Assembly (NCBI GenBank): GCA_963082975.1
Contig: OY720345.1
Location: 25,366,611-25,430,610, forward strand
Direction: 5' to 3'
Source: Labia minor
Lineage: Eukaryota > Arthropoda > Insecta > Dermaptera > Spongiphoridae
Length of the DNA stretch: 64,000 nucleotides
Part shown: positions 1-64,000 of the stretch, in pieces
Layout: each line of letters opens with the position of its first letter
Numbering within the stretch: the first letter of the stretch is position 1
Made by a program: the position numbers and the translations under genes
The notes under the pieces: model-generated
What the model was told of the DNA's origin: nothing
Seen by the model: the letters and a program-made list of their open reading frames with translations, nothing else
The model's database searches: none

Positions 1-76
1 TTTCAACAATTGTGGATTTGGTCCAGGTTGAGAAAATGCCTCCCAACTGCACGGTTCAGGTTTCGAAGGACATGAA
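1..76 (-). CDS. GH9 exon 10 (cut by window edge)
   Basis: Begins after acceptor TTGCTCCAG and runs off the left edge. Encodes [18 protein letters not shown] then GPNPQLLK, matching the conserved Cys-containing loop of insect GH9 enzymes. The remaining ~40-60 residues with the catalytic Glu are outside the window. Confidence 0.95.
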
Positions 77-3000
77 CTGGAGCAAAGATAATATAACATA
101 AATTGTTAAGTCTCCAGATTCTTCGAAGGAGTGGTTAACAAGTCTAACTGCTGAATATACACTGGTGAAAAAAATATAAACACAAAGAAGGAGTTGTTTT
201 TGAAAAACAAAATGTATATATGTTACCTGGCAGCATGATGTGGTTGTTTTGGAGAATTTTTTCCCCAGCCAACTATAAAACTTCTTCCTGAATCTCCAAG
301 CATATAGTGAATCTGTTCTTTTGCAAAAGAACGATATAAAGAAGGAGAAATCCCAGCATCAGCCGCCTGAAATAAAACATAATAAGTATATTTACAACAA
401 AAAAAAAAAAAAATAAACTAACAAAATTTGTAATTTGAATAATTAAAAGAATAAATTACAAATTTTTCAATGTTTTCTAATTCATTACCTGAAGACAAAC
501 AAAAGCTACATTGGCTGCATGACATAGCGTACCGGATTTATCAATAAACACCAAACCTTTCGGTGTTCGTTTTTGAAATCGAATAGAGAAATCACAAAAT
601 GCTTTAGAAGCATCTAAATATTCTGTTTGTCCAGTCAATTGAGCCAGCAAAACCTAAAAAAAAAATTGTAATTAAAAAAAAAACAAACTATAAACCAATA
701 ATGTAAAAATTAAGAAGACCAGAAAATATTTTTGAAATTAATAAAAATAAATATTATGACAAAAAGATTAATCTCTCACTTATATATAGTATTATATCTT
801 AATATTATATATATGAATAAATCCATTACTTGCTTACTTGTACTCCTGCAACTTTTTTATTATAAAAAAATTCATTGGGGCGTTCTTTCAGCCCAAATTT
901 TTTAAAATGAAATTCAGCCGCATCCAAATATTCTGTCTGATTCGTTACTTTGTAGAGCCATGCTGCTGCCCAAGTCAATTCATCTCCGTAACCAGTAGAT
1001 CTAATATTTTGGAAAAAATAAATATAATTTCAAAATATATAAAAAACAGAAATACAAAGAAATTCTTTAGATATTGACTCATAATATTGTGCAGCTCCGC
1101 GAATTGCCTCATGGTAGAGTCCACGATATTTCGATGCAAAATGATACAATTGCCTGGCATGTTTCAGGCAAAGATCAGCATAAGTTGTATTAACCGAACG
1201 AAACACAAGAGAAATAGCAGCTAAAGCGGCGGAAGTTTCACCAGCGAGATCCGATCCTAGAGGCAAAGAATATTTAAACGATATTTCTTATTTCTTTCAT
1301 TTTATCGTTGAAAAAAAAAATATAAATTTATTTTTTTTTAATTAATTAATAATTTAATAAAATTTATTTAAATTTTATGTTATGTTTAAAAAATAACAGA
1401 ATATCAGAATTTCAGAAACGAAATAAAAGAAGAAAAGAGGTTGAAATAATTTTTTTTAATATTTATAAATACCAGGGAGGTAATAAATACCAGAAATTAA
1501 CGAAAATTGGTGGTTATGGGTTATGATCAACAAAATGCGATTTGAAGCTTATATGACTATATTTCAAATTGATATAGTTATAAAACCCAAAATCACTTAA
1601 AAAATACCTCCCTTATAGCTGAATGTAGAATTTCTAATATCTTAAATTAAAATAGAATATAAATATGTATAGAAATAGATGATTGATTTGAATTTTTAAA
1701 TAATGTCTTATTATTATATAACATTTATATCATCTTGCGAAACAAATATATATGTTAATTTGTTTAAATAAAGAAAAAGTTTCTTTACCTAAACTATTAT
1801 AATATATATGTATATACTAGGTTGTTCAATAAGTGATGAAATGAAGAAACCAATATTTATTTGTAAAAATGACTTTATTTTTCAGTATAGTTTCCCTCAA
1901 CTTCAATACACTTATTCCAACTGTCTTCTAATTTATGGATCTCTTGACTGTAGTGGTTTTCCGGCAGCTCTGCAAAATATCCCTCCACTGCAGCTATTAC
2001 CTCTTTGTTTGAATAAATTCGTTTTCCACGGAGATACTGTTTGAGGTGTGGGAGGAGCCAGAACTCGGAGGGAACTAAATCTGGCGCAAAGATTGGATGT
2101 TGCAACGATTCGTACTTCAATTCAGTTATTTAAGCAATGGTTATTTGAGCTGTGTGCGCAGGTGAGTTATCTTGGTGGAAAACTTCTGTAATCCTCTCTC
2201 TGTTAAATCTCTTTCAGTCAATTGACGGTCTTCCAATATCATATCTTGTATTTTTCTGATGATTTCCGATGTTGATGCAGTTTTTGGACGTCCCTCTCGC
2301 GGATCGTCTTCAAGGATTGTACGACCACTTTTGAACAAATATGCCCACTTGCAAACCATTGTTTTTGAAGAAGCAGATTCACCCAACATATTCACCATTT
2401 CGGTATAAATTTCCATTGCCTTTAAACCTTTTTTTTACAAAGAATTTGATAACTGTACGTTGCTCAATTTTATCCATATTGGAAAAAAGCACAACACGTT
2501 AGATATAATGGGCGGTTAAACAATGAATAAATTAACAGATCGAAATGAAACTTTTACATATTCCTAAGAAAGAACAAATATGAAAATGGCGTCGAAGTTT
2601 AGGTCTACTATTGACGAATAGATGGCGCTCCGCGATCTTATTGAACAACATAGTATATATGGCACAAAACTTTTCCTTATTAACTTAATAATCAAAACTC
2701 TATAGGATCGATCAATCAACTTTCAATTAAGTATAATATTATACATATGTACATAAATTCTATACAACATTTAAGCCACTAAAGATTAAAATCTCTGTCA
2801 ATATTCATTATATATATTAACAATATACTGATAATTATTTCTGATTGTGTTTTAACACGAATACTTTTGAAGTATCAGAGCATTAAAAAATTAAAAATAA
2901 TTTATCTTATTCAACATCAAATTCTTTGTAGACTAATAATAGATGAGAAAAATAAATAAGATGACAAGAAGGAATAATTATTCAATACATCAGAGATTAT

Positions 3001-5430
3001 TAATTATTATTGATGAATTTATAAAAAATACTTAATAAATGTGTACCAATTTAATATAAAAATATAAAAATAACAAACCTGGATGGTCTTTATCAATTTT
3101 ATAAGCCGGTCTTGGAGTATTCAAATCTTCAGGTCGTCCCCAAAAGGCGTGATCTAATATAAAATCTCCTACCTAAAAATATACACCAAATAATTATTAA
3201 TATAAGTTAAATAAATCTTATTCAAAAAAATATAAAAATTAAATTATTTCAAATAAAAAAATAAATTTAATTTTAAATAATAAATTGAATACACATTATG
3301 AAAAATTTTAATTTTATTTGATATTTAATCAATAATTTAATATGAAATATTATTATTACGAAGATGAATATAACATATTCTTAGTTATTAAAATATTACA
3401 TAAATTATAAATATTTACCTGACCGTAGAATTCTTCTTCTGATACATGACATTTGATGAAATAATCCGCCGACCATTTCAATGCTGATAAGACATTTTTA
3501 TATTGACCTAAAAATATATTTGTATTTACATACGGCGATGTATTCGTATTTAGATGTAAATATTTATTATTACCTGCAGCAATGTAGGATTCTTTATAAG
3601 AAATTACCCCCCAAGCAAGAAGAGTCGTAGTAGATGCCATTGTAAAACCAAATTTTACAAAATCTCCAGCTGAAATTGCATTTTTATTTTGTTAAATTTT
3701 TCATATATTTTTCCCTCAAATAATGAACTCATTTTTTTTTTTTTTGGTATACTAATCCAATTTATATCATATTCGAATTGTTATATTAATTTCAAAATTG
3801 TTTACAGATTATCTTGAAAAATTTTATCATCTATTATAAAGAAATTATATATTTTACTGGCCTACCTAATCATGATTTTCATCTTTTTATTCAAATAGTA
3901 ATAAAATTTTTTTTATTTATTTCCAAATTTCAATTTTATTATCAGTCATCATTTTGATAGTTATTGACAAGTGACGAGCGCTTATTTAATTGTTAATTTG
4001 TATTACCTAAATCTACAATTTTTTTTTTTGTATATTATTAAAATTTTTCCCAACATAAATTTTTATTTAATTTTTAATTTTTTTATTTTCATGATATCAT
4101 CAATGGATTTGCTTTTTTTTTTCTAGTTTGCCTATATTCAAATTTAGTTATAAGAAATGTTTATAAATTAATTCAATATATCCTAAATTCTATAAGTAAA
4201 TTATCTAGTATTAATTAAATTTATGCTTAATTTGATGTTAAATGAATAATGCTTATATTTTATTTATAATATAAAATTTATATGAAGATTAATAGTACAA
4301 AATTGAAACGAATTATTCATCTGATAAGAATCTTCTATAATCACAAGACCAAGTTTAAAAGTTGCTAATACATAATTAATTTTATTCATAATTACTTTCC
4401 AAGAAAGAGATTTCGAATTGTAATATCTCAAATTTGAAATTAAAGTTTCCTGTTATGTAATTATTTTTTTTAAACTTTTTCTTTAGCTACTAATTTGATA
4501 TGAAATACGAGTAATGATTGAAAGTTTGGCGACATTATTATTATTATACGTTAGATTATTATTATTATTATTATTATTCTATTTCAAAAGTTAGTTCCTT
4601 GTATGCGATTTTATGAACAAATTAAAACTCAACTAACTGCGCACTTTGATAATTTAAATTTATTTTTGTTTAAATGTTTGGAAGAGCACATCTCAAATTC
4701 ACATTTTTAAAATTTAATATTTACTTACATAATATTCTAAAATTTTTCTTAAAGTTATATTAGATACATATTTTAATTAATAACAAACGATAATTAAAGT
4801 TAAATCATAATTTTTTTTAACGGTTTTGGGTATTTCGAAACAAATCTGAACCTCTGAAAAATGTTAAATTATATATTCTCTGAATTTATATACACTGACA
4901 AAAAAGTTTCAGGAATTACTAAATAAAACTCAAAATAGTAAATCTTCTTCAATATTTATTTTGTCTCCTTCAAAATATACCCCTTCTGAAGCAATACACA
5001 TATGCCAACGCTTCTTCCAATCTTCGAAACATTTTTCATGGCGTTCAGCTCTCTCGTCGCATTCTGTTTTATGGTCGGTATGGGGTCAAAACGGGTTCCC
5101 CGGAGTGGCAATTTTAGTTTTGGAAAGAGGAAAAAGTCACACAGGGCCAGATCTGGACTGTACGGTGCCTGGTCGATGGTATTTATCGAGTGTTTTGCCT
5201 TAAATGAGTTCACAATCATGGCTCGATGAGATGGGGCGTTATTGTCGTGCAAAATCTACGAATTGTCTGCCCACAATTCCGACTGAACACGACGGACCCG
5301 TTCACGCAAAAACGCCTCAAAACAGTCACATCATGCTCCTTATGAACCGTTTGCCCCTCTGGAACCTATTCATGATGCACCACACCACGAATATCGACAA
5401 AAACAAAATTCTGGAAACTTTTTTGTCACA

Positions 5431-5461
<31 letters not shown>

Positions 5462-8400
5462 TATATACACGAGGTGTGTTCAAAAAGTAAGGTGACTTTG
5501 TATTTTTAAGAAATAATATTTATTTATTTATCAATATTTATGTTGTCCCCTTCAAAGTAATCCCCCTCAGATACAATATACTTATGCCAACGATTTTTCC
5601 AATCCTCAAAGCACTTCTCATAAGCACTTTTCGGTATAGCCTTGAGCTCTTCCAGCGATGCAGTCTTTATCTCCTCAATCGTTGCAAATCTCCGTCCTTT
5701 CATAGGTCTCCTTAGTTTTAGTTAGTTTTTTAGTTGTGACCCTTTTGAGTATATCTGGGTCGTCGTTGACGTCATTCAACAGCTCTTGAGCGATGCTCAT
5801 GCGACGGTTCTCTACCGATATACCGACATCCTCAGCAACTTCTCTGATAGTGATTCGACGATTTTCAATTTTCTTCACTGCTTGAACGTTTTCATCAGTT
5901 GTTGGCATTGGCATCTTCCCGGCCATCTTAGAAGAGTTTGTACCACTTGTAAACATTTTTTTTACTCAGAACAGTTTCACCGTATGCCACTGTCAACAAT
6001 TCAAGTGTTTCGGAGTACTTTATTTTATTTTTTACACAAAATTTGATGCAAATCCTTTGATCCATATTTTTCGATAGCAAAAAATCGCCGAGCACGCAAA
6101 ACACTTATAACCTTTACGCCTCTCACAACCAAACAAAAAATGCTACACTTGAAACTTGGTACAGATGTTCGGGAAGAGTGTACCAACATAACAAAACAAA
6201 AAAAATAATCGAAAGTACGTTGCCAGCGAAAGTTGAAAAGTCACCTTACTTTTGGAACACACCTCGTATATATATACCTAAATATAATATATTTAATTTG
6301 GCTTTCAATGAGAGAAATTGTTCATCGGTTTATAGTGATTTTATTAGTTATAAAAGAATAAAAGGAGGTGGAAAATATAATTTATACTTCCTACCTAACT
6401 ATATTTATCTTAAATTCTTTGTTAAGAGTATTATTAATATTTTTATCAATTTTATCTTCATTAATAACATCATTAATCATCTTATCATATGAAATCTCAT
6501 CCAATTTGATTACTTTATTATTATATTATATTCTTTGTATAATATTCAAATTTTCATCTTGTAAAATATCTCATAAAATTCTTCTTATTGTTAGAGGGAC
6601 AAGCGGCTTCTAGCAGCACGAGATTGATTAATAATAATAATTTATAGGAAATTTTGTTTCATTTATTACAAAACAACACAATGTTTAAATACAAAATTAA
6701 TAACTTTATTCAAATCGTCGTAATATTTTTTTTATTTTTTTTTCAATATTTAATAATAACAAAACAAAATTTTAAAAAAAAATGTAGTTAGTAATAAATT
6801 GGTAATTTTGATAGGTTTATTTTTATGTTTATTATGTTTAATAAATTCTCTTTTATGATAAAAATATTATTAATAACAAAAATTAGAATATTTCAATTTG
6901 TATTTCAAATTTTTTTTATTTTAAATTCTATAAAAATTTTAAATTATAAAATTCTAAATTTGCAGTTATCTTTATAATGTTACAGACATTTCATACATAC
7001 TTACATAGAAAATTATATATTTTGATGATAGATAGATATGTATAATATATTTTCTCAATGAATGAATAAAATAAAATAAAATAAAATAAATGAATTCTTT
7101 GGGTAGTTTCTCATTGGAATCAATTTGCGATTAACTTCACTTGCTATTATCATATTAAAACTATTCTAAGTTATATTTATTATTCAAGTAAATTTAAATA
7201 AAATTAAAACTATAGTCAAATAAATTTAATATTATACATAATGTGATTTTACCATCGTAATACCCTCCTGTAAGATCCTCTCCTCGAAGTCCCCTATCGT
7301 GGAGCGCTGAGTCACCCCTCCACGGGATTCGATTGTCTTTCGGTAGTGGCCCGGACCTTTGCGCTTCATAAAATAGTAAAGATGCCTCCAGCACTTGATT
7401 GTAATTGTATTCCGACCCAGCCACGCACACCAATAATAACTACAAAAGAAAAAATAACTTATATTTTCAAATAAATTTAAAAATAATTTATTTAATAAAT
7501 TATTAACGAATATTCCTTAATTAAAGAAGAAAGTCCATAGGCGCCACATATATCCTTAGATCAGTGATTCTCAACCTTTTTTTTTTACCGCGGCACACAA
7601 AGAAAAAGATAAGTGTAAAAGTTTACCATATTAAAAAAAAGTGGTCCCAAAAACGGTTTACCTTTTTTTAGAACTATTTTGAAAAAAATTAGAAAAAAAG
7701 TCGGAAATGTTTAAGAATTTAGTCCCAAAAACGTTTTAGTTTTTTTACTATCTCGCCAGAGATAGTATTGCGATCACGAAAATTTTCGATGTTGAGATTT
7801 TGATGTTTTTATACGTTTTGAAGGTTCCTGAATCATTTTCACTAAGGTTGAGAAAAATGTCTCTGGGTGTGTGTATGTGTGTATGTATGTAACCAAGATT
7901 ACGCAAAGACGGTTTGAGCTAGAATCATGAAATTTGTACACGGGTGTTATTCAAAAATCATAGTTTTCTATCAAATTTTGAGAAATGTAGCACAACCGGA
8001 AGAGGGTCATTACCTACAACGTTTTGATTTTTTTTCTTCAAAAGTGACCGTAAAAATAAAGATATATGTTTTATAATTTTTCACATGATTAATAATTGTA
8101 TAAAACTGCTATATATATAATTTCAGCTTGATTGAATAGCTGAAAGTACCAGAATTAATTTTTTAACACTGTAAATCTCACGCGCCAACACGTGACGTGG
8201 TGCCATCAACAGAGCCAAACATGCGCTGGTTTAATAAATATTTATTAATTTTAATTTATAATTTAATTAATTTATTTTAATTTAAATTAATATATGTTAT
8301 TTAATTCAATTTAAATTTGCGAGAAAGTCGAGTGGAGACACTCCAGATTTTTTTTTTTTAGAAACAAATTGAAAAAATTTAGAAAAAAAAGTTTAAGAGA

Positions 8401-11400
8401 CTCGTAATCTCGCCGCAAACTTAGGAAAATCTCGCGGCACACTAAAGTGCCGCGGCACAGTGGTTGAGAATCACTGCCTTAGATACATGTAGTAATTTTT
8501 CATACTTGAATATTTTTTTAACAAAATATAATTTGTTATACATATATTAGGCAAATTATTAAAAAATCATTATATAACGTTTTTATCAATTTCACTTCAT
8601 GCCCGTCTGCCTGTATGTTCGCTCTTATGATAAATTGAAATTAAATCTTTTTTTTATAAAATTTTTTTATATTTATTTTATTTTTCTTATACAAAATAAA
8701 ATAAAAAATAAAAAAAATAAATGATTTTTTTTTTATTTAAATGAAGTAGGATTTTGCTTAATAATAATTAGTTTTTAAATATATACATTAAAATATATTT
8801 ATTTATTAACAAACTAATAATAATTTATAATTATTTTTAATAAAAATAATAATTTATCAGATATATATATATATAACTTCCCTTATTTGAAAAACAAATA
8901 GACTAGAAAAGTGTTCAATTATATTTTCTCAGAATTTATAGAAAAATATATATAAAATATTTTTTATTTTAGTTTATATCGAGTAATGACACGAGCAAGA
9001 TGACTTGATCGCTAAGGGAATGTTTTATCAGGTAAATTAATTTATTATCCTTAATTGATTTTCTAATAATAAATAGGTATATAATTAACAGTTTTTCTTC
9101 ATTAAGATTCTCTATCAATAAAACCAGCTACAGATACAATTTCAAATAATTTTAATATATCTATTAATGTAATAAAAACAATATTTTTATAATTCAATAT
9201 TTTATATTAATAAATATATTAAACATGTAATAATTTGTATTTTAAATTCATAGATTATTTACAATAATAATATATAGTAGCCAATTATTATTTTAATAAT
9301 CTTATCAATTGGTCCAATGAATCGTGCAAGGCGATTTTCAATATACCAAGATTTCAGTATACGTACATATTTATATTATATATTGAAAATATATTTTATT
9401 ATTTTAATTTATATCAAAAGTAATTATTAATTGTCAATTAATTATTATCATTAATTTGACTTCTAATTGGTCTCATCCAATTATTTTATTTTATTAATTA
9501 TTAACATTTTTTTATTTCTCCTATTGTTTAAGATTTTTCTTTCGTTTCTTTATCTTAATATCAGATCAGGTCCATCATCAACGTTCACTTCGTGATAGTC
9601 TTGTAACGAATTTAAATTTTTACCGACCGACGATAGTAAGGGAGGTATTGTTTTCACACCAAATTTCACATGTGGAGATTTTTACATATCTCCACCAATC
9701 ATGCATTTTCTTAACAGAATAAGTTGACCTGTGGCCAGGTCCGAACCGACCGACGGTTTGAAGTAAATTAATTAGCAGCTACAGAAACAATTTCAAATAA
9801 TTTTAATATATCTATTAATGTAATAAAAAACTGATATGGATACATAAATAATAAATATAAACATTTTTAATTTTATTTTATTTATAATATATATATGCAA
9901 GACCAGGCTGTGACGTCATGAATGGCTGGATGACGTCATATAATTTTAAATCAAGAAAAAACTAATAAATATGATTTTCCCGAGAATAAAACCAATACAA
10001 AGTGCATGTTTCGTGATGATATATAAAAAAATCTCCTCATGTGAAATTTGGTGTGAAAATAACCCTTCCCTTCCTAATACTACCACTTCCGGTTTCCGGA
10101 TTTGCACCAAAAGTTGATCAATTCATCCCACTGATGCATTAAGTAAATATACCAAATTTCATCAAAATCGGTTGAGCCGTTCAGGCTGTACACATCTATA
10201 CGGACGGATGGACGGACGGACAGACATCATGCTAAAAATACTTTATACTTTATAGGGTTATTTTCACACCAAATTTCACATGAGGAGATTTTTTTATATA
10301 TCACCCCGAATCATGCACTTTGTATTGGTTTTATCCTCGAGAAAAATAATCTTTATTAGTTTTTTCTTAATTTAAAATTATATGACGTCATCCATCCATT
10401 CATGACGTCACAGCCTGGTCTTAAATATATATTATAAATAAAATAAAATTAAAAATGTTTATATTTATTATTTATGTATCCATATCAGTTTTTTATTACA
10501 TTAATAGATATATTAAAATTATTTGAAATTGTTTCTGTAGCTGCTAATTAATTTACTTCATCGTCAGTTCGGACCTGGCCACAGGTCAACTTATTTATTT
10601 ATCGGTATGTTTCATAAAGTAGAGATTCCATAAATAGCCTTAGAATTATGAAATCACTCCACATCTATTTGAATATAGGCTTTAAATTTTATCAATACAT
10701 ATTTAATTTTTACCGTGTGACGATAGTAAGGTAGGTATTGTTTTCACACCAAATTTCACATGTGGATATTTTTACATATCATTTTACGAATCATCATGTA
10801 TTTACTTAATGCATCAGTATGAAGAATTGATCAACTTTTGGTGTATATTCGGAATCAGGAAGTTGTAGTATTACCGATCGACGATAGAAAGGGAAGGGTT
10901 ATTTTCACACTAAAGCTAAAGGGAGCTGGAAATTAATTTATTTCAAACCGTCGGTCTGTTCTGTGCCTAGCCACATGTCAACTTATTGTAATGTTTTATT
11001 ATACCGAAACCGTTATAAAGATGTAAATTAAATTGACTAATTTTAAGTTAACTTATCTATATTTTTGATTATTTTTTTTTAATTTTAATTATCTAATAAT
11101 ATCTCACAGTTGAAAATGAATTAGTCATTATATATATTTTAATGAAATATAATTTTATAAATATATTTTACAAATTTATAAATTATACATTTATTCATTT
11201 TGTTTAATATCTTAATCTTACTGTTTATTTATAATTTAAAAAGTTAATTAAACTTATAATATCCACAATAATTACATAATACTAATCAACTGTCAGGGGT
11301 ATGTGTAAACCACCCACTATTATATGATTAGCAAGGAAATTATATAATATAATATAATTATTGAAATGTAAATTTAAAAATGATTTAAAATAAGTTATTA

Positions 11401-13266
11401 TTACTTATTAACAAGAATATTCAACAAGAACACTATCAAATACAAAATAATCATAATAATTAAGTAATATAAGAGCAATTTTTTTAGCTAAAATTCTATC
11501 TTTAATTTTCTTTTGTTAAATATTATTTATATTAATATAGTTACTTACTGTTTTTTATTCTCATGTATATATATTCCTAATTTATTTTATTAAATGATTA
11601 ATATAAATCCAAAAACCCAAATGATTTATAATCTTTTTGAAATAAAAACGAATATTTAAAAAAATATTAATTTACTTTAAAATTTCAAATTTTTATTCAT
11701 TATATACAAAAACGTATATGAATTCATATATAACACAATACACCAATACAGTGATGCCTCGCATAACGAACGCCTCGCACAGCGAACGCTGCACACAAAG
11801 AACCATAATGAACTAAATTTCATGATTCATACAACGAACTTCGTTTCACACAACGATCTCGCCCGAGCTTCTACGATCGCTGCCGTTGTATTGCATCCCC
11901 TTGCGTTTCACATAACGAACTTTTCGCATAACGAACTTGCTCCTGGCACCACTGTACCTCATTTTGCGTCAGGGTTACTATACTAAAACACGACGCAAAT
12001 TGAAACAACGCAGAGTTAAGATGTAAAGATCGAAAAATAGGTTTCAGGGTTACGAAAATACTACTTTTTAAAAAGAAAATTGAACAAAGTAAACATTTAA
12101 AAACAAAAATAATACAAAAAACAAAAAAATACTTATTTAATTAAAACAAAATAAACTCTATTCAATTAATTATTGAAAAACAAAATTAGAATTAATCACT
12201 GTCTGATGAGTTCATAGTGGCTGTTGTCGTAAGTCGGCTTTCTTTTACAAATAAGCGGGAGTGTCCTCCCCTAGACTTTCCCGCATATAAATAGGTATAA
12301 AGAGTTGTGAATGAATATTTAGAATGTGTAAACTTGGTATTGATAATGAGCCAGTTCATATTAGTTTATTGGTGTCAAATTTGATATTTGGTAACATTTA
12401 TATATATATATATATATAGAATAAAGTGCTACTTCCGGTTAACTGATATTTTAAATGTAAAAAAACAGATATAGATATAATATAAATATTTTTAATTTTA
12501 TTTTATTTATAATATATAAGGGCTGGCTGTGACGTCATGAAGTGCTGGGTGGTGTCATATAATTTTAAATTAAGAAAAAACTAATGAAGATGATTTTTCT
12601 CGAGGATAAAACCAATACAAAGTGCATAACACGTGGAGATATGTCCTCACGTGAAATTTGATATGAAAATAACCCTTCACTTCCTTTCATCGATCGGCAA
12701 TGCTAGCACTTCCGGTTTCCGGATTTGCACCAAAAGTTGATCAATTCATCCTACTGATGTATTAAGTAAATATACCAAAATTCATCAAAATCCGTTGAGC
12801 CTTTCAGGCTGTACACAGCTATACGGACGGACGGACGGACAGACATCATGCTAAAAATACTTTTTTCTGTTAAGAAAATGCATGATTCGTGGAGATATGT
12901 ACCTAAAAATATCCATAGGTGAAATTTGGTGTGAAAACAATACCTCCCTTACTATCGTCGGTCGGTAAAAAAGAAACGCTACTTGTATAGGTAAAATGTC
13001 ACTTCCGGTAGTCAGATCATGATGAAATTTGGTATCTGAATTTTTTACATATTTTTAAATCTATATACAAAATAGGAAGCAAATATCTCGAAGCAAACTG
13101 GTACTTTACTTGAAAGGTAAACGCAAACAGTGTAGGTAAAGTACCACTTCCGGTTAACCGATTTTGACGAAATTTTGATAGAAATCTACAAACTGTGAAT
13201 AATATCGGTGTACCAAATTTCGAAGTCCTAGCTTGATTAGTTTTTGAGTAAATTTGCTTACAGACA

Positions 13267-13297
<31 letters not shown>

Positions 13298-16200
13298 CAT
13301 ACATACATACACACACACAGACATAATTCGAAAAATGGTATTTTCCGACTCAGGGAGGTCTAAAACGTCAAGATCTATCGAAATCTCGAAGTCGAAATTT
13401 TTGACGATTCCAATACTTCCCTTATACGAAGTATGCGGGAAAGTAAAAATTGGATCAATGTTTGCTGAACATATTATTGAATTTACACATCTAGATGAAA
13501 CGTGCAATTCAATATATAATTAATATCTATTTAAAACTAAATTAAAATAAATAATAATAAATAAATAAATAAATTCAAATTATAAAATTCTTGTTACAAA
13601 ATTTACGATGATCTCACTAGTAAACATTTTAAACATAGTACATTTTTACTATCTCGCAAGAGATAGTATTACGATCATGAAAATTTTCGATGTTGAGATT
13701 TTGATGTTTTTATACGTTTTGAAGGTTCCTGAATCATTTTCACTAAGGTTGAGAAAAATGTCTGTGTGTGTGTGTATGTATGTAACCAAGATTACGCAAA
13801 AACGGTTTAAGTTATAATGATGAAATTTGGTACATGAGCATTATTCAAAATTCGTAGTTTTCTATCAACTTTTGAGAAATGTAGCTCAACCGGAAAAGGG
13901 TCATTACCTACAACGTTTTGATTTTTTTTCCTCTAAAGTGGCCGTAAAAATAAAGATATATGTTTGATAATTTTTCACATGATTAATAATTGTATAAAAC
14001 TGCTATATATAGAATTTCAGCTTGATTGAATTGCTGAAATTACCAGAATTAATTTTTTAACACTGTAAATCTCACGCGCCAATACGTGACGTGGTGCCAT
14101 CAACAAAAAGCCAAACATGCGCTGGTTTAATATTTATTATTTATAGTTTATAATTAATTAAATTTAATTTAAATATAATATATTATGTTATTTGATCCTA
14201 TTCAAATTGCGAGATAGTCGAGTGGAGACACTCCAGCTAATTTAGATATTGTTTTGTTACACATTGTATTTATTTTTTCCCTTAACATTCCACTTAATTT
14301 TCCACAAAACATATCACATTGATGTAAATACTTTCTGGGGTATCCTTCCAGAGAAAAAAAAAATTTAAAAAAAAAAATAATAAAATAAAAATAAAGACTC
14401 GAATCCAAACAACGAAATTTCGAAAATATAACGACGCACAGTGAAAATTAGCACTAATTAAGCAGCGACGCATCTTCGAAAAAACGCAAAACGAGGTGTT
14501 GGTGTATAATTTTTACGTTTTTACAGAATATTTATTTTTTTTTTTTTTAATTGTTAATTGAATCTTTAATTTAATATTTAATAACTCTCAGAGTTAAGAA
14601 TTTTTTTTCTCTTTGGGTATATTAAATTGAAAACAGAATTTTGAGTCGTTCAATGACTTTAAAAGCTTTTACTTTCTTTGAAAGAATGTAATAAATTTAT
14701 TATTATTATTATATTTTATATTGGAAAATTGTTTATAATCAAGGAAGAAGAAAGAGCTGGAGGCCTTGAATATTGAGAATGTATGTTTATAGATCCGATG
14801 ACGTCATTCAATTGACATTTGATGAAATTTCACCACCATTTAATTTAATATCTGATTATGGTGAAAACCTTATTTATTGATTATATATATACTGAAAATT
14901 AATCTTTAAAAATCTAAACTTGGTAAGGAAAAATTATAATTTAATTATTAATAATATTTATTAAAATATTATATTTTAATTTTAATATATCATTTTAATT
15001 TAAGATTTTAAGTAATCACTAAATTATGGAAATTAAAATATTAGTGGATTTTTCTCCCCGGGTACATTCCAATGAACCTGTCGTCATTTTCATCCTTTCA
15101 AGGGAATGGAGTAGGATTTTATAAATGCACACGAGCATAGTTTAGTCATTTCCTGTTTAATTTATATTTATTATAATCTTCTTTTTATTTCTTATCTACT
15201 TTTTTAAAAATTTTTTTTTTTATTCAATAAAAAATTTATATTCGAAACTGCATTATAATATTTATTTTAAAAGAAAATCAAAATTTATTTATTCCTTAAT
15301 GATTTCTTTTCTATTTTATTATTTAGACTTTTATATTATATTTAAAATTTGTGATTATTATTTTTTTTTCTTTTTAACTTTAATAATATTAAAAATAAAA
15401 TTCCGTCCTTACAAGTTATGTGAATAGAAACCGTAAACAAGAAAACTTCAGTAGATTTCAAGGTTTATAATTTAGAAATATTTTTCCTTTGTTTTAATCC
15501 AATCAACTAAAAATTTATCATTATAAAATTAACAAGAAGAGGGTATATTTCAATTCAATTTAATCACACTGAAAATTCGATCTTAGAACCCAAATAGAAA
15601 AAAAAAACATTATGTGTATTTGATGTATTTTTGACATCTTTTTAATTCTTTGAATAAAAAACTATTATCTAATTTTTATATTATATAAATGGGATTTCCG
15701 AAGGGAAATAATGATATTTAATAGAATAAATGATTAAAAGAGAGATATGTAATGTTTTATTAATATTCCCATAATTTAATATTTTCCTTACATTATTAAT
15801 TTAGAATAAATAAACCGAATGTATATTGTATATATATTGTTTCAAATTTTAATTTACATGAATTTAAATAGAGAAAATTTGTATGTTATGCATACATTTT
15901 CAATTTACTTGTAACATAAAAATAAAAATCTGGAGTGTCTCCACTCGACTATCTCGCAAATTTGAATTGGATTAAATAACATATATTAATTTAAATTAAA
16001 TTAAATTAATTAAATTATAAATTAAAATTAATAAATAATATTTATTAAACCAGCGTATGTTGGCTCTTTGTTGATAGCACCACGTCACGTATTGGCTAAA
16101 AAATTAATTCTGGTACTTTCAGCGATTCAATCAAGCTGAAATTCTATATATAGCAGTTTTATGTAATTATTAATCATGTGAAAAATTATCAAACCTATAT

Positions 16201-19200
16201 CTTTATTTTTACGGTCACTTTAGAAGAAAATAAATCAAAACGTTGTAGGTAATGACCCTCTTCCGGCTGAACTACATTTCTCAAAAGTTGATAGAAAACT
16301 ATGAATTTTGAATAACACCCGTGTACAAATTTCATGATTCAAGCTCAGACCGTTTTTGCGTAATCTTGGTTACATACATACACACATACACACACACACA
16401 GAGACATTTTTCTCAACCTTAGTGAAAATGATTCAGGAACCTTCAAAACGTATAAAAACATCAAAATCTCAACATCGAAAATACGCAAGAGATAGTAAAA
16501 TCAACCTCTGACTTTGTACATCCTACGCAAGGACAAAGCTTATCAAGTCGGTTATATCAATGAGATGTCCTATGATCAGTAGAGTGGGTCCTATCAACCT
16601 TTAACTTGATTTTCTTGATCGGAGGCGCTATCAAGTAGCTTTCCCAATTTTGATCCCGGGGCTGTATTGACTCCGTCCCATAGACCCCGATTAGAGAAAT
16701 AACGAATATTTACCAAATGTCAAATAACGAATAATTACCAAACACCGAGCACCAAGTTTAGGTACTTGTATTGAATATTCGTCTTGTTAATATTATTAAT
16801 ATATAAATATAACCTCCTTATTTTGGTTTATTGAATTTAATTGAATAATTTAATTAATTGAATTGTAATACTTTATAAATAAATTATTTAATTGGAATTG
16901 TTAATTTATTATATAAAAAAGGAATTGTTAAAGAAACAATATTATTTATTAAAATTGTGGATATAAATATTCTCAAATATTCGTCTTGTGCTCGCTATAA
17001 TAGCGAACTCGCGATCAATGTTTGTGCTCGGCATATACCAAGCGCAGGGCAAGCAACCCATCCACACATGAGGTGTTTGCCAAATATCAAGCAAAACATT
17101 TGGAAAACACCGCATGTGTGGAACCGGCTTATTAAATATTATTTATTAATTTTAATTTATAATTTATAATTAGTTAAATTTAATTTAAATATAATATATT
17201 ATGTTATTTAATCCAATTCACATTGCGAGATAGTCGAGTGGGGACACTCCAGCTTATTTTTTATTTAAAATAATGCATATATAAATATTTTCTATTAAAT
17301 AATTTCAGGATAATTAAAGAATACAAAATCAAAAAAACAAAACAATTATGACTATATTCTGTACAGAATTATATAACAAATAATAAGAAAATAATACTGA
17401 ATTTGTGTGGGACTTGAGATCAGCTATTTTTGAATGGGTAAACAAAATTCACTTTGATGATTTTGTTTGTATTAAAATGAAGTATGAAAATGAACTTAAC
17501 CCTTCAGGTAGAAAAAAAAAAGAAATATAAAAAACATTTTAAGATAACTGACATTTCAGTCATTAATCACGACCCTATGTCAAACATTGTATTTCAGAAA
17601 TGATTATTCTAAAATAGAATAAAAAAATATCTTAACGTTTCATGAAAACCCCTTCATTTTTTTTATAAATACAATAATGATAAATTATTAATGAATTGAA
17701 TTATGCATTATTTATTTGTTTGAATATATTCTTTCATCAATGAAGGTATATAATGAATTTAAAATAATAATTTCTATAATATCTATTTATTAATTAAATA
17801 TCTTATCTTATTATGCTAGCAAAAATTGTATATATCTATCTATCTATATATATTGGTTCTCAAAAACCGCTCTAACGATTTTTTTCAAATTCACACTAGA
17901 TATAGTATTTATAAAGAAAAATTGAGTTTTATTGATCACATCTCTTGAAACATACAGCTTCATTATTAATTTCTTAATTGAAAATTATATATGGAAAACG
18001 TCAAAATTGGCATCCATTTTTATTTTTTAACTGAAATTGTATTAATATTTTTTTTATATTTAAAATATTTTAAAATTTATTATTTAATTTCGAAATAAAA
18101 TTAAAAATATTTATTTTTAATAAAATATATATAGATATTTATTAATCTCTCTCAAAAAAAAAAAAAAAGTAAAAAAAATCAAATACTGCCTGCTAAGACA
18201 GTAAAAAAATGACAATTTTTTATCTAAATATATATAGTCCAGAGGTTAGAGTGATGTTTTAACGAGTGGATTTCGTCGGTTCGAAACTCGCCGGGTGAAT
18301 CGTTATTTAAAAATGAAAATAATGATTTTGTTATTTTTTTTTTCTTTTTATCTATTGTTTACTTTTTAATAAATTACTATTTTATATTTATTTATTCATT
18401 GTTCTTTTATTAATTAAGTTTTAGATAGTAATATAATTTTTAATATTTTTTTAATAAAATATTATTTAATATATTTATTAATATTATTTTATTTATTATT
18501 ATTGAGTACCCGAAGTTCCATTCATTTTAATCAGATTGATGCAATGATGCAACAGTTAATAATTGTAATATTGTAATAAATTTCTATCTTGAAAATTGTT
18601 ACATATTATTCAGGATATTTTAAAAACAATTTCTTTCTTTAATTAATATTCATTTTTTCTATAAGTCAGATATATTTCCAAATATTAAATAATTTTTGAA
18701 GTGAAAACTTCTTTAGCGGCGTTGAGCACTTTTGCGGGATGGGGAAAAAGTATAGAACTCGCGTGATCGTGACCAACACCATGAAGCTAGCACATTACGT
18801 CTGCTTTCAAATTTCTTATAACAGAGCGCGAAATTTGAATTGTCATTAGAACTGTTTTATAAATTATCTCTAACATATAAATATATATTTATTATGTAAA
18901 GTTCATTTCATATATACATATATAATCAAAATTATACGAAATGAACTTCACATAATAAATATATATTTTATGTTAGAGATAAGAATTATAAAACAGTTCG
19001 TATTGCAATATTTTAAACAAAGTTGTGTATTTATATATATATAAATATAAGTTACAAATTTGTTTAAAATATATGTTTAAAATAATATATAAGTTATATA
19101 TATATACATGCATATGAAATTCATCTTTCTCGTGAAATAGCGCGAATTTCGTCTGTTTTAAAATTTCTTACGCAGAAGTTTTCACTTCTGTCGGCCAGTC

Positions 19201-22200
19201 CCACGACTGCCAATTTTGCTTTTTTAATTCCGAAAAGCTGCAAAGCACGTTTTTTTGTCTTTAGTTTGTTTTATAACCACTTGGGGCGCTAAACAGTTTT
19301 TCAAAAAAACACTATAGAAAAAAATATATGTACCTATATATTATATATTTATGTATTATTGAGGAGCACAAGTTCATTCATTTTAATCAGATTGATGCAA
19401 ATGTGTAACATTTAATAATTGTAATAAATAATTAAAGAATTGTATATCAATATTTTTTAAAGGGTAGAGCGAGAGCTCGGTGTCTCAGGTATTAATATTA
19501 CCAGCCAAATCCAATAATAATGAATCATTTTTTTTAACTTAAGTACCGAGCCGAGGCTCGGGGTCCCGGTACTCCTTAATTATATGAAAAAATGGTGAAT
19601 TATTGCTTATTATTATATATGTAAATAATATATATTATAAATAAAAAGTTTTTATTTTGATTAAAAAAAAAATTATAAAATAGAATAGTGTATATTAATA
19701 TTAAAATTATCAATTAAGAAAATAAATACTTTTCTTTTTACTATCTCGCCAGAAAATTTTCGATGTCAAGATTTTGATGTTTTTATACGTTTTGAAGGTC
19801 CCTGAGTCATTTTCACTAAGGTTGAGAAAAATGTCTGTGTATGTGTGTGTATGTAGACAAGATTACGCAAAAACGGTTTGAGCTAGAATATCAAAATTTG
19901 ATATACGGGTATTATTCTAAATTCGTAGTTTTCTATCAACTTTTGAGAAATGTAGCTCATTCAGAAGAGGACTATTAACTATCTCGTTTTCATTTTTTTC
20001 CTCTAAAAGTGACCGTAAAAATAAAGAAATATGTTTGATAGTTTTTCACATGATTGAAAATATTATTATATATATATAATTTCAGCTTGATTGAATCGTT
20101 GAAAGTACCAGAATTAATTTTTTAACACTGTAAATCTCACGCGCCAATACGTGACGTGGTGCCATCAACAAAGAGCCAAACACGCGCTGGTTTAATAACT
20201 ATTATTTATTAATTTTAATTTATAATTAATTAAATTTAATTTAAATATATAATATATGTTAATTAATTCAATTAAAATTGCGAGATAGTCGAATGGAGAG
20301 TCACTCCACATTTTTCCTATTGTATAATAATAAAGTAGTTTATTATTATTTTTAAAAGATCGAATAGATAATTAATTAATAACTAAAGATTATTAATTTA
20401 TCTTAAATATAAATTAATTAATTTATATTAGTTAATATTTATAACAAATTCCGTAAAGTTCTAAAATTTAATAGATAACTTTAAATATTTGGAATTCATT
20501 AAAGTGAGATTAGATCCTGAATTAAAATAAAATATAAAATACATGAGAATTTATAGTTTTAATTTATAATTATTAGATTTGACTGAATTTGAACGAATTT
20601 GAAATAATATTGAAATTCAAAGGTTTTTAAGGGGAATTTTTGTAAGTGGTGTCCGCCGCACTGCTTCCCAGCGGATTGCCTGCCTACAGGGGATGCATTT
20701 GAAATTCAATCAGGAGGGTAATGGGGATGAGGGTCTGGTTAGGCTGATAAGATCCCTTATAATAATTACATAGTAATGGCACCTATGGCAAATATTATAT
20801 TTTTTAATGGAGAATATTATATTATTATTATATTTTTTATATGTTATGTTATTTTCTTGACAAAATTCAGAAATACATTATATATACCATAAATAAATGA
20901 TACGGATTTTTGAGTCGAGAAAATATGAAAAGCTGAGTAAAATTTTATTGTTAATTTTTTTCTGAATTATTTATTTTCATTTGGTTATTTTTTTTGAAGA
21001 AATTATATTATCAAAATATTCACTTCAAATACGTAGGTTATTGTTATATTATTTTGTTTTTTTTTTGGGAAAAATACATATATAAGTAATAAAAAAAAAA
21101 ACAAAAAAAACCTCTGACTTTTGTAGGTCCTCCGCAAGGACAACGCCTATCAAGTCGGTTATATCAATTAGGCGTCCTATGATCAGTAGAACGGGTTCTA
21201 TCAACCTTTATCTTGATTTTTTTGATTGGAGGCGCTATCAAGTAGCTTTCTCACCTTTGATCCCGGAGGTTAGGTTGACTCTGTCCCATAGACACTAACT
21301 AGAGAAATTCCCTTGCCAGACCAGGGACTTCATCCCTGGACCACGAGAATGTGAGGCAGCTTCGCTAACCTCTCACCCTGTGGCGCTTTATATATAAATA
21401 ATATAAGTATATAAATAATTCTGTTAGAGTAATAATTTTTCAGAAGAATACAATATAATAAATGTAAAAAATTATTTATTTAAATCTCCGAGGTCAGAAT
21501 TTTTTTAAGATAAACTTATACGACCAAATGCATAAAAAAGAACAACACTAAAATTTTTATAGATTTTATTGATCAATTTTTCTAATTAGAATTTATTTAA
21601 TTTAATTAACTCTTTATATTTTTTTCATCTATATATGCAATGAAGCATCTTTTAATATGCTCTTCTATAACTTCCTTAGAATGATAATTTCAATTTAATT
21701 TATAGTGCAATAAATAAATGAATTATACACTACTATTTTTTATCACATCATAATTAGTTAATTGAATAACATCATTTCTGTATACATTATGCCAATTTTT
21801 ATTATTATTACTATATTTTAATTAAATTTCTGTTAAATTAGATAGTTAATTTGAAAATTAAAGTAATATATTACTATTTTAATTTGTAATGTCCTTCCAT
21901 ATTTAGCAAAATTTATATTATATTTAAAGATTATATTCAATTAATAATGAAACTTTTATCTAATAAATCCTTTTAATTAACTTCCAATTTTTTTTTTAAT
22001 TTCCTTTCAATAAAATTAATACAATTGATAAATATAATTTCTGGATTGGAAAGGATTAGAGATTTTCAGTTTTCTACTTTTAAGATCCTAGAAGAGGAAG
22101 AAGGAAACATTGAAGGAAGATATTTTATATTTTTCAGTAGGGGGAGGAGGTATTTTTTCTTTTAAAGTTAAATTATGTGATATTATTTTTTAAAACAAAA

Positions 22201-25200
22201 TAATTAAATAAATAAACTAGACAAGGAAGAGAAGGTGTATTCTTATTTGTTAAATGAAACGCCTTTTAGAATATTAGGAATGTTAATTAAAAGATGGGGG
22301 TGTTATATGCCTTACTAATGTCAAGGGAATGCTAGTCATGAGTTGCTTGGGTGGAGGTGCAGTAGTACCAAGTCGTCTTTTGCTGACGCATACGGGGTTG
22401 CTCGGAGGTGGCATTCGAGAAGATAATACAACAATAATCCTTAATGGGAATAGTCAGTTGAATGTATTGGCTACTTTAGAGCGTGGATTATTATTCTTTC
22501 ATGAATACTCCAACCTTGAATCCCTAGTGTAGACAGGGTTGGTTTCTTTCTTTAAGAGGAGGCTCAGTAATTCATTCCGTAAGTTGGACTTTTTTTTATA
22601 ATTAACCTAAAAACTTACTACTCGATAAATAATATTTGAATGATTTTTTTTCTTTTTATTCATACAACTATAAATAGTTAAATAGAAGAGATTATATTAC
22701 TTTTATAATAACTTTAATTAATAAATTTATATTTGAGAGGTAAAAATGTTGTCTATGAACAGACATTTAAGGAATGTTTAAAAAATAAAATAACATTTCT
22801 TTTATTTTCTAACCATAATTATTTATTTCGCTCAAAGTATTTAAATATTAGTTTCTCTTGTGATTTCAATGCCTTGAGTTTTCTTTTAATATTGTACTTT
22901 CATTATTTATATATAATATTATAATATATCTTATCTTATTATACTAGAGGAGTGATTTTAAAATTCACACCAGAAATAATTTTTAAGAAAAATCGATTTG
23001 AATTCATCATGTTTCAGCCTCGGAATAAATCATATTTATTAGTTTTTTCTTAATTTACAATAAGGAAATTTAAATGACGTTAGCAACTACGTCACACAGC
23101 GTTTCCTTAAACACAAAAGATTATAAATAAAATAAAATTAAAAATATTTAGTTTATATCCATATCTATCTTTCAGTGCATTAATACTTAATTTTAAATTA
23201 TTTGATATTGTTTCAGAATGTTTATTAGTTTTTTCTTAATTTAAAATAGAAAATTTAAATGACACAGGAACTACGGCAGAGAGCGCTTCATTAAAATACA
23301 AAATATTATAAATGTAAATAAAATCAAAATACGAAATATATATTATGTTATATCCACAGGCCATACTTTTCTGTCTTTCAGTGCATTAATACGTACGTTC
23401 AAGGGTTGTATGTTTTATGACTTTTTTAATTTATGTTCTTTTCAATTATTTGAACTGCGACTCGGTGAACCAGATACTTATTATAAATATTGCAAATGCA
23501 GTTTTGATTAAGAACCAATACTTTGAGAAATTAAATAAAAGAGATATGGAAAAAGAAAATAATAAGTTTTGTTTTTATTTTTATTTTCTTAAATATCTGC
23601 TAACATTTCTTTCTCTTACCTATATACAGATATACTTATAATGTAAGGGGTATTATTTACAACATTTTATTATAAATATTACTTTGATTCATAAATATTC
23701 AAAAATAAATTCCAAGAAAAATTAATAAAAGTTCTTTAAAATTTGAATAAAATAGAATTATTTCAAACATTCATTTTATTAATCTCTTTTATTTTCATCG
23801 CTCACTGCATTTCAATGTTAGTTTCTCTTGTGATAACATAAATCAAAGCCTCGAACTTTTATACTTCAGAGAGATGAAAATATGGAATCTAATTAAATTT
23901 TTTTTTAAAGTTCAAATTTTATTAAAGTATTTTTTTCTAAATTTATTATGGCGAAAATTATTTCAAATGTTAGGGAGATATTCGATGTCGAGATTTTGAT
24001 GTTTTTAAACGTTTTGAGGTCCCTGAGTCATTTTCACTAAGGTTGAGAAAAATGTCTGTGTGTGAGTGTGTGAATATGTAAGTAGACAAGATTACGCAAA
24101 AACGGTTTGAGCTAGAATGATGAAATTTGGTACTTGGACATTATTCAAAATTCGTAGTTTTCTATCAATTTTTGAGAAATGTAGCTCATCCGGAAGAGGG
24201 TCATTACGTTTTCATTTTTTTTCCTCTAAAGTGACCGTAAAAATAAAGATATATATTTAATAGTTTTTCACATGATTAAAAATTGTTTAAAACTGCTATA
24301 TATAAAATTTCAGCTTGATTGAATCGCTGCAAGTACCGGAATTAATTTTTAACACTGCAAATAACGCGCCTGCACGTGACGTGGTGCCATCAACAAAGAG
24401 CCAAACACGCGCTGGTTTAATAAATAATATTTATTAATTTTAATTTATAATTTTATTGATTAAATTTAATTTAAATATAATAAATGTTATTTAATTCAAT
24501 TCAAATTTGAGAGATAGTCGAGTGGAGACAGTCCAGATTTTTTTGTTCTCTTCTAATTGGATATTTTTTAAAATTTTTATTTTGATCATATGCTGTATAA
24601 TACTTATAAATATTGTACTAATTTATTATATTAATCATTTATATAGTAGATGAATTTAATTTTTTTAATAACTTTTACCAGTCAAATAAATATGATCAAC
24701 ATCTTGATATGGTCGAATTTATCCATTGGTGGATATGTTCCCATTTTATTTTTGCTTTCACTGGTAATCCAACGGACATGCATGCCATTTGATAACAACA
24801 ACCGACGTATCCTAATGTCCATCTTCAAATCTATTGTCTTCAACTATTCTATACAATTGTTATTGTAGCATTTGATGACATTTGTAACGGAAATGTTTTA
24901 TTTTCTTGAATATTAATCAAACCACGATCGTTTTCTATGCTAATCGAAATGTAAAATGAAAAAAAATATTAGAAATTTAACTGTTTGTGTCAGCATATTA
25001 AATTGTTACATATATATTTTTTAATCCTAACAAATTTTATTTTATTTTCAATCCTTTGTTTTTGAATTAATAGCTTTAAACTGCTATTTCTAGTTCTAAT
25101 TATCAAATAAATAAATATATCAATGATTAAAATAAAAAATTTTATGCATTAAAACAATACTATACATACACACATTTAATTTAACTTTATTTAAAATAAA

Positions 25201-26106
25201 AAATTTTTTAAAATATGAAATTAGTTTAAAATTGAGTTAAAACAATGAAATTTTTTAAATATTGATTATACATATCAATTTGGTGAATATGAATATTAAA
25301 TTATTATTACGAGTATTCTCTCTCTCTTAATTTAATTACCGTCAATGAAACGAAAAACTTAAACATTTTTATAAAATTAAATTAAATCTTTGTGTAAACA
25401 AAAAAATACAAATTGATAAAATCTTAAAAATAATTATGATACTTAAATATTATTTAATAGATAAAAAAAAAATTCCTCACAATCAATAATTTCCAATTTT
25501 AATATTTTAAATTTACAATATTCACAAAATTTAAATAACAATTAAATTAGTCGATAAATTAAGAATTATTAAAATACAAAATTATATTTTTTTAAGTAAA
25601 TTTCTAAAAAAAAATAATAATAAATGAATAGTTAATTTTCATAAAAATTAACATTTTTTGATAATCACTTATTTAATATATAAATCTTGTCTATATATGC
25701 TTTCATATACAAAATTATTTATTATAATAAAATTACTATTTCCTTTAAAAACAAATAGAAGAAATATCTAAAAGTTTTAACGAAAATATTATATTCATTG
25801 AATATTCGCTACTCTGTTGTTTTTGTATTTAAAATCAAAGTCCGAGTATTCATGAATTATATAAATATAATTAACATATTTTATTTATAATTGAGTTTTC
25901 AAATTTTTTTTTAGAAAATATTTCTGTAGAAAATTATTTGCAAAACATAATTTAGGTCACATCAACCAGGTTGCAAAAAAATAATTAAATTTATTATATT
26001 ATTGAAATTATTAATATGAATAATATTCTGTTTATAATTAATAAATAATTTTGTCACTTACCCATAATATCACAGATGAAGATATAGATGAACTTGAAAA
26101 ATCCAT
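1..26106 (-). CDS. GH9 endo-beta-1,4-glucanase (cellulase), 10 exons, 3' partial
   Basis: Secreted glycoside hydrolase family 9 enzyme expected to cut internal beta-1,4-glucan bonds of cellulose in gut or salivary secretion. Coding exons on the minus strand are 26106-26062, 7439-7253, 3669-3574, 3507-3419, 3172-3079, 1256-1079, 1000-838, 653-489, 366-227 and 76-1. All are bounded by AG/GT and the phases join without a break, giving 411 codons before the window ends. Residues 1 to about 24 form a signal peptide. The family block [14 protein letters not shown] is at about 73-86, with DAGD (catalytic base pair of Asp) at 77-80. Further GH9 blocks are [39 protein letters not shown] and [15 protein letters not shown]. 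The C-terminal block with the acid Glu lies outside the window. One oddity is that the usual H-x-R of the family signature reads H382-H-A384. Insects are known to carry endogenous intron-bearing GH9 genes, so no transfer from microbes need be invoked. Confidence 0.95.
227..366 (-). CDS. GH9 exon 9 (signature His region)
   Basis: 140 nt, acceptor TTATTTCAG, donor GTAACATA. Encodes [18 protein letters not shown] followed by [11 protein letters not shown]. The family signature expects Arg two residues after the first His; here it is Ala. Confidence 0.95.
489..653 (-). CDS. GH9 exon 8
   Basis: 165 nt, phase 0 at both ends, acceptor TTTTTTAG, donor GTAATGAA. Encodes [19 protein letters not shown] through [13 protein letters not shown], the GH9 segment that precedes the GRSFIVG block. 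Confidence 0.95.
838..1000 (-). CDS. GH9 exon 7 ([15 protein letters not shown] block)
   Basis: 163 nt, acceptor AATATTAG, donor GTAAGCAA. Encodes [17 protein letters not shown] and a region ending VAGVQ, all conserved in animal GH9 enzymes. Confidence 0.95.
1079..1256 (-). CDS. GH9 exon 6 ([14 protein letters not shown] block)
   Basis: 178 nt, acceptor ATCCTAG side at 1257-1260. Encodes [20 protein letters not shown] and [16 protein letters not shown]. The donor that keeps the frame is GA|GTCAAT, a weak variant of the usual GTAAGT. It is chosen because joining to exon 7 restores [11 protein letters not shown], the expected GH9 sequence. Confidence 0.9.
1257..3078 (-). other. GH9 intron 5 with a mariner insertion
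   Basis: 1.8-kb intron between exons 5 and 6. Apart from the mariner relic at 1817-2653 it is low-complexity AT-rich DNA in which I see no other feature. Confidence 0.85.
1817..2653 (-). mobile_element. mariner-family element, internally deleted
   Basis: 837 bp between terminal inverted repeats CTAGGTTGTTCAATAAG (left) and CTATGTTGTTCAATAAG (right, reverse complement), flanked by TA on both sides (1815-1816, 2654-2655). The minus strand keeps the N-terminal helix-turn-helix half (about 2416-2141, with [15 protein letters not shown] and DDPREGRP) and the C-terminal end (about 2120-1875, with [19 protein letters not shown] and [11 protein letters not shown]). The central catalytic part is missing, and the reading frame is broken. 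A full mariner is about 1.3 kb, so roughly a third is lost. It cannot make active transposase. Confidence 0.92.
3079..3172 (-). CDS. GH9 exon 5 (AFWGRPED block)
   Basis: 94 nt, acceptor TTTTAG, donor GTTTGTTA, ending CAT-CCA-G in phase 1. Encodes [20 protein letters not shown], the conserved substrate-cleft segment with the WGRPE motif. Confidence 0.95.
3419..3507 (-). CDS. GH9 exon 4 ([14 protein letters not shown] block)
   Basis: 89 nt after acceptor ATTTTTAG, ending TATGGTCAG-type codons (YGQ) before donor GTAAATAT. Carries [13 protein letters not shown], the GH9 helix with a conserved Tyr/Phe pair. Confidence 0.95.
3574..3669 (-). CDS. GH9 exon 3 (AGDFVKFG block)
   Basis: 96 nt after acceptor TTTCAG, ending GCT-GCA-G before donor GTAATAAT. 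Completes DAGD and continues [19 protein letters not shown], the conserved strand following the catalytic base in GH9. Confidence 0.95.
4893..5431 (-). mobile_element. mariner-family element, deletion derivative
   Basis: About 540 bp with inverted termini containing TGACAAAAAAGTTTC (left) and its counterpart at 5412-5430, with TA next to each end. The minus strand (about 5252-4956) keeps the C-terminal transposase half: [13 protein letters not shown] holds the second catalytic Asp, and [13 protein letters not shown] the third. An upstream piece reading [12 protein letters not shown]-like sequence lies in a shifted frame with a stop. The N-terminal half is gone. The ends are accurate to a few bases because the right side merges into an (AT)n tract. 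Confidence 0.85.
5470..6266 (-). mobile_element. mariner-family element, deletion derivative
   Basis: About 797 bp with inverted repeats starting CGAGGTGTGTTC and containing AAGTAAGGTGAC at both ends. TA follows the right end (6267-6268) and a mutated CA precedes the left. The minus strand codes for a helix-turn-helix part ([15 protein letters not shown], about 5900-5820) fused directly to a later transposase part ([16 protein letters not shown]). The last C-terminal residues (GDYFEGD-like) lie at about 5560-5530. All catalytic residues are deleted. It lies only 40 bp from the neighbouring element at 4893-5431. Confidence 0.88.
7253..7439 (-). CDS. GH9 exon 2 (mature N-terminus and DAGD start)
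   Basis: 187 nt after acceptor TTTTGTAG, ending GAT-G before donor GTAAAATC (phase 1). Encodes the end of the signal peptide, then [28 protein letters not shown] and [10 protein letters not shown], all typical GH9 N-terminal blocks. The catalytic Asp 77 is the last full codon. Confidence 0.95.
7562..8476. mobile_element. hAT-type MITE with a nested Helentron-like repeat
   Basis: Ends are CAGTGATTCTCAACC at the left and the same sequence inverted at the right. They are flanked by a perfect 8-bp target duplication CCTTAGAT (7554-7561 and 8477-8484), diagnostic of hAT superfamily insertion. The MITE's own sequence is about 315 bp, including GC-rich inner arms (ACCGCGGCACAC / GTGCCGCGG). It is split by a 600-bp family A repeat inserted at 7747-8346. 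No transposase is coded. Confidence 0.92.
7747..8346 (+). mobile_element. family A Helentron-like repeat, full length, copy 1
   Basis: 600 bp. It starts ACTATCTCGCCAGAGATAGT, a hairpin, carries a (GT/GTAT)n tract near 7868-7890, and ends with GCGAGAAAGTCGAGTGGAG then ACACTCCAG. The 3' part repeats the inverse complement of the 5' start (ACTATCTCGC / GCGAGATAGT, here one base changed), followed by a terminal hairpin TGGAG-ACA-CTCCA. The preceding base is T and the base after CTCCAGA is T. Inserted inside a hAT MITE, so it is younger than the MITE. Confidence 0.8.
9622..10593. mobile_element. cluster of family B repeats in opposite orientations
   Basis: A 5' fragment in plus orientation (9622-9720, starting ACCGACCGACGATAG) is interrupted by a reversed copy beginning with the 3' terminal hairpin (9721 on, GACCTG-TGGC-CAGGTC). 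This reads to the (GGAC)n microsatellite near 10204-10222. From about 10253 a third, plus-oriented 3' half runs to AGGTCAACTTA at 10593. The reversed and forward halves form a large imperfect inverted repeat. Both carry paired TGACGTCA motifs. Confidence 0.7.
10712..10984 (+). mobile_element. family B repeat, internally deleted
   Basis: Begins ACCGTGTGACGATAG, a variant of the family B start, continues with GGTATTGTTTTCACACCAAAT, and ends with the CCGTCGGTCTG then CACATGTCAACTTA 3' terminus. The middle is scrambled and shortened to 270 bp. Confidence 0.65.
11749..11954. mobile_element. 206-bp MITE of the Tigger/pogo type
   Basis: Termini CAGTGATGCCTCGC and, inverted, CAGTGGTGCCAGGAG. It is flanked by TA on each side (11747-11748, 11955-11956). 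Internal repeats of CGCATAACGAAC and its inverse lie close to both ends. It is GC-richer than its surroundings. The CAGTG-start plus TA target fits pogo/Tigger-like DNA elements. No coding capacity. Confidence 0.7.
12457..12966 (-). mobile_element. family B repeat, reversed
   Basis: Reads on the minus strand from ACCGACCGACGATAGTAAGG at 12966 through a (GTCC)n microsatellite at 12826-12843 and one intact TGACGTCA near 12530. The 3' terminal hairpin is missing: it is joined at 12420-12456 to other repeat sequence. About 510 bp. Confidence 0.65.
12972..13444 (-). mobile_element. family C repeat (diverged relative of family A)
   Basis: On the minus strand it begins ACTTTCCCGCATACTTCG with a hairpin ATACTTC...GAAGTAT, continues CGACTTCGAGATTTCGAT, then a (TGTG)(TATG)n microsatellite (13262-13320). 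It then reads CTTCCGGTTAACCGATTTTG type sequence. The order and spacing parallel family A (hairpin, GATGTTGAGATTTTGATG, CATTTT...GTCTGTGTGTG, microsatellite). Its 3' terminus is not recognisable. A second fragment lies at 44511-44800. Confidence 0.55.
13262..13320. repeat. (TACA)n / (CA)n microsatellite
   Basis: About twelve TACA units followed by CA dinucleotides, forming the microsatellite core of the family C repeat. Confidence 0.95.
13648..14236 (+). mobile_element. family A Helentron-like repeat, full length, copy 2
   Basis: 589 bp, from ACTATCTCGCAAGAGATAGT to GCGAGATAGTCGAGTGGAG then ACACTCCAG. Preceded by T and followed by CT. The inner GTGTGTGTATGTATGTA tract and the TTACCTACAACGTTTTGATT block match the other copies. 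Confidence 0.8.
15930..16496 (-). mobile_element. family A Helentron-like repeat, reversed, copy 3
   Basis: 567 bp on the minus strand, ending (left) with CTGGAGTGTCTCCACTCGAC and starting (right) with ACTATCTCTTGCG. The 5' hairpin has lost a few bases relative to other copies. It abuts a SINE copy at 16504. Confidence 0.8.
16504..16700 (-). mobile_element. tRNA-derived SINE, 5' truncated
   Basis: The minus strand shows the SINE body shared with the copies at 21111-21387 and 63770-64000 (blocks CTATGGGACGGAGTCAA, TAGCGCCTCCGATC, TTGATAAGCTTTGTCC). The tRNA-like head is absent. Confidence 0.75.
17131..17252 (+). mobile_element. family A repeat, 3' end fragment
   Basis: Only the AT-rich tail and the 3' terminus GCGAGATAGTCGAGTGGGG then ACACTCCAG are present, 122 bp. 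Upstream 16970-17120 is GC-richer unique sequence containing GCATATACCAAGCGC and two inverted CACATG/CATGTG motifs, unassigned. Confidence 0.7.
17801..19572 (+). mobile_element. family DE repeat, long copy
   Basis: Starts TCTTATCTTATTATGCTAGC, has a (CTAT)n tract at 17836-17850 and the shared block GGTTCTCAAAAACCGCTCTA. It ends with TAAGTACCGAGCCGAGGCTC then GGGGTCCCGGTAC, a GC hairpin. The same start and end bound the reversed copies at 49670-50996 and 52239-53438. This copy is 1.8 kb, with extra sequence in the middle including a palindrome at 18848-18998. No coding sequence was recognised. Confidence 0.55.
18848..18998. repeat. 150-bp palindrome inside a DE repeat
   Basis: Arms of about 65-70 bp (AACTGTTTTATAAATTATCT... 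and its inverse ending ATAAAACAGTT) flank a short centre. Both arms contain AATATATATTTATTATGT and TGAAGTTCATTTC-type sequence. Confidence 0.8.
19740..20309 (+). mobile_element. family A Helentron-like repeat, copy 5
   Basis: 570 bp, start ACTATCTCGCCAGAAAATTT, end GCGAGATAGTCGAATGGAG then AGTCACTCCAC. Its 5' hairpin arm has been lost by a small deletion also seen in the copy at 42675, so those two may form a subfamily. Confidence 0.8.
20640..20775. other. GC-richer unassigned segment
   Basis: About 130 bp of clearly higher GC content (GTGGTGTCCGCCGCACTGC and following) inside very AT-rich intron. No open frame longer than about 40 codons and no match to the repeats named here. Possibly a fragment of another retroelement. 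Confidence 0.3.
21111..21387 (-). mobile_element. tRNA-derived SINE, near full length
   Basis: Minus-strand copy beginning GCGCCACAGGGTGAGAGG with an A-box-like TTAGCGAAGCTGC. About 30-35 bases on, CCAGGGATGAAGTCCC sits at the B-box position. It is followed by the SINE body and a T-rich tail (21085-21110). Polymerase III promoter boxes are partly degenerate, so this is probably a dead copy. It is not a tRNA gene: no cloverleaf beyond the T arm can be drawn. Confidence 0.7.
22320..22560 (+). other. unassigned island of higher GC with a 67-codon open frame
   Basis: Sequence complexity and GC rise sharply compared with the surrounding intron. The plus strand holds ATG at 22329 followed by 67 codons ([20 protein letters not shown] at the start, [20 protein letters not shown] near the end). 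No domain is recognised, the frame is not bounded by clear splice sites, and codon composition is not decisive. It could be a non-coding RNA, a fragment of an unknown retroelement, or a small host gene nested in the cellulase intron. Confidence 0.25.
22928..23410 (+). mobile_element. family DE repeat fragment with internal duplication
   Basis: Starts TTATCTTATTATACTAGAGG as in the long DE copy, then follows ATTCACACCAGAAATAATTT. It contains two successive versions (about 23038-23215 and 23223-23390) of a block beginning TTTATTAGTTTTTTCTTAAT. No 3' hairpin end. Confidence 0.5.
23978..24536 (+). mobile_element. family A repeat, 5' truncated, copy 6
   Basis: Begins inside the family at ATTCGATGTCGAGATTTTGA and runs to the 3' terminus GAGAGATAGTCGAGTGGAG then ACAGTCCAG. 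The first ~40 bp including the 5' hairpin are missing. Confidence 0.78.
26062..26106 (-). CDS. GH9 exon 1 (start codon, first half of signal peptide)
   Basis: Fifteen codons from ATG at 26106-26104 to TGG, followed by donor GTAAGTG. The short serine-rich stretch [15 protein letters not shown] joins in phase 0 to the hydrophobic LLLVCVAGS of exon 2, which together make a convincing signal peptide. The start was chosen for this fit and for the strong donor. No other ATG in a compatible frame was found next to exon 2. Confidence 0.8.
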
Positions 26107-26255
26107 TTTTATTTTGGAATTTTTGAATTGTTTTTTTTCCTATTTTTTTTTTTTTTGTTTTGTATTTTTTTCACACAATTTCTAACATATTTCCATAAAT
26201 TTGCAAAAATGTAGAATTATGATATAAATGACATGTTGGAGTTCTATTTATATTA

Positions 26256-26286
<31 letters not shown>

Positions 26287-26610
26287 TAAAATATCAAATG
26301 AATAAGAAAGGCGGTTTCAGGTAAGAAACGAGTGAATTGTGGATGAATGAGCCCAGAATAGGGGAACCACTTGTCGGGTTGAGCCACTACTGAAAGGAAA
26401 CGCCGCGCAACGGCTGAGGCTTTCCCTTTTGCGCTCTCCCCCCCCCCTCCCGCTCCTTCACTATCTCCTCCGCCCCCGCCGCTTTCATATTCACTTCTCC
26501 TTCTTAACGAACGCGACGACGTCCTGTTCCGTCTTCATAGTCTGGCATTCCCTCGAATCTCGATATCCATCCTCCTCCGAATTGGATGCAAATTTGTTTG
26601 CAAATTAGCA
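26107..26610 (-). promoter_or_regulatory. 5' leader and probable promoter of the GH9 gene
   Basis: Upstream of the exon 1 ATG lies an AT-rich part with (AT)n at 26258-26278, then a GC-rich block (26390-26600) that contrasts with the region. On the minus strand it contains TTTCAGTAGTGG at about 26385-26395, a match to the arthropod TCAGT initiator, about 285 nt before the ATG. It also holds poly-purine tracts and an octamer-like ATGCAAAT at 26586-26593 (plus strand). The transcription start is inferred, not demonstrated. Confidence 0.5.
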
Positions 26611-27296
26611 AACGCATTCCAATGATGTTTTTCCTTGTATGCTCATTGTTGGGGGAGGGGAGAAGGAAGCTAAACGTGTCCAAATGCTACCGATTTTTTT
26701 TCACGATTTCATAGAATTGCTCCCGGATTTTCTTGAAAGAATATCATGTTTCATGGCATACAAAATTGATCTATAAGAAATTTGGTTCATTTACTAATTT
26801 GAAGTTAGTGGAAATTAGTAAATTAGTATCATCATTATTTTTTATACTACATCTATAATATTGCCTAAAGGCTTATCTGTTTATCTTGTTCATAAATTTC
26901 TGAATATATGACTTTCCTTATAAATATAGAAAAATATTATTTTTAATCAATATTAAAAAATAAAATATTAAACATTATTGATACTTCATCTTTCACTTAA
27001 ATATAATAAAAATATTTCAGGGTGTATATTTTTATTATATCCATTCTCTTCCAATTTTATTGATTGATTTCTTATTCTTTGGTAATTTCTTTTCTAGGAC
27101 ATCTCCATGCTATATTGACTTTTCCTATTCTCAACAATTTCCCTTTAAAGCGAAAATTTATTAAGGTACAAATTCGCAACCGGGATTATTTGCTCTATAT
27201 AGCAATAAATTCCCTATGAGACCGTTTTTTGATTTAAGAAAAAAAATATTTATTAATATACCAAATATATGAATTATTTATGTATATATATTCATA
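26611..27296. other. AT-rich intergenic DNA, nothing recognised
   Basis: No open frame of note and no repeat in common with the rest of the window, apart from a GGGGGAGGGGAGAAGGAAG purine tract at 26651-26669. Confidence 0.6.
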
Positions 27297-27804
27297 AACG
27301 AGGGCAGGTCAATAAGTCCGCAACTTTTTGAATTTCTCGTCTCTTAAATGAAATGGCAACACTGATCCTGTCAGCAGGCAACTATCAGCTGACTCCTGTC
27401 GAAATTTAAACCAGCTGGGTCTTTTGGTTTTTGTTTGACATCTATTAATAGCAGACTATCTCGTGTTTGAGAAGAAAATGAAAAAAGTGAATTTCCATGA
27501 AAATCCATGAATTGGAATACGAATTCTCCGGATTTAGCAACGAGTGACAATTTCTAGTTTCCTAAGATGAAGAAATGTCTCGGTGGAAAGAAATTTGACT
27601 CCAACGATGAAATCATCTTACAAACAAATACCTATTTTGATGTCCTCAACAAATCTTATATTTTTGGAAGGGATAAAAAAATTGAAGAAACTTTGGAAGT
27701 GTACAGAGTTCAAAGGAGAATACGTTGAAAAATAAAATATTTTTTTATCCAAAAACCTGTATTTCATTCCAAAAGTTACGGATTTATTGATTCTGCCCTC
27801 GAAT
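27297..27804 (+). mobile_element. mariner-family relic, deletion derivative
   Basis: About 508 bp with inverted ends containing CGAGGGCAG (left) and CTGCCCTCG (right), and TA close to both sides. The plus strand at about 27525-27740 can be read as the C-terminal third of a mariner transposase: SPDLATSDN, then PKMKKCLGGKKFDSNDEII, then DVLNKSYIFGR. Stops and frame changes interrupt it. The N-terminal two thirds are reduced to scraps. Exact ends are uncertain by a few bases. Confidence 0.75.
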
Positions 27805-28565
27805 TACATTTATCTATGTCAGAAAATAGATAATTGATATGATTAGTGATTATTAATAATTTTAAACTTTATAATTTATCTCTTTTTCTGGTATAGAAAA
27901 TACAAGTTACGAGAACGTGAATCTCGATAAAAATAATAATAATAATAGGAACCATAACTTGAAGCCTACAAATAAAGAAAAAATGAAACTTAGGAAATAT
28001 TTAATAATTGATAATTACTAGAAATCTTTTTTATATAATAGCACATTTGTTGATGATCAAATTGTAAGGAATAGGTTTCTGCTGTTATTTTCAACTCATG
28101 AAGCTGCACAGCCAAATAACCATTTGTATAAACTGCAAGATATTTTTACAAGGTTTACAAGACAGGGTTTACAGGGTTTCTTGTTCAGTTTTAATAAGGG
28201 ACTATCAGTAGTTATCTTTCTAGGAGGTCAACTGGTCAGACAATAGAAAAAATATTTTTGTGTTTTGTGATATTATTGATTACATTTTTAGAAAGCTATT
28301 AAATTCTGTTAGGTCCATAATGAAGATACTGGAAAAATGGTAGTTACCGATAATTTTTATACGAATGTACCATGATGAATTAAAATGAAAGATCATACCC
28401 ATCATCACTTTACTAAAATAGCAGAAAAGTTGTGGATAGTTGAAAATGTTGTTTCACATATATGCCATATCATCATAGATACTCGTTTTTTTTAATAAAA
28501 AATATATTTTATAAAAAAATCAAACTAAATCGGCTTTTTAATATTTATTTAATTCTATTTTGATA

Positions 28566-29275
28566 ATTAATTACCAGACACTTTCGAAATTCAGCATGGG
28601 TTAAAACTAGGAGACGTTCTATCACCAATTTTATTTGATTTAGCATTAGAATACGTGATTAGACAAATTAGGAAGAAGAACGAAATCTAATTAGGCAAAA
28701 AATTCAAGTAATAGGTTACGCGGACGATTTAAATATAATAGGAGCCTCGATAATCTCAATTAAAGATACGGTAGAAAAATTGATAGACGCCGGAAAAGAG
28801 GTGGGACTTGAAATAAATAGTGCTAAACAAATATAGTGGTGTATTATTAACACACAAAATCTTAACATATAAGCATAGATTTTGAAAATGTATTAAAAAT
28901 ATAAATAGGGTTCTGAAACCACAAAGAATAATAATATTCGAGGAGAATTTAAATCGAGGTTGCAATGGGGTAACGTCTGTTATCTTGCACCATAGGGGCT
29001 TATCTCGTTAAAATTAAAATATATAAAACAAATATTTTGCGGGTTGTATTATATGGGTAAAAGGTGTGATCTATGACCTTGGGAGACGAGAGTAGATTTA
29101 GAGTATTTGAAAATAAGATTCTTTGCAGCATTTATAGACCAAGGCAAGGTGAGGTCACCTGGAAATGACGGAGTCTGCATAACGATGAATTGTATGAGCT
29201 CTATGTATCTCCAGGCATAGTTAGGGTGGTTGCTAAACTTTCGATTTCCGTAGAACCTCTGAGATTAGATTTTGA
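28566..29275 (+). pseudogene. RTE-like LINE reverse transcriptase fragment
   Basis: Degenerate coding for the central reverse transcriptase of a non-LTR retrotransposon. HGLKLGDVLSPILFDLALE and, after one stop, VIGYADDLNIIGA show the polymerase Y-A-D-D active site. GKEVGLEINSAKQ follows. From 28970 a later part resembling SRLQWGN...YHA and LGDESRFRVFENKILC can be read in other frames. The same element type recurs at 31471, 41655 and 51545. Stops and frameshifts make it non-functional. Confidence 0.8.
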
Positions 29276-30255
29276 TATTTTCTTCTAATAAGAACAGCCA
29301 ACATCTTAATAAGAAAATGGATATTCTAGGGGCCAATGATTAATTATTTTTTTTATAATATTATAAATATATTCAAATATTTAAGAACACTTTCCTCGTA
29401 AATTCCAATGAAACATTTTTAAAACATTTACCAATCCTTCTATTTTGTCAACATAATCAATCAATATATTTTTTATAATATGAATTTGCATTAAGCTTTG
29501 CAAATTTTTCTTACAAATAATATATTAAATTTAAATTTTTATATTAAAGTAATTATATATAATTTATATGACAATTTCCATGATTTATTAATATTATATT
29601 TTTATATATGTTATATTTTTACATGAAAATAATTATTATGTTAATTACTTTAATAAATAACGACAATAAAACAAGTATTGGAAAATTTTCAAATTAATTT
29701 TATACAAAAATTACCTAAAAGGAAATTTTCAATGAAATCATGTTCAAGATTTATTAGATTAAATTTATTTACATATTTATAACCCTTGTCGGTATATAAT
29801 TTTATAGGATAATTTTTTGGGAAACCCCTCTCCATTTATTATTTATCGTGATAATTTCTACCCCCTTAAGCGCTTATAGCCTACATAAAATAATAATATA
29901 CATTTTAAACTAATCAAATAATTGTTTATTGCCTGGAGCGCCTGAATCTTATGCAATAGGATAAACGTTACAATGTCAATTATTCAGATAAATAACCCAT
30001 AAAAAAATAATGTTATATAAAAAAGCAAACATTTTTTTCATCTGAAAATTTAAAATGATAAAAAGTATTTTTTACCAATAAATAATATTCAACTTCTTGT
30101 AATGCTTGTTTATTTTATTCAATAAATTAAATAATTTTAAGAACTCTAATTTAATTCTTGATTTTTTCTTGATTTAATTTATTTAAACCAATAAAGAATA
30201 AAATCAAGCTAACAATTTTTATTAAAACAAATAACACACATAATATTAGAAAATG
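29276..30255. other. AT-rich intergenic DNA, nothing recognised
   Basis: About 1 kb with no open frame of note and no recognised repeat. The strand asymmetry is low and runs of T and A dominate. Confidence 0.6.
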
Positions 30256-30700
30256 AACTGTGGCCAGGCACAGAACAGACCGAAGATTTGAAATAAATTA
30301 ATTTCCAAACAACATTATATGTATATAATTATATATAAAGTATAAAAAAAACATTTAAAAACTTGAATTAGAATGACTAAATTATATTATTTTTGTTTTT
30401 ATTTTTAGTTTAATTATTCAATTATTAATTACTACTATATTTTAAATGAAATATTTTCCGACAATGAATATTAAATTAATACTTTGTAAACTACCACTTC
30501 TAGTTTCCGGATATACACCAAAAGTTGAAGAATTCATGCTACTGATGCATTAAGTAAATATATCAAATTTTATCAATCCGTTGAGCCGTTCAAACTGCAC
30601 ACGTTTATAGAGACACACAACGGACGGACGGACAGATATGCTAAAAATTCTTTTTTCAGTTAACAGAATGCATGATTCGTGGAGATATGTAAAAATCTCC
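30256..30700 (-). mobile_element. family B repeat, reversed, diverged
   Basis: Left end AACTGTGGCCAGGCACAGAAC corresponds to the 3' terminus on the minus strand. The middle contains the ATACACCAAAAGTTG and GATGCATTAAGTAAATAT blocks and a short GGAC tract (30622-30634). The 5' end is lost after GGAGATATGTAAAAATCTCC. The TGACGTCA-bearing block is deleted. Confidence 0.65.
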
Positions 30701-30949
30701 AATTCTATAATTTTTCTCAATTATTTCCTAAAGACCATCTACCCAAATCTTTATTATATATATGTATACATAAATTTCTATTGTAAATAAATTTTTTCTC
30801 TAATTTTGATTAGAAATAGTTTCTTTTGACATTTGGCAAATCAACCGGTAGTCTTTATATCTCTCGATATTTAAATGAGAGCGTGACATTGACTCCCATT
30901 TTATTCTCTATAATTACCCAAATTAGATTGATTCGCGTGTCTTGGAAAA

Positions 30950-31178
30950 TATCCTCTCCTTTCCTCTCTCTCTTTCTCTCTCCTTTCTCTTTTCTCATTA
31001 AACATTGATCGTTATTTGACGGCTGAACAAGAGCCCGATGACGAATCTCGTCTGATCCCAAGAAATCCACACTCATTACGCCGATTGCGCTATATAATGA
31101 AAGAAAAAATAACCAACACATAACAAACGGCAAACGAGAATCAATTTTGGGATTGCAAGTCGTGCCAACACGATGCAA
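30950..31178. other. complex non-repeat island with a long pyrimidine tract
   Basis: A 45-bp C/T-only tract (30953-30999 on plus, GA-rich on minus) is followed by about 180 bp of unique, GC-richer sequence. On plus an open stretch reads DRYLTAEQEPDDESRLIP from about 31007. On minus an open stretch from 31121 reads MCWLFFLSLYSAIGVMSV, signal-peptide-like, and a pyrimidine-AG acceptor-like site precedes 31091. Neither can be tied to a known family. Possibly an exon or regulatory element of a host gene. Confidence 0.25.
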
Positions 31179-31470
31179 CTTGAAGTTTCAGCGTTGTATT
31201 CTTTTTTTTTCTTAGTTAAAAATTACAGAAATTATTATAGCCGGTTTTGGTTAAAATTGACTAACCAAAGTATAGTAGTTTACACGAAAAATAATAATAA
31301 TTATTTTTTTTTTCTATCTTTGATATGCTAATGTTAAGATAATTGAAACAAGAGATTTAAAAGGGAAATAAATTTTGAGATTATAAAATTGAATGTATAT
31401 ATGTATGTATTAAATCTCTACAAGTTAGTTATCTTTATTTAATGTATAATATTTTGTGGACAATGGGATA

Positions 31471-32095
31471 TCTAGGGTTTGTTACAGGCAATATTGGGAA
31501 AGGTAAGAAAGGTAAATAAAATCACGAAAGATAATAATATCGAAGAAGAATTTAAATGGAGGTTGGAATCGGATAAGGCCTGTTATCATGCAGTAAAGGG
31601 GCTTATCTCAACAAAATTATTGTCAAAGGAAATACAAAATTAAAATATATAAAATAATTATTTTGGTGGTTGTATTATATGGGAGTGAGGCATGGTATAT
31701 GACCTTAGGAGACGAGAGTAGATTTAGTGTATTTGAAAATAGGATTCTTCGCAGCTTTTTTGGACCAAAGAAAGATGAGTTCGCCAAGAAATAGCGGAAC
31801 TGCATAACGACGAATTGCATGATCTCTATACATCTCCAGATATAATTAAGGTTATAGAGAAGGTAGGACAGGACACGTGGCTAGAATGGGAGAGGAAAGA
31901 ATGGCGAAAAACATATTGGTGGGGAGACCGATTTGGAAACGTCCGGTTGGAAGACCAAGAATACGGTGGACAATGTAAGAAGGAACGTGAAAGAGATGGA
32001 AGAAGGTAGGGGTTGGAAGGTTGTGGCTCAGAAATGTGGTTGCTGCGGCCATGAACTTTCGAGTTTCGCAGAGCCACAGAAATAAATAGAAGAAA
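31471..32095 (+). pseudogene. RTE-like LINE, C-terminal fragment
   Basis: Plus strand carries the degenerate C-terminal part of a LINE polyprotein in shifting frames. It shows VLYGSEAWYMTLGDESRFSV, ENRILRSFFGPKKDE, then ELHNDELHDLYTSPDIIKVI, and a downstream arginine/glycine/proline-rich region ending EMEEGRGWKVVAQK. The order is that of RTE-type elements (the tail after the polymerase thumb). Multiple stops. Confidence 0.8.
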
Positions 32096-33571
32096 GGTAA
32101 ACGTAACTTCAACTAAATTTCTTTGAACTAATAGTTTTTTCAAATTGTTAAAAAGCAAAATTATGTTTTATGATTCAATTTCAATCCTATAGAAAAATTA
32201 ATTTTCTATTTTATTTTATTTTTAAAATAGATAATTAAAAATTTGTGTCAATTGTCTCAGAACTCATCTTAGGGTATAATCTTTATTTATTATTTTTATT
32301 TAAGTTATTTATTTTTTATTTTATTTTAGGAATTGTGAGTTAACTATAAAACTAATTATATAATCTTTTCTTTTTATATTTTTGATTATTCTTATTTAAT
32401 TTGAAAACTTGACATTGTTTTTATATACTTATTTTAAAATTTATAATTAACGGATTATTCATTAGCAACGCGCTAGGGAAACACTCCCCTCTAACTCACT
32501 ACTTGTTTAATAAAAACTCCGGAAAAATGTCTAATTTTTTAAAAAAAAATTTTAATAAACTAAATAAATAATTATATATTTCGCTAGTAATCAGATAATA
32601 GTGATGAATGAAAAATTCGAATATAGATAATAGAAAAAAACATTTCAAGAGGGATTTGTCTCACATAAATATTTCATTCAAAATGAGAATTCAAAATTGT
32701 GATATGAAAGTCATAGTGAAATCATATGTTAACTTCTTTGACTATATTTAAAATTAAAAATATTTATTAGATTAAAAAAATGTAGAGAATTTGTTCTTTC
32801 TTAATAAAATGAAATGAAATCGTATTTTATTTATATATTTATATAATTCTAGATTGCTCTGTCCCTTTACAGCCGCAGTAATACATATTATTTAGTTAAA
32901 AGTCTTTTCATTTATTTGATTTATAGAAACTAAATTTTTTGACTTATTTGGTCTCCCCATAACCATACAAAATAAATTCAAATATTTATATTTTTAATTT
33001 AAATTCAATTTAATTTAACCATGTGTGTCATAATAATTGGCGTATAGAAATATTAACTGTTCTTAGCGGGATTAGATTTGATATAAAGAGTTGTCCAATT
33101 TGGCCTTAATCCGTATTGATATTCTCCTAAAATTAGAAAAAAGCTTATAAATGAACCCGAGTCCAATTCATTTACCCATAAATGTTGAATGAGACAACAA
33201 AATTTCTAGATTTGGCTAAAACAATTTCGGTTTTTTTTAAATTTTAAAATAGAGACAGATTCTAATTATAAATATACGAATAGTGTATTATTATTATTAA
33301 AATTATTTTTATAAATATATTAATATATAATTTTATTCTAAATATACTCAAAGAATATCTATCTTTTAATATTATAATTGAATTCAAATTTCTGAATTTA
33401 AAACTAAGTCGATTTTCAAAAAAGAATGTATTCAAAATATTAAATAAAAAAAAATAAGGATTTAAATAAATTATTATATTATTATATATATATTATAGAA
33501 TATAATCATTTGGATTTAAAACAAATTTAAAAAATTTACCAAATTCTTAAAAGAAATAAGCTGACACCAGC
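32096..33571. other. AT-rich intergenic DNA, nothing recognised
   Basis: About 1.5 kb with only short open frames and homopolymer-rich AT sequence; no repeat shared with the rest of the window. Confidence 0.6.
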
Positions 33572-33713
33572 GAGATAGTCGAGTGGAGACACACCTCCAC
33601 TCGACTATCTCGCAATTTGAATTGGATTAAATAACATATATTATATTTAAATTAAATTTAATTCATTAAATTATAAATTAAAATCAATAAATAATTTCTG
33701 GCGAGATAGTAAA
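33572..33713 (-). mobile_element. family A mini-copy (both ends, centre deleted)
   Basis: A stray 3' terminus (GCGAGATAGTCGAGTGGAG, 33572 on) faces an inverted one (TCCACTCGACTATCTCGC, from 33593). The latter leads through the AT-rich tail directly to the 5' start CTGGCGAGATAGT at 33701-33713. The result is a 120-bp element holding little but the two ends, showing how short non-autonomous forms arise. Confidence 0.7.
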
Positions 33714-33899
33714 AATTTAAAACATCTCCTTTATATCATTTATTTAAAAAATCATATTTTAATTTTATTTATAAAAATCATTTTCGCTCATAAAAATATA
33801 ATGTTAATTAATAAATAAGTAATAAAACTAAAACCAAAACCTAAGACAATTTAAATAAGTCATTTTAATTGACGTTTTGTAAATATTAATAGCTAATAT

Positions 33900-34736
33900 T
33901 GGACAAGCCGTTGATTAAATAAAATATATTTCAGCCTGTCGGACCACCTGTGCCACTAATGAAGGAGTTAAAAAAACGAATTCTCAACTCTTTCACACGG
34001 GGAATAAAACAAATTATTTGGGAAAGGAACCCTTAAATATACTTCACCAAAGAGTGCAGTACGTTTGACTATTAACGCTTAGGAGAATCGCTTTGAACAT
34101 CCAAAATCTTAAAGCAATAACAAATTAAATTAATCAAATATCCGATGCTAACATATGGGCCTGCAAAGGAAAGATTAGGTTCACTTTTTCTAAAATAAAA
34201 GATAAGTGTTCGTTGCCACGCTATAAAATGTATTTAATTAAAGAAAAATTGATATAAAGTAAAGAAACTAAAATAAAATTAAAATATAAAAATAAAAGAA
34301 ATAAATGCTGGCTAATACTCAGCTAAAACAAACAAATTACAAAAATATAGTAATAATAAATGAAACACAGTGTCTCCACGTGTTTTTACAACGAAATGGC
34401 GAATTTACACCTAAAAAGCGTGGAAAAGATATCCACTTCTAAAAGATACAAGTTATCAACATGAAGTCCCACAAGCAAGTCTCAAATGCAAGTGAGAGAG
34501 ATCACCTCTGGTTCAAGGTAGCTAGCCGTTGGCGCCATGGGCCAAAATCGAGCATGGTGATTGGCTGTGAGGAGTCATGTGACTAGTGGTGTTAAAGTAG
34601 CCACTAAACTCAACACATGGCATACCAATATAATAAAAAAAAAACATGCATATTTAAAAAGGAAAAAATTACAAATTTATATAAAAATAAATTGACCTTA
34701 AAATAAATAAATCTAAATCAGGGAGAGGCGTTAACA
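33900..34736 (-). repeat. 3' LTR of the BEL/Pao element
   Basis: 837 bp, TGGACAAGCC at the left and GGCGTTAACA at the right as read on plus. Matches the copy at 37236-38072 at every place compared. Confidence 0.95.
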
Positions 34737-34750
34737 TCCTCCCCCCTTCA
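34737..34750 (-). other. polypurine tract of the BEL/Pao element
   Basis: On the minus strand TGAAGGGGGGAGGA lies immediately before the 3' LTR, the position and composition expected for the plus-strand primer. Confidence 0.8.
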
Positions 34751-34959
34751 GTGAAGAAACGCAGTTTATCACTGACCAAAACTTAAAGGTAATTTACATA
34801 AAATTAGCTTATAAAAAATATAGATGTTTAAGTAGTAGGATACATTATTAAAATAAATGACCTAATAAAATTTATTTGAGGTGCCAACTTGCACAGATTT
34901 TTTAAAGTCAACTTTTACAATTAAGTTTACAATTTTGATTTTTAATTAATAAAAGGTAG

Positions 34960-35103
34960 ATGAGTCAGTGCTTCTCCAGTGAGAAAAATGCCCGGGAGAA
35001 ATTAATTCAATGGATTAAGGATCAACGGTTTCAGGAGTGGGAGGTAGAGAATTTAATACAACTTCCACTGGCAAAGCAGGGTATGCATTCCACCAAACCA
35101 ATT
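34960..35103 (-). pseudogene. remnant of Pol-side coding after the deletion
   Basis: Downstream of the Gag-protease stop the minus strand stays open in another frame: LQKLQELELVWWNAYPALP, then VEVVLNSLPPTPETVDP and a stop near 35017. LQKLQELE resembles the start of the BEL reverse transcriptase region. What follows looks like sequence from far downstream, so the deletion junction probably lies here. This assignment is inference. Confidence 0.4.
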
Positions 35104-37095
35104 CTAACTCCTGTAATTTTTGTAAACTTGTGCTCTGATATTGAGCACATCCCTTATTTCATTTTTATTTTGCCATTTTTTATTAATGTTGAAACATTTG
35201 ACGTTAAGGGGAATAGCCTGACCAAACATAACAAACCCTAACTCGGTAGATTGTGCTATAATAGAGCTATCTTTATTTTTAATAATTTCGGGTTTAATAA
35301 TTTTGCTAAATAATTTAACTCCTATTATTATATCAACTTGACTAGGAGAGAAGAAACTGGGGTCAGATAAAGGCAAACGTTTAGCGAAATTAAATTGATT
35401 GCGTTTCAATGGCAACGATGGCAATTTTAAATTTAAATTATCCACTACATTGAAAGTAGTGTTTAAACGAAACGAATTATCAACTGGGGAAGAAATATTA
35501 ATTTTTACAAAAGAATTGCTTTTGCCTAAAGGTTGATTTTTAATTCCGGTAAGTTTTATATTGGAGGATTGCTTAGGTAATTTCATCTTGTCCACTAAGG
35601 AGTTAGAGATAAGTGAGATTTCAGAGCCCATATCAATCAAGGCTTTAACTTTAAAAGTTTTACCTGCATTATCATTTAAAATAACTGTTGCCTTGCCCAG
35701 TAAAGAAGTCGTATTTTTTCCACGACAAAAATGAACACTGGAATTTGAAGAGGCAGGATTTTCTTGTGGAGAGGATGACCTGGAGTTGCTACTCACTGAC
35801 GCATCACCTTTTGTACTCTTTGTAGGTGATCTAGAAGATCCCCGACGATTTTTATCTCTAAAAATATGTAAAAGAAAATTGTGTGGATTATTACATAATT
35901 TACAATTACTCCATTTGCATTGCTTTGAAGTATGTTTATTAGAAAAGCATAGAGAACACAATTCGTTCTCCTTTACAAATTTAATTTTATCTTTAACAGA
36001 TAAATTCAAGAAATTTTTGCAGCCTTGTAAATAATGTGCACCTTTGCACATGGTACATTTTATATAAGCATTTTTATTTATGTTACCAGAAGTTTTAATA
36101 TTATAAACTCTGTTATTTCTTTTATGAAACGAATTTGCCTTTGGATTATTATTGTAATTATTATTATAATTAATGGAAAATTTATTAGCATGAGTCTCAT
36201 GGAAAGAGTCAGCTAATTTATCTAAAAATTCCAAAACCTGATTCAACTTTGGGATTTCATCCTTGTTAAGGGAAAAAATCCACTTTTGATGAGTATGCTC
36301 ATCCAATTTTGAGGTAACCAATCTCACAAGGAAATGGTTCCAAGCATCAGTATCAATTTTTAAATTATCCAACTGCAAAATCGTTTCTCTTACCGTAGAA
36401 ACTAATCCAGTGTAAGATTCAGCACTGGGAGTTTTAATAGGTTTTAAATTTAAGAATTTATCGACAAGATTGAAAACAATCTTGCGATAATTATAATACT
36501 TAGCTTCCAACATCTCGAAAGCTATGGTAAAATTCTCGTCGGAAGTCGGCAAATGGTTGATGAGCTCCTTTGCTGGTCCCGCCAGGTAAGATTTTAAATA
36601 CTGCAGCTTTTGGGAAGCGGATAGCTGCAGGTTGTTGGTAACGGCTGCTTCAAATTGGTTCTTGAAGGGAATATACTCTTCAAATGAACCACTAAATATT
36701 GGTAAATTAAGTTTAGGTAGATTCACTGTATTTGCACTCTGGGCACTAAACGTGGCGTTCATATCAAACTTTGGCCCATTATCACTTGCTGAAATGTTTT
36801 TAAGCTGAATTGTATTTAAAAATAACAATTCAGCTTTAATTAATGTTAATATTGGTTGGACTTGTACCTCATTGTTCAATTTTGATTTAAAAATATTTAA
36901 ACGAAACGTTTCGATTTCGTTCAACGTTTTTTCAATCTTGTTTACCAGCCTTGAGTAGCTCAAGTCTGGTAAATCATTGATTGACTGCACAAGACTTTTA
37001 ATGTCTTCCAAATTAAGGTTTAATAATGTCCAATCATCTACCACCTCATCTGCATGTGCATACAGAAATAAAACTGAGGATGGAGTGCTGGACAT
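35104..37095 (-). CDS. BEL/Pao Gag-protease polyprotein
   Basis: 663 residues. The region about 125-310 (LPKLNLPIFSGSFEEYIPF, then KLQYLKSYLAGPAKELI) is the capsid-like DUF1759 domain of BEL/Pao Gag. It packages element RNA in cytoplasmic particles. Residues 347-359 form a C-x2-C-x3-H-x4-C knuckle, 380-393 a second Cys/His cluster, and 398-410 a third. These bind RNA. A serine-rich linker follows (420-455). Residues 470-600 are the Pao-type aspartic protease, with ALIDMGSEISLIS at 485-497 and VDIIIGVKLFSKI near 588-599. The catalytic D-S/T-G triad reads D488-M-G490, so protease activity is doubtful. The frame is otherwise intact from ATG to stop, consistent with a young insertion. The start is the first in-frame ATG after the 5' LTR. 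Confidence 0.92.
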   Translation of the reverse strand: MSSTPSSVLFLYAHADEVVDDWTLLNLNLEDIKSLVQSINDLPDLSYSRLVNKIEKTLNEIETFRLNIFKSKLNNEVQVQPILTLIKAELLFLNTIQLKNISASDNGPKFDMNATFSAQSANTVNLPKLNLPIFSGSFEEYIPFKNQFEAAVTNNLQLSASQKLQYLKSYLAGPAKELINHLPTSDENFTIAFEMLEAKYYNYRKIVFNLVDKFLNLKPIKTPSAESYTGLVSTVRETILQLDNLKIDTDAWNHFLVRLVTSKLDEHTHQKWIFSLNKDEIPKLNQVLEFLDKLADSFHETHANKFSINYNNNYNNNPKANSFHKRNNRVYNIKTSGNINKNAYIKCTMCKGAHYLQGCKNFLNLSVKDKIKFVKENELCSLCFSNKHTSKQCKWSNCKLCNNPHNFLLHIFRDKNRRGSSRSPTKSTKGDASVSSNSRSSSPQENPASSNSSVHFCRGKNTTSLLGKATVILNDNAGKTFKVKALIDMGSEISLISNSLVDKMKLPKQSSNIKLTGIKNQPLGKSNSFVKINISSPVDNSFRLNTTFNVVDNLNLKLPSLPLKRNQFNFAKRLPLSDPSFFSPSQVDIIIGVKLFSKIIKPEIIKNKDSSIIAQSTELGFVMFGQAIPLNVKCFNINKKWQNKNEIRDVLNIRAQVYKNYRS

Positions 37096-37203
37096 TTTAA
37101 AAATGTATAAAAACTAAAAAAAAAAAATATATAATAAATGAATTAAAAAAAAAAAGTGAACCTGTACTTTTCGATTTGGTTATCCAACCGAAACTCCCGC
37201 GTA

Positions 37204-37221
37204 GTCCTGTCACGGTCGCCA
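37204..37221 (-). other. tRNA-Arg primer-binding site
   Basis: On the plus strand GTCCTGTCACGGTCGCCA is the 3' end of an insect tRNA-Arg including CCA, as I recall that tRNA. Its complement therefore stands as the binding site 14 bases inside the 5' LTR. Confidence 0.75.
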
Positions 37222-37235
37222 GAAGTTAAGGGGTA

Positions 37236-38072
37236 TGGACAAGCCGTTGATTAAATAAAATATATTTCAGCCTGTCGGACCACCTGTGCCACTAATGAAG
37301 GAGTTAAAAAAACGAATTCTCAACTCTTTCACACGGGGAATAAAACAAATTATTTGGGAAAGGAACCCTTAAATATACTTCACCAAAGAGTGCAGTACGT
37401 TTGACTATTAACGCTTAGGAGAATCGCTTTGAACATCCAAAATCTTAAAGCAATAACAAATTAAATTAATCAAATATCCGATGCTAACATATGGGCCTGC
37501 AAAGGAAAGATTAGGTTCACTTTTTCTAAAATAAAAGATAAGTGTTCGTTGCCACGCTATAAAATGTATTTAATTAAAGAAAAATTGATATAAAGTAAAG
37601 AAACTAAAATAAAATTAAAATATAAAAATAAAAGAAATAAATGCTGGCTAATACTCAGCTAAAACAAACAAATTACAAAAATATAGTAATAATAAATGAA
37701 ACACAGTGTCTCCACGTGTTTTTACAACGAAATGGCGAATTTACACCTAAAAAGCGTGGAAAAGATATCCACTTCTAAAAGATACAAGTTATCAACATGA
37801 AGTCCCACAAGCAAGTCTCAAATGCAAGTGAGAGAGATCACCTCTGGTTCAAGGTAGCTAGCCGTTGGCGCCATGGGCCAAAATCGAGCATGGTGATTGG
37901 CTGTGAGGAGTCATGTGACTAGTGGTGTTAAAGTAGCCACTAAACTCAACACATGGCATACCAATATAATAAAAAAAAAACATGCATATTTAAAAAGGAA
38001 AAAATTACAAATTTATATAAAAATAAATTGACCTTAAAATAAATAAATCTAAATCAGGGAGAGGCGTTAACA
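37236..38072 (-). repeat. 5' LTR of the BEL/Pao element
   Basis: 837 bp, same length and sequence as the 3' LTR. Promoter and polyadenylation signals should lie within it, but none was singled out. Confidence 0.95.
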
Positions 38073-38077
38073 AATAT

Positions 38078-39009
38078 AATAATAGTTCTCAATAATAATA
38101 AAAAATTAATTTTTTATTTATTTAATTATAGGTACGTTAATTCACTAAGAATTAATCTATTTTAATACTATATTATTTTTATTAATATTAATATCTCTTT
38201 CTCACTCTTTAGAAAGATTTTATTAAACTAACATAATTTGAATGAATTTTATTTTTTTAATTTTAACTTTTTTCATTTTTAAAATAATTCAATTAGTATT
38301 TATTTACATATAAATGAAAATTTTCTCAACCTTCACTTTATTTATATAAACTTATCTAATATATGCCATTGAAAATTATTATCAATAATTTTAATATAAT
38401 ATTTAAAATTTCCTTTTAAATGGAATAATATAATACATTATTAATAAAAAATCATATAAAACATAATTTTACCGCATATTTTATATATTAATTGATTTGA
38501 TAAAGAGGAGAATATGTATAAATAAATCCCAATAATCAGTGAACAACCATTAATATCATTAAATCCGAAATTTTAGATCAATCATGCGTTAATGAGAATA
38601 CAATCATCATTTACAAAGACCTTTCTTTATTCTACTTAAGAATTAAAATCACAACTCAAATTATAAAGTTCCATCATATGCCAAATTTTACCAGATGAGC
38701 CAAGTGTTTCTATGAGAAATGAATCATAAATCGAGTCAGCAATTTAATTCGATCGACGATGAGAGAGTAATCCGTATAAAGATATGGCATTGCATCTTGC
38801 ATGTATTTTTATCAAAGTCACCCCTGACGCAATCTCTAGAAACTCCAAACACCCATAAATTTACATTCTTAGGAAGTCAACCTATCCATCATCTCTTTCC
38901 ATTAATCTCTCCCAAATGAATCCTCATGATAGATTAATAACAAATATTTGTACAGAGCTTATGAACTTATATTTACCTTCGATGTAGATGGAATATTAAA
39001 ATTAAAAAT
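38078..39009. other. AT-rich intergenic DNA
   Basis: No repeat shared with the window. 38640-38935 is somewhat more complex (contains GATCGACGATGAGAGAGTAA and GTCACCCCTGACGCAATC) with a 66-codon open frame on plus from 38719. I see no domain or splice context, so I do not call a gene. Confidence 0.5.
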
Positions 39010-40141
39010 CTGGAGTGTCTCCACTCGACTATGTTGCAAATTTGCTTTGGATTAATTAAAATTTATTATATTTAAATTAAATTTAATTAATTAAATTGTA
39101 AATTAAAATTAATAAACAATATTTATTAAAGCAGCGCGTGTTTGGCTCTTTGTTGATGGCACCACGTCACGTGATTGCCAGTCAACGTGTTAAAAATTTA
39201 ATTCCGGTACTTTCAGCCATTCAATCAAGCTGAAATTCTATATAAAGCAGTTTTATACAATTTTTAATCATGTGAAAAACTATCAAACATATATCTTTAT
39301 TACTATCTCGCCAGATGATGTTGAGATTTTGATGTTTTTATACGTTTTGAAGGTTCCTGATTCATTTTTACTAAGGTTGAGAAAAATGTCTCTGTGTGTG
39401 TATGTATGTAACCAAGATTACGCAAAAACGGTTTGAGCTAGAATGATGAAATTTGGTACAATTATTCAAAATTCATAATTTTCTATCAAATTTTGAGAAA
39501 TGTAGCACAACCGGAAGAGGGTTATTACCTACAACGTTTTGATTTTTTTTCTTCTAAACTGACCGTAAAAATAAAGAAATATGTTTGATAGTTATTCACA
39601 TGATTAAAAATTGTATAAAACTGCTATATATAGAATTTCAGCTTGATTGAATGGCTGAAAGTACCAGAATTAATTTTTTAACACTGCAAATCTCACGCGC
39701 CAACACGTGACGTGGTGCCATTAACAAAGAGCCAAACATGCGCTGGTTTAATAAATATTATTTTTTAATTTTAATTTATAATTTAATTAATTTAATTTAA
39801 TTTAAATTAATATGTTATTTAATCTAATTAAAATTCGAGTGGAGACACTCCAGATTTTTTTTATGGTCAGTTTAGAGGAAAAAAATTAAAAACTTGGTAG
39901 GTATTGAGTTACATTTCTTAAAAGTTGATAGAAAACTAAGAATTTTGAATAATGACCGTGCACCAAATTTCATTATTCTAGCTCAAACTGTTTTTGCGTA
40001 ATCTTGTCTACATACACACATACAGAGACATTTTTCTCAACCTTAGTGAAAATTACTCAGGGACCTTCAAAACGTATAAAAACATAAAAATCTCGACATC
40101 AAAAATTTTCGTGATCGCAATACTATCTCTGGCGAAATAGT
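39010..40141. mobile_element. family A repeat (reversed) interrupted by another family A repeat
   Basis: The outer element is on the minus strand. Its 3' half is 39010-39301 (CTGGAGTGTCTCCACTCGAC at the left end) and its 5' half about 39854-40141 (ending CTGGCGAAATAGT). Between them lies a complete plus-strand copy at 39302-39853. The break falls in the T-run of the family's TCTTTATTTTTACGGTCAC block, so a member of the family has jumped into another member. Confidence 0.8.
39302..39853 (+). mobile_element. family A Helentron-like repeat, nested copy 8
   Basis: 552 bp, start ACTATCTCGCCAGATGATG, end AATTCGAGTGGAGACACTCC then AG, with the subterminal GCGAGATAG motif partly lost. Base before is T; after CTCCAGA comes T. 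Confidence 0.8.
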
Positions 40142-40237
40142 AAAAATGGCATAGTTTTCTTTAGTTATTAGTTTAAAATAAAATTAATACTATTGATTTT
40201 TTCACAAAAAAAAAAATGCTATTACAAAATTTAAAAA

Positions 40238-40723
40238 TGGGTTGTGGCCATACCCAGAACCGACCGATTTGAAATAAATTAATTTCTAAACAAGATTATA
40301 TATCTATATATAAAGTATAAAAAAAATATATTTTTAACTTAAATTAATTCGTTTTTATTTTTAGTTTAATTATACTCAATTATTTATTAATACTATATTT
40401 TAAGTAAAAAATTTCGAAAAATAATTATAAAATTAATACTTAGTAAACTACCACTTCCGGTTCCGGATATACACCACAAGTTGAAGAATTCATGCTATTG
40501 ATGCATTAAGTAAATATACCAAATTTTATCATAATCCGTTGAGTCGGTCAAGCTATACATGTCTATCCGGACACATAATGGACAGACGGACAGATAGACA
40601 GACATCATTAAAAAAAAAATACTTTTTTCTGTTAAAAAAATTCATGATAGGAAGAGATGTAACAATCACCACATGTGAAATTTTATATGAAAACAATACC
40701 TTCCCTTCTTATTGTCGGTCGGT
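40238..40723 (-). mobile_element. family B repeat, reversed
   Basis: Right end (its 5' start) reads ACCGACCGACAATAAG on the minus strand. The left end carries the degenerate hairpin terminus GGGTTGTGGCCATACCCAG. The middle has GGACAGACGGACAGATAGAC in place of the regular (GGAC)n. The TGACGTCA-containing block is missing. Confidence 0.65.
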
Positions 40724-41291
40724 AAAAATTACATGGTATGACTTTGGAAAGACTCAAAGTCAATGTAGGAGTTTATTTTTTCGTATATTGTAACATGTAT
40801 TTTCATTTCAAATTTTTTATTTTTTTTATTGATTCAGTTTGCAAATTGCATGATTTTCGTGTTGTGTATTTGAGGGGGGAGGGGGAGATAGAGAGAGCCG
40901 CGGAGGCTCGGAGGGGAGAATGGAAAACAAATTTCCATATATAATAATATACATTGAAAAACGCTTAACAGAACAGTTTTTGTTTTTGTAATTTTCTTTC
41001 TCTCTGTTAATTTTAGTCTATTAAAGAGGGGGAGGCGGGAGAGACTGTGTCCTTGTTTAATCATTTCTTAGAATTGGCTCACATGTCCAAGTGAGAAACA
41101 CAGGAGGACCTTCCTTCTTTGCCGTTTCATGGATCACCTCGTTATATAACATAATAATAAAAAATCACCTTGACAAATTGTTATCTGAACAAGAAAGGGA
41201 TGAAAAGAATTAAACTTTTCTTGGATTTCATCAAGGAAGATTGTTTTATAATATCTTTACTTATTGTAATATGTATATTTACATATCAGAG
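40724..41291. other. AT-rich spacer with two purine-rich tracts
   Basis: Tracts near 40874-40920 (GAGGGGGGAGGGGGAGATAG) and 41026-41048 (AGAGGGGGAGGCGGGAGAG) stand out. No gene or known repeat recognised. Confidence 0.5.
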
Positions 41292-41579
41292 CAGAGGTTC
41301 CCAATCTTTTCTGGTTCGCGGCTCCCTAAATAATCGGATTTTTTCCGAGGCTCCCTTAATACATCAGATTTTTATATAATTTTTTTACTTTCTTGAAAAA
41401 TTGGAAAACTTTCCTTTTTTAAAAGCGATTACCCATTTAACAGCGAAAAATTAACAAGCTTACAAGATTGCTGGCTCAAAATTTCAAGTATTAGAAAATT
41501 TAATTAAATATTTCGCGGCGCCCTCTTGATGGCATCGCGGCTCCCCGGGGAGCCGCGGCGCACACTTTGGAAATCAACG
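41292..41579. mobile_element. hAT-type MITE, 288 bp
   Basis: Starts CAGAGGTTCCCAATC and ends with a diverged inverse (TTGGAAATCAACG). Flanked by 8 bp TATCAGAG (41284-41291) and TATTAGAG (41580-41587), a target duplication with one change. Inner part is GC-rich (GCGGCTCCCCGGGGAGCCGC hairpin). Non-coding. Confidence 0.75.
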
Positions 41580-41654
41580 TATTAGAGATAAAATTCAAAA
41601 AGTAAAATTTGTTAAAATCGACATTAACTTTTTAGAGTTGTCTATCAAATATTT

Positions 41655-42025
41655 ATTTATTTGTTTTTGGAAAATATATTTGAAAAATGAATTCTTCGCA
41701 GCAATTTTGGGCCAAAGAAAGATGAGGTCACTGGGGAATAGCGGAGGCTGCAAAACGAGGAATTGCATGACCTCTATGCATCTCCAGACAAGTTAGGGTT
41801 ATAAAGTCGAGAATGTTACGATGGGTAGAATGTGGCTAGAATGGGAGAAGAAAGACTGGCGAAAAATAAATTTGTGGGGAAACAACCGGTTGGAAGACCA
41901 AATAGTAATAATGGATAATATAGGAAGTACATAAGAAAGATAAAGAAAATAGGAGTTTGAGTCCCTTCACTCAATATAGGAAAACTTGGAGAAATAAGAT
42001 TGTTGCGACCAATAACTATCAAATT
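41655..42025 (+). pseudogene. RTE-like LINE, C-terminal fragment
   Basis: Degenerate version of the segment at 31720-32090 (FFAAILGQRKMRSLGNSGG-like and ELHDLYASPD in shifting frames). Same element type, independently decayed. Confidence 0.7.
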
Positions 42026-42035
42026 CTGAAGAGCT

Positions 42036-42094
42036 ACATATATATATATATATATATATATATAAGTATAGATAGATAGATAAATAGATAGATT
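42036..42094. repeat. (AT)n and (TAGA)n microsatellite
   Basis: AT dinucleotide run followed by TAGATAGATAGATAAATAGA. Confidence 0.95.
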
Positions 42095-42674
42095 TATTTG
42101 TTTATTAATATAATAGAAATTGTTTACTTCATTCTTATAAAATTACAAATTACTACAAACAATTCAAATGTTTTATATAAAGTTTTTTACTCAAAAATTA
42201 GTTAAATATATAATAATATTAAGTTTATTTATTTATTATTTAAAAGTTAAAGTGCCATGTTAATGTTATATAATTATAATTATATTGTCTTAAAGATGTT
42301 TAATGAAAAATTGTCAATATTGGGAATCATGCCTCTTTAGATATTGTAGAAACATGAACCCTTCTATTGATATGAAGTTCTATGTTTAATTTTCACCATG
42401 TCGGTGAACATATGCATTTTTATCTTTAGGAAGACCAATGAATAGATGAAGAGCACTACTATTATTAATATTAAATAGCGTTTGTTGTGATTTCACAGAG
42501 TTTTTATCTCAATTAGAATTTTTTTTTTATAATTTTCATCAAGGTATCATTTTAATTTATGAATTAACTAATTATGGCTGGTAAGTTACTTGAATTATAG
42601 TTAAAGGTGATATTTTTGTTTACTAGAATTCTTGACTTCCCCATTGTTAAAGTGATCGATTTGGCTTTATTTTT

Positions 42675-43254
42675 ACTATCTCGCCAGAAAATTTTCGATG
42701 TCAAGATTTTGATGTTTTTATACGTTTGAAGGTTCCTGAATCATTTTCACTAAGGTTGAGAAAAATGTCTCTGTGTGTGAGTGTGTGAATATGTATGTAG
42801 ACAAGATTACGCAAAAACAGTTTGAGCTAGAATCATCAAATTTGGTATACGGGCATTATTCAAAATTCGTAGTTTTCTCTCAACTTTTGAGAAATGTAGC
42901 TCAACCGGAAGAGGATCATTACCTACAACGTTTTGATTTTTTTTCCTCTAAACTGACCGTAGAAATAAAGAAATATGTTTGATAGTTTTTCACATGATTA
43001 AAAATTGTATAAAACTGCTATATATAGAATTTCAGCTTGATTGAATGGCTGAAAGTACCAGAATTAATTTTTTAACACTGCAAATCTCACGCGCCAACAC
43101 GTGACGTGGTGCCATCAACAAAGAGCCAAACATGCACTGGTTTAATAAATATTATTTATTAATTTTAATTTATAATTTAATTAATTTAATTTAAATTAAT
43201 ATATGTTATTTAATCCAATTCAAATTGCGAGATAGTCGAGTGGAGACACTCCAG
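42675..43254 (+). mobile_element. family A Helentron-like repeat, copy 10
   Basis: 580 bp, one of the cleanest copies: start ACTATCTCGCCAGAAAATTT, GTGTGTGAGTGTGTGAATAT microsatellite, end GCGAGATAGTCGAGTGGAG then ACACTCCAG. T before, CT after. A 69-codon open frame at 42773 belongs to the repeat and recurs broken in other copies, so it is not a gene. Confidence 0.82.
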
Positions 43255-43574
43255 CTTATTTTCTTAACAAGTGCATTGATTCAAATATAAATGCGATGAT
43301 GTGTATACTTACAATATCAATTTTAGACTCCAATGATTTCATTGAGATGGTCAGAATTCTGATAATATTAGAATCAAGACTGCTTTTAATTCTTTACGAG
43401 TTATCTTGTAAATTTCCAAAATGCATTCTTTCTATTCATTTTTCATTAATTGTGGATATCGATTTGAACACTTTAAATATGATTTTCGTTTGAGTGTAAA
43501 TAATAAATATAAATCTAATCAAAAACATACCTGTTAAAAAGGGGGCCAAGTTCCTATCGTCTATTTGTTTGCCT

Positions 43575-43787
43575 AAAAAAGGGTTCAAATCCATCCCAAT
43601 GCCAAGTTTAGATGCACTTTAAAAATCAATCATAATCATTTTGATCAACAGCCTGATCCACTGGTAAACATTTGGCATTCCCAAGAATCGCCACCACACC
43701 CAGGCACGCCACTTTATTCGCGTCAACGGTCCATCTGGCCGAAATTCACTTTACCATACACCCAACTTAAAATATGGTATAGTTGTT
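43575..43787 (+). pseudogene. open frame in left palindrome arm, possible T-box-like fragment
   Basis: 70 codons with no ATG start, open between a TAA and a TAA: KRVQIHPNAKFRCTLKINHN, then HFDQQPDPLVNIWHSQESPP, HPGTPLYSRQRSIWPKFTLP. Spacing and residues recall the T-box DNA-binding domain (L-D-P-N-A-K-Y; D before W; P-P-x-P-x-R-L-x-x-H-P-D-S-P; K-L-K-L-T-N), but this arm lacks the R-L...H-P-D part. Resemblance is weak and unverified. A pyrimidine-rich stretch and AAAAAAG before GTTCAAATCC could be an old splice acceptor. Confidence 0.3.
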
Positions 43788-44005
43788 AAAATACATAGGT
43801 ACATGGTTTAAAATATCTAAAATTATAATACTTAGAAATTTGAACTTAGCAGGTTAATTTATATATTTAAATAATAAATATAATTATACAATTAATCTAG
43901 TGTTACGTAGAGCACGAAAACCTGCCAAGTTCAAATTTCTAAGTATTATAATTTTAGATATTTTAAACCATGTACCTATGTATTTTAACAACTATACCAT
44001 ATTTT

Positions 44006-44221
44006 AAGTTGGGTGTATGGTAAAGTGAATTTCGGCCAGATGGACCGTTGACGCGAATAAAGTGGCGTGTCTGGATGCAGGAGGCGGAGGACTGGGTGTG
44101 GTGGCGATTCTTGGGAATGCCAAATGTTTACCAGTGGATCAGGCTGTTGATCAAAATGATTATGATTGATTTTTAAAGTGCATCTAAACTTGGCATTGGG
44201 ATGGATTTGAACCCTTTTTTA
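44006..44221 (-). pseudogene. open frame in right palindrome arm, possible T-box-like fragment
   Basis: Inverse copy of the left-arm frame with seven extra codons in frame: after QESPPHP it reads VLRLLHPDTPLYSRQRSIWP. The extra residues supply the stretch PPHPVLRLLHPDTP that most resembles the T-box PP-x-P-x-R-L-x-x-HPDSP motif, so this arm looks like the ancestral version. Whether it ever was a T-box exon needs a database search; I put it at about one in three. Confidence 0.3.
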
Positions 44222-44510
44222 GGCAAACAAATAGACGATAGGAACTTGGCCCCCTTTTTAACAGGTATGTTTTTGATTAGATTTCAATACTTTTTTGTAA
44301 GAAAGCTTCCTATTTTTTCCTTTGTGTGCCGCGCCCGCGTCCATTCTTAGCCTTTGAAGTAATTTTGTGTTTAAAAAAATTGCAAATTTATTAATATTAA
44401 TTGAAAATTATATAGAAACTGTTAAGTTATAACAATAAAAATAAACAAACTAATTAATTTAAATTATAAAGTAAAATGGTTTAACACTATTATATATATT
44501 TATAATTTAC

Positions 44511-45215
44511 ACCTAACGCTACTTGTATAGGTAAAATGTCACTTCCGGTAGTCAGATCATGATGAAATTTGGTATCTAAATTTTTTTCATATTTTTAAAT
44601 CTATATACAAAATAGGAAGCAAATATCTCGAAGCAAACTGGTACTTTACTTGAAAGGTAAACACAACCAGTGTAGGTAAAGTGCCACTTCCGGTTAACCG
44701 ATTTTGAAGAAATTTTAAAAGAAATCTACAAACTGTGAATAATATCGGTGTACCAAATTTCGAAGTCCTAGCTTGATTAGTTTCTGACAAAACCAATGAA
44801 TTCGTTTGAATTCGTTAAAATCGCATTGATATTCGATTATAACAACTCAAGCTTGACCGATTTCTTAAATTTCATAATTTTTTGTTAACCTACTTATAAC
44901 ACACGACCTGTATGCCAAATTTCATAGCGCTAGGACAATTGGAAATACCCTAAGAATTTTGTTGACCAATCAGTGAATCAGTTCCAAAATAAGCTATTTT
45001 CACAGGGTCATATTTCAGGATCTACTGAAGCTATAACTATGAAATTTGGCATACTGCTTTAGTTCTAGTATATGACTACGTAGATAAAATTTTATCTCTG
45101 TACTTGCAATAGGCACTGAGATACAGGGGGGTCAAAAGTGACTCCAAACCATTCGTGTAAATATACTTACGGCATGCGCGCGGCTTGCTGGAACTTGGCC
45201 GGCGCACTGCCGTGC
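44511..45215. mobile_element. family C-type repeat with downstream extension
   Basis: 44511-44790 matches 12974-13250 almost base for base (GTCACTTCCGGTAGTCAGAT, GCAAATATCTCGAAGCAAAC). It continues into unique repeat-like sequence with recurring ATGAAATTTGGCATAC phrases (44902-45060) and ends in a GC-rich stretch (CGGCATGCGCGCGGCTTGC, 45171-45215). End points uncertain. Confidence 0.5.
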
Positions 45216-45523
45216 TCATAGATATCCAAATTAAATTATTATTATATTTTTTTTTATATTACTAAAATTCTCTTAAAGCTATCTACTCACAGAATTTTGT
45301 AAATAATGTATTTATTTATCTTTTAGAGAGATAAACAAAATTAATTTTTTTTTATTAGTAATTTATTAGTAATATCAAGAGAATATTTAACGTTTATTTT
45401 AAATTTGAAATAGGATACATAGGTATATTGTAGTTTTATGAAGAAGATAAATAATATTAATCATAATATTTAATATTAAAGAGAATTCATTTGAAATTTC
45501 TATTCAGTGAATAACAATTTTTT

Positions 45524-46140
45524 ACCGACCGACGATAGTAAGGGAGGTATTGTTTTCACAACAAATTTCACATGTGGAGACTTTTACATATCTCAACGAA
45601 TCAAGCATTTTCTTAACAGAAAAAAGTATTTTTAGCATGATGTCTGTCCGTCCGTCCGTCTAGATGTGTACAGCTTGAACGGCTCAACGGATTTTGATCA
45701 AATTTGGTGTATTTACTTAATGCATCAGTATGATGAATTGATAAACTTTTGGAGCAAATCCGGAAACCGGAAGTGGTAGTATTAGCGATCGACGATAGGA
45801 AGGGAAGGGTTATTTTCACTCCTAATTTCACATGTGGAGATTTTTTATATATCACCACGAATCATACACTTTGTATTGGTTTTATCCTCGAGAAAAATCA
45901 TCTTTATTAGTTTTTTCTTAATTTAAAATTATATGACGTCATCCAGCCATTCATGACGTCACAGCCTGGTCGTGCATATATATTATAAATAAAATATAAT
46001 TAAAAATATTTATGTTATATGCCTATCTGTTTTTTATTACATTAATATATATATTAAAATTATTTGAAATTGTTTCTGTAGCTGGAAATTAATTTACTTC
46101 AAACCGTCGGTCGGTTCGGACCTGGCCACAGGTCAACTTA
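45524..46140 (+). mobile_element. family B Helentron-like repeat, full length
   Basis: 617 bp. Starts ACCGACCGACGATAGTAAGG, carries (GTCC)n at 45644-45660 and two TGACGTCA sites (about 45932-45963). It ends AAACCGTCGGTCGGTTCGG then ACCTGGCCACAGGTCAACTTA. The inverse of the start (CGTCGGTCGGT) sits 25 bases from the end, followed by a hairpin GACCTG-GCCA-CAGGTC. T precedes and T follows. This is the reference copy for the family. Confidence 0.8.
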
Positions 46141-46509
46141 TTTTTTTAAGAACCAAATTGAAAAAACTTAGAAAAAACTGGACTAGATTTATGAATTAAT
46201 TTGCATATATAAAAATTATTTTGGAAATAGTTCTTCCAACTGAAAAATATACTGGAATCAAAGAAGGTTGAGATATATAAAATGCTAATTGCGTATGTAA
46301 CTAACGTATTACTTACTAAATTTTTTTTAGAATTAAAATAGAAATTCATACTAGAAAAGAATTGTTTAACTTAATTTGCTAAGAACACAGCAAAGAAAAG
46401 CATAACTCATCGATATCTTCGAAATGACATGTAGACTTACTATACCATATCCCAACCAAGGTAAGAACAATTCTTACCATTTACCCTCTTTTTTATGAAA
46501 TATATTTAC

Positions 46510-46857
46510 CGTATTTTTCGCCGTATAAGACGCACTTCCCCCCCCCCCCCAAATCAGGGCCGAAAAGTGCCTGCGTCTTATACGGCAAATACAAAAGCCT
46601 ACCATGGCCCTCCGCTGCCCTGTTAGAATAAAAACATCACAGCCTTATTTTTGTTACTTTCACTGTTTGCTGACTGTTTATGAGAGTAAAGATAGCTCTT
46701 AGTATGTTACATGGTTGACATAAAATTTTTCTTAAACTGGTATTAACTTTATACAGTTGATATAAAATATTTTATTACAGAATTTGGTTCATAATCTTTT
46801 TTTTCTTGATTTGCCTCCTTTAAAATTGGGTGCGTCTTATACGGCGAAAAAAAATAT
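46510..46857. mobile_element. MITE with GCCGTATAAGACGCAC termini
   Basis: About 348 bp bounded by CGTATTTTTCGCCGTATAAG and its inverse (CTTATACGGCGAAAAAAAATA). A second inverted copy of the terminus lies inside at 46571-46594 after a C10 run (46540-46550), so the left 85 bp fold back on themselves. No coding sequence. Superfamily not determined; the terminal phrase resembles widespread non-autonomous DNA elements. Confidence 0.6.
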
Positions 46858-46928
46858 TAAAATTATATCACATTCGGCAAACAATTTTAAATTTAAATTG
46901 AACCATTTACATTAATACGCCACCTCAT

Positions 46929-46969
46929 TGTTTGTTTTTTTTTTCAAATATGATAATTTTTTTTCAAAT
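46929..46969. repeat. two tandem copies of a 20-bp unit
   Basis: TTTTTTTTCAAATATGATAA twice in direct succession. Confidence 0.9.
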
Positions 46970-47195
46970 ATGATAATTTCATTAATGAACTTCTTTTACT
47001 GATATATTTATGATTTTTTTGTTAAATTTTCATTAAGATCTTTGAATAAAATTAAGCTTATTGATTTAATAGAATTAATATAATTAAACTTATTGATTCG
47101 ATTTAAGGTGTATTCTAAAACACCACTAATTTTAAAAATTAATATTTGTTTATTTTATTTTATTTTAATATGTATTTTATTTGAAATAATTTGCA

Positions 47196-47360
47196 GTAGA
47201 GCGCTCACCTCTGCACTCCCAGCTCGCCCCTCTCCATGCCCCTCAGCCGCCTGAACTGACCTCCTCATGCAGGAGGGCGACTCGTACGCAGTCCACGCAG
47301 TCTGTTCCCCTTCCCTGCGTAGTGTGAGACACTGGACGCCCTCTCCACTGAAATCATCCC
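47196..47360. promoter_or_regulatory. isolated GC-rich island, possible 5' exon or promoter
   Basis: 165 bp of roughly 60% GC in 75-80% AT surroundings, not matching any repeat here. On the minus strand it is bracketed by an acceptor-like GGATGATTTCAG and a strong donor-like CAGAG|GTGAGC (donor GT about 47200), without a long open frame. A non-coding first exon of a minus-strand transcript is one reading, an enhancer or promoter another. Confidence 0.3.
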
Positions 47361-48249
47361 TTAATCAGTCGCTAATCAAGAATTAATTGTAATTTTATTA
47401 TTTATTTTTATGAAATAAAAGGAAGATTAGTGAACTTTAAAAAAAAAATATTTCAATAAAAATTAAATTTTATAAAGTGCATTTTTATAATTTTTTATTC
47501 ATATACCCAAATAAATTTATAAATTTTTCATTCAAATCTTTGAAAAGAATTAATCTTAAATATTCTATCAGATCTCATTAATTAAATTTTATTAAAAGTT
47601 AAATTAAAATTATTTAAAAATTAAAAAATCATATACAAAATTTTATTTTTCTTTAAATATATTTATTGAAATATTTTTTAAATTTCAATATATATATCCT
47701 ATAAAAACTTATTTAAAAAATATGAAGATGTGCTGATTATTTTCAAAATTCATATAATATAATTATAAATCAAAAAAATATAAATTTCTTATATTCATAT
47801 AGCAACATTTTAAATATTCTTTTATATTCTTTCTAATCTCATTATCGCTCACACCGTTCCTTTCAAATCTCATATGAATATTGTTTTGTCAATTTCATAT
47901 TATTATAACACTTTTGAAAAATGAATAATATTTCTATTACCTATATATCAATTAAACAGAATAAAATCTTCGTGAAATTAATAATATAATCATAATTAGT
48001 TTTCTGATGTTTTCTAAGATATTTTTATTATATGTCTATTAAATGCGTATTATAAGTTATTATAATCATGGTTCTATATTGGATGTAAAATAATTTTAGT
48101 ATTTTAATATTACAGAAATAAGATAATATTTTTAAAAATCTATACACTTTTTTAATCCTATAATTATTATTTATTTATTTATATCTTATTTTTTTATTTC
48201 ATGTATATAATATAAATATCTAATCTTAATTCTTTTTTTCTTTATCGAG

Positions 48250-48335
48250 GCGAGAGTGATGGACATCAATTCAAGTCTACGAGCTGTTTTACGAGTTTAA
48301 TCTGGGATAAATATCAACCCTTTATTAACTCCGAG
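48250..48335 (+). CDS. candidate isolated exon of an unknown gene
   Basis: 86 nt between TTTTTTTCTTTATCGAG (acceptor-like) and GAG|GTCAGT (donor-like). One frame is open throughout, reading GESDGHQFKSTSCFTSLIWD then KYQPFINSE. No family recognised and no partner exon found; the evidence is the combination of splice signals, raised GC and open frame. Could be chance. Confidence 0.25.
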
Positions 48336-49669
48336 GTCAGTATTTATTATTAATTTTATTTTTCATTCAATTTACATTTATTGATTATAAACTAATAAGA
48401 TATTTTTCTTCTTCTATTTCATGTACAATCTTCGTTCCTGCTACTGAATGTTGATTTGAATTCTTGATTATCTTCTCCATCCTTCATGACGATGAAATGA
48501 TTTAAATACAGCTCTCCAAATGTAAGTAATAATCGTTATTTATTTAGAATGGCGCACTTGAAAATAGAAAATGTAAATATAATATTTAAAGTAAAGTTTA
48601 ATATAATATAGAAAGTATAATTAAATAACAATTATTTTTTTGCTTTTGATAATATTCATTAGGAGATTATAGATAAATATTTTAAATTATATGACAGAAT
48701 TTAGTGAGATTAGGGAATTTCAGAGTACATCTTTCAAGAAGAAGCATTGATAAAGGAGTCAGAAGAGACAAAGATATTTTTAGTAGGTTTCGATGCGTTA
48801 TACTGGGAGGGTGGCTATTTTTTGATATATATATATATATATAGTTGATAGGAATTTTCAGGTGGTTGCCTCCTACATCCATGCATGTTCTCATCATACT
48901 AATTCATAGATTAGATTAGAATTAATAAATAAATAAAATGTGGGTGGATAAAACAAATGCCATGCTATTATTTAAGGGATGGATTGCATGAATTGCATGT
49001 CAGGTCTGAATTGTGCCATTTTGTATTACTGAGAGTGTATTTGAGGTGGATTGGATGAACGGGAATTCGGGAAGGTAATTCAGCACAGTTCCGAAATGGG
49101 ATTAGCCTGAACAGGAACAAATTGTTGGTTACCTTTTGAGCGCAAGGCTTTTTCGATTAGCATGGGCCTTCCATCTATCCGCGATTATTTTCTTTAACTT
49201 TTTATTTTCATTTTGAACAATACAATTTCATAATTTAAACTTTGATATATTTTAAATATTTTACTATAGTAAAATATTTAAAATATATCAAATCTTAAAT
49301 TATGAACATTTAATAATTGTAATAAATAATTAAAGAATTGTATATCAATATTTTTAAAAGGTCGAGCGATCTCTCGGAATCTCTTATAATTTCACAAGTG
49401 AAAGTGGCTCCAAATTGAGCACGACAGGTCAAAACACAAATCTCACTATTTAACGTGAAAATAACCCCAAAATAATTCTTAATAATAATAAAAACTCACG
49501 GAATTCTAAACGAATATATATTTACTTATATATGTAAGTTCGGGTTTGGCCACGGGAGGGCGATGGACTGAACAGAGCCAAAGACGGACAGAAAGGAACA
49601 AACATTCATCCTAGAAACATCTATCTACTATTATTTTATTATATTATATGTATTTCACTTTATTTAAAG
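48336..49669. other. intergenic DNA with a DE fragment
   Basis: 49305-49375 is a plus-oriented scrap of family DE (CATTTAATAATTGTAATAAA onward). 48960-49200 is moderately complex without a clear frame. The rest is AT-rich and holds nothing I can name. Confidence 0.45.
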
Positions 49670-50996
49670 TACCGGGACCCCGAGCCTCGGCTCGGTACTT
49701 AAGTTAAAAAAAATGATTCATTATTATTGGGTTTGGCTGGTAATATTAATACCTGGGACACCGAGCTCTTGCTCGACCTTTTAAAAAATATTGATATACA
49801 ATTCTTTAATTATTTATTACAATTATTAAATGTTGCATCATTGCATCAATCTGATTAAAATGAATGGAACTGGGGTCCTCAATAATACAAACAAACAATT
49901 TTAGCTAGCATTATAAGATTAATCCAAGTAATATCGTCTATTTCTATTCGACACTATTTTCAGTTATGAAATAAACAGTCAGTAAAGAGTAAAAAAATTG
50001 TAATTGAAGACATTTACAACTATATTTTAACTACTACCCTTTAACCAATTTATACAATTTATTTTTATATACTTTAAAAATTTTTCAATTTTTTAATTAT
50101 TTAATATAAGTGTTAAATTGTTAATTCTAAAAATGACCCATTAAAAATTTGTTTCCTAAAATGTTTCAAATTAATTAAAATAAATTGTATAAATGTTCGT
50201 TTATAAAATCTATTTATCTGTGTGTCTGTTTTTCGATTTTTTAAATTATTTATTAATTATTATTAATTATTTATGTCAACTTATTTAAAATTTGATTGAC
50301 ATGTTGTGATTCAAAGAATATTTTTATTGATATTTTCAAAACATTCAAAATTATATGAATAAATAATTTTCATTTTGATCTCATAATTGGATTTTCTTTT
50401 TCAAGTAAGTAAGATGGCTGGAATCACAATATATGAAGGGACACACAGAGATAGATAGATATAACATTTACAATAATAATATATAATTAATTTACTGATT
50501 AAATTAAAATATATTAAAAGTAAAAACACAAAAACAAATAAATGTTTTATCTAATATATACTGATAATATATAATATTTTAAAATATATTTACGGATTCG
50601 ATCGATGTATAATAAATTGATAACGTCATTTAATTCTCCTACTATATATCGAATCGAATAAAGATAAATCTTCTACTAAACATTGTGTGAAACAATTTCT
50701 ATTAATGAAATAAAAAAAAATCAAATATGAATATAATATAAATATTTTTAATTTTATTTTAAGAATGGATATATATATCTCACAGGCGGTGGTTGTGACG
50801 TCACATATATACATTTAAATTTAGAAAAAAAAACTAATAAAGATGAATTTTCCAGAGATATGATCAATAAAACTCAATTTTTCTTTATAAATACTATCTC
50901 TGGTGTGAATTTCAAAAAAATCCTTAGAGCGGTTTTTGAGAACCCATGGCCATACAAACAAACAAACCATTTTTACTCGTATAAGAAGATAAGATT
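49670..50996 (-). mobile_element. family DE repeat, reversed copy
   Basis: Left end GTACCGGGACCCCGAGCCTC is the GC hairpin terminus; right end TTTTTACTCGTATAAGAAGA plus TAAGATTT is the start. Contains one TGACGTCA (about 50798) and the block CTATCTCTGGTGTGAATTTC. Collinear with 52239-53438 over about 1.2 kb. Confidence 0.6.
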
Positions 50997-51059
50997 TAAA
51001 TTTAACCAAGTTACGCTACCAAGACTTGAGATTTGTTTCTTTATTCATTTCAGGTACTA

Positions 51060-51350
51060 GCAGGTACTAGCTTGGCCACTTTAAAATCAATGTAAATATG
51101 TAAATAAATACTTTATTCATTTCAGAAACTACATCTCAGTTCTTTTATCTCCAAATAAACCCTCACTTATATATATATATATAATATAAAATAGATTAAT
51201 ATAATAAATATAAATATAAACACAAAAAATAAATTTAAAATGTAAATAAAAATATATTTTTCCTTTGGTATATAAAAAAAACCAGCTGGTCAGAGCGCCT
51301 TCGGCGCTCTTCACAGCTGGACGGGGGCTCCGCCCCCTGTACCCCCGAGT
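51060..51350. other. segment with GC-rich hairpins
   Basis: 51279-51345 contains CAGCTGGTCAGAGCGCCTTC followed by GGCGCTCTTCACAGCTG, a nested pair of inverted repeats, then GGGGGCTCCGCCCCC and GTACCCCCGAG. Upstream is a short tandem CAGGTACTAG CAGGTACTAG (51052-51070) and AT-rich DNA. No family assigned; it could be the terminus of another rolling-circle type element. Confidence 0.4.
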
Positions 51351-51544
51351 GGTACATCGTATTTGATTAAAAGTAGTAAAAGGTTTTCATCCATTTTGTT
51401 TCAATCATTATATTACATAAAACATTCATTTCTTTTTGTGTTCTTATTTAAAATATATTTTAATTTAATCAGTAAATTAATTATATATATTATTATTGTA
51501 AATGTTATATCTATCTATTTATATAACTCAAAGATACTCGAAAG

Positions 51545-51960
51545 TTCTTGGCCACATTTCTCCAAATGTCCCTATTCTCAGCCCTTGTCCCATCTCTCTT
51601 ACGTCCCTTCCTATGCGTCTTGATTCCCTTTGATAATAATTTTGATGAGATAAGCCTCTTTACTGCATGATAACAGGCGTTTCCCGATTGATACCTCGAT
51701 TTAAATTCTTCTCAAATATTATTATCCTTCGTGATTACATTCAATTTTTCTACATATTCAAATTTTACATTTTGTATATTAAGATTTTGTATGTTAATAC
51801 TGTTCCTCTTTGTCACTGATTACATTCAATTTTTCTACATATTCAAATTTTACATTTTGTATATTAAGATTTTGTATGTTAATACTGTTCCTCTTTGTCA
51901 CTAAATATTTTTTCTTATCACTATTAATTTCAAACCTCCATTAATTTTTCCTCGCTATCT
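51545..51960 (-). pseudogene. RTE-like LINE fragment with 85-bp tandem duplication
   Basis: Minus strand shows degenerate sequence for the region between polymerase and C-terminus (KYLVTKRNSI, then NIQNVKFEYVEKLNVITK, ACYHAVKRLISSKLLSKGIK). An 85-bp unit is exactly duplicated at 51732-51816 and 51817-51901. Same element type as 31471-32095, opposite orientation. Confidence 0.7.
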
Positions 51961-52238
51961 GTAATTGCAATTGCCGAATCTCTTATAATATTTAAGACGT
52001 CTGCTTAGCCTAACTTTTCAATTTTTTTGTTTAATTACATTTCGAGTGATTTTTTCCCAATTTGTGTAATGACATACTCACAACATGCAACATATAATTG
52101 GCTGTGGGAAAAACATGGGGATTGCAAATGAACTCCGCAGCACTTGAGTGTCTGGCCCTGAGCTTTGTTGATAGTATGTTTGTTTCCTTAGAACCTTTAC
52201 CTCCACAAAACATACCCACATTGCACTTTTATAATATA

Positions 52239-53438
52239 TACCGGGACCCTGAGCCTTGCTCGGTACTTAAGTTAAAAAAATGATTCATTATTATTGGATT
52301 TGGCTGGTAATATTAATACCAGGGACACCGAGCATTCGCTCTACCCTTTGAAAAATATTGATATACAATTCTTTAATTATTTATTACAATTATTAAATGT
52401 TACACATTTGCATCAATCTGATTAAAATGAATGAACTTGTGCTCCTCAATAATACATAAATATATAATATATAGGTTCATATATATTTTTTCTATAGTTT
52501 TTTTTTGAAAAACTGTTTAGCGCCCCAAGTGGTTATAAAACAAACAATTTTAGCTAGTATAATAAGATTAATCCAAGTAATATCGTCTATTTCTATTCGA
52601 CACTATTTTCACTCCTTGGGTAGCGGCCCAGTCAATGATCTTATATGTCGCCAAATTCAAAATCAGTGTTTGACACTACAGTTGTAATTGCATATATATA
52701 TAATTGGCCTTTTTATAAAAATATATTAAGATCATATAAATTGGAATTTGTCATCCAAAGAATATCTATATATTTGTTTTTATTTATAATACACGAAAAC
52801 ATTCAAAATTATATGAATAAATAATTTTAATTTTGATCTCATAATTGGATTTTCATTTTCAATTGACGATTTGAATTCATAAAATATTAAAAAAAACTTT
52901 TAAAACTTTTTAAATTTTTTTCAAGTAAGTATATAAGAATATAAGATATATTATGGGTGAATTCAAAATGTATGAAGGGACACATTATATAATATAGATA
53001 GATATAACATTTACAATAATAATATATATAATTAATTTACTGATTAAATATCTAATATATACTAATTGAATATTTAGTATATAATATTTTATAATATTTA
53101 CCGGAGTATAATAAATTGATAACGTCATTTAATTCTCCTACTATATATCGAATCGAATATAAAGATAAATCTTCTTTAAATATTTTTAATTTTATTTTAA
53201 GAATAGATATGTATATATATCTCACAGGCGGTGGTTGTGACGTCACATATATTTAAATTTAGAAGAAAAAAACTAATAAAGATGTAGTTTTCCAGAGATG
53301 TGGTCAATAAAACTCAATTTTTCTTTATAAATACTATCTCTGTTGTGAATTTCAAAAAAATCGTTAGAGCGGTTTTTGAGAACAATGAAACAAACAAACA
53401 AACAAACAATTTTTACTCGTATAAGAAGATAAGATTTA
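52239..53438 (-). mobile_element. family DE repeat, second reversed copy
   Basis: Bounded by CCGGGACCCTGAGCCTTGC (left) and TTTTTACTCGTATAAGAAGA (right). Contains GCGCCCCAAGTGGTTATAAA (52522 on), shared with 19265-19290 in inverse orientation, and one TGACGTCA near 53239. Shares order with 49670-50996 but is shorter in the middle. Confidence 0.6.
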
Positions 53439-53522
53439 ATCTAGACACAATTACTAGATGTATTTAATGGTAATTACAATTATTATTTAATATATATATA
53501 CGTATATATATTATTTAATATA

Positions 53523-53990
53523 AATGGTGAAACTTTTCATTTAGACTCATCTATAAGTGAAATTGAAAAATCACTAATAAAGGAAACTAAACATGAAAAG
53601 CTTACATTTAAAATTAAAAAACCAGAAATTGAAAAGGAATTTGAGAAATCATCATCATTGTCATCATCAACATCATCATCATCAACACCACAACAACAGT
53701 CTCATCTCCAGAGAAAATACAAACAGAAGAATCTAAAATTAAAAAAAAATTTACTTAAAACTTTAAAAATTAAAAAACCAGAAATTGATGAAGAAACTAA
53801 TATTGATAAAAAAAAACTAATATTTAAAAAAATTCAAAATACAGAAATAATTAAAAAAGTGATGGACAATTAGAAGAATCTAAAGTTGACAAATTAACAT
53901 TGAAAATTAAGAAATCTGAAATAGAAGAAAAAATTAAATAATCAGATTCTAAAGAAAATTCATCAATTTCAATACTCAATTTGAATTCAA
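53523..53990 (+). pseudogene. decayed lysine-rich repeat protein fragment
   Basis: Plus strand keeps several related coding phrases in shifting frames: HEKLTFKIKKPEIEKEFEKS, LKTLKIKKPEIDEETNID, and DKLTLKIKKSEIEEKIK, plus a serine run (SSSLSSSTSSSS) and PQQQ. Linkers read SPEKIQTEESKIKKK in a neighbouring frame. The repeated K-L-T-L-K-I-K-K-P-E-I motif is that of a low-complexity nuclear-type protein, which I cannot name. Two frameshifts and two stops argue for a broken copy or retro-copy. Confidence 0.5.
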
Positions 53991-54160
53991 TAGGATCACA
54001 ATAGATCGTGGAATAGGCCTACTAATAGGGAAACCACGTTAAAAAAAAGCGCCAAGCACACTAACTCATAGGTGTTGCGGATACGTGTGCATATTACGAA
54101 TCAAATGTTTTTCAATTCTTTTAAACGCTATATCGCGAAAATGGCAATACTTATAAAAAT

Positions 54161-55217
54161 AAGTTGACCTGTGGCCAGGTCCGAACCGACCGACGGTTTG
54201 AAGTAAATTAATTTCCAGCTACAGAAACAATTTCAAATAATTTTAATATATCTATTAATGTAATAAAAAACAGATATGGATAAAACATAAATATTTTTAA
54301 TTTTATTTTATTTATAATATATAGCTGAAGTAGCCGGCGTTACCAGAGGCTGTGACGTCATGAAGGGCTGGGTGACGTCATATAATTTTAAATTAAGAAA
54401 AACATAATGAAGATGATTTTTCCCGAGGATAAAACCAATACATTCGTGGTGATATGTAAAAAAATCTCCTTATGTGAAATTTGGTGCGAAAATAACCCTT
54501 CCCTTCTTATCGTCGATCGCTAATACTACCACTTCCGGTTTACGGATTTGTACCAAAAGTTGATCCATTCATCCCACTGATGCATTAAGTAAAGATACCA
54601 AATTTCATCAAAATCGGTTGAGCCGTTCAGGCTGTACACATTTATACGGACAGACGGAAGGACGGACGGACGCACGGACAGACATCATGCTAAAAATACT
54701 TTTTTCTGTTAAGAAAATGCATGTTTCGTGGTGATATGTAAAAAAATCTCCTTATGTGAAATTTGGTGTGAAAATAACCCTTCCCTTCCTATCGTCGATC
54801 GCTAATACTACCACTTCCGGTTTCCGGATTTGCACCAAAAGTTGATCAATTCATCCCACTGATGCATTAAGTAAATATACCAAATTTCATCAAAATCGGT
54901 TGAGCCGTTCAGGCTGTACACATCTATACGGACGGACGGACGGACGGACGGATCACTTCCGGTTTCCGGATTTGCACCAAAAGTTGATCAATTCATCCCA
55001 CTAATGCATTAAGTAAATATACCAAATTTCATCAAAATCGGTTGAGCCGTTCAGGCTGTACACATCTATACGGACGGACGGACGGACGGACGGACAGACA
55101 TCATGCTAAAAATACTTTTTTCTGTTAAGAAAATGCATGATTCGTGGAGATATGTAAAAATCTCCACATGTGAAATTTGGTGTGAAAACAATACCTCCCT
55201 TACTATCGTCGGTCGGT
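54161..55217 (-). mobile_element. family B repeat with tandem internal duplications
   Basis: Left end AAGTTGACCTGTGGCCAGGT (3' hairpin terminus), right end ACCGACCGACGATAGTAAGG on minus. The middle block, from AACCCTTCCCTTC through GTTGAGCCGTTCAGGCTGTA to the (GGAC)n tract, occurs three times (about 54495-54700, 54775-54950, 54952-55100). The element is therefore 1057 bp instead of about 617. Two TGACGTCA sites lie at about 54354-54380. The duplications start and end at the (GGAC)n microsatellite. Confidence 0.78.
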
Positions 55218-56993
55218 AAAAATGTGTATACATTTTTTGTAGACAATCGAATGAGGTACAATTTTTGTCGAACTTTTTTTGCTGAAAAACTCACCGTTTA
55301 GCTGAAAAATGCGAAAAACGTATTTTTGCAAACTTTCACCATCAATACAATTTTTTGCACAAGAGGGGTTGATGGGGATTTTTCACAATTTATTTATAAT
55401 AGTATTGAATATTCATACCACTGGATTAATATATGTTTGATAGTTTATCACATGAATAGAAATTGTATAAAACTGCTATATATAGAATTTCCTTTAATAT
55501 AATGATAATTATTTTTAATATTAAATCAGTTTAATTATAATTAATTTAATTTTAATTATTGCTATATATATATTTATTTACTTAATGAATAATATTGAAA
55601 ATAATATTTGATAAAAAACTTTTAAATATAGTGAACACTAATTGCAATAGATGGCGGGATATGTATTAAATCAGGATATCTTTTCAAAAATATATAAAAT
55701 TTATATAACTAATATAAATATTTCGTAATATAATAATAGTTTATAAATACTGAAGAGTAAATAATTATTTTACAAATAATAACGGTTTAGCTATCCTTTA
55801 TTTTATTTTAAATACTTATTCGTATATATTTAGTTAAAAAAATCTCCTAAATTCTTCTAAAGATACACAACAAAAAAAACAGAACTTAGTGAACTTTTCA
55901 TTTGAATTAGCCTTATAAAAAATTAAGTAAATTGTATGAAATATAAAGAGAATCACGTTTATTTGAACTTTTAGATATGCTTCAAATAATGTAAATGTAA
56001 ATTTAGAGAAAGAAGATAATTAAATTAAATATAATATTTTATGATTAGAGTATAATGCAAAGATTTCGGTTAATTTGAAATTTTATTCAGTGAATATCTA
56101 TATATTTGAAATTATTTCAATTCCATACAATTTAAGCCCGATATTTCTTACAAAAAAAAGTTTAAAGAAGCCTATTTTGATTGGTGAATTTGATATTTAA
56201 AAGGATTTGTATGAATTACAAATTTGTAAATAATAGAAAAGGCAATAAGTATTTTATTTACAAATATTATGTTTTTAGATGAATAATATATTTGAATTTG
56301 AGTTGAAATACATGTAATCAACTATATTTATTTATTTGGGAAGATTTTAGAAAGTTGGAGCCCCTTTTAGTTAGACATCCGACGCTACAGAAAATACTGG
56401 AGTGTCGAGGCAAAAAAATATAAAATTTACAAATAATTATTTAAGTTGAATTGTTAAAAAAATAACTCGGCAATGTCTTCTAAATCATATATGATCGATG
56501 ATTTCTTTAAAGCCGAAATGGTCTTTGTTGTTGAGGTGGTGCCTTGAGCTTAATTTAAAAAATAAAAATATTGAATGAAAATATTAAGTAATTGAATTTA
56601 AATCATAGAACTATTATGTCGGTCTGTTTGTGTGTATATATGCATGTCAGTCTGGGAAATTGTGACTAAAATTTATCATTAAACTCTTTGATTAGACTAA
56701 ATATTAAATTTTTTTCTTTGGCTTCGATTTAATATCTCATTAATTCAATTTTATTAAATGTTAAATAAAAATGATTTATAAAATACAAAATCATTTATAA
56801 TTCATAAATAATTTTAAATATATTAATCAGTTTATCAATTCATTTTTGATTGCTACTTTTTTATTATAATTACAATGAATTTATTATTAACCGATAGTTT
56901 TAAGCTAAAATTTCTCCCATCCAAATAAAAAAAAAAAGATTCGTTAAAAGACAAATTTTATGAAGATTAGATTTTTAATAGATAAATAAAATA
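55218..56993. other. AT-rich intergenic DNA
   Basis: 55440-55495 holds a scrap of family A (TTGTATAAAACTGCTATATA). Otherwise nothing gene-like is seen in 1.7 kb. Confidence 0.55.
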
Positions 56994-57546
56994 TTGGGTT
57001 GGCAACTAAGTCATTGCCGATTTCATTCATAGATGACTTCAGTTGAATTTTTAGGTTTACCGATGTAGTCCAAATGTAAAACACATTTTGATATTTGATA
57101 GATGGCAATTCAGCTGTCAATCAGTAAAAAAAGTTTTTTGATCGGTTCCGTAGTTTTCGTTTGACGTTCGTTGAAAAATGGAAGATCAAAAGCAACATTT
57201 TCGTCATATTTTGCTTTTTTATTTCGGCAAAGGGAAAAACGCATCGCAAGCTCATAAAAAGTTTTATGTTGTCTATGGCGACGAAACCTTAAAGGAACGG
57301 CAGTGTCAAAATTGGTTTGCCAAATTTCGTTCTGGGGATTTTTCACTCAAAGATGAAAAACACTCTGGTCCTCCAGTTGAAGTTGATGACCACCTAATCA
57401 AAGCAATAATCAAAATGCTGCCTGAAAGATGGCAAAAGGTCATTGATCAAAATGGGCAATACATTACAGAATAAAGTTATTTAGTTCCATGAAAAAATTC
57501 TTTGATTTTCTTAAAAAAAACGGCAATGACTTAGTTGCCAACCTAA
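56994..57546 (+). mobile_element. mariner (cecropia/Hsmar1-like) deletion derivative
   Basis: 553 bp with 28-bp inverted repeats starting TTGGGTTGGCAACTAAGTC (left) and TTAGGTTGGCAACTAAGTC (right), flanked by TA (56992-56993, 57547-57548). Coding plus strand 57178-57474, 98 codons: the N-terminal HTH part MEDQKQHFRHILLFYFGKGK to KFRSGDFSLKDEKHSG is fused in frame to the last residues MLPERWQKVIDQNGQYI. All catalytic Asp residues are lost, so it makes at most a DNA-binding peptide. Near-identical termini suggest a fairly recent copy. Confidence 0.93.
57178..57474 (+). CDS. truncated mariner transposase, N-terminus fused to C-terminus
   Basis: 98-codon intact frame inside the element at 56994-57546. 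Residues 1 to about 65 match the paired helix-turn-helix DNA-binding domain (WFAKFRSGDFSL is the second helix-turn-helix). Residues 79-98 match the transposase C-terminal tail (about 340 residues in a complete protein). Such a peptide could bind the inverted repeats and compete with active enzyme, but this is inference. Confidence 0.8.
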   Translation: MEDQKQHFRHILLFYFGKGKNASQAHKKFYVVYGDETLKERQCQNWFAKFRSGDFSLKDEKHSGPPVEVDDHLIKAIIKMLPERWQKVIDQNGQYITE

Positions 57547-57800
57547 TATATCTATTATATTAAGACTTGAATAATTAATAAATACTTGATAGAAATTTTA
57601 TTTTTTTTAGTTAATTTAATAAAAAAATGATGAATATTATAAAATAACCAAAAATTTGACACATAAATTCAAAACATTCAAAACATTTGTGAATTATAAT
57701 TTATTATATATTAATTATATACAACAAAATATTAAAAAAAAAATAATTCTATTTCATTAAAAACCAAAAAGGTTTAGTTTGAATAATTTTTGAATTTTTT

Positions 57801-58422
57801 ACTATCTCGCCAGAGATAGTATTGCAATGACAAAAATTTTCGATTTCGAGATTTTGATGTTTTTATAGGTTTTGAATGTCCCTGAGTCATTTTCACTAAG
57901 TTTGAGAAAAACATCTGTATGTGTGTATATGTGTGTGAATTTAGACAAGATTACGCAAAAACGGTTTGAACTAGAATAGTGAAACTTGGTATACGGGCAT
58001 TATTCAAAATTCGTAGTTTTCTATCAATTTTGAGAAATGTAGCTCATCCAGAGGTCATTACCTACCACGTTTTGATTTTTTTTCCTCTAAAGTGACCGTA
58101 AAAATAAAGATATATCTTTGATACTTTTTCACATGATTAAAAATTGTATAAAACTGCTATATATAGAATTTCAGCTTGATTGAATCGCTGAAAGAACCGG
58201 AATTAATCTTTTAAATTTTTTAATACGTTGACTGGCAATCACGCGCCAACACGTGACGTGGTGCCATCAAAAAAAAAGTCAAACAAGCGATGGTTTAATA
58301 AATATCATTTTTTAATATTAATTTATAAATTATAATTTATTAAATTTAATTTAAATATAATATATGTGAATTTCCAATTCACCAATTCAAATTTGCGAGA
58401 TATTCGAGTGAAGACACTCCAG
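57801..58422 (+). mobile_element. family A Helentron-like repeat, full length, copy 11
   Basis: 622 bp, start ACTATCTCGCCAGAGATAGT (perfect hairpin), end GCGAGATATTCGAGTGAAG then ACACTCCAG. It lies about 80 bp upstream of the promoter region of the gene at 58891. Confidence 0.8.
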
Positions 58423-58499
58423 ACTTTTCTATATATATATTTCAGTGTTTTAAATATGTGGTATAAAAAAATGATCTGATATTAAAGTTTGATGAAGAT

Positions 58500-58740
58500 T
58501 CTGAAGTTTTGTTTGTTCTTGAGTGAACGAGGTACAAAAGCGAGGCGCCGAGAGTGATGGGGACCTTTTCGGCCAGGCTATAAATCTAAGCCAGGCGCCG
58601 TCTCCTCGAGGTCTCGTCATCGGTGACGTCACCCCCGCGCACTGTTATTTTCAGCTTGAAAATATAATTAAAAAAAGGAAAGAGTGTGGAAAGAAGAAGA
58701 AAAAAGGGAAACAGTTCAGTAAGAGGAAGAAAGAGAAAGA
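58500..58740 (+). promoter_or_regulatory. core promoter with TATA box and TGACGTCA site
   Basis: GC-rich block in an AT-rich region. TATAAA at 58579-58584 lies between two AGGCGCCG copies (58540 and 58594 areas). About 30 bases on is TCGTCATCGG (possible initiator). TGACGTCA at 58624-58631 is a full CRE/ATF palindrome just downstream. A purine-rich leader follows. Orientation is inferred from the TATA box and the exon downstream. Confidence 0.5.
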
Positions 58741-58860
58741 ATGAGGGGGCTCATTCTCGTGGCGTTGGCTGTTGGTGTTGTTACTGTGACTCCATTCATT
58801 CATGATGGTGCATGCGATTGCCAGGTTGAGTGGACTGCAAATCGTGATGCATCTGCTTGA
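58741..58860 (+). CDS. 39-codon upstream ORF in the 5' leader
   Basis: ATG at 58741 to TGA at 58858-58860, ending 30 bases before the proposed main start. The peptide begins MRGLILVALAVGVVTVTPF, signal-peptide-like, then HDGACDCQVEWTANRDASA. It may act as a translation-regulating upstream ORF, or the hydrophobic start may be fortuitous. No relative known to me. Confidence 0.35.
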   Translation: MRGLILVALAVGVVTVTPFIHDGACDCQVEWTANRDASA

Positions 58861-58890
58861 TCGGTGACTTGGGACCAATCAGCCACTGAA

Positions 58891-58966
58891 ATGGAGGAGT
58901 TTGAACTCGAATCGCTCGCCAATCCCGTCTATCCCGGTTCAGTTGCTCATTTTTCCTCCAAGAGAG
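58891..58966 (+). CDS. first coding exon of an unidentified gene (continues right)
   Basis: ATG at 58891 in good context (CTGAAATGG) followed by 25 codons, MEEFELESLANPVYPGSVAH then FSSKR, and a split Gly codon before donor AG|GTAATC. Codon use is GC-rich, matching the leader, unlike random AT-rich frames here. No later exon was found to 64000, so the first intron exceeds 5 kb and contains the hAT element at 60203-63005. The short peptide is too small to name a family. Confidence 0.55.
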
Positions 58967-60202
58967 GTAATCTATCTTATTTGCTTTGGAAATTATTGTT
59001 ATTTATATATAGATAGTATAATCGATAGGTATTTCTTAAACTAAAATAAAAACCAAATTAAAAAAAATAAAAAATAATTTCTTGTTTAAAGCACTGACAA
59101 ACACGATACCGGATTAATTTTTAACTTTATAAAAATAGATGACTGAATCAAAGTTAATTTACTAAAAATCTTGGATTAGACCAATTTTTATAAAATAGAG
59201 AATTTAAAATGAATCGAATAAATATACAAGTTGTTAAAAGAAACTAGAAATTATAGGATACAAGACTTTTGAAATTGTAATCTATATAAACAAACAGTCA
59301 ACTATTATTTATTATTTATTTAGGACAATATTTCTATTGATTTGTTTGTATGATTAGTTTGGATTAAAATAAAATTGGTTTAATTTTTTGAATATGCTAC
59401 TAACATATGTTTAAAATTATATTATTTACAATATATTAAATTATATTATATGTTTTAATAATAAGAAAATTATAAAGGAATTTAGTTATTATAATATTTT
59501 CTTTTCTTTAGAGTATATATATATATATATATATTACTTCCTCTCACTCTATCTCTATCACAATTGTAGTAATATTTTAGTAATAGAAATGGATGTGATG
59601 GGTTTTGAAACCCTTCCTCTTTATTTTTGTATCTTTCAAAGACAAATATTAGAAGATTAGGTGTTTTTCTTTTAATTTTTAATAAATATTTATAATCTTT
59701 TCTTTACTTAACTTATATTATAAAAATATTATATTATATTAAAAAAAAATGAATTTAAAAATTTTAAACCTTTTCCAAAAATAAATAGATTTGATTTGTT
59801 TCATTTTTGAGTATTAAACTGATATTTCAAATAAAAAATAATTTTATAAAATTACATTAAAAATTCACTTTTCATTACTGAGATAAAATATTTATGTTAC
59901 TTTTTCAAAATTTATCTAAATATCAACTTAAATTAATTAAACATTAAATATAAAATATTCCTTTATATTTTATTTATACCAAATATGTTTTTGTATTGAT
60001 TTTTCTTCACATTTCAAATTATTTTTGCAAAATGTTTTAAAAATTAATAATTTGTAAAAAAAAATTCAATTTCTAAGGTTTTTCTGTAAGATTTTCTTTA
60101 GGCGAGCTTTTGAACGCCATTTACGATTTAAAAATTATTTACTTATTTATTTTTCTGTTAAATTTTAAGGTTTAGAATTTATTCATATTATATAGTATAT
60201 AT
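58967..60202 (+). other. intron or intergenic AT-rich DNA
   Basis: No open frame or recognised repeat; an (AT)n run at 59514-59533. Presumed first intron of the gene starting at 58891. Confidence 0.5.
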
Positions 60203-60493
60203 CATAGGTTCTTAAACTTATGTACTCCACGGACCCCCACTTGAAAAAATTTTTTTTGACGGACCCCCATCACAACTTTAGGTACTTTACGTCATTTTAT
60301 TAATTAATTTCTGGCTTACGATCTCATAAGGACAAGGATATATGATGAATATTTCTAACAGTGATTGGTGAATAACGATTTTTTTGCATATTGTAGAACA
60401 CATTTTATTAGAAATTATAATATTGAAGAAAGAAAATACAAACATTGTCATAGCAACAAATCTCACAAATTATAATGGGTACTTACATTAAAT

Positions 60494-61954
60494 TCATATA
60501 AATATTTTAATAGTAATTAAATGTTCAACAAATAATTGACGCGTTTGATTAAGCAATTTTTCACTGGAGCTTTCTATGAAATCATTGAGAGTTGGAAAAG
60601 ACTCATATACACCGTTCTGGATGCGTTTCGACCACAAGTCGATTTTTTTAATCATTGCTTCTATTTTATCTTCAACTTTAAATATATTTACAACAGTACC
60701 TTGCAGGCTCAAATTAAGTTCGTTCAATTTTGTAAAAATATCAGTCAAGTAAGCCACCTTAGCTAACCAGATAAAATCATTGAAACATTCGGTCAGTTCA
60801 AAATGCGCATCTATTAAAAACAATCGTATTTCATCTCGAAGCTCAAAAAGGCGAATGAGTACTTTCCCGCGGGACAACCAACGTACATCTGTATGTAATA
60901 ATAAATGTGTATGTTGACTACCCATTTCCTCACACAAAATTTTAAAAACTCTGGAATTAAGTGGACGAGCCTTAATGAAATTGACAATTTTAACTACTTC
61001 GTCTAATGTTCTTTTCAAATCTGGTGACATATTTTTGGCTGCTAATGATTCTCTGTGAATGCAGCAATGATTCCAAACAACCTGAGGCGCAACATTTTTA
61101 ATAAGAGCAATCAATCCAGTTCTTGTACCTGACATTGCACGAGCACCATCAGTGCAAATTCCAACACATTTTGGCCACTCTATTTCATTTTCGGTTATAA
61201 AATTATTCAAACTGTTAAATATGTCATTAGCTGTCGTTCGTGAAGGTAGTGAATCACAAAACAATACATCTTCTTGTATTTGATTTTCAAACTCATATCT
61301 AATGAAAGCTAACAAATTGGCATTATTAGTGACATCAGTACTTTCATCCAATTGTAATGAGTAATAGTGACTTTTGCGCACTCTCGATATTAATTCTTCT
61401 TTTATATTACATGACATGTCTTCAATCCTATTCTTAACCGTATCATTTGATAATGAAATCAAATTTATATCGTTTGCTGCTTTAGTTCCTAACATTATAT
61501 TTGTAATTACTTTTGTAGCAGGAAGAATTAATTGCTCTGCTATATTATGCGGCTTTCCTGCTTTAGCAATAAGTAGAGCTACTTCATATGATGCCATTAC
61601 TGCTTTCTTACTCATACCACCAGATCCCGTCTTTACCATCAATTTCTGACTTGAATTAAGTTCTTCTTTTTTCATTTTAAAAAATTCGATAGACTTACTA
61701 ACATGCTCGCTGTGCTTTGTTTGTAAATGACGTCTGAGATTAGCAGGTTTCATACTTTCATTGGATAAACTTTCCTGACATAGAACGCAGACTGGTCTTT
61801 CCACATCATTGTTGCAAATATAAGTAAATCCAAATGATAAATAATCATCCGAATATTTTCTAGTTTTGCGTTTCTTGGTAGAGTTTGCTGTTGATGCCTC
61901 ATCATCTGATTCTTTCCGTTTCTGTGTTGAACCAGTTTGTAGCCAACGATCCAT
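60494..61954 (-). CDS. hAT transposase, BED finger, C-terminally shortened
   Basis: 486 residues. A BED-type zinc finger at about 40-85 (C56-x2-C59, H76-x4-H81, in NLRRHLQTKH) binds element ends. The RNase H-like catalytic fold shows LQLDESTDVTN (D203) and GICTDGARAMSG (D269), then the C-x-H element CCIHRESLAAK (298-300) and HTDVRWLSRGKVL at 354-366. Relatives run to about 600 residues and end with the hATC dimerisation domain holding the third acidic residue. Here a stop follows VEHLITIKIFI, so dimerisation and activity are probably lost. The frame is otherwise unbroken, suggesting a fairly young copy. The start is the first ATG and gives the usual short basic N-terminus (MDRWL). Confidence 0.93.
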   Translation of the reverse strand: MDRWLQTGSTQKRKESDDEASTANSTKKRKTRKYSDDYLSFGFTYICNNDVERPVCVLCQESLSNESMKPANLRRHLQTKHSEHVSKSIEFFKMKKEELNSSQKLMVKTGSGGMSKKAVMASYEVALLIAKAGKPHNIAEQLILPATKVITNIMLGTKAANDINLISLSNDTVKNRIEDMSCNIKEELISRVRKSHYYSLQLDESTDVTNNANLLAFIRYEFENQIQEDVLFCDSLPSRTTANDIFNSLNNFITENEIEWPKCVGICTDGARAMSGTRTGLIALIKNVAPQVVWNHCCIHRESLAAKNMSPDLKRTLDEVVKIVNFIKARPLNSRVFKILCEEMGSQHTHLLLHTDVRWLSRGKVLIRLFELRDEIRLFLIDAHFELTECFNDFIWLAKVAYLTDIFTKLNELNLSLQGTVVNIFKVEDKIEAMIKKIDLWSKRIQNGVYESFPTLNDFIESSSEKLLNQTRQLFVEHLITIKIFI

Positions 61955-61999
61955 TTTATGGAGTAATTTATTAACATTGAACTACAATAATATAAATAT

Positions 62000-62545
62000 A
62001 ATATAAATATAATATAAATATAACGAATTATTATTTACTAGCTATGTTTTAATATGATTTTAAATGAATGTTTTAATATCATTTTAAATGAATGTTTTAA
62101 ATCATTTTAATAAATGTTTTAAATCATTTTAAATAAATGATTTAATATCATTTTAAATGAATATTAATTTATATAATAAATATATTTCGTAATTTGATTC
62201 TAAAATATTATTAATTTCGTAATTTGATTCTAAAATATTATTAAAATAAATATTTTTTATTCATAAAACTAACTTATACTTACTCTCAAAAACAGCCTTT
62301 CTGGGAAATTGCAAAATGTGTTTAGTGTTTTTATAAAATAATGATCATGCAAATTACACTAAAAATTAAAAAAAATTATTAGCTATAATAAACTATTATT
62401 AGCTATAATTTAATTATAATTAATTAAATTAATAAAAATAATTTAAAGATACAACTCGTTGAGAAATGAACTTATAATTAACATTAATAAAAATAATTTA
62501 AAGATACAACTCGTTGAGAAATGAACTTATAATTAACATTTGCTT
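62000..62545. repeat. short tandem duplications inside the hAT element
   Basis: Successive arrays: AATATAAATAT units (61987-62020); a ~32-bp unit with ATTTTAAATGAATGTTTTAA (62045-62165); a 30-bp unit with TTTCGTAATTTGATTCTAAA (62185-62245); and a ~57-bp unit with GATACAACTCGTTGAGAAAT repeated twice (62430-62541). Confidence 0.85.
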
Positions 62546-63013
62546 TAAAACTGTTTAAAACCCCAGAGTGGACGCTGACAATTTGGGTTTTTCCGGGTAA
62601 GACTGTCCCCTCCCCTGGTTTTCCCCAATAACAAAGTGAAAGAAAATTCCCTTATATGCCTCCCCTTCCGAGCCCCTAAGAGGGGTTATTTTAAAGGAAC
62701 AATCGAAAAATGATTTTAAATGAATGAATGGATGAAAATTCAAATTTTATATATAGTTTTTTATATATGTTTATTTATTCACAAAAAATTAATTGACATA
62801 ATTATCAATTTAATAAAATAAAATAGTATTATTAATAGTATTAAATTATAGCCGTAATTCTCTAGGAGGATATAGTTAAACAATGAACTTTAAATATTTA
62901 TATATGTATATATTTTTACGATGATTTTTTTCCGAGGACCGCGGACCCCCAGTAAAGGCTTCGCGGACCCCCAGGGGTCCGCGGACCACAGTTTAAGAAC
63001 CACTGGTATATAT

Positions 63014-63769
63014 ACTATATAAATTTAAAAGCTTATATTATATTTATTTATTTTAATTATATATATTTTTTATCATCACATATTATTTCTTTAGAAAAGA
63101 AATATTTTCTGTTTTATTTATATTTTATATTCAGATGTCTAGGATAATTCTAAAAATGTAAAACCTTTTATTTTCAAGAAAATTAATGATGCTGAGATGA
63201 GAAAACGAGGTTTATAACTCAAATGAAAAAAATAACTGAAGATTTAACGTTGACAAACTATTTTTGTCTATTTAAAAAAAGAGAAATTGAAAATTTTCAA
63301 ATATTATATTTATTAGTCATTGATGTAAAAATCTTTTCAGTTTTCTTGAATATTGTGTATCTGTTTGTTAATAAGTGTAGATATGTATTTAACTCAGATT
63401 TTTTCAAACTTAAAAAATAAAAGTATCATACTAAATAAAAATATAATCAGAATGAAATATGGTATTAAAAAGAAATTTAAGTACTCTATAATTCTAGAGT
63501 ATATCTCTATCTTTTGAAAATATTCTATAATAGGGGTGTTGTAAGGTCCTTTCCTGTATATTATTAATAAAACCAATTAATGAATGTAATTATAAAATTG
63601 AATATAGAAAAAAACACCAGAAAATTTTTTTTATATTCGAAGAGAGAGAGAAATAAAATATTTTTATAACTAATGATTTGATATTGAAGTCTAAGGTACA
63701 TATTTTGAATAAAATTCTCCAGATATCCTTTATTTATATTTTTAATTATAAAAAAAATATAAGAAAAAA
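63014..63769. other. AT-rich DNA, nothing recognised
   Basis: Short open frames only and no repeat of the families in this window. Confidence 0.55.
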
Positions 63770-64000
63770 CTTCTGACTTTTGTACATCCTACGCAAGGAC
63801 AGCGCCTATCAAGTAGGTTATATTAATTAGGTGTCCTATGATCTGTAGAAGGGTTCATATCAACCTTTACCTTGATTTTCTGGATCGGAGATATCAAGTA
63901 TCATGTAGCTTCCTAACTTTGAACCCAGAGGCTGGTTGACTCCGTCCTATAGACCCCAGCTAGAGAAAATCCCTTTTCCAGGCCCGAGACTTGAACCCGG
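63770..64000 (-). mobile_element. tRNA-derived SINE, cut by the window end
   Basis: On the minus strand the right edge begins CCGGGTTCAAGTCTCGGGC, a clear polymerase III B box (GGTTCAAGTC). It is followed by GGGATTTTCTCTAGCTGGGG and the SINE body, ending near 63771 in an A/T-rich tail. The A box lies outside the window. Same family as 16504-16700 and 21111-21387. Confidence 0.8.

Follow-up and report, generated by a model that had tools for sequence, protein, structure and literature searches.

Family A, a dispersed repeat of ~600 bp that makes up about 8.7% of the 64-kb stretch of Labia minor DNA analysed here (the window), is a new HINE family of a known element type. We consider it highly probable, at roughly 94%, that family A derives from a Helentron by deletion, codes for no protein and is moved in trans by the rolling-circle enzyme of that Helentron. 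This agrees with the Helentron-associated (HINE) reading proposed in the initial annotation, and the evidence comes from the window copies, from a coding element that shares both family A ends and from the sites of insertion.

Family A sequence was present at all 11 positions given in the initial annotation, and table 1 lists the copies. The terminal motif ACTATCTCGC occurred 21 times in the window at up to one mismatch, compared with 1.1 expected and with 0/100 shuffles reaching at least 21; three of the occurrences (11853, 19978, 27455) were not at element ends. The common layout ascribed to all the copies stood only in part, as the copy at 17131 is a 3' fragment only, that at 23978 is 5'-truncated and that at 33572 is internally deleted. 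Furthermore, the sequences at 39010 and 39302, previously taken for two separate copies, are instead a plus-strand copy inside one minus-strand copy. The 3' terminus of the internally deleted piece is a 19+6+19 palindrome. A mini-family built on this piece was rejected, its junction being found in none of the 39 other genome matches scored out of 293 first-look candidates. We also rejected as family A a match at 13125-13284 (71%), which is part of a second, related family. None of the five stop-to-stop frames of at least 120 aa in the window overlapped any family A copy.

Table 1. Family A copies and pieces in the 64-kb window, by window position.
Feature	Position	Strand	Remarks
Copy, full length	7747..8347	+	5' hairpin present; T-run insertion site
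Copy, full length	13648..14238	+	5' hairpin present; 3' end CTCCAGCT
Copy	15929..16496	-	Varied 5' terminus ACTATCTCTTGCG; without hairpin partner; related empty site at 63741-63884
3' fragment	17123..17254	+	Subterminal repeat and 3' hairpin with one mismatch
Copy, full length	19740..20309	+	5' form without hairpin
Copy, 5' end missing	23978..24537	+	Match begins at query nt 17
Piece, internally deleted	33570..33710	-	5' end and ~100 nt of 3' end
3' half of split copy	39009..39301	-	Interrupted by later insertion
Copy, nested in minus-strand copy	39302..39854	+	T-run target site, no duplication beyond Ts
5' half of split copy	39855..40141	-	Same interrupted copy as 39009..39301
Copy, full length	42675..43256	+	5' form without hairpin; 3' end CTCCAGCT
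Internal fragment, short	55429..55491	+	Additional to the 11 positions of the initial annotation
Copy, full length	57801..58423	+	Divergence 10.3%, highest of 14 aligned copies

The two ends of family A carry an exact 10-bp subterminal inverted repeat, ACTATCTCGC at the 5' end and GCGAGATAGT at the 3' end. The palindrome described earlier near the 3' terminus was recovered as the hairpin TGGAG-ACA-CTCCA, followed by the 3' end variants CTCCAGA or CTCCAGCT. By folding energy alone this 3' hairpin was not unusual (z -1.6; 18/200 shuffles), while none of 200 shuffles folded as well as the 5' stem ACTATCTC/GAGATAGT (z -3.9). A 5' hairpin had been described as common to the copies. Its partner GAGATAGT was found in four of the nine 5'-complete window copies (7747, 13648, 57801 and, on the minus strand, 40141) and is missing from the other five (19740, 39302, 42675 and, on the minus strand, 16496 and 33710). 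Exact matches genome-wide numbered 8,804 for the hairpin form and 173 for one hairpin-less form. The GT/GTAT stretch is present in seven window copies aligned as one repeat group, in the Helentron parent described below and in a related copy on C10.

The initial annotation had proposed searching for a longer element with both family A ends and a Rep/helicase protein. Such an element was found on another chromosome (C1, ~47,862,612-47,874,777, minus strand) and is 12.2 kb long. Its 5' end matches the family A consensus at 92% over nt 1-487 and at 96% over nt 278-514; at the 3' end, identity to the terminal 36-50 nt of family A is 92-97%, varying with the copy taken for comparison. Family A has kept from it the 5' ~514 nt (terminus, microsatellite and core) and the last ~40-50 nt, with GCGAGATAGT and the hairpin. 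An open frame of 2,181 aa encodes a protein with DUF6570, Helitron_like_N (E 1.3e-23) and PIF1 (E 1.9e-31) domains. It also carries FITLSAGETKWP, YVLKYVSK, GSAGVGKS, IIDE and GDFN, which we take to be Rep, Walker and EN motifs. The match to an AP-type endonuclease was weak (PF14529, 21.1 bits versus a Pfam cut-off of 27.4, E 3e-4); in this region the G-D-x-N and YHKP columns are invariant in three Helentrons, and a profile of three sequences gave no match to solved structures at E 0.01. The Rep motif reads RGSPHEH, and its S is diagnostic of Helentrons according to the excerpted text of Thomas et al. 2014 (PMC4067079). Judged by its RGSPH-type Rep motif and PIF1 helicase, the predicted protein places the C1 element among the Helentrons, and we regard this element as the likely autonomous partner of family A.

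The best surviving alternative, which we nevertheless find very improbable, is that family A moves by rolling circle with a canonical Helitron of the RGLPH type as driver, the 5' match on C1 being a chance neighbour. The RGLPH type predominates in this genome (23 of the best 30 Rep loci by motif, with RGSPH in four and no readable motif in three). In addition, 3.6 kb separate the 5' end of the C1 parent from its ORF and include slices of other abundant repeats, so that for the C1 parent, taken by itself, the upstream match could conceivably be a 3'-truncated family A copy lying there by chance. Because of these slices, a search for recurring junctions in the region gave none usable. However, when the 30 Rep loci were searched with 1.5-kb flanks (3.3-3.6 kb, most outer ends lying beyond them), neither terminal decamer was found exactly and there were only weak A/T-rich matches; a 10-kb canonical Helitron (L039) likewise had no family A end. 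Canonical Helitrons insert at A|T and end in CTRR, whereas here the parent has RGSPHEH, insertion is at TT and the 3' end is CTCCAGA or CTCCAGCT.

Two other parent-like copies also speak against this alternative, even though only one of four carries both family A ends. A broken copy on C10 has the family A 5' end (nt 1-246, 84%) in the same orientation as its coding part, 1.4 kb before the start codon, so a separate Helentron copy shows the same arrangement; the 3' end was not found within ~1 kb past its coding part. The copy at C1:44.69 Mb has the 3' end of the parent and matches it until 8 T/A bases past CTCCAGC, which places the 3' end match where two Helentron copies cease to match; its upstream side is joined to another Helentron. 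The C60 copy is cut by unrelated sequence just upstream of its start codon, and no family A 5' end was seen in the 3.5 kb read, nor was its 3' half observed. Three further loci with RGSPH (L040-L042) were rejected as partners, with no family A end in 10 kb of each. The frames of L040 and L041 stop beyond the helicase and show no match to an endonuclease, and that of L042 stops within the helicase.

We then consider the insertion sites, where TT precedes 8,621 of the 8,804 exact 5' ends (97.9%), in support of the T-T insertion claimed earlier; at the 3' ends, TT was at the tested offset in only 9,071/16,503. A consistent target duplication of 2-8 bp had been named as evidence against the Helentron-associated reading. 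Among the 14 copies for which sequence on either side was read, no repeat flush with both ends contained a non-T letter (0/14); flush repeats consisted of Ts only in 12 copies and were absent in two. A T-only duplication is compatible with these data, since Ts lie at either side of the 12 copies. Non-T repeats of 3-6 nt in looser positions were seen in 6/14 copies versus 58/182 mismatched flank pairs, a comparable level. The nested site at 39302, read as an empty-site test, showed no duplication beyond Ts. Comparisons of 15929 with 63741 and of 7747 with a neighbouring unit agree with no target modification, more weakly, with ambiguous extra Ts.

These results bear on the still less probable view of family A as a MITE that a cut-and-paste transposase mobilizes, its inverted repeats being terminal inverted repeats. 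A MITE would fit the small size, the very high copy number and the short inverted repeats close to either end. The repeats are, however, asymmetric, one being the 5' end itself while the other is followed by 17 nt that include the hairpin, and flush non-T duplications are lacking in the 14 copies and at the nested site. Moreover, the coding element with both family A ends encodes Rep and a PIF1 helicase and not a cut-and-paste transposase, the other finding that would have counted against the initial annotation.

Exact pattern searches of the 604-Mb genome gave 16,503 3' ends (27 nt, including the palindrome) and 8,804 5' ends, with reversed-pattern controls at 0. A same-strand exact 3' end lay 590-651 bp downstream in 21/39 sampled exact 5' ends, compared with 0/39 in the opposite-strand control. 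In the window 3 of 11 3' ends have the exact form, and scaling by this ratio (16,503 x 11/3) would give ~60,000 copies, a number extrapolated from one window only on which we do not rely. Least probable of all, to the point of being negligible, is an origin by retroposition, as a SINE or otherwise, with the T run standing for a poly-A tail read on the opposite strand: the T runs at both ends do give A runs on the complement, but the ends are paired at this fixed distance, there are no long flush target duplications, no Rfam match at the gathering threshold was found in the window and a coding parent matches family A at both ends. One exact DNA pattern and one protein stretch revealed no relatives in viral contigs, and one of the two family A terminal 10-mers is printed in 49 papers, of which none of the 10 listed was on transposons by title.

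For family A as a HINE moved by a Helentron, we combine what was observed directly (the shared ends, the TT context, the lack of flush non-T duplication and the open Rep/helicase frame of the parent) with nicking, peeling, end-signal and joining steps drawn from the known biology of the Helentron family. The coding middle of the parent would have been lost and both ends retained. Nicking at the T|A 5' boundary would fall to the Rep HUH domain, the peeling off of one strand to the helicase and the signalling of the element end to the 3' hairpin. The putative AP-type endonuclease would nick T-rich targets, to which the single strand would be joined; such joining would form no duplication and leave a variable number of terminal Ts. 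The family adds at least 8,804 exact 5' and at least 16,503 exact 3' ends together with a likely autonomous partner elsewhere in this genome. As this partner has an open frame of 2,181 aa, cis-requirements and trans-mobilization become directly testable. Very short family A copies of 130 and 143 bp consist of little beyond the two ends; together with the copies in which an arm of the 5' hairpin is missing, they point to cis parts that may not be required.

The C-terminus of the parent protein gave a borderline match to an Ulp1/SENP-like (C48) protease, while a related Helentron in the same genome has an OTU at the corresponding place. The proteases known from Helentrons are of the ubiquitin type, either OTU or herpes-tegument-like VTD, and our literature searches found no report of an Ulp1/SENP-like protease in a Helentron. 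We tentatively suggest, at slightly less than even odds, that, at the end of the Rep-helicase-endonuclease protein, the Helentron driving family A swapped the OTU/VTD ubiquitin-type protease for a C48 protease of the Ulp1/SENP8-like type. If true, three or more unrelated protease families would have supplied rolling-circle transposons with deubiquitinase-like activity. The alternation of OTU and Ulp1 between two Helentrons of one genome would bear on why transposons carry ubiquitin-family proteases. According to the Ginger1 report (PMC2836005), these transposons carry OTU or Ulp1, never both, at the transposase C-terminus, the same alternation as in the two Helentron families here; they differ in having an integrase-like transposase and terminal inverted repeats, and no Rep/helicase.

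Among known systems, the Pacific oyster non-autonomous Helentrons (PMC7492417, in excerpt) are likewise dispersed through the genome; by title they have satellite-like tandem repeats, whereas family A has only the GT/GTAT microsatellite. The excerpts of Thomas et al. 2014 (PMC4067079) describe Helentron-associated elements as having a subterminal inverted repeat, a 5' nested repeat, a 3' stem-loop, a TT preference and no target modification. As in family A, HINE-Mo of Metaseiulus occidentalis comprises non-coding derivatives that share both ends with a Rep/helicase/endonuclease element (Helentron-Mo), with subterminal inverted repeats, a 3' palindrome, T-rich targets, variable Ts and no target modification. 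Compared by description and not by sequence, its subterminal repeat is 12-15 bp, versus 10 bp in family A, and its 3' repeat lies 38-60 bp from the terminus, while that of family A is closer. DINE-1 (INE-1) of Drosophila, in the same excerpts, likewise has a short inverted repeat with its 5' arm nested in the 5' subterminal repeat, an internal microsatellite, a 3' stem-loop and a TT preference; its subterminal repeats are 13 bp, and family A differs in the fraction of copies without the 3' arm of the 5' hairpin. Family A deviates from the published Helentron-associated pattern in its 10-bp subterminal repeat and in the 5' hairpin that is missing in some copies.

Family A is a HINE, a non-coding offshoot of Helentrons, and its Helentron partner is present in this genome. 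A domain search of the genome returned 104 Helitron_like_N matches, and among the best 30 of these the Rep motif read RGLPH in 23 and RGSPH in four and was unreadable in three. According to the accessible text of Thomas et al. (2014; PMC4067079), this L-versus-S difference separates Helitrons from Helentrons. Four non-RGLPH candidates were taken as 10-kb stretches, and RGSPH was present in all four. The 3′ end in one of these, L043, corresponded to the last 50 nt of family A, with 96% identity to the copy at 13648 and 92% over 36 nt to the copy at 7747. The stretches upstream of the parent (L044 and L065) contained TTTTT followed by the family A 5′ end, which matched the consensus over nt 1-487 (92%) and nt 278-514 (96%), the overlap of the two matches being an internal duplication. 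The longer Rep/helicase element with both family A ends that the initial annotation had proposed to look for thus exists: it spans ~12.2 kb on the minus strand of contig C1, and its 2,181-aa ORF, in which residue 17 is the first Met, contains DUF6570, Helitron_like_N and PIF1 matches. A cut-and-paste parent had been named as evidence against a Helentron origin; the C1 element instead codes for a Rep/PIF1 helicase. Elsewhere in the assembly, loci L040 and L041, which share the RGSPH motif of Helentrons, have open frames for Rep and helicase that are 1,785 and 1,754 aa long, and neither frame gave an endonuclease match.

A protein search of the genome revealed three more close copies of the parent, at C1:44.69 Mb, on C60 and on C10, as well as distant ones. 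At the 3′ end, the 44.69-Mb copy was 99% identical to the parent over 249 nt, the match stopping eight T/A bases past CTCCAGC. In the C10 copy, which has stop codons inside, TTTTACTATCTCGCCAGAGATAGT lies on the same strand 1.4 kb upstream of the start codon, together with a match to nt 1-246 of family A (84%); a family A 3′ end was not found within ~1 kb at the other side. The C60 and 44.69-Mb copies say nothing about the 5′ end: LTR-retrotransposon-like sequence (by eye) lies just ahead of the C60 start codon and a second Helentron is joined to the 5′ side of the other; the 3′ half of C60 lay outside the sequence examined. Both family A ends were therefore seen on one of four parent-like copies, and each end on two of four. 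The second Helentron, whose protein is 57-60% identical to the parent's, has upstream a core 68-73% identical to that of family A, GT/GTAT stretch included. The 5′ flank of this Helentron at C1:44701595-44705853 is 91-97% identical to a second HINE-like core family present in the window. Since this Helentron carries the core and a HINE-like family matches it, the few copies compared suggest that core and microsatellite belong to the 5′ regions of these Helentrons and are not a HINE acquisition.

Repeat finding in the window yielded families D1, D2, D4, D5 and D7-D10, which cover most of the positions noted initially, and the 5′ decamer ACTATCTCGC occurred 21 times with up to one mismatch, against 1.1 expected. 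Four full copies used as BLAST queries matched 14 stretches. One (13125-13284, 71%) was dropped as a member of the related second family, leaving 13 stretches, 5,541 bp or 8.7% of the window. The dispersed repeat is thus real, while the copies or pieces annotated at 39010 and 39302 resolve into a single minus-strand element split by a later plus-strand one. Divergence from a 605-nt majority consensus was 1.7-10.3% among 14 full copies (seven from the window, seven from other chromosomal loci). An internally deleted piece ends 3′ in a palindrome that resembles the outcome of fold-back copying of the 3′ hairpin; the junction of this piece was absent from the other 39 scored genome matches.

Aligned copies end as T run / ACTATCTCGC ... 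GCGAGATAGTCGAGTGGAGACACTCCAGA or GCT / T-rich. When folded as single strands, the 5′ hairpin is more stable than shuffled sequence (z -3.9, 0/200), and the 3′ hairpin exceeds its shuffles only weakly (z -1.6, 18/200). With the element end set two bases past CTCCA, the repeat flush with both ends consisted of Ts alone in 12 of 14 copies and was absent in two, which upholds, Ts aside, the proposed lack of a target duplication; loose non-T repeats of 3-6 nt occurred in 6/14 copies versus 58/182 mismatched flank pairs. Because the 39302 insertion sits in another family A copy, the remaining copies supply its empty site, which reads CTTTATTTTTA in the consensus. The filled site has two Ts on the left, eight on the right and no other duplicated bases. 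Weaker comparisons agree with insertion without duplication: the 15929 copy against 63741-63884 (84% over 146 nt), and the 7747 copy against a neighbouring repeat unit (score 68, with 200 plain shuffles reaching no more than 45). Ts carried by the element itself would look just like a T-only duplication, an ambiguity also described by Thomas et al. (PMC4067079).

The assembly comprises 604 Mb in 71 contigs, with the window on C2. Genome-wide, the exact 27-nt 3′ end had 16,503 matches and the exact 24-nt 5′ end 8,804, while reversed-order control patterns of both ends had none. Insertion at TT was borne out, as TT directly precedes 8,621 of the 8,804 5′ ends (97.9%; ~13% expected from the base composition of the window). 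At the other end, TT occupies bases 3 and 4 past the hairpin in 9,071/16,503 (55.0%); those without it at that offset include the CTCCAGCTAATTT form, as in the parent. Among the matches listed for C1, 39 exact 5′ ends fell in the range common to both lists; 21 had a same-strand exact 3′ end 590-651 bp downstream, and none an opposite-strand one at 500-700 bp. Two very short pairs among the 39 (130 and 143 bp) consist, by eye, of ~100 or ~75 nt from the 5′ side fused to ~30 or ~70 nt from the 3′ terminus.

Further repeats and frames are collected in the table. The direct repeats and the ORF between them look like a very recent LTR element of gag type, BEL/Pao-like, with polymerase missing in the 669-aa frame. 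The broken Rep matches on C5 resemble Helitron remnants arrayed in tandem.

Coordinates of family A elements and other features (window positions unless a contig is named)
Feature	Position	Strand	Remark
Interrupted family A element	39009-40141	-	single element
Nested family A element	39302-39854	+	later insertion
Deleted family A piece	33570-33710	-	subterminal repeat forms a perfect 19+6+19 palindrome at the 3′ terminus
Second HINE-like core family	12975-13451; 44500-44787	-
Direct repeats	33900-34199; 37236-37535		identical, 300 bp
ORF between direct repeats	within 33900-37535	-	669 aa, DUF1759
Nested palindrome	43511-44284		near-perfect
Outer palindrome arms	43511-43703/44092-44284		100% complementary
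Inner palindrome arms	43697-43855/43919-44077		98% complementary
Tandem units of another dispersed repeat	54443-55094		282 and 142 bp
Other sites of that repeat	9997, 12620, 40461, 45642
ORF, hAT/BED-like by eye	60494-61981	-	495 aa; no Pfam match at E 0.001
Broken Helitron Rep matches	G000:C5:46740114-46792979		intervals of ~9.8 and 5.7 kb

Family A adds to HINEs, an already known kind of element, and would most likely have moved in trans via rolling-circle transposition; we infer the individual steps from the known biology of the family. Past the helicase, the parent protein has a weak AP-type endonuclease match at residues ~1,843-1,929 (PF14529, E 3e-4, below cut-off). G-D-x-N and YHKP columns are common to the parent and two other Helentrons, and the three-Helentron endonuclease profile found nothing among solved structures at E 0.01. 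Within the last 168 residues, a 39-residue Peptidase_C48/Ulp1 match scored 20.3 bits, where the cut-off is 20.7, and 17.7 bits with 485 residues as query. The best solved structure was SENP8 (E 0.004 with 196 residues, 0.016 with 485), and the C-terminal H, D and C follow the active-site order of the SENP8/Ulp1 family. In another Helentron of this genome (L049), the corresponding position is taken by OTU (PF02338, E 1.3e-8). Helentrons with deubiquitinase domains of the OTU or VTD type have already been published (PMC9741609). No report of Ulp1 in a Helentron was found in the accessible portion of the Helitron/Helentron protease literature, mostly outside subscription journals. The available text of PMC2836005 names OTU, not Ulp1, for Helitrons, and OTU or Ulp1 for Ginger1 transposons; set against these Ginger1 alternatives, OTU occurs here in L049 and a borderline Ulp1 match in the parent.
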